Origin: a virus
Reading direction: 5' to 3' (one strand)
DNA: 27,928 nt
Virus record (IMG/VR): IMGVR_UViG_3300042564_002600
Span: 1 to 27,928 of that record
This document shows, piece after piece, positions 1 through 27,928 of the stretch. The position numbers and the translations under genes are program-made. Within the stretch, counting starts at the first letter, position 1. Every line of letters begins with the position of its first letter. The notes beneath the pieces were generated by a model. The model was not told the origin of the DNA. It ran no database searches and was given only the letters and a program-made list of their open reading frames with translations.

Positions 1-216
1 CCATTAAATCCTACTGTATTTATTGGTGTTTGCGCTTTTTTAGTAATGAGTATATTTGCACTGGCAGACGTTGCAACTGGTCTTTTTGGTAAAGAGTTAG
101 TTATCACTGATGTAGTTTATCATGCTTTTGTTGGTGTTGTTGCTGGTGCTTTTTTAGGCGGTACAATTACAACGGTTGCCGGAAACAAAAATATTAAAGA
201 CGAAAATCCCGAATAG
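1..216 (+). CDS. Partial small membrane protein (5' end outside window)
   Basis: The frame is open from base 1 and ends with TAG at 214-216, giving 71 visible residues with no start seen. Two hydrophobic stretches (about residues 7-27 and 38-60 of the visible part) are separated by a short loop, and the tail is charged (NKNIKDENPE). This is the layout of a small two-helix inner-membrane protein, such as a holin or holin-like phage protein. Family assignment is not possible from sequence alone. The next gene starts directly after the stop codon, and three further membrane proteins follow, which supports a lysis-module setting. The role as a holin is inference. Confidence 0.6.
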   Translation, partial: PLNPTVFIGVCAFLVMSIFALADVATGLFGKELVITDVVYHAFVGVVAGAFLGGTITTVAGNKNIKDENPE

Positions 217-468
217 ATGGAAAGCGTTATCATGCAGTATGGCATTTTAGGTATTGTTGCTTTAAGTTTGGCAAAAATAAGTTATCAACAATACCAAAGT
301 TTAATTAAAAAAAATATTGAATTAGAAAAGCGTATTGATGACCTGCAGATTGAAATTAGAGATTACCTTATACATGACAGGGAAGAACTAAGTAAAATCA
401 TGGAGCGAAACGCTATTGCTTTTGAGAATTTGATGCACACAATTAAAAATATTAATAATGAGCGATAA
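217..468 (+). CDS. BhlA/UviB-like putative holin, 83 aa
   Basis: The protein has one N-terminal membrane helix (about residues 6-22, QYGILGIVALSLAKI) followed by a charged, heptad-rich helix (residues 28-75). This resembles the BhlA/UviB family of small phage holin-like proteins, which begin with a similar QYGIxxI helix and continue into a coiled coil. The start at 217 abuts the preceding TAG. An in-frame ATG at 232 would give MQYGILG and is an equally plausible start. The gene overlaps the next one by 11 bases. The family call is by resemblance only; the membrane topology is directly visible. Confidence 0.6.
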   Translation: MESVIMQYGILGIVALSLAKISYQQYQSLIKKNIELEKRIDDLQIEIRDYLIHDREELSKIMERNAIAFENLMHTIKNINNER

Positions 469-646
469 ACTTTTTGGCTTTATTGGTTCACTTGTTGTAA
501 TACTTATTGCTTTGGGCATCTTTTTGATCCTGATGACTAATGAAATGCCTGCTGAAAATAGAGAATTGCTTATTGCTTTTACAAGTGCCTTATTTGGGGC
601 TATTGCCGGGAGCATTAAAAACATAACAGGAGGACAGGATAAATGA
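458..646 (+). CDS. Small two-helix membrane protein, 62 aa
   Basis: Two hydrophobic segments are visible (about residues 5-28 and 38-54), separated by a short polar loop (TNEMPAENRE), with a short charged C-terminus. Size and topology suit a second holin or antiholin-type protein. It starts inside the end of the preceding gene and ends in an ATGA overlap with the next gene, so translation of the cluster is probably coupled. No family is recognised. Confidence 0.6.
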   Translation: MSDKLFGFIGSLVVILIALGIFLILMTNEMPAENRELLIAFTSALFGAIAGSIKNITGGQDK

Positions 647-843
647 AAAAACTTGAATACTTGATTTTATTTATTGCAGTTGGTGCTGTATTGGTGCTAA
701 TGTTTTTTATGTTTGATGGTTTCTTTAAGCAAATGCCTGAAAAGCCAAATAACGATTCTGTTATTTATCGACATGATACTACTTTAATAAACTACGGAAT
801 AAGGTTAGACAGTATTGACCGCTTCCATAATCGTATTAGATGA
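643..843 (+). CDS. Membrane-anchored small protein, 66 aa
   Basis: A single N-terminal hydrophobic segment (residues 5-26) is followed by a roughly 40-residue polar domain predicted to lie outside the membrane. The polar part ends DTTLINYGIRLDSIDRFHNRIR. The gene starts in an ATGA overlap with the upstream stop and ends in another ATGA overlap with the next gene. A short anchored protein followed by a larger exported partner recalls the paired inner and outer spanins of phage lysis cassettes, but no spanin signature can be confirmed. Confidence 0.55.
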   Translation: MKKLEYLILFIAVGAVLVLMFFMFDGFFKQMPEKPNNDSVIYRHDTTLINYGIRLDSIDRFHNRIR

Positions 844-1391
844 GAAATTACCTATCAATTGCAGCCATTTTTTTCATTGCTGGATATATTTTAAATGAAG
901 AGGCTTGTGAGGCAAAAATACCTGCTTTAAATAAGAAATACGACACTGTTTTGAATGTTATTGATACTCAATACGTGCAAAAAGATAGTATTGTGTACCG
1001 TAAAGGCAAAGACATTTATCATGATACGACTATTTTCGTTCCACGTGAAACAAAAGTTATTGACACAGTAGAGGTATTAGCAGAATGCCATGCAATAAAT
1101 ATTTTTAAAGATAGTTTGCAGCTGCCTGATAGTGTTGGTATGGTTAAAGTATTTGATACTGTACAGGATAACCGCATAACAGGCAGAAGATGGGATGCAA
1201 CTGTCAATAAAATAACCATCACAAAGGAAATTATATTGCGTGAAAAACCTCGTACAACTTATCATGGTGCTATTATGTACAATGATGAGCCAATAGGTGC
1301 TATAATCGTTCAAAAACCGTCTAAATTTGGCTTTATTTTAGGTGCTGGGGCTAATTCTTTTATAGTTGGCATGACCTTTAAAATCAAGTAG
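840..1391 (+). CDS. Exported DT-repeat protein at end of lysis module (spanin-like candidate), 183 aa
   Basis: The N-terminus has a hydrophobic export or anchor segment (residues 4-18). The body is rich in Asp-Thr-Val type pairs (DTVLNVIDTQYV, DTTIFV, DTVEV), suggesting an extended beta or fibrous region. The C-terminus (KFGFILGAGANSFIVGMTFKIK) is amphipathic and ends like an outer-membrane strand. Proteins with this DT-rich appearance are common at the end of lysis clusters in Bacteroidota phages. A periplasm-spanning role is inference from position and topology. It is the last gene before a 760-base stretch without protein genes. Confidence 0.5.
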   Translation: MRNYLSIAAIFFIAGYILNEEACEAKIPALNKKYDTVLNVIDTQYVQKDSIVYRKGKDIYHDTTIFVPRETKVIDTVEVLAECHAINIFKDSLQLPDSVGMVKVFDTVQDNRITGRRWDATVNKITITKEIILREKPRTTYHGAIMYNDEPIGAIIVQKPSKFGFILGAGANSFIVGMTFKIK

Positions 1392-1435
1392 GCAAAGGCT
1401 TTCAATACTTATTGACAAAAACTTTTAAAAATAAA

Positions 1436-1478
1436 TGTCAATAACTGGGATTACATAAAAAAAGTTGTTTTATTTTTG
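1436..1478 (+). promoter_or_regulatory. Promoter A: TGTCAATAA element and TATTTTTG -7 box, no ORF downstream
   Basis: TGTCAATAAC at 1436-1445 lies 35 bases (start to start) 5' of TATTTTTG at 1471-1478, which fits the Bacteroidota -7 consensus TAnnTTTG. The same pairing and spacing recur at four other places in the window. By analogy with the leaderless sites, transcription should begin near A1483, at the 5' edge of the structured RNA. A reverse-complement copy of the element (TTATTGACA, 1409-1417) lies just upstream, making an inverted repeat. Confidence 0.65.
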
Positions 1479-1482
1479 TTTT

Positions 1483-1581
1483 ACAATACCAATAAGATAC
1501 TCCGAATATTATATTGGACTTTGTTAAGCCATAAATTTCGGCATAACAGAACCCTATTAATTCGGAGTTAATAGGGTTTTT
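1483..1581 (+). ncRNA. Candidate ~99-nt structured small RNA with kissing loops
   Basis: Three hairpins lie between promoter A and a run of five T. Hairpin 1 pairs CCAATA (1489-1494) with TATTGG (1512-1517). Hairpin 2 pairs TGTTAAGCC (1522-1530) with GGCATAACA (1540-1548) with one A-A mismatch. Hairpin 3 is a perfect 11-bp intrinsic terminator stem (1550-1560 with 1568-1578). The whole seven-base terminator loop TTCGGAG (1561-1567) is the exact reverse complement of CTCCGAA (1500-1506) in the loop of hairpin 1, so a seven-base-pair kissing interaction can form. There is no ORF. The ends are inferred from the promoter and terminator. Function is unknown: a trans-acting sRNA, protein-sequestering RNA or an RNA active in packaging are all possible. 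Confidence 0.65.
1550..1581 (+). terminator. Intrinsic terminator of the small RNA
   Basis: AACCCTATTAA (1550-1560) pairs without mismatch with TTAATAGGGTT (1568-1578), leaving a seven-base loop. The stem runs into TTTTT at 1577-1581. It is a textbook Rho-independent terminator apart from being AT-rich at the loop end. Confidence 0.75.
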
Positions 1582-1589
1582 CATTTTAG

Positions 1590-2010
1590 AAATGTTACCC
1601 CTGCAAAAGTGCTAAAAAACTTCTAAGATTATTGTTTTGTTATGCAGTAGAACTGACTGGCAACCGACAAGCCATCCTGTTAAGCAGGCACAGCGCATGG
1701 AGATAATATCAAGGGGGCTGTAAATTGAATTGGTGGAGCTTGTACCGCATAGGTGCATGGTGGGAATACGATAACACCCACGTAAAATAAAAACAACGAA
1801 GACCTTTTTTAAGGCAAACAGTTTTATTTTGACTTCAAATGACTACCCGATAGGCGAATAGTATTAGGCTGAGGGGTCTCAACCAGTGATGCGGTTCAAA
1901 TAGAACAGGCTGACTGTACAACGGTAACGTGATGTAAGACAAAAAGCATTATTCATAGTCATATGTTTAATTAAATTTCTATGGTTTCAGATACTTAAAA
2001 CCATAGGGTG
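1590..2010 (+). ncRNA. Hairpin-dense non-coding stretch, possible second structured RNA
   Basis: No plausible gene lies here. Bases 1621-1920 are about 42% G+C by hand count, clearly above the surrounding intergenic DNA. Many short helices can be drawn: TGGC...GCCA around 1658-1674, CCTG...CAGG at 1676-1688, ACAGC...GCTGT around 1690-1722, GTACC...GGTGC near 1742-1756, GTGGG...CCCAC near 1760-1781, and a ten-pair helix joining AAAATAAAA(A)C to GTTTTATTTT around a CCTT/AAGG hairpin. There is also a GTAA-tetraloop hairpin near 1916-1937. A perfect nine-pair hairpin (1979-1987 with 1998-2006) and a T-rich tract close the region. No separate promoter was found, so it may be read-through from promoter A. 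The overall fold is unproven. Confidence 0.4.
1979..2006 (+). terminator. Perfect 9-bp hairpin before T-rich tract, possible terminator
   Basis: CTATGGTTT (1979-1987) pairs perfectly with AAACCATAG (1998-2006) around a ten-base loop. T-rich DNA (2020-2041) follows, but about 13 bases downstream rather than immediately, so termination activity is uncertain. It marks the 3' edge of the structured region. Confidence 0.4.
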
Positions 2011-2104
2011 TTAGATATTATTTTTTTTTATTCTTTTTTTTTCATGCAATTGAATTGTTAGAAATGCAACAACATAAAAAATAAATGCGTGAAAGAAAAT
2101 TGGT

Positions 2105-2147
2105 TGTCAGTAACTAAGATAAGATTAAAATAACTATTTTATATTTG
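2105..2147 (+). promoter_or_regulatory. Promoter B for the antirepressor, predicted leaderless
   Basis: TGTCAGTAAC (2105-2114) is 35 bases 5' of TATATTTG (2140-2147), a perfect TAnnTTTG -7 box. The antirepressor ATG (2152) follows after only four bases. Bacteroidota transcripts usually start several bases past this box, so the mRNA should begin at or next to the start codon. No TTG is present at the normal -33 position. Confidence 0.65.
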
Positions 2148-2151
2148 CAGT

Positions 2152-2874
2152 ATGAATGATTTAATTAAAGTAACAATAAACGAAAAAGGTCAACAGTTAG
2201 TAAGTGCAAAGGAATTGTATTTAAGTCTAGGATTTGATAAAAGTAACTGGGCATCATGGAGTAAAAAAAATATTATTGATAATCCATTTAGCATAGAAAA
2301 TGAAGATTGGGTAGGGTTCGTAGTAAGTAAGAACGGTAACCTTACTAAAGAATTTGCTTTAACTATCGAATTTGCTAAAAGAGTATCAATGATGGCAAGA
2401 ACAGAAAAAGGAGAAGAACTTAGAAAATATTTTATCGAGTGTGAAAATAAATTAATACAGCAAAAGCCAGAATTACCACAAATACCTCAAACATACGCAC
2501 AGGCACTTAGATTAGCAGCAGATCAACAGGAAGTAATAGAACAACAAGCAAAACAATTAGAGTTTCAAGCACCTGCAGTTGAATTTGCATACTCTATTAA
2601 AAAATCTGTTAATTCAATAGAAATTGAAGACTTTGCAAAAATTATAGGAGAAAAAAAATTAGGTAGGAATAATATGTTTAAACTATTCAGATTGCATGGA
2701 ATTTTAAATAAAGATAATACCCCAAATCAATATTATATCAATAATAAAACAATGGAATTAGACCCAAGAGTAAGAATACACAATGGTAAAAATCTAATTT
2801 ATAATGTTACCATGGTTACTGCAAAAGGTATTATTTATTTTCAGGACTATTTAAAGAAAAAAGGTTTTATTTAA
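2152..2874 (+). CDS. Phage antirepressor, AntA/AntB N-terminus and KilAC C-terminus, 240 aa
   Basis: Residues 1-100 match the AntA/AntB-type antirepressor domain: VSAKELYLSLGFDKSNWASW near the start, an LTIEFAKRVSMMARTEKG core, then ELRKYFIECE. Residues 105-140 are a helical linker (LAADQQEVIEQQAKQLEFQAPAVEFA). Residues 140-240 match KilAC, with IEIEDFAKIIGEKKLGRNNMFK, then a winged-helix-like region and VTAKGIIYFQDYLKK. Such proteins bind DNA or repressor and switch phage gene expression. The gene stands alone, flanked by the structured-RNA region and a decayed relic of a related gene. The start at 2152 is four bases past a perfect -7 box, so leaderless translation is likely. Confidence 0.88.
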   Translation: MNDLIKVTINEKGQQLVSAKELYLSLGFDKSNWASWSKKNIIDNPFSIENEDWVGFVVSKNGNLTKEFALTIEFAKRVSMMARTEKGEELRKYFIECENKLIQQKPELPQIPQTYAQALRLAADQQEVIEQQAKQLEFQAPAVEFAYSIKKSVNSIEIEDFAKIIGEKKLGRNNMFKLFRLHGILNKDNTPNQYYINNKTMELDPRVRIHNGKNLIYNVTMVTAKGIIYFQDYLKKKGFI

Positions 2875-2891
2875 AATATAAAACTCAACCG

Positions 2892-2917
2892 TTGCAATTT
2901 TGCAAACCTTTTTAATA
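2892..2917 (+). terminator. Weak terminator after the antirepressor
   Basis: GTTGCA and TGCAAAC can pair with a single bulged A and are followed by CTTTTTAA. The stem is short and imperfect, so this is a modest candidate for the 3' end of the antirepressor mRNA. Confidence 0.35.
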
Positions 2918-2920
2918 TAA

Positions 2921-3040
2921 TATGGATTTTCAGAAAATTTAGACTTTATTCAAATTTCTGAAGAAAGTACTGGTGGTAGACCAAGTATAGATTACAGGTG
3001 TAAACAAATTAACACTTGTATTATAACAAGGTTAAGATAA
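2921..3040 (+). pseudogene. Relic of a second AntA-type antirepressor
   Basis: One frame here reads YGFSENLDFIQISEESTGGR followed by PSIDY. This is the conserved core of AntA-type phage antirepressors (…F.EN.DF…S…STGGRPS.DY…). A TAA at 2918-2920 cuts it off upstream, there is no start codon, and after DY the reading turns into unrelated sequence before a stop at 3038-3040. The fragment therefore covers about 25 recognisable codons. It differs from the corresponding part of the intact antirepressor, which reads FSIENEDWVGFVVSKNGNLTK, so it comes from another lineage, not a recent duplication. It may have been left by recombination or gene replacement. Confidence 0.65.
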
Positions 3041-3125
3041 ATGTTAAAAGCCTGAAAATCAATAATTTATAAAAACGCTTTAAAACCTTTTTACGACAAT
3101 TCAAATTTGCGTTCCTTAAAATAAA

Positions 3126-3168
3126 TGTCAATAACCAATAAGCAATAATAAGAATTAGTTTACTTTTG
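3126..3168 (+). promoter_or_regulatory. Promoter C for the 64-aa protein, predicted leaderless
   Basis: TGTCAATAAC (3126-3135) lies 35 bases 5' of TACTTTTG (3161-3168), a perfect TAnnTTTG box. The ATG (3173) follows after four bases, exactly as at promoter B. The AAATAAATGTCAATAAC context is the same as at promoter A. Confidence 0.7.
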
Positions 3169-3172
3169 TTGC

Positions 3173-3367
3173 ATGAAAGATTTACTAAAAAACTTTAATG
3201 TAGCAAAGCTGGTTAGGGAACATGATATTAAAGTTGCAGCTTTAGCCCATAAACTAAGAGGCACTGATGCACGAAATAGAAAAGTATATTTCACAGACAC
3301 AGACAAAGAACAGTTTGCAGCGGCAATAAATAAAATATGTGCAGCCGTTGCAAATGAATTAACATAA
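3173..3367 (+). CDS. Small protein of the regulatory region, possibly HTH, 64 aa
   Basis: The product is short, mostly helical and basic in the first half. The stretch VAKLVREHDIKVAALAHKLR resembles the first helices of an XRE-type helix-turn-helix found in Bacteroidota phage regulators, but the domain would be incomplete and the call is weak. It is a single-gene unit with its own promoter (C) and a strong terminator, placed between the antirepressor and the early operon where Cro- or repressor-type genes are often found. A DNA-binding role is inferred mainly from this position. Confidence 0.55.
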   Translation: MKDLLKNFNVAKLVREHDIKVAALAHKLRGTDARNRKVYFTDTDKEQFAAAINKICAAVANELT

Positions 3368-3400
3368 CATTGAAATACCCTTGAAATCCCTAAAACAAAT

Positions 3401-3432
3401 CCCCCTCTTATCTTTATTTGAGGGGCTTTTTT
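3401..3432 (+). terminator. Intrinsic terminator
   Basis: CCCCTC (3402-3407) pairs with GAGGGG (3420-3425) around a 12-base loop and is followed by C and six T (3427-3432). It ends the one-gene unit that starts at promoter C. Confidence 0.85.
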
Positions 3433-3537
3433 ATGCCCATATTAAAGAAAATCTTAATATATTAAATAAAATTATAATATAGGAAACTCAATCACAGTAA
3501 GGCTTTCATAGGTATTTGAAAAAAAGTTTAAAAAAAG

Positions 3538-3580
3538 TTTGACAAAAGTATTGTCGATAAGTTTAATCTTATTATGTTTG
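3538..3580 (+). promoter_or_regulatory. Probable early promoter with two dyads
   Basis: TTG (3551-3553) is separated by 19 bases from TATGTTTG (3573-3580), matching the standard Bacteroidota -33/-7 layout. Two dyads overlap it: GACAA-5-TTGTC (3541-3555) and ATAAG-6-CTTAT (3557-3572), the latter filling the spacer. They are reasonable operator candidates for a repressor. It is the only canonical promoter seen upstream of the early operon. Confidence 0.55.
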
Positions 3581-3830
3581 CATTAGTTATTTGAACGACA
3601 CACACAGACAATAAACCCAAAAACGTTGTAAAACGGTAATATAAGTTTAAGACCAAAATGTATGTTGAAACACAGTTAAGCCACAAATGTAAAAGGGAAT
3701 ATACATTCAATGCAAGGCGATAAACTTTAATAGGACAGGTAATATAATAGTTACGATAATGCGGTTGGGCGATTTAGGACTAAATGCAACATGATAACCA
3801 AATGGGCATCCTAATAGTACCAAAATTCTA

Positions 3831-3854
3831 CAATGATAACACTTAGCGAAACAT
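3831..3854 (+). repeat. 24-bp direct repeat, copy 1
   Basis: This copy and the one at 3874-3897 are identical at 23 of 24 positions. The single difference (T3844 versus A3887) would be synonymous (CTT/CTA, Leu) if the ATG in the repeat is translated. Confidence 0.8.
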
Positions 3855-3873
3855 TAACGCAAGGGTAAATCCT

Positions 3874-3897
3874 CAATGATAACACTAAGCGAAACAT
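3874..3897 (+). repeat. 24-bp direct repeat, copy 2
   Basis: Second copy of the repeat at 3831-3854, 43 bases downstream, with one substitution. It is part of a wider 42-43 base periodicity of ATGATAAC motifs. Confidence 0.8.
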
Positions 3898-4022
3898 GAA
3901 AGCACAGAATATGATTATATGATGGTCAAGAAATGGCAATCCTTAATTGGAAGTTTCTTATAACAATAATTTAATGAGTGCAGCAGGCTGCCCCAATGTT
4001 CAAGTCATTGCTCATTAGCTAT

Positions 4023-4055
4023 TCATTTTAAAAACAAAAAACAAAAAACATGAAA
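4023..4055 (+). repeat. 33-bp perfect direct repeat around a start codon, copy 1
   Basis: Identical to 4257-4289. It comprises TCATTTT, an A-rich tract interrupted by C every seventh base, and ATGAAA. It is the translation leader of the gene at 4050. Bacteroidota ribosomes favour A-rich, SD-free leaders, and shortened versions of this leader precede the genes at 4704, 6512, 10895 and 12336. Confidence 0.85.
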
Positions 4056-4256
4056 GTATTAATCTTAACAAGTCAGTATGAATTTTCACATGGTAAAAGA
4101 CCATCAGGAGATGGATTTTGGTTTTTTAAAGTTATCAGTAACATTGATAACAATAAAGTAAAAGAAACAGTTATGCTTAACGGTAAGTATAGCGAATGTA
4201 TTAAAAAAATAAAAACAAATAATCCATTTTTAGTATCAATAAAAGTAATGCCTTAA
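4050..4256 (+). CDS. Unknown early protein, 68 aa
   Basis: First gene of the early operon. The short protein has predicted beta-strands (MKVLILTSQYEF, DGFWFFKVISNI, NPFLVSIKVMP) and no membrane segment. No family is recognised. The start is set by the A/C-rich leader directly 5' of the ATG, which is repeated exactly in front of the next gene. Confidence 0.6.
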   Translation: MKVLILTSQYEFSHGKRPSGDGFWFFKVISNIDNNKVKETVMLNGKYSECIKKIKTNNPFLVSIKVMP

Positions 4257-4289
4257 TCATTTTAAAAACAAAAAACAAAAAACATGAAA
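4257..4289 (+). repeat. 33-bp perfect direct repeat around a start codon, copy 2
   Basis: Identical to 4023-4055, including the ATGAAA start of the gene at 4284. Its A/C tract is also a 19-base perfect reverse complement of the T/G tract at 13563-13581. Confidence 0.85.
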
Positions 4290-4682
4290 CAAGAAATCTT
4301 AAATTCAATCTTAGAAATTTTTGAAAATCAAAAAACTGCTGTTAATAGCAGCCTAGGTTCAGTACTCACAAAAGATGATGTGATTAGTTTATTAGCAGCA
4401 ACTCACAGACAAGTGTTTGAAAGTATTAACGCTGCAAAAGCTCAAGAAGAAAAACATAACGAGTTATTTACTTTTGCTGATATAGAAAAAGCAATTGGAA
4501 AAGTTCTTGAATCAAATATAGATTCTGTTCATTATGTGGAAATACAAAATGATACAGCAGAATTTGAAATTAATTATAGCAATCATGTTGTATTAAATAC
4601 AGTAGATTTTGAGTTTGACGAGTATAATTTTAATAATGACTTCATTGAAGAATTAAGAAATGAAATGTTAATACCTTTATAA
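4284..4682 (+). CDS. Unknown early protein, 132 aa
   Basis: The N-terminal half (residues 1-80) is predicted helical, with TKDDVISLLAATHRQVFESI and FTFADIEKAIGKVLESNI. The C-terminal half is acidic and strand-rich (VHYVEIQNDTAEFEINYS, VDFEFDEYNFNNDFIEEL). No catalytic motif or family is recognised. It has the same leader as the preceding gene, so both are probably expressed at similar levels early in infection. Confidence 0.65.
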   Translation: MKQEILNSILEIFENQKTAVNSSLGSVLTKDDVISLLAATHRQVFESINAAKAQEEKHNELFTFADIEKAIGKVLESNIDSVHYVEIQNDTAEFEINYSNHVVLNTVDFEFDEYNFNNDFIEELRNEMLIPL

Positions 4683-4703
4683 ACTAATAAAAACAAAAAA
4701 AAC

Positions 4704-5138
4704 ATGAAAGCAGTAGAATATAAAATAACAAAACAAAAAGGAACAGGAATTGAAAGTGTAAAAGTAACAGGCAGCAAAGATGCCGAAACATTTGCACGTA
4801 ATTTTTATCAAGATGATATTGGCATTTATGAATCAATGTTCTTAATGCTATTAAACAGGGCAAATAAGATAACTGGCTGGGTAAAAATATCACAGGGCGG
4901 AGTAACAGGCACAGTTTGTGATCCTATTATAATTGCAAAGTATGCAATTGATAGCCTTGCAAAAGGTGTTATATTAGTGCATAACCATCCCAGCGGTAAC
5001 TTAATACCAAGTACTGCAGATAAAAATATTAATCAAAAAGTAAAGGCTGGTTTATCATTATTTGATATTACTTTGGTTGATAGTTTAATCATGACAGAGG
5101 AATCTTATTATTCATTTCAAGATGATTGCAACCTATGA
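4704..5138 (+). CDS. radC: RadC-like JAB/MPN domain protein, 144 aa
   Basis: The JAMM-type metal site is complete: E43, then HNHPSGNLIPSTAD at residues 93-106 (two His and the Asp). Upstream, DDIGIYESMFLMLLNRANKITGW and GTVCDPIIIAKYAIDSLAKGVILVHNHP follow the RadC domain closely. At 144 residues it has only the catalytic domain, without the N-terminal HhH part of chromosomal RadC, which is the usual form in mobile elements and phages of Bacteroidota. Its molecular role is not settled; a metal-dependent hydrolase in DNA processing is likely. It ends in an ATGA overlap with the next gene. Confidence 0.9.
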   Translation: MKAVEYKITKQKGTGIESVKVTGSKDAETFARNFYQDDIGIYESMFLMLLNRANKITGWVKISQGGVTGTVCDPIIIAKYAIDSLAKGVILVHNHPSGNLIPSTADKNINQKVKAGLSLFDITLVDSLIMTEESYYSFQDDCNL

Positions 5139-5359
5139 AAAAATACCACGTATTAAAAAAGAACAATCTAACCAAAATAATAGAGGATAATTTCAAAAGC
5201 GACTTCATTGATGTATGCCTTAAATATTACAGGGCATTAATAGACAGCGAAGTTAATAGTCAATATTTATCAACTAAAAAAGCTGATACAACTATTGAGA
5301 TAAGAGATACCAGCAAAGGGCTGAAAGATACCATTTATAAAATCACAATAAAAAACTAA
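5135..5359 (+). CDS. Unknown small protein, 74 aa
   Basis: The ATG at 5135 overlaps the radC-like stop (ATGA) and is preferred to the in-frame ATG at 5126. The product is basic, beginning MKKYHVLKKNNLTKIIEDNF, with a helical first half and a strand-rich second half ending in IYKITIKN. No family is recognised. Confidence 0.55.
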   Translation: MKKYHVLKKNNLTKIIEDNFKSDFIDVCLKYYRALIDSEVNSQYLSTKKADTTIEIRDTSKGLKDTIYKITIKN

Positions 5360-5363
5360 CATC

Positions 5364-5534
5364 ATGCAAAGTACATTAACACAAATACAAGTTACCGAAT
5401 TGCAAAATATGATTTATGAATCATTAATAAGCAACCCTGAATTTGGCTTAGGAGAAATGGGGGATTGCAGCGAAGAAGCTGAAAGGATAACAGATGAATG
5501 GATAGAGAATAACAATATTACAATCATAAACTAA
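5364..5534 (+). CDS. Unknown small acidic protein, 56 aa
   Basis: ATG CAA AGT at 5364 begins a 56-residue frame ending with TAA at 5532-5534. The sequence starts MQSTLTQIQVTELQNMIYES and ends ERITDEWIENNNITIIN. It fills the gap between its neighbours (four bases after the upstream stop, 11 before the next ATG), which supports it as a real gene. It is acidic and helical, with no recognisable motif. Confidence 0.55.
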   Translation: MQSTLTQIQVTELQNMIYESLISNPEFGLGEMGDCSEEAERITDEWIENNNITIIN

Positions 5535-5545
5535 AAACTAAAAAC

Positions 5546-5950
5546 ATGAAAAGAGTTTATCAATCAATTGCATTTATTTTATTTTTATTACTTGCTTGTC
5601 TTGCAGATAGTTTTGGACAAGTTAGTTACAAAGTAGTTCATAAAATATATGATTATTCAACACAACAATACAAAGTAGATTTTGATGTAGATAAAGAAAT
5701 CTATGTTGAATATGATAATTTAAAGTTTACATTTTATCAGCAACCAAATACTAACAGTATTCATATTCTTAAAAAATTGTCTTACGATGACAAACAGAAT
5801 ATACAAGTAACAACTTATGAAGCATATTGGAATTTAACAAATGAAAAGTGTTATTTCACAATAGGGACAGGTTCACTAATAACTTCATATACAATTTACT
5901 ATAATGATAATGGCATTAAAAAGTCATTGGCATTTTATTTTAGAAAATAA
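5546..5950 (+). CDS. Secreted protein of unknown function, 134 aa
   Basis: A clear signal peptide is present: MKR, a hydrophobic core FILFLLLACLA, then DSFGQ where signal peptidase I cleavage after G25 is typical for Bacteroidota. LLAC could alternatively act as a weak lipobox. The mature part (about 110 residues) is strand-rich and tyrosine-rich (YKVVHKIYDYSTQQYKVDFDV, TIYYNDNGIKKSLAFYFRK). It stands out as an exported product among cytosolic replication genes. Possible roles include altering the host envelope or excluding other phages; none is shown by sequence. Confidence 0.65.
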   Translation: MKRVYQSIAFILFLLLACLADSFGQVSYKVVHKIYDYSTQQYKVDFDVDKEIYVEYDNLKFTFYQQPNTNSIHILKKLSYDDKQNIQVTTYEAYWNLTNEKCYFTIGTGSLITSYTIYYNDNGIKKSLAFYFRK

Positions 5951-5963
5951 TAAAAAATACATC

Positions 5964-6137
5964 ATGAAACAGATAGTAAAAAAATGGGCAATTGAAAAAA
6001 TAAAAGAGCACCCACAACATAAAGAAGCAATTACAGATTTATGGAATTTATGTTTGAATGAAATAGATGAGGGAGGTTCTGAACCACATGAGTTCCAATT
6101 ATTTGAAAGCGAAGTAGAGCAATTAATAAAAAATTAA
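5964..6137 (+). CDS. Unknown small protein, 57 aa
   Basis: The start at 5964 (ATGAAACAG after an A-rich leader) avoids the 47-base overlap with the secreted-protein gene that an upstream in-frame ATG at 5904 would create. The sequence is helical (MKQIVKKWAIEKIKEHPQHK), with an acidic C-terminus. No family is recognised. Confidence 0.55.
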   Translation: MKQIVKKWAIEKIKEHPQHKEAITDLWNLCLNEIDEGGSEPHEFQLFESEVEQLIKN

Positions 6138-6139
6138 TC

Positions 6140-6403
6140 ATGACACAAAAAGAATTACAAGAAGCGGCAGAAAAAATTTATCCAAAACATAAAGGATTAA
6201 CAGCAACAGCAACAAATAAAATAATGCTTCGCAGAAATACATGGGTTAAAGGTGCTAAATGGATGCAAGGGAAAATATTTTCCAAAAAAGATATGATTGA
6301 TTTTGGAATATGGTTTTATTTAGAGATTAACCAAATATCATTTGAATCAAGAAGTAATGAAGAATTATTTGATGAATGGTACAACAAATTTAAAAAGCAA
6401 TGA
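6140..6403 (+). CDS. Unknown protein, 87 aa
   Basis: It starts two bases after the upstream stop. Residues 1-45 are basic and helical; residues 50-87 are aromatic and acidic (DFGIWFYLEINQ, ELFDEWYNKFKKQ). The pattern recalls small conserved proteins in Bacteroidota phage early regions, but no function is known to me. It ends in an ATGA overlap with a tiny membrane-protein frame. Confidence 0.6.
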   Translation: MTQKELQEAAEKIYPKHKGLTATATNKIMLRRNTWVKGAKWMQGKIFSKKDMIDFGIWFYLEINQISFESRSNEELFDEWYNKFKKQ

Positions 6404-6501
6404 CACGAAAAGAAAGGCAGCAGCTTAATAATAAGCACAAAGATTTAAAAGAATTATTTGCACTTGCAATAATTATAAGTATTTTAATTATCACACTTTA
6501 A
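6400..6501 (+). CDS. Tiny membrane protein, 33 aa
   Basis: ATG at 6400 overlaps the preceding TGA. The frame reads MTRKERQQLNNKHKDLKELF and then ALAIIISILIITL, which is a basic, cytosolic N-terminus and one C-terminal hydrophobic helix. Translational coupling and membrane-like composition make it plausible, though it is short. Confidence 0.4.
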   Translation: MTRKERQQLNNKHKDLKELFALAIIISILIITL

Positions 6502-6511
6502 AAACAAAAAC

Positions 6512-7150
6512 ATGAGTAAAATCACATTGGCTACAATACAAGCCAAAATCAAAGCACCGAAAGGGCAGTTTAATAAATTCGGCAATTACAAATACCGTTC
6601 AGCCGAAGATATTGTTGAAGCAGTTAAGCCAGTTATAAATGAGTTAGGTTATTACCTAATATTAACAGATTATGTAAAAATAGTTGGTGATAGAATTTAT
6701 ATTGAGGCAACAGCAACTTTATCAGATGGTGAAACCACATATCAAGCTACGGGATATGCAAGGGAGGAGGAAACAAAGAAAGGAATGGATAGTAGTCAGA
6801 TAACAGGAGCGGCAAGCAGCTATGCTCGTAAATATGCCCTTAATGGATTATTTGCAATTGATGATACAAAAGATAGTGATGCAACAAATACGCATGATGA
6901 CAAGCCTGTAAAAAAAGAACCTGCAAAAGAAGTAAAAGCCGAACCAGTAAAAGCTGAACCAGCAAATTATTCAGAAAGCAATTACAACGAAATAAAGGAC
7001 TTGCTTGAAAAGATTGTCACTATTGGTGAGTTGGTTACATTATATAACCAACACAAAGCAGAGATAGACAATGATGTCAAACTTCGCAAATCAATGACCG
7101 AAAGGAAACAATTTATATTAAGACAAATCGAACAAGAAGCTAAAAAATAA
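6512..7150 (+). CDS. erf: ERF-family single-strand annealing protein, 212 aa
   Basis: The N-terminal two thirds carry the ERF signature: a GNYKYRSAEDIVEAVKP motif near residues 24-40 and GAASSYARKYALNGLFAIDD near residues 99-118. ERF proteins anneal complementary single strands during phage recombination. A KEPAKEVKAEPVKAEPA linker (about residues 132-152) leads to a helical C-terminal domain of about 60 residues. The gene is followed at once by a YqaJ exonuclease and SSB, forming the usual exonuclease/annealing-protein pair. The leader TTTAAAAACAAAAAC precedes the ATG. Confidence 0.92.
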   Translation: MSKITLATIQAKIKAPKGQFNKFGNYKYRSAEDIVEAVKPVINELGYYLILTDYVKIVGDRIYIEATATLSDGETTYQATGYAREEETKKGMDSSQITGAASSYARKYALNGLFAIDDTKDSDATNTHDDKPVKKEPAKEVKAEPVKAEPANYSESNYNEIKDLLEKIVTIGELVTLYNQHKAEIDNDVKLRKSMTERKQFILRQIEQEAKK

Positions 7151-7155
7151 ACACC

Positions 7156-7842
7156 ATGCAAACTGAAACATTAAGCGAATGGCAAAGCGCACGTAAAGGA
7201 AAATTTACAGCGTCAAGCATATCAAAACTATTTACAGAGCCCAAAGCAAAAGCAGATAAAGAAGCAGGCAGATTATCCGAAACTGCCTTAACTTACATAT
7301 TTGAATTAGCGGTGGAAGAGCATACAGGCTACCGCAAAGAAATAACTGTTAAGGAAATGACACATGGAATAGTAAATGAGTTTGAGGGCTTTGAAGCTTT
7401 TGTACAAAAATCAGGCTTACAGTTTGAATTAACAAGTAACCAGTTTTTCGGTTACGGCGCAAATGCAGGGGCTAGTCCTGATGGTGTGTTATTTGATGGT
7501 ATTGATATTACAGCCGTATTGGATATTAAATGTCCTTATAGTCCTTTATCATATTTCAATCAAAAAATGGAACTTTACGGCACTAAAATGCCCAAATCGT
7601 ATTTCTATCAACTGCAAATGCAGATGTTATGTACAGGTGCTAAAAAGGGCTATTTAGCACGTTATTTGACCAATTCAATTGTAGACGAGTACGGCAATAA
7701 AACGGAATATGATATACCTTTAGATGAACGTATTTTTTGGACTGAATTAAATGCAGACGAAGAAGTGCATCAGCAAATCATTGACAAGGTAAAAGCAGCC
7801 GAAGCAATTAAACAAGGTTTCATTCAATCATTTAAAAAATAA
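7156..7842 (+). CDS. YqaJ-type viral recombination exonuclease, 228 aa
   Basis: The lambda-exonuclease/YqaJ PD-(D/E)xK core is complete: E75 and E77 in NEFEGFE, D109 in GASPDG, D123-x-K125 in LDIKCPYS, and the YFYQLQMQMLCTG helix with Q152. The N-terminus (SEWQSARKGKFTASSISKLF) is also typical. Such enzymes resect double-stranded ends 5' to 3' and load the annealing partner, here the ERF protein five bases upstream. The length is normal for the family. Confidence 0.92.
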   Translation: MQTETLSEWQSARKGKFTASSISKLFTEPKAKADKEAGRLSETALTYIFELAVEEHTGYRKEITVKEMTHGIVNEFEGFEAFVQKSGLQFELTSNQFFGYGANAGASPDGVLFDGIDITAVLDIKCPYSPLSYFNQKMELYGTKMPKSYFYQLQMQMLCTGAKKGYLARYLTNSIVDEYGNKTEYDIPLDERIFWTELNADEEVHQQIIDKVKAAEAIKQGFIQSFKK

Positions 7843-7847
7843 AAACT

Positions 7848-8255
7848 ATGCAGCGCATTCAAATTTTGGGAAATGTGGGTAATGACCCAACAGTTAGAAC
7901 ATTAGAAAGTGGAGCAATTGCAATTCAATTTAATATTGCAGTTACTGAAAAGTTCAAAGACAAAGAAAATACAAATTGGTACACAGCAACCATTTGGAGA
8001 ACACCAGCACAGGGTAACAACATTTCCCAGTACATTCGTAAAGGAGATAAAATCTTTATTGAGGGAACACCAACAGCAAGGGCATACACTAATAAAGATG
8101 GGGTACTTGTTGCATCATTAGAAATTAATGTAAGGAACTTTGAATTTTTAGCAAAGAGGGAAGTTAGTGCAAAAGAACAAACTGTTCAGAATCCACAACC
8201 TGTTCAGCAAACTACAGACACATTTATTAGTGACATGGAAGACCTCCCATTTTAA
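7848..8255 (+). CDS. ssb: Single-stranded DNA-binding protein, 135 aa
   Basis: Residues 1-105 form an OB-fold SSB domain: RIQILGNVGNDPTVRTLESG, then NWYTATIWRTPAQGNNISQYIRKGDKIFIEG, then LEINVRNFEFL. A short disordered linker ends in SDMEDLPF, the acidic-aromatic tip that recruits replication and repair partners. It sits with ERF and YqaJ as a recombination cassette and just before the replication genes. Confidence 0.93.
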   Translation: MQRIQILGNVGNDPTVRTLESGAIAIQFNIAVTEKFKDKENTNWYTATIWRTPAQGNNISQYIRKGDKIFIEGTPTARAYTNKDGVLVASLEINVRNFEFLAKREVSAKEQTVQNPQPVQQTTDTFISDMEDLPF

Positions 8256-8268
8256 ATTTATTCACAAT

Positions 8269-8295
8269 AGGGCTGCATGATTATAGTGCAGCCCT
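8269..8295 (+). other. Perfect 9-bp hairpin between ssb and the DnaA-domain gene
   Basis: AGGGCTGCA (8269-8277) pairs perfectly with TGCAGCCCT (8287-8295) around a nine-base loop. There is no T-run, so it is more likely an mRNA processing, stability or partial attenuation element than a strong terminator. It occupies most of the 53-base gap. Confidence 0.55.
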
Positions 8296-8308
8296 TAAAT
8301 TAAACTAA

Positions 8309-8635
8309 ATGAAAAAAGAAATAATTGATGCAGTGTTAAAAGCTGTAGAATGGTACACTGGAATAAGTGTAGATGAAATAACAGGATCAAGCAGGCTTGC
8401 AAAGGATGGTCTTATTACAGCAAGGTTTCTTGCTTATGAAATATTACACAATACGTTTAAATTGAATTGGAAAGAAACAGCCAACGCTTTAAATAGGAGC
8501 AGCCATGCAACAGTTGTAAATGCCCTCAATACAATTAGAGAGGATAAGGAGTATTTTGAAAAGTTTAAAATTATTGCTAACAAAATAATTGCAAGAGTAT
8601 ATGAAACAAATGAAAATATTACTAAAATGGATTGA
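8309..8635 (+). CDS. Free-standing DnaA domain IV-like DNA-binding protein, 108 aa
   Basis: Residues 10-78 match the C-terminal DNA-binding domain of DnaA. GISVDEITGSSR corresponds to the first helix, ITARFLAYEILHNTFKLNWKETANALNR to the central helices, and RSSHATVVNALNTI to the DnaA signature normally reading RDHTTVLHA. The AAA+ ATPase of DnaA is absent. The protein could recognise DnaA-box-like sites in the phage origin, recruit the primase-helicase, or compete with host DnaA. It lies directly before the replication genes, overlapping the next one. Confidence 0.85.
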   Translation: MKKEIIDAVLKAVEWYTGISVDEITGSSRLAKDGLITARFLAYEILHNTFKLNWKETANALNRSSHATVVNALNTIREDKEYFEKFKIIANKIIARVYETNENITKMD

Positions 8636-8993
8636 AGAAAATAACCCATCAACCAGCCATATCATTGATAAAATAAAATTAATGATTACAGAAGAAAAGC
8701 CATCAAGAAAATTTGTAGCACCTATATTAAATGATGTAGTTGAATACTTTGTTAGTAATGGGTACAAAGCAGAGATAGGGCAAAAGGCATTCAAATATTA
8801 TAGTGCCTCACAATGGAAAGACAGCAGGGGTAAGCAAATAGTAAACTGGAAACAAAAGATGGTTGGTGTATGGTTTAAGGAAGAAAATAAAATACCAAAG
8901 CAAAACAGATTAGGGCATCCAGTAATGAGTGACTATTATACTTATGAAGATTACGAAAAGGCATTAAATAAATATAAACAGCAATTAGCATGA
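8601..8993 (+). CDS. Probable replication accessory protein, 130 aa
   Basis: The ATG at 8601 is preferred to an upstream TTG; ATG 8610 is another candidate. The C-terminal half contains AFKYYSASQWKDSRGKQIVNWKQKMVGVWFKEE, spread over about residues 65-97. It resembles the F.YY...W....GK.i.nWK..v..W motif seen at the ends of phage primosome and replisome-organiser proteins. The N-terminal part is helical and variable. Genes on both sides are replication genes, and a helicase-loader or origin-binding accessory role is inferred from this. Confidence 0.6.
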   Translation: MKQMKILLKWIEENNPSTSHIIDKIKLMITEEKPSRKFVAPILNDVVEYFVSNGYKAEIGQKAFKYYSASQWKDSRGKQIVNWKQKMVGVWFKEENKIPKQNRLGHPVMSDYYTYEDYEKALNKYKQQLA

Positions 8994-10882
8994 TAACAAT
9001 ATACCGCAACTTATTTGATATGCAGCCTAACTACATAACAGTAGAACAGGCATTGAACAGAATTAAGACAGGCAAAAGTAAAGAAGCGGTAACCGCTTTG
9101 CGTGAAATGGTCGACAAGGTTAGGGCAGAAGAACTAAAAAAGAATTTGCCCTCTGTTTGTTTTAGCGGTAAGATAGTAGGCAAAAGGCTTGATACAAATA
9201 TAAAAGAACACAGCGGTTTTATTGTTTTAGATTTCGACTATTTATTTGATGTACGTGATTTCCAAGAAGATATAATCAATCACGATTTTGTTTATGCTTG
9301 TTGGGTAAGCCCATCAGGCAGCGGCTTAAAAGCACTTGTAAAAATTGCAGACCCTCAAAAGCACAGAGAACACTTCCAGGCTTTAAAAGAAGTTTTCCCA
9401 TTAGCTGATAAGTCAGGTATTAATGAAAGCAGAGTTTGTTTTGAAAGTTATGATCCTGATATTTATATAAATGAAAAACCAAAGCTGTTCACAAAATTAA
9501 AAACTGTTGAAAAAATACAACAAACAGTTATCGAAAGCAGCAATCAATCATTTAATAATATATTACGCTGGTTAGCTAATAGAGGGGATAGCTTTGTTAG
9601 TGGCGAAAGGAATAGATTTATATTCTTATTAGCTTCTGCTTGTTGTAGATATGGAATAGATATGTTTTTTACAGAAACAGAAATATTAAATAAATTTCCA
9701 TGCAGCAACGACTTTACAAAAAACGAAGCAATCAATACAATAAAATCAGCTTACAAATCAAATAGCACGTTATACGGTACAGCTACATTTGACAAAGAAA
9801 TTCTTGTAACAAAAGAAAAGAAATCGGAAGTTGTTATTGATGCAAGTATATTTGATGAGCAAGTTAGAGCAAAGGACGTAATTTTTGGGGAAGATGTCAA
9901 ACAGGATGCAGTTGATATTTTCAATAATGGTTTTGAAGAATTGAAAGGTATAGGAGTTGATGATATTGACACACGATGGAAGTTTAAGAAAGGCGAATTG
10001 AATTGCTTGACAGGAATAGGGAACTATGGTAAGAGTACATTTATGAAATGGTACTTAATATTAAGGGCAATGATGTATGGCGAAAAGTGTGCTTTATTTG
10101 CTCCGGAGGATAATCCTGCACATGAATTTTACCATGAGTGTACCGAAATATTAATGGGTACAAGTTTATTACCAAGCAATCCTAATAAACCAAATTTTGA
10201 ACACTTTAATGCTGCATATGATTTTATTAGCAATCATTTCTTTTTCATTCATCCAAAAGAAAAGACACCTACACCAGCATTCGTCAAGGAACGTTTCTTA
10301 GAATTAATAATAAAGAACGGAGTTAATACGTGCATCATTGACCCATTTAATCAAATGACCAATGACTACAACTCTCATGGAGGTAGAACGGATAAATATT
10401 TAGAATCTGTTTTATCAGACCTTACACTATTTGCAAAAGAGAATGCAGTTAATTTTATGATTGTAGCGCATCCGCATAAAATGCAAAAGGATAGTACAGG
10501 CAATTATCCATGCCCTGATGTTTTTGATTTAGCAGACGGAGCAATGTGGAACAATAAAATGGATAACATACTTGCATATCACAGAACAAATCACCAAACT
10601 AATCCGGAAGATAATCAGTGCGAATTACACAGCAAGAAAATAAGGCGGCAAAGAATTGTAGGCAAGAAAGGATTTAGTTTGTTTCAGTATGATAGAATGA
10701 AAAGGAGATATTTATTTAATGGCTTTGACCCGATACAAAAATATGCCAGTGAAAATAATATCCCATACGCATTTCTTTATAAAGATTACGTTAAACCAAT
10801 TACAAAACAATTACCTGACAAGCCTGAAATGTGGTATGATACAATAAATGATGGTACAACAGATGGCTTTGAGGGTTTCTAA
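8990..10882 (+). CDS. BT4734-like primase fused to DnaB/Twinkle-like helicase, 630 aa
   Basis: The N-terminal ~200 residues match the BT4734-like/VirE-N family of archaeo-eukaryotic primase folds: LDFDY with D81 and D83, SPSGSGLKALVKI, and ESRVCFESYDPDIYIN. A helical middle follows (FNNILRWLANRGDSFVSGER). Residues 325-600 are a RecA-like helicase: Walker A TGIGNYGKST (G342-T350), a PEDNPAHEFYHE segment, Walker B TCIIDPFNQ with D451, and VAHPHKMQKD resembling the DnaB H-motif. The C-terminus includes KKIRRQRIVGKKG. Primer synthesis and fork unwinding would be combined in one chain. It overlaps the preceding gene by four bases. Confidence 0.88.
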   Translation: MITIYRNLFDMQPNYITVEQALNRIKTGKSKEAVTALREMVDKVRAEELKKNLPSVCFSGKIVGKRLDTNIKEHSGFIVLDFDYLFDVRDFQEDIINHDFVYACWVSPSGSGLKALVKIADPQKHREHFQALKEVFPLADKSGINESRVCFESYDPDIYINEKPKLFTKLKTVEKIQQTVIESSNQSFNNILRWLANRGDSFVSGERNRFIFLLASACCRYGIDMFFTETEILNKFPCSNDFTKNEAINTIKSAYKSNSTLYGTATFDKEILVTKEKKSEVVIDASIFDEQVRAKDVIFGEDVKQDAVDIFNNGFEELKGIGVDDIDTRWKFKKGELNCLTGIGNYGKSTFMKWYLILRAMMYGEKCALFAPEDNPAHEFYHECTEILMGTSLLPSNPNKPNFEHFNAAYDFISNHFFFIHPKEKTPTPAFVKERFLELIIKNGVNTCIIDPFNQMTNDYNSHGGRTDKYLESVLSDLTLFAKENAVNFMIVAHPHKMQKDSTGNYPCPDVFDLADGAMWNNKMDNILAYHRTNHQTNPEDNQCELHSKKIRRQRIVGKKGFSLFQYDRMKRRYLFNGFDPIQKYASENNIPYAFLYKDYVKPITKQLPDKPEMWYDTINDGTTDGFEGF

Positions 10883-10894
10883 AAACAAAAACAA

Positions 10895-11113
10895 ATGAAA
10901 GGATTATTTAGAAAATTAAAAGTATGCTACAAAATTATTAAAAGCGAAGAGTATTTTGTTATGTCAAGAAATTCAACGACAGTATCTACCATTACTAATT
11001 GTAGTATGGCTATGGTAGAAAGGGTATTTATAAATTCTATCACAGAACTTGAACAATTGATTGAACAAGATATTGCAGTTGAAACAGTTAATGAAATTTT
11101 AAACCAAAAATAA
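10895..11113 (+). CDS. Unknown small protein, 72 aa
   Basis: An A/C-rich leader precedes the ATG. The N-terminus is basic (MKGLFRKLKVCYKIIKSEEY), the middle rich in Ser, Thr and Asn, and the end an acidic helix. No family is recognised. Confidence 0.5.
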   Translation: MKGLFRKLKVCYKIIKSEEYFVMSRNSTTVSTITNCSMAMVERVFINSITELEQLIEQDIAVETVNEILNQK

Positions 11114-11114
11114 T

Positions 11115-11402
11115 ATGGAACATTTAAAAGGTATCAGCCATTACGATTACAAATTAATGTTAGCAAAAGTATCACACTTTTGCTGGTATAATAGGGAAGC
11201 ATTTATTGAGATGCAAAACTTCATTACTAAATGGCAAAAAGAAAATGAAGTGATAGCGGTGTTTCAAGAAACAATAATATCAACACATGAGTTTAATGAA
11301 GTAGATGCGCTGCAAAAAGAAAATAAGGCATTGATAGAATTGATTAATGAATTAAAGGCAGAACTTGCATCACCAAAAGTTAAAAACATTTTAAATCAAT
11401 AG
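11115..11402 (+). CDS. Unknown protein with C-terminal coiled coil, 95 aa
   Basis: The gene starts one base after the upstream stop. The N-terminal half is aromatic and helical (YDYKLMLAKVSHFCWYNREA). Residues 62-90 form a leucine- and glutamate-rich coiled coil (DALQKENKALIELINELKAE). It may be an oligomeric accessory factor; no family is recognised. Confidence 0.55.
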   Translation: MEHLKGISHYDYKLMLAKVSHFCWYNREAFIEMQNFITKWQKENEVIAVFQETIISTHEFNEVDALQKENKALIELINELKAELASPKVKNILNQ

Positions 11403-11404
11403 TT

Positions 11405-11572
11405 ATGGAAGATAAAAAACACACACACTTTATTGAAGTGTGGTCAGGGTATAAAAATAAACCACATAATACCGAATGCGTTGAAATAGAACAGTTACCA
11501 ATATATTTAAAAATCACAGAAGAATATATGTTTTGCAAAACCATTGCAATTTGGAAAATTAAATTAAAATAA
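11405..11572 (+). CDS. Unknown small protein, 55 aa
   Basis: ATG GAA GAT at 11405 opens a 55-residue frame ending TAA at 11570-11572, starting MEDKKHTHFIEVWSGYKNKP and ending CKTIAIWKIKLK. It fills the gap exactly, two bases after one stop and three before the next ATG. The predicted structure is strand-rich. No family is recognised. Confidence 0.5.
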   Translation: MEDKKHTHFIEVWSGYKNKPHNTECVEIEQLPIYLKITEEYMFCKTIAIWKIKLK

Positions 11573-11575
11573 ATT

Positions 11576-11980
11576 ATGGAAACAGTATTTCGATTAAAAC
11601 ACAAAGTGTTTGATGTACGTTATGGATGGGGTGAAGTTACTCATTTATCTTATACTACACAATATCCTATTGAGGTTGCATTTGAGAAATGCAAAGATTA
11701 TTATACTTATGAGGGTTATGACCATTTAAATACTTTAGTACCTTTATTATCCTTTACAGAATACACCTTACAAGGTTTCAGTCAAGAAAGACCAGATGTG
11801 TTACCTGAAAGAGGGCAAATTGTATGGGTAAGGAATAATGAAAATTCTGATTGGGGATGTATGCAATTCATGTGGAAAGACAAAGGAGTTTACAGAGCAG
11901 CATTAGGAAATCCATTTAATGATAACAATGGGAGTTATTACAGATTTCTAACCACTATAAACCCTTACACAAATGGATAA
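11576..11980 (+). CDS. Conserved-type Bacteroidota phage protein of unknown role, 134 aa
   Basis: The N-terminus LKHKVFDVRYGWGEVTHLSY with YPIEVAFEK and YTYEGYDHLNTLVPLL recalls a family of small proteins frequent in Bacteroidota phages and prophages (KVFDIRYGWG...YPI.V.F...YT.DG). This is a compact beta domain without assigned function. The C-terminal part (PERGQIVWVRNNENSDWGCMQ) looks like a second beta module of related style. It overlaps the next gene by eight bases. Confidence 0.6.
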   Translation: METVFRLKHKVFDVRYGWGEVTHLSYTTQYPIEVAFEKCKDYYTYEGYDHLNTLVPLLSFTEYTLQGFSQERPDVLPERGQIVWVRNNENSDWGCMQFMWKDKGVYRAALGNPFNDNNGSYYRFLTTINPYTNG

Positions 11981-12227
11981 AGTAAAAGTTGAAATACCAC
12001 TGCACGGCATAGATGTTGAATTTTCAGGTGACCCTGTAAAGGTAGACGAAAGTTTTGGTCATGCTTTCGGAATAGAAAAGAAAATAGGCATGACAGTTGA
12101 GAATATCACATGGGATAAAGAAAACCAATCTTGGGAAAATAACCAGCTTATTACAGGCTGGTTATTGCAAGAACAAAACTTAGATAAGGTTATAGATTTA
12201 TTAATTCAAAAACATAAAGAATCATGA
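11973..12227 (+). CDS. Unknown protein, 84 aa
   Basis: A beta-rich N-terminal half (VKVEIPLHGIDVEFSGDPV) is followed by an acidic, helical end (NLDKVIDLLIQKHKES). It overlaps both neighbours, with an ATGA junction at the 3' end. No family is recognised. Confidence 0.55.
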   Translation: MDKVKVEIPLHGIDVEFSGDPVKVDESFGHAFGIEKKIGMTVENITWDKENQSWENNQLITGWLLQEQNLDKVIDLLIQKHKES

Positions 12228-12313
12228 TACTATTTTATTTTATTGGATATTGCCTTTTAATTGCAATAGTATTTAAAATTGTAGTTGGCAGCTATCCCGA
12301 AGATTTAGATTAA
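12224..12313 (+). CDS. Tiny membrane protein, 29 aa
   Basis: ATG at 12224 overlaps the preceding TGA. The frame reads MILFYFIGYCLLIAIVFKIV, then VGSYPEDLD, a single membrane helix with a short acidic tail. It is plausible because of its coupling and clear hydrophobic helix, but no family is known. Confidence 0.4.
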   Translation: MILFYFIGYCLLIAIVFKIVVGSYPEDLD

Positions 12314-12335
12314 TTAACAAATAAAAACAAAAAAA

Positions 12336-13187
12336 ATGCAAGAAAATTTATTACCAGTAGAGTTGTTAGCCTTAACAGTTAACATGAGCAATGAAAAGCA
12401 AAACGAAATTAAGGAATTGCTTAATCAAGTATTTACAGGTACAGAAGTAATTAAAAGAGCGGTTCAATTGATAGAGGTTAAAGACATAAACGACATAGTG
12501 AGCATAAACGATGCTGAGGCTGCAAGAAAAAAAATAAAGTCGATGCGGTTAAATGCGGAAAAGTTATTTGATAGCAAAAGGGAATTTGTACAAAAATTAA
12601 AATCTGAATATGACACAGAAGACAAATTGCTTTTAAAGTGTAAGCAAATAACTGTAATAATGTTTAAGGAGATGGAAGAAATTGCAGAGTGGAAAGCAAA
12701 CACAATTAAAAGGCATAGGGAAGAACAACACGAAATAAAAACACATGAAAGGACAATGGAGGTAGTTAAATATGCAAATATTAACAGGATTGAATATGAA
12801 AACCTATCAGATGAGAATTTTCAAATATTTATCAATGGTTTAGAAACTGCATATTTGCAAAATAAAGAAGCTGAAAGATTAGAGGAAGAAAAAAGGAATG
12901 AGCAGTTAAAAAAAGATGCAGAGGAAAAAGAAAGAATGAAGCAAGAAAATGAAAGAATCAAAAAAGAGAATGAGTTGCTTAAAAGTAGAATTATTCCTGG
13001 AGTTAATAGTAATGAAGATGAAACAACTACAAATATTAAAGCAATAAGTATTGAAGCATGGGTAAATTCATTTAACTTAGACTTTCCTGTTCAATTAAAG
13101 GATAATAAACTTGCATTGGATATTTATGCAAAGTTTAATTCATTCAAATATTGGGCGCAAAAACAAATAATAAATGAGCAAAAGTAA
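12336..13187 (+). CDS. Coiled-coil protein, DUF1351-like, 283 aa
   Basis: The protein is almost wholly helical. Residues 25-115 (INDAEAARKKIKSMRLNAEK, FDSKREFVQKLKSEYDTEDK) resemble DUF1351-type phage proteins, which lie near recombination and replication genes. Residues 160-215 are a long charged coiled coil (EERLEEEKRNEQLKKDAEEK and on). A small C-terminal domain (AISIEAWVNSFNLDFP...KYWAQKQI) follows. Its function is unknown; an association with SSB or recombination proteins is speculation. It overlaps the next gene by 14 bases. Confidence 0.6.
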   Translation: MQENLLPVELLALTVNMSNEKQNEIKELLNQVFTGTEVIKRAVQLIEVKDINDIVSINDAEAARKKIKSMRLNAEKLFDSKREFVQKLKSEYDTEDKLLLKCKQITVIMFKEMEEIAEWKANTIKRHREEQHEIKTHERTMEVVKYANINRIEYENLSDENFQIFINGLETAYLQNKEAERLEEEKRNEQLKKDAEEKERMKQENERIKKENELLKSRIIPGVNSNEDETTTNIKAISIEAWVNSFNLDFPVQLKDNKLALDIYAKFNSFKYWAQKQIINEQK

Positions 13188-13563
13188 ATTTTCAGAAACA
13201 GACCTGCAAATGCAAATTTGCAAATATTTAAAAATACAATATCCAAATGTTATATTCAGGTCTGATTTCGCTTCTGGAATTAAAATGTCAATAGGTCAAG
13301 CTGTAAGGCATAAAAAAATGCAATGTTCAAGGGGATACCCGGACTTATTCATATGTGAGCCTAAAAGGGGCTATCATGGGCTATTTTTGGAGATTAAGAA
13401 CGGAAAGGATAAATTGTACAATAAAAATGGAACGTTCAAAAAAGATGCCCATATTCAAGAACAAGCAGCCTTATTGCTTGAATTAAGAAATAAAGGTTAT
13501 TGTGCTACATTTGTAACATCATTCAATGAAGCAAAAGAAGTTATTGACGATTATATGAAGTAG
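13174..13563 (+). CDS. VRR-NUC domain nuclease, 129 aa
   Basis: The stand-alone VRR-NUC fold is well supported: an N-terminal helix FSETDLQMQICKYLKIQYP, GYPDLFICEP with D57, GLFLEIKNG with E73-x-K75, then the HIQEQAALLLELRNKGYCAT helix-strand. Stand-alone viral VRR-NUC proteins act on branched or flapped DNA, for example in junction resolution. As the last gene of the replication operon it probably helps process recombination or packaging intermediates. Confidence 0.88.
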   Translation: MSKSKFSETDLQMQICKYLKIQYPNVIFRSDFASGIKMSIGQAVRHKKMQCSRGYPDLFICEPKRGYHGLFLEIKNGKDKLYNKNGTFKKDAHIQEQAALLLELRNKGYCATFVTSFNEAKEVIDDYMK

Positions 13564-13581
13564 TTTTTTGTTTTTTGTTTT
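13563..13581 (+). other. T/G tract antisense to the early-gene leaders
   Basis: This 3'-UTR tract (G, six T, G, six T, G, four T) is the exact 19-base reverse complement of the A/C leaders at 4031-4049 and 4265-4283. An mRNA end carrying it could pair with those leaders. Low complexity makes chance possible. Confidence 0.45.
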
Positions 13582-13612
13582 AGAGCAGGGAGAAATCCTT
13601 GCTCTTTTTTTT
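13582..13612 (+). terminator. Strong intrinsic terminator of the replication operon
   Basis: AGAGCAGGG (13582-13590) pairs with CCTTGCTCT (13597-13605), including one G-T wobble, around a six-base loop and leads into eight T (13605-13612). The last T is also the first base of the next promoter's TGTCAATAA element. Confidence 0.88.
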
Positions 13613-13653
13613 GTCAATAAGTAAATATATTATAAAATAAATGAGTAGGTTTG
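13612..13653 (+). promoter_or_regulatory. Promoter D for the queD-to-terminase operon, predicted leaderless
   Basis: TGTCAATAAG (13612-13621) lies 34 bases 5' of TAGGTTTG (13646-13653), a perfect TAnnTTTG box. The queD ATG follows after four bases, as at promoters B and C. It is the only promoter seen before the overlapping gene series that runs to 20080, so modification and packaging genes probably share it. Confidence 0.7.
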
Positions 13654-13657
13654 TATT

Positions 13658-14047
13658 ATGATAATAGAAAAAAAATATCATTTCTACGCTGCACATAGGA
13701 ATAAAACAGCTGGAGAGAAGTGTGGCAGAATACATGGGCACACTTACGATGTTGTATGTCATTTTAAATTCAACACGTTAAAAGATGGTGTTACAATGCT
13801 ATTTAGTGATATTGATGCAATTGCAGAGCCTATAATAAAGAAATACGACCATACATTTTTACTGTGGGCAAATGATCCTTTAACGGAAGTTTTGCAACTA
13901 ATAAACGAACCTTTCACAGAATTGCCATTTGAAACAAGTGCAGAAAATATGGCAATATGGATATTTAAAGAAATAGAAAACGCAGGGCTTCCAATTATTA
14001 AAATAGAATTAGGAGAAACAAAAACATCAAAAGTTATTTATGAATAG
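13658..14047 (+). CDS. queD: 6-carboxy-5,6,7,8-tetrahydropterin synthase, 129 aa
   Basis: QueD makes 6-carboxytetrahydropterin from dihydroneopterin triphosphate, the second step of 7-deazaguanine synthesis. The zinc ligands are present as H13 (FYAAHR) and H26/H28 (RIHGHTYDV), with catalytic C22 four residues before H26. The D64-H65 pair (KKYDHTFLLW), SAENMA (95-100) and E120 (IELGETKTSKVIYE) complete the T-fold active site. Length is typical. It is the first gene of its operon and overlaps queE by eight bases. Confidence 0.92.
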   Translation: MIIEKKYHFYAAHRNKTAGEKCGRIHGHTYDVVCHFKFNTLKDGVTMLFSDIDAIAEPIIKKYDHTFLLWANDPLTEVLQLINEPFTELPFETSAENMAIWIFKEIENAGLPIIKIELGETKTSKVIYE

Positions 14048-14762
14048 ATTACCAGTAAGTGAAGTATTCACAAGCATACAAGGAGAGGGAGTGTCATCAG
14101 GATTACCAAGTATATTTTTAAGATTAGGTGGATGCAATTTAGAATGTGGAGGCAAAGGCACAATAAAAGACAAACAGTTGCACGATGGAGCAACGTGGCG
14201 GTGTGACAGTATAGAGGTATGGACTAAGTCTATATCAAAAAATATTGAAGATATATTTTCAAATGATGACATTTTTAATTTCAATAACGGTTACAGATTA
14301 GTTATTACAGGTGGAGAACCTTTAATACATCAAGAGGGAATAAAAGCATTAGTGAATCATTTAAACGCTATTTGTCATTCAAGACCTTTCATTGAGGTAG
14401 AAACTAACGGTACAATAATGCCCGATGTAGCTTTAAACTATGTAGACCAATGGAATGTTAGCCCAAAATTAAAAAACAGCGGTATGCCTGCTGATTTAAG
14501 AATTAACAAAAATGTCCTTGCACGTTTATCAATCTATTATAGTCAATTTAAGTTTGTTATTTCAAGCGAAGAAGATTTGCTGGAGGTAATAAATGATTTT
14601 AGCTTCTTATCTAAAACAAAAATAGTACTTATGCCGGCTGGAGAAAATCAAGAACAGCTATCAATAACAAGACCAATAGTTGCAGAGATTTGTAAAAAGT
14701 ACTCACTTAGAATGACAGACAGACTGCATATTACAATATGGAACCAAAAAACAGGAGTATGA
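14040..14762 (+). CDS. queE: 7-carboxy-7-deazaguanine synthase (radical SAM), 240 aa
   Basis: QueE converts 6-carboxytetrahydropterin to 7-carboxy-7-deazaguanine with S-adenosylmethionine and a 4Fe-4S cluster. The family hallmarks are VFTSIQGEGVSSGLPSIFLR at residues 9-28, TGGEPL at 90-95, FIEVETNGT and WNVSPKLKNSG. The cluster cysteines read C32-x3-C36-x18-C55 (CNLEC ... ATWRC), so the second gap is much longer than in the standard CxxxCxxC motif. Other insertions are known in QueE proteins (for example CX14CX2C), so activity is still likely. It overlaps queD and the next gene. Confidence 0.9.
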   Translation: MNRLPVSEVFTSIQGEGVSSGLPSIFLRLGGCNLECGGKGTIKDKQLHDGATWRCDSIEVWTKSISKNIEDIFSNDDIFNFNNGYRLVITGGEPLIHQEGIKALVNHLNAICHSRPFIEVETNGTIMPDVALNYVDQWNVSPKLKNSGMPADLRINKNVLARLSIYYSQFKFVISSEEDLLEVINDFSFLSKTKIVLMPAGENQEQLSITRPIVAEICKKYSLRMTDRLHITIWNQKTGV

Positions 14763-15307
14763 TAATGAAATATGAAATAAACAGCCCTGAATGGCACTTC
14801 CAACAAATATTATCTGAATTAGGTGAGCAACCACAAAGAGAGGGGCTAAAAGAAACTCCTAAAAGGTATATAAAATTCATGCGTGAATTCTTACAGCCAA
14901 AGGAATTCAATTTTACTACATTCGATGCAGAGGGTACAGATGAAATGATTATACAAAAGGATATACCCTTTTACTCATTGTGTGAGCACCATACAGCACC
15001 GTTTTTTGGCACAGCGGCAGTCGCTTATATACCTGATAAGAAAATTGTAGGCTTATCAAAACTTGCAAGAACAGTAGACCTTTACGCAAATAGATTCCAA
15101 AATCAAGAACGTATAACTACACAAATTGCAGAAAGATTAATGAATGAACTTAACCCTATCGGTGTTGCCGTATCATTGAAAGCGCAGCATTTATGTATGT
15201 GTATGAGAGGAGTAAAGAAACATGATACATGGACTATAACCAATAAACTCATGGGAGTATTCAAAGAAGGTAATGCAAGGCAAGAGTTTTTAAATTTTAT
15301 CAAATGA
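14759..15307 (+). CDS. folE: GTP cyclohydrolase I, 182 aa
   Basis: FolE opens GTP to dihydroneopterin triphosphate, the entry step for pterins and 7-deazaguanines. The family motifs are GLKETPKRYIKFMREF near residue 30, PFYSLCEHHTAPFFGTAAVAY (zinc Cys and His), GLSKLARTVDLYANRFQNQERITTQIAE and QHLCMCMRGV (second zinc Cys). ATG 14759 overlaps the queE stop (ATGA), while ATG 14765 gives MKYEINS and is also possible; an upstream in-frame ATG at 14738 would overlap queE more. Length matches type I enzymes. Confidence 0.93.
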   Translation: MIMKYEINSPEWHFQQILSELGEQPQREGLKETPKRYIKFMREFLQPKEFNFTTFDAEGTDEMIIQKDIPFYSLCEHHTAPFFGTAAVAYIPDKKIVGLSKLARTVDLYANRFQNQERITTQIAERLMNELNPIGVAVSLKAQHLCMCMRGVKKHDTWTITNKLMGVFKEGNARQEFLNFIK

Positions 15308-15573
15308 AAAACCACGTTAAAGTCTATTTAGAACATTTTGGCTATGATACAGAAAACCCATTCATACCATGTGAAATTTGCGGACAAAGAGCAGTAGATA
15401 TACATCATATACACGCAAGAGGTATGGGGGGAAGCAAAAAAAAAGATGATATTGAAAATCTTATGGCATTAGACAGAGAATGCCATATTCAATACGGAGA
15501 TATTAAAGAACTAATCCCTGAACTAATTAAAATACATCAAAAAAGATTAGATGAATATAAGCATAATAGTTAA
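15304..15573 (+). CDS. HNH-type nuclease, 89 aa
   Basis: The small beta-beta-alpha metal fold is recognisable: C23-x2-C26 (CEICG), D32-I-H34-H35 (AVDIHHIHARGMGGSKKKDD), N52 (IENLMALDREC) and C60-H61. It could be a homing-type nuclease, a packaging-associated HNH protein, or a nuclease acting on unmodified host DNA. Its place inside the modification operon, before a distant terminase pair, makes the last two worth considering. It starts in an ATGA overlap with folE and overlaps the next gene by 23 bases. Confidence 0.82.
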   Translation: MKNHVKVYLEHFGYDTENPFIPCEICGQRAVDIHHIHARGMGGSKKKDDIENLMALDRECHIQYGDIKELIPELIKIHQKRLDEYKHNS

Positions 15574-15868
15574 GTATCAGTTTGAAGCGTTACACAGATG
15601 GGAAAACTGTCCTTTTGATGAAGTTAAGTTTTTAAAACATCCTCACAGGCATTTATTTTATGTAGAAGCTGAAAAGGAAGTAACCCATGAAGATAGAGAC
15701 ATTGAAATAATAATGCTTAAACGTGAAATGGAAATGTTTTCAAAGTCAAAATACGACTACGGTAATATGAGTTGTGAAATGATTGCAATAATTTTATTAA
15801 ATGAATTTAATTTAAAAACCTGCACTGTGCTTGAAGATAATGAGAACGGTGCAAAAGTCTACAGATAA
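15551..15868 (+). CDS. Divergent QueD/PTPS-like T-fold protein, 105 aa
   Basis: Sequence order mirrors queD: YQFEALHRW (H15) matches FYAAHR, HPHRHLFYVEA (H30, H32, H34) matches IHGHTYDV, SCEMIAIILL (74-83) matches SAENMAIWIF, and TVLEDNENGAKVYR matches ELGETKTSKVIYE. The three zinc-ligand histidines are therefore plausible, but the catalytic Cys four residues before the HxH pair is absent (nearest is C20). It is shorter than QueD and probably has another activity on a pterin or deazaguanine intermediate, or a structural role. The homology is my reading and should be tested by profile search. Confidence 0.6.
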   Translation: MNISIIVKYQFEALHRWENCPFDEVKFLKHPHRHLFYVEAEKEVTHEDRDIEIIMLKREMEMFSKSKYDYGNMSCEMIAIILLNEFNLKTCTVLEDNENGAKVYR

Positions 15869-16947
15869 TGAGTAAACTAATTTATTTACCACTTGAAAGT
15901 TATAAAGAACGTTACACCTATTTTATGTCCTCTGTAAATGGATGGGCTGAAACCCACTTCAAAAATAATAACGTAGAATTTATTAGAATTGAGGGTAATG
16001 GAGGTACAGGTGAAATTAATACAGGCAGTGTGCTTGATGCCTTTGGTAGACCTTTATGGTCAATAAGTCAAATATCAAAAGTAATTGAACTTATAAAAGA
16101 CGGAACCATAACTAAGAACGATGTTATTTTTACAGAAGATTTTTGGCACTCAGGGATCGATTCTTTGTTCTATATAAGGGCAGTTGCAGGTATTGATTTT
16201 AAAATAGGTTGCTTCATCCATGCACAAAGTATAGATGAAAGTGATTTTACTTATCCTTTTAGAAACTGGATGAGACCAATAGAAATAGGTTATTCAAGGT
16301 CTTATGATTATGTATTTACTTGTTCTGAAATATTAAAACAGTATGCAGTACTTGCAGGTTATAATGAGCCAATAGTAACCGGTCTGCCTTTCAATAGTGT
16401 ACGTTTAAAAGAACAGCTTAAGGAAATAAATATAGATTTCAAAAAGCCAAAAAAACTGCAAGTATTATTTAGCAGTAGGTTCGATGCGGAAAAAAATCCA
16501 AACTTTTTCCTTGACTTAGTTGAAGCAATGAATGATATTGATTTTACTTTATGCAAGCCAAGAAAGCATTTATCAAACATAAAGGACATTGAGGACAGAG
16601 CAAGTAAGTTAAAAAACTTAAATATAGTAGATACATCAAATAAACAAGATTACTATAAGCTACTCCAAGAAAGTATGGTACAGTTCAATTGTGCAAACCA
16701 GGATTGGGTAAGCTGGACATTGCTTGAAGCTACTTTGTTTAACTGTGTGCCTATTTATCCTTATCACAAGGACTTTCCTTTGGAATTAGACTACAATAGT
16801 AAATATCTTTATAAGCATTTAGATTTAGAGGATGCAATTTATAAAACATATAAAGCATTAATTGACTTTGATAGCATCTATATCCCCAAGGTATATGAAA
16901 AGCATGACCAAAGCTGGAATAAACAACTTAAAATAATGGGACTATGA
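15868..16947 (+). CDS. Group 1-like GT-B glycosyltransferase, 359 aa
   Basis: The C-terminal half has the GT-B nucleotide-sugar fold: KKLQVLFSSRFDAEKNPNFF (residues 196-214), then YYKLLQESMVQFNCANQDWV and SWTLLEATLFNCVPIYPY (282-299), which matches the group 1/GT4 pattern ending in an E-x7-P site. The N-terminal half has a Rossmann-like acceptor domain (VIFTEDFWHSGIDSLFYIRA, IGCFIHAQ, YDYVFTCSE). It lies between the QueD-like gene and the DpdA-like gene, overlapping both by one to four bases. The acceptor is therefore plausibly the modified base in DNA. Sugar donor and acceptor are not shown by sequence. Confidence 0.75.
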   Translation: MSKLIYLPLESYKERYTYFMSSVNGWAETHFKNNNVEFIRIEGNGGTGEINTGSVLDAFGRPLWSISQISKVIELIKDGTITKNDVIFTEDFWHSGIDSLFYIRAVAGIDFKIGCFIHAQSIDESDFTYPFRNWMRPIEIGYSRSYDYVFTCSEILKQYAVLAGYNEPIVTGLPFNSVRLKEQLKEINIDFKKPKKLQVLFSSRFDAEKNPNFFLDLVEAMNDIDFTLCKPRKHLSNIKDIEDRASKLKNLNIVDTSNKQDYYKLLQESMVQFNCANQDWVSWTLLEATLFNCVPIYPYHKDFPLELDYNSKYLYKHLDLEDAIYKTYKALIDFDSIYIPKVYEKHDQSWNKQLKIMGL

Positions 16948-17771
16948 ATGTAGCTTTAGCAGGTACACCATCAGAGTATACTGATATTCTTTGTAATACA
17001 AATACAAAAATATCAGTACTTGTATCATACTGGTATCTTAAAGACCAACCAATTAAGTTAGGTCCTATATTAGATAAGTGTAAGGCTACTGATAAGAAAT
17101 TTTATCTTGATAGTGGAGTCTTTACAGCAAGAAAAAAAAACTTCGATATAAAACTTGAAGACCTTATAAAATTTTGCAGAATGTATGAGAATAGGATAGA
17201 CCATGTGTTTAACTTAGATATGGGCTCCTATGATACTCAACTAAATAACTGCAGACAGATGTTAAAAAATAATATACCATGTATTGGTATTATATCAAAT
17301 AAAATGTCTTTTGATGAGATAAAAAGATTTATTGACACTTCCCCTTATATTGGTCTTTCTTACATTAAAAATATACACATAGCAACAAAAGGTAACGACT
17401 ACGAGTATTACTTAGAAAATGTATTTGAGTATCTTTATAAAAATAACTATAAGGATGTAAAAACCCACGCATTAGGACTTACTAAGTATGATATGTTAAA
17501 AAAATTTCCATTTTATTCAGTTGATAGTAGCACATGGATTAATCCTTTTCGTTTTGGAGTAGCATTTAAGTTCGAAAATGGTCAATTTCATAGCTTTTCA
17601 CATAAAGAAAAGGGATCAACATTAAGAAATGGAGGAACAAACATAGCACTACAACATCATGCAATTAAAAGCAAGCACGATGTTATAAAACATAGCGCAC
17701 AAGCATTTTACGATATGCAAGAATTCTTAACTAAATTATGGACAAAAAGAGGAGTAATATGGGACAAATAA
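16944..17771 (+). CDS. dpdA: DpdA-like 7-deazaguanine DNA transglycosylase, 275 aa
   Basis: Phage DpdA proteins are relatives of tRNA-guanine transglycosylase that exchange guanine in DNA for a 7-deazaguanine base. Features seen here are FYLDSGVFTARK with D56, RIDHVFNLDMGSYD with D92, HALGLTKYDMLKKFPFYSVD (from H175) and DSSTWINPFRFG (D194), which fit the TIM-barrel TGT pattern of phage-type DpdA. The length is in the range of the short phage forms. Company with folE, queD and queE is the strongest support. Another TGT-like activity, on tRNA, is the main alternative. It overlaps the next gene by 13 bases. Confidence 0.75.
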   Translation: MNVALAGTPSEYTDILCNTNTKISVLVSYWYLKDQPIKLGPILDKCKATDKKFYLDSGVFTARKKNFDIKLEDLIKFCRMYENRIDHVFNLDMGSYDTQLNNCRQMLKNNIPCIGIISNKMSFDEIKRFIDTSPYIGLSYIKNIHIATKGNDYEYYLENVFEYLYKNNYKDVKTHALGLTKYDMLKKFPFYSVDSSTWINPFRFGVAFKFENGQFHSFSHKEKGSTLRNGGTNIALQHHAIKSKHDVIKHSAQAFYDMQEFLTKLWTKRGVIWDK

Positions 17772-18409
17772 AACATGGTTGGGTAGATGTACCCACAGAA
17801 AAATTAGTAAAAGCTGATTGGAACTACAAACTTGAAGATGAAGCCAAATCAGAAAAGTTAAAAGCCAACATCAAAAGAAACGGTCAGATAGAAAGTATCA
17901 TAATACGTGAACTACCTACCGGCTTCTATGAAGTAGTTAATGGTAACCACAGATACGATGTGCTTAACCAATTAGAAATAAATAGTATACATGCTTTCAA
18001 CCTGGGCATAATATCAGATAAAAAAGCCCAAAGAATAGCAATTGAAACAAATGAGACAAAATTCGCAACCGATACACTACAGTTAGCAGAATTACTACAT
18101 GAACTATCACAGGAATTTGATGACCTGTTGGAAACAATGCCCTACACAGAAGAACAACTAATGGACTTCGATAAAATGCTTGACCTTAAATGGGATGAGT
18201 TCAGCTCTAACTCCGGTAAAGCTAATGACCAAGATGAAACAAAAGACGGCTACCAAGAACTGAAAATATCAATACCCAATGAGACATTTAACGCATGGCT
18301 TAAGCTAAAAGAAAAAATGAAAGACCTAATGGGTATGGAATCAAATGAAAAAGTATTTGAGTTCGCAATAATTGAAGCACTCAATATCCCTGACCAAACA
18401 CTTAAATAA
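17759..18409 (+). CDS. ParB-like nuclease-domain protein, 216 aa
   Basis: ATG 17759 is preferred to 17738 because it shortens the overlap with dpdA. Residues 10-70 form the ParB/sulfiredoxin fold: VPTEKLVKADWNYK, LKANIKRNGQIESIIIRELP and the signature YEVVNGNHRYDVL (residues 57-69). The remainder is helical with an acidic linker near 145-160. Such proteins are common next to phage terminase genes and may act as DNA-binding or DNA-cleaving partners in packaging; chromosome partition is unlikely because no ParA is seen. It ends at the first base of terS. Confidence 0.82.
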   Translation: MGQIKHGWVDVPTEKLVKADWNYKLEDEAKSEKLKANIKRNGQIESIIIRELPTGFYEVVNGNHRYDVLNQLEINSIHAFNLGIISDKKAQRIAIETNETKFATDTLQLAELLHELSQEFDDLLETMPYTEEQLMDFDKMLDLKWDEFSSNSGKANDQDETKDGYQELKISIPNETFNAWLKLKEKMKDLMGMESNEKVFEFAIIEALNIPDQTLK

Positions 18410-18822
18410 TGTCAATAAGTAAAAGAAAAAGTCAACAATACCTTAATAAAGAAGCTATACTGATAAAAAAGCCCAAGAATGCTCGTAAAGAAGACTATTT
18501 CACATACGAACAATTAGAAAAAGCATTTAGGGCTGCATTAGGTATAAAAGCACAAGTAGCTAAAATACTCGGTTGCTCGTATAAGACAATAAACAACTAC
18601 GCAGTTAAATATCCTCAATTGGATGAGATAAGGGATGAGATGCTGCAGCAGATGCTTGATAATGCTGAACTTAAACTGCAAAAAAAGATTAGTGAAAATA
18701 ATTTGAGTGCGGTAATATTCTTCTTAAAGACAAAAGGCAAGAACAGAGGGTATACTGAAAGGATTGAAAATACAGGCAAAGAGGGCGGAGCAATTCAAAT
18801 CATAGATGAAACAAGTTATTAA
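18409..18822 (+). CDS. terS: Terminase small subunit, 137 aa
   Basis: A helix-turn-helix lies in residues 45-70 (FRAALGIKAQVAKILGCSYK, TINNYAVKYPQLDEIR). It is followed by an oligomerisation helix (MLQQMLDNAELKLQKKISEN) and the NLSAVIFFLKTKGKNRGYTER motif typical of phage small terminases. It recognises the packaging site and regulates the large subunit, whose gene overlaps its 3' end by 17 bases. The start codon context happens to read ATGTCAATAAGTAAA, which copies the promoter element found elsewhere. Confidence 0.82.
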   Translation: MSISKRKSQQYLNKEAILIKKPKNARKEDYFTYEQLEKAFRAALGIKAQVAKILGCSYKTINNYAVKYPQLDEIRDEMLQQMLDNAELKLQKKISENNLSAVIFFLKTKGKNRGYTERIENTGKEGGAIQIIDETSY

Positions 18823-20080
18823 ATTTCCAAAGTTACATGATGGGCAGTTAAAAATTATCATTGAGCGTAAAAGGTTCAATGTGATTGCTTGCGGGAGAAG
18901 ATTTGGGAAAACTAAATTGGCTCAAAGATTATTGCTATGGGAAAAAGACAGAAGTAACGGTGCTTTGTCCGGTCATCCTGTTGCATACATTGTACCGGCA
19001 TTTAGATACCTTGAAGAAGTTTACAGAGAGATTGTCGCTAATTATTTGCCTGTAATCACACACAAACACCAAGACAAAAGAATAGATTTTATAGGTGGGG
19101 GCTTCATAGAGTTTTGGTCAATGGAGAATTTTGACTCAATCAGAGGTAGGAAATATAAAAGGCTGGTAATGGATGAGGCAGCCATAAACGACACAGACTA
19201 TTTAAAAGAAGCATGGGAACAAGCATTCAGGGCATTGCTAATGGATTTAAAAGGGGATGCTTATTTCTTTAGTACACCAAAAGGCATAAAGCACTACTTT
19301 AAAGAATTGGCAGACCACTATAAGAAACTAAAATCATGGACATTCTTTCAAATGCCAACAACTACCAATCCATACATTGATCCTGCAGAAGTAGAAGAAG
19401 CAAGGCAGACACTTCCTCCAGTTGTATTTGCACAGGAGTATCTTGCAGACTTTACAGACATGAAAAGTGATAAGCTATTTATATTCGCATTTAATAAGCT
19501 AAAGCATGTACCAGCAGAGCCAATTGAATATGATAAGCGTTATCCAGTTATATTATCAGTTGACTTTAACGTATCGCCAATGACTGCTTTAATATGCCAG
19601 CATGATATTCATTATAGGTTTATAAAAGTTATTGACGAATATAGGCTGCTTAACAGTGATATCTATGAACTATGTGATAAGGTTAAGCAAGACTATGATA
19701 CACGAAAATTATTTGTCACAGGCGATGCAGCTGGATGGAGCCGTTCTGCAGCAACAAGAGGTCATAAGTCAATGTTTGACATTATACAGACACAGCTTAA
19801 TCTTAATTGGTCGCAAATAAAAACACCAAAAGGAAAGCCTAAAGGGTATGTAAGCGACAAAAGAAATCTTGCCAATGCTTTATTTAACAGACATAACAAC
19901 TTTCATATCAGCAGTAAATGCCCATACCTTGTGGAAGATTTACTCAATATTGAAGTAACAAGCACCGGACACATGGAGAAATCAGCAGACAGTACAAAGT
20001 CGCATCTGTTAGACTGCCTATGTGATTATTTATTTTCAATGTGTAAGGATGCAGTTAAAATGAATTTTATTAGCAAATAA
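18806..20080 (+). CDS. terL: Terminase large subunit, 424 aa
   Basis: The ATPase half shows Walker A ACGRRFGKT (residues 28-36), Walker B RLVMDEAA (119-126) and the coupling motif YFFSTPKG. The RNase H-like nuclease half has D253 (ILSVDFNVSP), D307 (VTGDAAGWSRS) and D403 (SHLLDCLCDY), the expected acidic triad. The enzyme powers DNA packaging and cuts concatemers. Length is normal. The gene that follows is not a portal, which is unusual. Confidence 0.95.
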   Translation: MKQVIKFPKLHDGQLKIIIERKRFNVIACGRRFGKTKLAQRLLLWEKDRSNGALSGHPVAYIVPAFRYLEEVYREIVANYLPVITHKHQDKRIDFIGGGFIEFWSMENFDSIRGRKYKRLVMDEAAINDTDYLKEAWEQAFRALLMDLKGDAYFFSTPKGIKHYFKELADHYKKLKSWTFFQMPTTTNPYIDPAEVEEARQTLPPVVFAQEYLADFTDMKSDKLFIFAFNKLKHVPAEPIEYDKRYPVILSVDFNVSPMTALICQHDIHYRFIKVIDEYRLLNSDIYELCDKVKQDYDTRKLFVTGDAAGWSRSAATRGHKSMFDIIQTQLNLNWSQIKTPKGKPKGYVSDKRNLANALFNRHNNFHISSKCPYLVEDLLNIEVTSTGHMEKSADSTKSHLLDCLCDYLFSMCKDAVKMNFISK

Positions 20081-20081
20081 T

Positions 20082-20123
20082 TGTCAATAAGTAAATAAAT
20101 GTTGTAATTGAGTTGTAATTTTA
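20082..20123 (+). promoter_or_regulatory. Promoter E downstream of terL
   Basis: TGTCAATAAG (20082-20091) lies 34 bases 5' of TAATTTTA (20116-20123), which matches TAnnTTTG except for the last base. The element and following AAGTAAATA are identical to promoter D. The GTG start of the next gene is 11 bases past the box, so here a short leader is expected. Confidence 0.5.
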
Positions 20124-20134
20124 AATATTATTAA

Positions 20135-20359
20135 GTGAAGAAGAAAAAAATATATTATAGGATAGACTGTAGGTTGCTTGATGACTCTATTAAATACTTT
20201 TGTGTGTATGATGTATTTGGATTGCAGGTTATAAGGTTAGTAGGTATAAAGTCAGACAGTATTTATTATACAAGGAAAGAACTTGAAAACATTGAGCATA
20301 TTATAATAGACAATATGAAGAATTTTAAAATCCAATCTTATAACTTTAAAAGAATCTAA
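20135..20359 (+). CDS. Unknown small protein, GTG start, 74 aa
   Basis: A GTG start (20135) follows promoter E; no ATG lies in frame near the 5' end. The protein is basic and strand-rich (KKKKIYYRIDCRLLDDSIKY, FCVYDVFGLQVIRLV). No family is recognised. Confidence 0.5.
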   Translation: MKKKKIYYRIDCRLLDDSIKYFCVYDVFGLQVIRLVGIKSDSIYYTRKELENIEHIIIDNMKNFKIQSYNFKRI

Positions 20360-20360
20360 C

Positions 20361-20558
20361 ATGGAAGAAAGAATAAAATTATTACAGGCAGCATTAAGAA
20401 TGCAGGAGGAACATTGGAGTTACCAGCAAATAAAAAGAATAGTGCTCACAAGCGATGCTGTTAAGCAGTTAAAGGGGAAATTTTCTATTGAAGATGCAAC
20501 CCATATCAATTCATTGATTGAAGCGGAGCAAAAAGAAAGAGAAGTTAAATTCAGATAA
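20361..20558 (+). CDS. Unknown helical protein, 65 aa
   Basis: It starts one base after the previous stop. It is almost fully helical and charged (MEERIKLLQAALRMQEEHWS, DATHINSLIEAEQKEREVKF). No motif is recognised. An accessory head or tail role is possible only by position. Confidence 0.55.
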   Translation: MEERIKLLQAALRMQEEHWSYQQIKRIVLTSDAVKQLKGKFSIEDATHINSLIEAEQKEREVKFR

Positions 20559-20559
20559 T

Positions 20560-20727
20560 ATGAAACAAAGAGCAGTAGTATGCGGCTTGTATGAGATACA
20601 GGCGCAAATTGATTTATTAGCCGCTGATGGCTATGTACTTAATGTTATCACACCTATAAATGATAGTGATATTATTAAGGTCATACTTGTATTTGTAAAG
20701 GTATTGCAGCCTGTTACAAGCAATTAG
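20560..20727 (+). CDS. Unknown small protein, 55 aa
   Basis: ATG AAA CAA at 20560 is one base after the upstream stop and is preferred to a longer overlapping frame. The sequence MKQRAVVCGLYEIQAQIDLL and on to VLNVITPINDSDIIKVILVF is an alternating strand-helix pattern. No family is recognised. Confidence 0.5.
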   Translation: MKQRAVVCGLYEIQAQIDLLAADGYVLNVITPINDSDIIKVILVFVKVLQPVTSN

Positions 20728-20734
20728 TATAAAA

Positions 20735-20809
20735 GAGCGTGTGCCTGAGTGGTCAAAAGGAACAGTCTGCAAAACTGTACAACCGTTGGTTCAAATCCAA
20801 CCATGCTCT
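20735..20809 (+). tRNA. tRNA-Cys (anticodon GCA)
   Basis: A complete cloverleaf can be drawn. The acceptor is GAGCGTG (20735-20741) with CATGCTC (20802-20808), including one G-T. The D stem is CCT/AGG, and the anticodon stem ACAGT/ACTGT encloses CTGCAAA with GCA at 20769-20771. A six-base variable loop leads to T stem GTTGG/CCAAC around TTCAAAT. The discriminator is T and CCA is not encoded. It may offset codon or tRNA-supply differences between phage and host. Confidence 0.93.
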
Positions 20810-20838
20810 CTGTTTCATAAGCAGCAATTTTGGTTAGA

Positions 20839-20867
20839 GGGGGGTATTTCTATACTCCCCGATTTTT
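20839..20867 (+). terminator. Intrinsic terminator after the tRNA
   Basis: GGGGGGTAT (20839-20847) pairs with ATACTCCCC (20852-20860), with one G-T pair and a TTCT loop. It is followed by GATTTTT. It probably ends the unit from promoter E and supplies the 3' trailer of the tRNA precursor. Confidence 0.82.
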
Positions 20868-20878
20868 AAATTAATAAA

Positions 20879-21193
20879 ATGGAATTAGAATACTTAGACT
20901 GCCTTACATTTAAAGGGGATTTAGTTAATAGGTCTTTAAGGCGAGAAGCATATTTTGAGTTTAAAAAGATATTGGAATCATTATCAATTATTAACCAGCA
21001 ATTCCTTAAAGCCGTCTTCATTGAAGATAACGGCATAGAATACATTGATGCTTATAACTTTTATTTAGAGCAATGGAATTATGTATGTGATTATATAATG
21101 AAGCACGAAAAGCCCAAATACATACACATAGATTTACTTTGGTTCAGCAAAAACTATAAACCTTTAGAGAATGCAACTGCTTACACAAAATAG
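20879..21193 (+). CDS. Unknown protein, 104 aa
   Basis: The protein is helical with an aromatic C-terminal part (YLEQWNYVCDYIMKHEKPKY, IDLLWFSKNYKPLENATAYT). It overlaps the GP88-like gene by 23 bases. No family is recognised. The start follows the terminator by 11 bases, so it may depend on read-through or an unseen promoter. Confidence 0.55.
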   Translation: MELEYLDCLTFKGDLVNRSLRREAYFEFKKILESLSIINQQFLKAVFIEDNGIEYIDAYNFYLEQWNYVCDYIMKHEKPKYIHIDLLWFSKNYKPLENATAYTK

Positions 21194-21842
21194 TGATTTA
21201 AAAAAAGGAGGCATATATGGCTGGACATTACCAGCACATTATTCAACCTTAAATAATGGCGAAAAGTTTAATACTTGTCCTAATGCTGGTGTTTGCGCTG
21301 GTTTTTGTTATGCAAAGACGGGAACTTATATGTTCAGCAATGTTAGAAAAGCACACATTGAAAAGTTAGAACTTGTTTTATATAAAACAGACCTATGGGT
21401 GGCAATGATGCTGGAGGAACTATCAAAGAAAAAATATTCTGGTAAATATATTAGAATACATGATGCAGGTGATTTCTTTGCAGAGTGGTACCTACTTAAA
21501 TGGATTGAAATAATAAATAAGAATAAGAATATTAATTTTTACGCTTATACAAAAGAAGTTTCATTGATTAAAAGGAACTCAAAAGTTATACCTGATAATT
21601 TAATTATAATCTATTCATACGGTGGTAGGGAGGATAACCTTATAGACAAAGAAAATGACAGGCATAGTGACGTATTCCCAGACTATGATAAAATGATTGA
21701 ACAAGGATATAATGATATTGCAGATGATGACAAACAGGCTGCTATAAATCCAAACCATAAAGTAGGCTTATTCAGAAATAACATAAAGCACTTTATTAAA
21801 AAAATGGGTGATAAAAAGTTTTCAGATTATAAAAAGAATTAA
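21171..21842 (+). CDS. Phage GP88-like protein with Cys cluster, 223 aa
   Basis: CPNAGVCAGFCYAKTGTY places C36, C42 and C46 in a metal-site-like cluster. RIHDAGDFFAEWYLLKWIEI (from residue 95) and NFYAYTKEVSLIKR are the other hallmarks of the phage GP88 family. The family is widespread in phages and its function is unknown to me. The cysteine arrangement recalls iron-sulfur or radical enzymes but is not the canonical CxxxCxxC. Confidence 0.8.
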   Translation: MQLLTQNSDLKKGGIYGWTLPAHYSTLNNGEKFNTCPNAGVCAGFCYAKTGTYMFSNVRKAHIEKLELVLYKTDLWVAMMLEELSKKKYSGKYIRIHDAGDFFAEWYLLKWIEIINKNKNINFYAYTKEVSLIKRNSKVIPDNLIIIYSYGGREDNLIDKENDRHSDVFPDYDKMIEQGYNDIADDDKQAAINPNHKVGLFRNNIKHFIKKMGDKKFSDYKKN

Positions 21843-21843
21843 A

Positions 21844-22389
21844 ATGTGGGCAATAAAAACAAAGACTAATAAGCAGCTTATATTTGAAAATACAAAGACT
21901 GGTGAGCAATGTGCAGCTTCCTTTGTATGGAAACATAATGAGTTAGGTACTTTTTATTGTGTCGATAATTTACTACAACTTCCTTACCAGCGTAAATATG
22001 CCTTTGATTTAGCGCAGCAAATGGAGAAGATAGGTATTGAAAAGGATGAACTGGCAGCAAAGATGGAAGTAATAAAAACACTATGCAAGGAAAAGAAACC
22101 AGGATTTGAATTAGATGTATATTCAATTGCATCAACAGTAGAACAGTATGTAAAAGATGGATGGGATTATCAAAAGACTGCAATGCTTGTTACCGCTGTT
22201 TGCATCATACAGGAAGATGATTCAATAGGCTACTTTGACCAATCAAAAGCAATGGACAATATCAATAAATGGAAACAAGACCCTGCAATGCTGTCTTTTT
22301 TTTTGAGCTGTGTATCGGAAAAATGCAGTCACTTGAACAATTCCTACACCAATTTTACCCAAATATTTTCCAAGAACCAATCCCATTAA
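21844..22389 (+). CDS. Tail assembly chaperone, zero-frame product, 181 aa
   Basis: ATG 21844 (MWAIKTKTNKQLIFENTKTG) directly follows the GP88-like stop and is preferred to 21808. Residues 1-153 are a compact, helix-rich domain. A run of nine T (22296-22304) then allows the ribosome to slip back by one base, after which the zero frame continues only 28 codons with low-complexity sequence (CSHLNNSYTNFTQIF). A pair of overlapping genes immediately 5' of the tape measure gene is the classic place for gpG/gpGT-type chaperones. The assignment rests on position and the shift site. Confidence 0.7.
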   Translation: MWAIKTKTNKQLIFENTKTGEQCAASFVWKHNELGTFYCVDNLLQLPYQRKYAFDLAQQMEKIGIEKDELAAKMEVIKTLCKEKKPGFELDVYSIASTVEQYVKDGWDYQKTAMLVTAVCIIQEDDSIGYFDQSKAMDNINKWKQDPAMLSFFLSCVSEKCSHLNNSYTNFTQIFSKNQSH

Positions 22390-22580
22390 TAGGTAAACCT
22401 ACATTAGAACAGTCATTCAAAATGATAGGCAATAATAATGACCAGCTGCAAATGTTTATGAAAGCTGTTACAAATAACAGCCTATCTGAAAGGGATTTAT
22501 TATTATCATATTCAATAGGATCATTTTATAATGAACTAAATATTTTCTTGAAACAGAATAAGAAAAAAGATAGCAGGTAG
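22323..22580 (+). CDS. Tail assembly chaperone, -1 frame extension
   Basis: This frame is open from before the nine-T run and ends at 22580. It could start independently at ATG 22323 (MQSLEQFLHQFYPNIFQEPI, 85 aa). A -1 slip on T-TTT-TTT (22296-22302) would instead join 153 residues of the upstream product to 92 of this frame, about 245 aa in all, through ...LSFF|FELCIGKMQSLEQ. The extension is helical (TLEQSFKMIGNNNDQLQMFM) and ends in a basic tail. The fused protein would be the minor chaperone that contacts the tape measure. Confidence 0.65.
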   Translation: MQSLEQFLHQFYPNIFQEPIPLIGKPTLEQSFKMIGNNNDQLQMFMKAVTNNSLSERDLLLSYSIGSFYNELNIFLKQNKKKDSR

Positions 22581-22619
22581 TTATTGACAGATACAAAGCT
22601 ATAAAATTAACTATCTTTG
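22581..22619 (+). promoter_or_regulatory. Promoter before the tape measure gene
   Basis: TATCTTTG (22612-22619) is a perfect TAnnTTTG box, preceded by TTATTGACA (22581-22589), the reverse complement of the TGTCAATAA element. The spacing differs from the five other sites. The gene start is 13 bases beyond the box, so a short leader is expected. Confidence 0.5.
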
Positions 22620-22632
22620 GAAAAAGAAATGT

Positions 22633-25600
22633 ATGGCAGAAGTATCACAAGACGTTTATTCCATTGACTTCGATTCACAAAGTTTTATCGCTGGTATTGA
22701 AGATGCCTTAAATGCTTTAAAGAAGTTCGAAAATACCAATGATAAGTTTGCAGATGCAATACAATTACTATCTAAGCAAGTAAATGCAGTATCATTCACA
22801 AAGCCCATTACAGAGGTAAACAATTTAAAGAAAGCAGTTGAGCAATTTTCAGCAGCCGGGAATAAGGTTGATATGAATGAGTTTAACAAGGCATTTGATG
22901 AGTTCAGCAAAGATGCACCAAGAATAAAGGCTTTCCTTATAGATATACGCAAAGAAATGTCTGCCTTAGATAAGAACAGCCAAGACTTTAAAGAACTTGA
23001 AATGTTTGTTGGTCAGGTTGAAATGGCTTTATCAGATTTAGAAAATCAGGCAAAAGAAACAGACCAGCAGGGCTTTGTACCATTACGCAAACAGTTAAGG
23101 CAGTTAAAGGTAGAAATGCAGTCACTTGAAAATCAAGGACTGGATAATACTGAAACATTCCAAAAGATGGAGATTGAAGCTGCAAAGCTAACCGACCAAT
23201 TAGGTGACCAGTCTGAAAAAATCAGAGTGCTATCTTCTGATACTTTGGGCATGGATGCAACTGTTGACACTTTACAGAATGTAGCAGCAGGGTGGCAAGT
23301 TGTTGAGGGTGTTATGGCATTGGCAGGGCAAGACAATGAAGAACTACAGAAGTCCATGCAAAGGTTGATGGCAGTAATGAATATAGCAAATGGATTGCAA
23401 CAGTTAAATGCTTTCTTTACAGGGCAAAGTGCTGGTAAGGTTGTTTTGCTTAACATAGCAACAAAAGCACAAGCAGCGGCTCAATCATTAGTAGCAACAG
23501 CAACAGGGGCAGCAACGGTAGCAACAAAAGCATGGGGAACGGCATTAGCAGCAACAGGCATAGGGGCAATAGTAGTAGCTGTTGGACTGCTTGTAACTGC
23601 ATTAATGGACTTCATTGATACAAGTGATGAGGCAGCGGCAGCAACAAAGAATTTGAATGATGAGTTTGAAAGGCAGAACCTATTAATGGAACTTGACCAA
23701 GCTGCATTAAAAAGACAGAATGATTTATACATAGCACAATTAAAAGCAAGGGGAGCAAGTGAAGAAGAAATACAGGCAGCAACAATAAGCGGAAGAAGAA
23801 AAGAATTAGACTTATTAAAAAAAGACGTTGATGACAAGTCCAAACTTGTTGACAAAACAATGGCTGAAAAGTATACCGAAAAAGGAACTTTGCAAAAGTA
23901 CCAAGATGAATTACTTAAGGCAGAAGAAAAGTATAAGGAGAAATCAGCAAGTATTCAAATAGATGGGTACAATGCCCAAGCAGAAGCATTGAAGAAGCGC
24001 AATGATGCGAAAAAGAAAGCAGATGAAGATTATAATAAACTTAATGAAGAATACATTAAAGACTTGCAGAAGCACAGACTTGATTTAGCAAAGGTTCAGG
24101 AAAGTGATTTACCAATCAATGAAAGCATAATCAATGCAAGATATGAAAGGGAACTGCAAACAGAAGTAGATGCCAATACAAAGAAGTATGCTAAATTAGG
24201 CACCGAAAAGGTAAACAAGTTAAATGCCATTGCAAAGCAGACAGCACAATTACAGGCAGAAATAGAGGTTAAAGGATTTAGGGAAGAACAACAAAATGTA
24301 AGAGCAGAGTTATTGAAAGTAATCCAAGACACAGAAACAGGCATTGCAAATGAAAAGATAGCTTTAATAACAAATGAGAATGATAGAGTTAATGCTTCAA
24401 TAAACCAGCAAGAAAAGGAACGAAAGGCAGAGATAGCGCAAACACTTATTGACACACAAAAAGACCTTGAAAATAAAGTTAAGGCTGGATTACCACAAGC
24501 AGAAGCCGACAAACAGTTAGCAACATTGACAGCATTAAGCAAGAAGCAGATTGAATTGGTTGAACAGGATAGTTATAAAAAAAGGTTAGAAAATCAAAGA
24601 GCCTTTTTAGATACGTTATTAAAACAGGCACAGGATTACAACAGTCTTGCAATATCAGAAGTAGAAAAAGAAGTGTCTGCAAAAGTTTTACGAGAAGCGG
24701 AATTACTTGCAAATGGCGAAATAAGTTACCAGCAATTCCAAGACAGGAAGTTAAAAATTGAAAAGGATGGTTCCAAAGCATTGCTTGATACACAGATAGC
24801 AAACTATACCGATGAGATTGCGGCACTTGAAAATAAATATAGAGCGGCAGAAGATGCAGACAAAGTAGGCATACAGGCGCAAATAAACAACCTGCAAAGA
24901 TTAAAGAATGAAGCATTAATTGCAAAGAATACAGTAGATAAAGAGTTGACTGGCTTTGATGGCTTGTTAGGTAAGATATTTGGTAGCAAGGATCAAAAGG
25001 AGATAGACGAATTTAAACAAGCAGCGCAAAAGGCAATAAATTCAACAATAGATTTGCTTAAACAACAAGCAGCCGCAGAAGTAGCGGCAGCAGATGCAGC
25101 AATAGCAGCCCAACAAAAGCAAGTTGATGCAGCGACAAGGATTGCAGAAGCTGGTAATGCGGAGTATTTACAGCAAGAAGAAGAAAAGCTAAAACAACTT
25201 GAACAAGCAAGGGAAGAAGCTGCTAAGAAACAACTTGTTATTGATGCAGCTTTACAGGCATCTCAAATACTTGTTGGTGTTGCTGGTGCAGCGGCTCAAT
25301 TGGCTGGTGCTGGTGGTAGCCCTATAAAGGTTGCCGCTGGTATTGCATCATTGGTTGCAGCGTTGGCAGCTGGTGTTTCATTGGTTAGTAGTTTACAATC
25401 AGCACAACCAAGGCTGTATGATGGAACAGATTATGTTTCACGTGGAACTAATCCAGTTGGTAGAGATACAATACCTGCAATGCTGCATGAGGGGGAAGCT
25501 GTAATCAATTCAAAGACAAATCAAATGTACTCCCCAACAATTAAAGCAATAAGGAGGGGCTTAATACCTGATGGAGTTATTAACAAGTTCGTTAAAGATT

Positions 25601-25839
25601 ATACCAATGGTGTGAACTATGATGGCATTTCTAAGGCTGTAGAAGTTAAGGTAAGCAATGACAGGAACTATGAAGTATTCGGTCAAATGTCCGACCGATT
25701 AAACAGGCTGGAAAAAGTAATGGCAAGAGCAGCGACAGGCATAGAGGGATTAAAAGTTAATGTTAATATGGATAGTGATGGATTTGCAGCATCAATACAA
25801 ACACACCTTGAAAATAAAAACAGAATATTAAATGCTTAA
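22633..25839 (+). CDS. Tail tape measure protein, 1068 aa
   Basis: Length, position and composition all fit. Long helical, Gln/Lys/Glu-rich coiled coils fill residues 330-860, for example KDVDDKSKLVDKTMAEKYTE and AAAEVAAADAAIAAQQKQVD. Hydrophobic segments occur at about 302-326 (WGTALAATGIGAIVVAVGLL) and about 870-920 (Ala/Gly/Val-rich). Near the C-terminus, GRDTIPAMLHEGEAVINSKT is a motif common to siphovirus tape measures. The protein sets tail length and helps DNA cross the inner membrane. It overlaps the next gene by eight bases. Confidence 0.93.
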   Translation: MAEVSQDVYSIDFDSQSFIAGIEDALNALKKFENTNDKFADAIQLLSKQVNAVSFTKPITEVNNLKKAVEQFSAAGNKVDMNEFNKAFDEFSKDAPRIKAFLIDIRKEMSALDKNSQDFKELEMFVGQVEMALSDLENQAKETDQQGFVPLRKQLRQLKVEMQSLENQGLDNTETFQKMEIEAAKLTDQLGDQSEKIRVLSSDTLGMDATVDTLQNVAAGWQVVEGVMALAGQDNEELQKSMQRLMAVMNIANGLQQLNAFFTGQSAGKVVLLNIATKAQAAAQSLVATATGAATVATKAWGTALAATGIGAIVVAVGLLVTALMDFIDTSDEAAAATKNLNDEFERQNLLMELDQAALKRQNDLYIAQLKARGASEEEIQAATISGRRKELDLLKKDVDDKSKLVDKTMAEKYTEKGTLQKYQDELLKAEEKYKEKSASIQIDGYNAQAEALKKRNDAKKKADEDYNKLNEEYIKDLQKHRLDLAKVQESDLPINESIINARYERELQTEVDANTKKYAKLGTEKVNKLNAIAKQTAQLQAEIEVKGFREEQQNVRAELLKVIQDTETGIANEKIALITNENDRVNASINQQEKERKAEIAQTLIDTQKDLENKVKAGLPQAEADKQLATLTALSKKQIELVEQDSYKKRLENQRAFLDTLLKQAQDYNSLAISEVEKEVSAKVLREAELLANGEISYQQFQDRKLKIEKDGSKALLDTQIANYTDEIAALENKYRAAEDADKVGIQAQINNLQRLKNEALIAKNTVDKELTGFDGLLGKIFGSKDQKEIDEFKQAAQKAINSTIDLLKQQAAAEVAAADAAIAAQQKQVDAATRIAEAGNAEYLQQEEEKLKQLEQAREEAAKKQLVIDAALQASQILVGVAGAAAQLAGAGGSPIKVAAGIASLVAALAAGVSLVSSLQSAQPRLYDGTDYVSRGTNPVGRDTIPAMLHEGEAVINSKTNQMYSPTIKAIRRGLIPDGVINKFVKDYTNGVNYDGISKAVEVKVSNDRNYEVFGQMSDRLNRLEKVMARAATGIEGLKVNVNMDSDGFAASIQTHLENKNRILNA

Positions 25840-27742
25840 CATACGAATAAAACGAGCTCAATTAAAAGACAAGCAAGGCAATAATGTACTGGTAGAATGT
25901 TCAGGCGCAAATAAGGCTTCTTATGTTCCGGGCAATGTAGACGGAACATGGTACGACATTACAGAAGATGTAGGCGGTCTTGACGATTTAAAGTTTGTTA
26001 TAAGTACTGACAGCCAAAGCAAAAAACTATCAGAAAAAGCTGCAAGTATTGATATTGATATAAATGGTGATACTGCCTTAATTATTAACGAATGGTTATT
26101 TGAAACCCCATGCAGTTATCTTAATTACTTCGAAGCGGAAATAACAGATACACAGTGCGACTATACTTATGTTAATTTTCAAATAAAGCCCGACAACTTT
26201 GTTTATTGTGATTCTGATGGATGCTCTTATAGGCTGCCATTGCGTGAAGAAGACAATACAACTGCAAACATTAAAAAGTATTCTATACATGACAACTGGC
26301 AAAGGTGGTTCAGCGAAGATGGAACAAAAGACCACCCAACATTTGAAGTAGTTATATTTAATACTGTACCGCTGCTACAATCGGCTGTGATAGGTATGTG
26401 GATATTCATTACCTCATTGCCTGGAGTTGGTCAAATCATTGATGCCATCGGTGATGTCCATGACAGTATAAAAGAAAATTTAGGCTTCGGACAGTTTGCT
26501 CCGGCACCTAAAATAAAAACCATCATTGATAATATTACGCAAAGATTAAACATATCAACAGATACTATTTTTGATGCTGGTAAATTTGCAGAGAATGATT
26601 GCCTTTTAATACCATACGGAGGTAGTTATTATAAAAATATGAATGGATGCAGCCCATCTACAAAGTACATTTGGAATAACAGATACATTTGGCAATTCAC
26701 AGATTTTTTAGATGCTATCTGTGAACTATACAACTGTTATTGGGAGGTAGCGAACGGTAAACTAACTATAAAACCATTTCAAGAAAAGCTGGAAGAAGAA
26801 CCAATAGACCTTTCTGCAGACATATTTTCAAACTGTTATAATTTCAGTATAACCAAAAAGGCTGCTTATGGTAGGTATGAATATCAGGTAGACCCAACGG
26901 ATGCAGCAAGTGGTCAGGCTCAATACCCATACAATGATATAGTTGACTTTGATGGAGATGGATTAAATCCAATGTTAGAGGGCAGTACACAAAAAAGGTT
27001 ATCCTTTGCAAGTACTGGCATTTATGGTGATAGTTTCGGAAAGGAAGACGTAAAGGAAATATTTAATGGTGCAAGGGGCATCGCTTACATATTACTTGCA
27101 TCCCTTGTTATTACAGCCGCATCATTGATTGCAGGTACTGTTACCGCTACTGGAGCCATAATCATTACCGCTGCAATAGTATCTTTTTTCATTACTGTAG
27201 AAATACAACTTGCAAACTACAAAGATGAGTTTGGTATAGGTGGCTATTATAGGGGCATAGTTAGAATACAGGGAAGCGGTGCTCTATCAGTACCAAGGGT
27301 ATTAAGATGGGATCCAACAACTGCTTTAAATTGTGCAAGAGTTGTAAGTCAGGATAGTTCAACAGTTCAACCTAATACATACTATAACCCTACATCAGTA
27401 AGCTATGCAGACCAACCATGGGGGACATCTGTTTATAGAGTTGTTGACAAAGTTTATAATTATCCCTTATTCTTTGATGCTAACTATAAAGGTAATTTAT
27501 ACGACACATTGCATGAACTAACAGACAACCCATTGATTGTAAATATTGGCAATAAGGTTGTAACCAGCGTTTTGCCTTTATGCTGTGATACTATTGACTT
27601 AATAGGGTTAGGTGCTGACAGCGAAAGGATTGTAGGCAGAATTGTTAAGATAAAGGATAATGAGTATATTTTTGTAACTGAGTGCGAAGTTAGTTATACA
27701 AATATGAGCATAACCATAAAAGGAAAATATTTATACAAATGA
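25832..27742 (+). CDS. Probable tail tip or distal tail protein with hydrophobic segments, 636 aa
   Basis: It lies directly after the tape measure, where distal-tail and hub proteins are encoded. Residues 1-160 are beta-rich with TDSQSKKLSEKAASIDIDIN and an LNYFEAEITD segment, a style found in tail proteins. Residues 290-345 (YIWQFTDFLDAICELYNCYWEVANGKLTIKPF, spread over that span) resemble hub-type domains. Two strongly hydrophobic stretches, about 180-205 and 416-455, are unusual for a tail structural protein and may insert into the host membrane. No family is named with confidence. Confidence 0.6.
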   Translation: MLNIRIKRAQLKDKQGNNVLVECSGANKASYVPGNVDGTWYDITEDVGGLDDLKFVISTDSQSKKLSEKAASIDIDINGDTALIINEWLFETPCSYLNYFEAEITDTQCDYTYVNFQIKPDNFVYCDSDGCSYRLPLREEDNTTANIKKYSIHDNWQRWFSEDGTKDHPTFEVVIFNTVPLLQSAVIGMWIFITSLPGVGQIIDAIGDVHDSIKENLGFGQFAPAPKIKTIIDNITQRLNISTDTIFDAGKFAENDCLLIPYGGSYYKNMNGCSPSTKYIWNNRYIWQFTDFLDAICELYNCYWEVANGKLTIKPFQEKLEEEPIDLSADIFSNCYNFSITKKAAYGRYEYQVDPTDAASGQAQYPYNDIVDFDGDGLNPMLEGSTQKRLSFASTGIYGDSFGKEDVKEIFNGARGIAYILLASLVITAASLIAGTVTATGAIIITAAIVSFFITVEIQLANYKDEFGIGGYYRGIVRIQGSGALSVPRVLRWDPTTALNCARVVSQDSSTVQPNTYYNPTSVSYADQPWGTSVYRVVDKVYNYPLFFDANYKGNLYDTLHELTDNPLIVNIGNKVVTSVLPLCCDTIDLIGLGADSERIVGRIVKIKDNEYIFVTECEVSYTNMSITIKGKYLYK

Positions 27743-27928
27743 GATTAAGAGCCGGGAACATAAACGATACTATAAACAAATGGCAGCAGTATCAATCTAA
27801 TTGCCATTATGATAGCAATAAATGTCAACAGTACTATATTCCTATTGATGTTGAAAGTTCAAAAGACTTATACTGGTATATGGATTTAGAAAAGCAACCA
27901 GCATCAGTCAAGCATTACATGGTAGATA
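27739..27928 (+). CDS. Partial tail-region protein (3' end outside window)
   Basis: ATG at 27739 overlaps the preceding TGA and opens a frame that continues to the window end (63 residues seen). It begins MRLRAGNINDTINKWQQYQS and continues CHYDSNKCQQYYIPIDVESS. No family can be named from this part. Position suggests a tail-tip or baseplate component. Confidence 0.55.
   Translation, partial: MRLRAGNINDTINKWQQYQSNCHYDSNKCQQYYIPIDVESSKDLYWYMDLEKQPASVKHYMVD

Follow-up and report, generated by a model that had tools for sequence, protein, structure and literature searches.

The 27,928-nt stretch analyzed here (the window; positions 1-27,928 of IMG/VR record IMGVR_UViG_3300042564_002600) is a 28-kb fragment of the genome of a Bacteroidota phage and was found to carry a recurrent element, TGTCARTAA, at an almost fixed distance upstream of TAnnTTTG -7 boxes. 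There is good support for these sites being real promoters with a common, phage-specific upstream element centered near -43, because the statistics, the ATG codons positioned exactly on the predicted +1 and the absence of the arrangement from hosts and other phages all point to this conclusion. Our preferred reading, held tentatively, is that the arrangement forms a phage-specific module of class II type that would be read by host sigma-A and bound at about -43 by a DnaA domain IV protein of the phage.

Promoter sites in the window

TGTCARTAA was detected in 12 copies in the whole window compared to 1.1 expected, a number reached in 0 of 100 shuffles, and TGTCAATAA/TTATTGACA was the top-ranked over-represented 9-mer of the window (11 copies compared to 1.5 expected under an order-4 Markov model). 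The element was strongly intergenic on this 28-kb fragment, rather than equally frequent inside genes: 7 of the 12 copies were found in the 10% of the DNA that is intergenic (P 6e-5), and five were located within genes (at 1057, 1202, 17329, 18410 and 24446). Two intergenic copies were inverted (1409-1417 and 22581-22589). When compared to simulated intergenic DNA, the composite TGTCARTAA-N25/26-TAnnTTTG was likewise enriched, with 4 found in the window and 0 in 2000 simulations. The probability that at least 4 of the 7 intergenic copies would lie 34 or 35 bases from a box was ~3e-9 and stayed <1e-6 once ~50 possible spacings were allowed for.

A sequence-only reading of this DNA had reported five such sites (Table 1), with element-to-box distances of 35 bases at 1436, 2105 and 3126 and of 34 bases at 13612 and 20082; on rechecking the window, all five coordinates were correct and the spacings were confirmed. 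Its rule that elements ending in C are spaced by 35 and those ending in G by 34 held at every site, with an n of 5 only, and the last box (20116), which it had described as off consensus, is a poor one.

The -7 element spans positions -12 to -5 (PMC6847099), and the predicted +1 was placed at box start + 12. By this approach, a TAHHTTTG box 12 bases before the start was found to fit at three sites; the box at 13646 violates the 'no G' rule (PMC6847099) and that at 20116 does not conform to TAHHTTTG. The element spans -47 to -39 and is centered at -43 or -42 from the predicted +1 at four sites, and thus has the fixed position near -41.5, beside the -35 region, that is typical of class II sites. 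The sites therefore resemble the Bacteroidota sigma-A promoter (TTTG/TAnnTTTG) in having a TAnnTTTG -7 box with the expected spacing to the start and differ from it in that a -33 TTG is missing, the element near -43 stands in its place and starts are leaderless. A TTG of the -33 TTTG motif was sought 19-25 bases upstream of the boxes and not found, in agreement with the sequence-only reading; this absence is weak evidence, because even in Flavobacterium johnsoniae the motif can barely be made out (PMC6847099).

Because the predicted +1 coincides with the A of an AUG at 2152, 3173 and 13658, the mRNAs of the AntA/KilAC antirepressor, the DUF5053-like protein and QueD are predicted to be leaderless. 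Leaderless mRNAs account for 5.5% in F. psychrophilum (PMC9723704). A terminator-like hairpin (AGCAGGG...CCTTGCT) precedes the promoter ahead of QueD, which follows immediately on the hairpin's T-tract. The putative noncoding hairpin RNA that would begin at the first promoter matched no Rfam family at the gathering threshold, and an Rfam scan of 1390-4060 detected no known RNA and one chance mir-454 match. Noncoding stretches at 1600-1960 and 3585-4020 fold no better than shuffles.

Table 1. Promoter sites, related elements and associated genes in the window (box start in parentheses).
Feature	Position	Strand	Details
Inverted element copy	1409..1417	-	with 1436-1444 makes TTATTGACA-N18-TGTCAATAA
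Composite promoter 1	1436..1478	+	TGTCAATAAC, 35 to TATTTTTG (1471); predicted +1 1483, before short noncoding transcript
Putative ~100-nt noncoding RNA	1483..1585	+	intrinsic terminator at end (stem 1548-1580); folding z -5.6, terminator scan
Composite promoter 2	2105..2147	+	TGTCAGTAAC, 35 to TATATTTG (2140); predicted +1 2152, A of ATG
AntA/KilAC antirepressor gene	2152..2874	+	Pfam PF08346 1.1e-13, PF03374 4.5e-15; PHROG 63
Composite promoter 3	3126..3168	+	TGTCAATAAC, 35 to TACTTTTG (3161); predicted +1 3173, A of ATG
64-aa DUF5053-like protein	3173..3367	+	PF16476 E 2.3e-4, below cut-off
Variant TTGTCGATAA	3552..3580	+	its TTG ~22 bases before TATGTTTG (3573); ordinary -33/-7 promoter spacing
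Canonical DnaA box TTATTCACA, exact	8258..8266	+	in gap just 5' of DnaA-domain gene
108-aa protein made up of DnaA domain IV alone; putative binder of the element	8309..8635	+	PF08299, AlphaFold, Foldseek
Composite promoter 4	13612..13653	+	TGTCAATAAG, 34 to TAGGTTTG (13646); predicted +1 13658, A of ATG
QueD, QueE, GTP cyclohydrolase I genes	13658..15307	+	start of long operon running to terminase
Weaker fifth site	20082..20123	+	TGTCAATAAG, 34 to TAATTTTA; predicted +1 without ATG
Inverted element (TTATTGACA on +)	22581..22619	+	31 bases before TATCTTTG (22612), upstream of tape-measure gene

Occurrence in hosts and other phages

In 296 Bacteroidota genomes the composite was found at chance level (13 compared to 15 in the control), and in the three host bins scanned it was not seen at the 34/35 spacing; a host promoter class was rejected on these grounds. 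An IMG/VR scan for the composite returned at least 120 stretches; among the matches listed, almost all were chance hits in coding DNA and four (L111, L121, L123 and L165) look promoter-like. The leaderless form of the composite was found in 33 IMG/VR stretches, none of which resembled the module. Most of these lay within long open frames, and the one recurrent sequence outside such frames was followed by just a 12-codon frame. The chance level in the 296 genomes, together with the lack of a module-like match to the leaderless form in IMG/VR, thus suggests that the arrangement is phage-specific rather than a host promoter class.

Relatives identified by their primase contained 30 elements over 1.16 Mb, and no box was located close to any of these. 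The closest relatives, G001 and G021, have a syntenic DnaA domain. They carry TGTCAATAA as well, at a distance of 38 bases from the box and with a palindrome in between.

A DnaA domain IV protein as candidate regulator

The sequence-only reading had further proposed that a phage-encoded or recruited regulator drives these promoters. The promoters and their shared element are well supported; a phage-encoded regulator at the element is plausible, and a candidate is the 108-aa protein of Table 1 (ORF 8309-8632). Pfam, NCBIfam and the predicted structure all assign it to DnaA domain IV. The match to PF08299 (Bac_DnaA_C) is above the curated cut-off (33.3 bits compared to 31.5, E 4.9e-8), the AlphaFold model has a pLDDT of 89.7 and a pTM of 0.84, and the top 10 Foldseek hits of this model are all DnaA, including 3pvp and 1j1v (TM 0.71/0.80 to 1j1v_A). 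A full-length DnaA initiator was excluded: the ORF holds domain IV alone, without the AAA+ domain III, and scores 30 of 410 bits against the NCBIfam DnaA equivalog, far under cut-off. Close relatives of the protein were not found in IMG/VR.

The complement of the element, TTAYTGACA, resembles the DnaA box TTATNCACA in being an asymmetric 9-mer that keeps the TTA and ACA ends; it has G rather than the canonical C at position 6, and its center is TTG/CTG compared to TNC. In E. coli DnaA, TTA is read by R399 and TnCACA by helix 434-451 (PMC5742627). Alignment of the 108-aa protein revealed that R399 (R29) and H434 (H66) are kept and that D433, T435 and H439 are replaced by S, A and N, such that the canonical recognition set is incomplete and the recognition helix has diverged. 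These changes do not simply predict the exchange of C6 for G, because D433 contacts box position 7 (PMC8235120), which is unchanged here. Since the element resembles a DnaA box and the phage encodes a lone DnaA DNA-binding domain, this protein may be the gene switch of the phage.

In the mechanism that we tentatively prefer, TGTCARTAA-N25/26-TAnnTTTG would act as a class II-type promoter module for the host sigma-A holoenzyme. The domain IV protein would bind the element forms TGTCAATAA/TGTCAGTAA as a variant DnaA box and would touch either the alpha subunit or region 4 of sigma, a contact that would replace the weak or absent one at -33. The regulon switched on, for the most part in the form of leaderless mRNAs, would comprise the antirepressor, the DUF5053-like gene, the short RNA and the operon running from QueD to the terminase. 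Both the binding and its outcome, activation rather than repression, are what we infer. Inverted and intragenic copies of the element exist, which counts against this mechanism, as do the palindromic promoter element of G001, which has a syntenic domain, and the related DnaA-domain phages described below in which no DnaA-like element is enriched.

Phage activators that bind a short site at fixed position in place of the -35 element include those of T4 middle promoters (MotA box), P2 (Ogr) and Mu (C); their proteins and positions are unrelated to those described here and the architecture alone is alike. An Ogr-type TGT-N12-ACA site was rejected based on a spacing misfit. Direct recognition of the element by a sigma factor was also rejected, the 25-26 bases to the -7 box being too far for region 4. 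A precedent is provided by GafY of Caulobacter and the N-terminal domain of GafA of Rhodobacter, gene transfer agent activators in which a small protein with a DnaA-domain-IV-like HTH recruits host RNA polymerase to promoters of phage type in a phage-like element. GafY contacts RpoD (PMC11150451) and GafA the omega subunit (PMC9638019). By this analogy the 108-aa protein, the DnaA-like fold of which fits, is a putative activator with the same role, including promoter binding and sigma or omega contact. The systems differ in that GafY and GafA are alphaproteobacterial and in that GafY binds at about -120, requires IHF and has a partner, GafZ, whereas the site here is at about -43 and an IHF site or partner was not identified.

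The timing of genes in Bacteroidota phages is poorly known. If true, the mechanism would mean that sequence alone had sufficed to name a regulator together with its site and regulon, and that DnaA domain IV has acquired new specificities in roles other than replication. Residues of the recognition helix could then be compared to the box center as a ready test of how protein and DNA co-evolve, and a link to GafA/GafY would point to a wider class of phage activators derived from DnaA.

It is quite possible that the same module is instead served by another regulator, such as a phage repressor or activator from the missing part of the genome, AntA/KilAC, the DUF5053-like protein or a host factor. 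The record is a fragment, so further regulators may be missing; two of the genes under these promoters resemble regulators or are small and uncharacterised, and the recurrent promoter element of G001 is a palindrome, CTAAATTANAATTTAG, of the HTH-operator type. By contrast, the 9-mer has DnaA-box ends and a domain that binds such boxes is encoded on the same fragment, the composite is at chance in hosts, and the DUF5053-like protein yields a low-confidence two-helix model with no solved relative.

Less probable, and in our view unlikely, is that the sites are a variant DnaA-box cluster for replication control, bound by a phage initiator at an origin around 0.8-3.6 kb, with promoter proximity secondary. 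Eight of 15 TGTCRRTAA sites fall within 2.8 kb (765-3560; P 0.002), T-rich tracts occur at 2020-2045, and the protein corresponds to the DNA-binding part of an initiator, encoded just upstream of the primase/helicase gene. An origin, however, does not call for -7 boxes at a fixed distance of 34/35 and an ATG at +1, two copies (13612 and 20082) lie far from the cluster, and a skew switch was looked for and none was seen. Replication and promoter roles may coexist, as with cellular DnaA. It is improbable that the sites are strong sigma-A promoters of the ordinary kind, with TGTCARTAA as an A-rich UP-like or duplicated sequence and without a dedicated regulator: the 25 bases downstream of the element are A-rich and a longer sequence, TGTCAATAAGTAAA, is shared at 13612, 18410 and 20082, but conservation is confined to a specific 9-mer that contains a G and a C, while the A-rich part varies, and neither the spacing above chance in hosts nor a leaderless promoter of this kind in other phages was observed.

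Related elements in jumbo phages

Stand-alone DnaA domain IV proteins scored over cut-off in 14 of 48 related-phage records. Most of these phages have no enriched DnaA-like intergenic 9-mer, and a general rule that a DnaA domain in a phage predicts DnaA-like promoter elements was rejected. In two Bacteroidota jumbo phages (G017 and G350), TTATTAACA was over-represented (41 compared to 8.2 and 25 compared to 4.2 expected), with a distance of 47/48 bases to the -7 box; both encode a similarly diverged DnaA domain IV with N433 and G/A435. In G354, TTATTAACA was the top 9-mer, yet a DnaA domain was not found in 160 kb of a possibly incomplete record. The parallel with the jumbo phages is subject to ascertainment bias, because these were found via a search for similar motifs.

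It is conceivable, if somewhat doubtful, that a family of dedicated transcription activators has arisen in Bacteroidota phages from the DNA-binding domain of DnaA, with 9-mer boxes that have been re-programmed (to TTAYTGACA near -43 here and to TTATTAACA near -56 in the jumbo phages). Each phage would thereby have a promoter class of its own atop host sigma-A, which in the present phage is mostly leaderless. The position of the element differs by group, at -43 here compared to about -56 in the jumbo phages. In G017, the DnaA-domain gene is itself under a TTATTAACA promoter.

A promoter module and its distribution

The element TGTCARTAA was found 12 times in the window compared to 1.1 copies expected, and TGTCAATAA/TTATTGACA was the top over-represented 9-mer (11 vs 1.5 by an order-4 Markov model). 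Seven of the 12 copies were intergenic (P 6e-5; intergenic DNA totals 2.85 kb, and simulation gives 0.14). The sequence-only reading had located the element correctly and had set its distance to a -7 box (TAnnTTTG) at 35 bases when it ends in C and 34 when it ends in G, a rule that holds as stated; of its five sites, four are such composites and the fifth, at 20082, has a poor box. The enrichment over simulated intergenic sequence was borne out, with four composites in the window versus none in 2000 simulations (P ~3e-9 for the spacing if intergenic copies are placed at random), and the reversed control pattern was absent from the window. We consider the module very probably real and phage-specific.

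Among 296 Bacteroidota genomes, the composite was matched 13 times compared to 15 for the reversed control, and a host promoter class was rejected on these counts. Composites with ATG at the predicted +1 were present in 33 IMG/VR stretches, the majority of them within long reading frames; not one looked like the window module. Primase relatives (1.16 Mb) carried 30 elements, none near a box.

Predicted starts

The -7 element of F. johnsoniae spans T-12 to G-5 (PMC6847099), and +1 was therefore set at box start + 12. By this approach, +1 coincided with the A of ATG at three genes, as exact leaderless starts; TAnnTTTG with ATG 2-4 bases downstream was also frequent in relatives. The promoter at 1436 has no gene and is followed by a 103-nt stretch that ends in a terminator and folds much more stably than shuffles (z -5.6). 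Long gene-free stretches downstream of short promoters (1600-2000 and 3585-4040) had no Rfam match and folded no better than shuffles. With +1 so defined, the element is centred at -43 or -42, in agreement with the proposed position near -43. The missing -33 TTG is likewise real; alone it proves nothing, since F. johnsoniae, too, has only a weak -33 motif.

Coordinates of predicted starts and other features
Feature	Genome	Position	Remark
Antirepressor	window	+1/ATG at 2152	leaderless, predicted
DUF5053-like gene	window	+1/ATG at 3173	leaderless, predicted
QueD	window	+1/ATG at 13658	leaderless, predicted
Canonical DnaA box TTATTCACA	window	directly upstream of ORF 8309-8632	
tRNA-Cys (GCA) gene	window	20735-20810	late region
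Jumbo-family promoters	G017	stretches L303-L315	
Jumbo-family promoters	G350	stretches L488-L494	
Jumbo-family promoters	G354	stretches L495-L502	
Jumbo-family promoters	G353	stretches L503-L505	

A stand-alone DnaA domain as candidate regulator

The complement of the element, TTAYTGACA, retains both ends of the DnaA box TTATNCACA, and ORF 8309-8632 encodes DnaA domain IV alone, with a Pfam score above cut-off. Its AlphaFold model (pLDDT 89.7, pTM 0.84) had only DnaA as best structural matches, DnaA-DNA complexes included. In the alignment it retains H434 and R399, the residue that reads TTA through the minor groove (PMC5742627, PMC7561715), whereas positions 433, 435 and 439 are occupied by S, A and N. 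A PHROGs search with this copy gave no significant family; among 48 records of related Bacteroidota phages, 14 encode a stand-alone domain IV protein (including G003, G004, G007, G010-G013, G326, G339 and G342). We propose this protein as a candidate that may bind the element.

A DnaA-derived activator in a class II position is the likeliest reading: the protein would sit on the element and activate transcription; given binding, such activation is fairly likely. That such proteins can do so is demonstrated by GafA and GafY, which are both DnaA-DBD-like and switch on the promoters of gene transfer agents via omega or sigma-70 (PMC6363796, PMC9638019, PMC11150451). The proposed phage-encoded class II regulator gains a suitable element position and a candidate encoded in the window; repression, in place of activation, would also be compatible with the sequence. 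Instead of or besides transcription, the element may serve replication, as 8 of 15 TGTCRRTAA sites fall between 765 and 3560 (P 0.002). Under the activator reading, one factor would link early decision genes with later genes through the module, because the antirepressor and the terminase-ward operon would both be regulated.

Other phages and the phage of origin

In G017, a 254-kb phage, TTATTAACA was the top 9-mer (41 vs 8.2), and 15 copies precede TAnnTTTG by exactly 48 bases; its DnaA domain IV has N433 and G435, with the same promoter kind at its own gene. A second jumbo lineage, G350/G356 (domain with N433, A435), had 25 vs 4.2 motif copies, 11 at 47/48 bases. Three lineages thus combine the loss of D433 and a small side chain at 435 with DnaA-like boxes that differ at position 6 (G in the window, A in the jumbo lineages, C in the canonical box), the jumbo phages being ascertained through the motif (G017 by motif scan). 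As a further caveat, D433 reportedly contacts position 7 (PMC8235120), which is unchanged. Phage G354 has the motif and no DnaA domain in its 160 kb; G019 (N433, A435) had no clear enriched element, and the remaining phages, whose domains are closer to the canonical form or changed in other ways, had none.

In a family of Bacteroidota jumbo phages, promoters read TGTTAATAACTTT-N35-TATATTTG (spacing 47-48), in some cases with a terminator hairpin separating the element from the -7 box; the scan matched at least 120 stretches, and several further contigs had the arrangement with N37-N39. The closest relatives, G001/G021, have a syntenic DnaA domain, and the recurrent promoter element of G001 is a palindrome: TTTTGGCTAAATTAAAATTTAGTTGCAAATTTG/TTTTGCTAAATTAGAATTTAGTTTTATATTTG, repeated at two promoters (L223 17870-17935, 18510-18550), is a palindromic operator between a -33 TTTTG and the -7 region. 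The relative G024 (L329-L330, parent of L219) lacks a DnaA domain and has another recurrent upstream element, TTTTGTCAAAAT, a constant 27 bases before TACATTTG/TACCTTTG (21167 and 31759).

The window, a linear IMG/VR virus record of 27,928 bases (33% GC, nearly all genes on the + strand), encodes terminase, tape measure, Erf, SSB, YqaJ, primase/helicase, antirepressor and QueD/QueE/FolE. It is most likely a piece of a ~40 kb Bacteroidota phage, the size being that of its relatives, because its terminase matches a phage relative (59% identity) and its primase/helicase is similar to proteins of Flavobacterium and Cellulophaga phages and to others from Bacteroidota bins. Within 13658-17771, QueD, QueE, FolE and a 275-aa protein without Pfam match, which might be a DpdA-like transglycosylase, suggest 7-deazaguanine modification of phage DNA.
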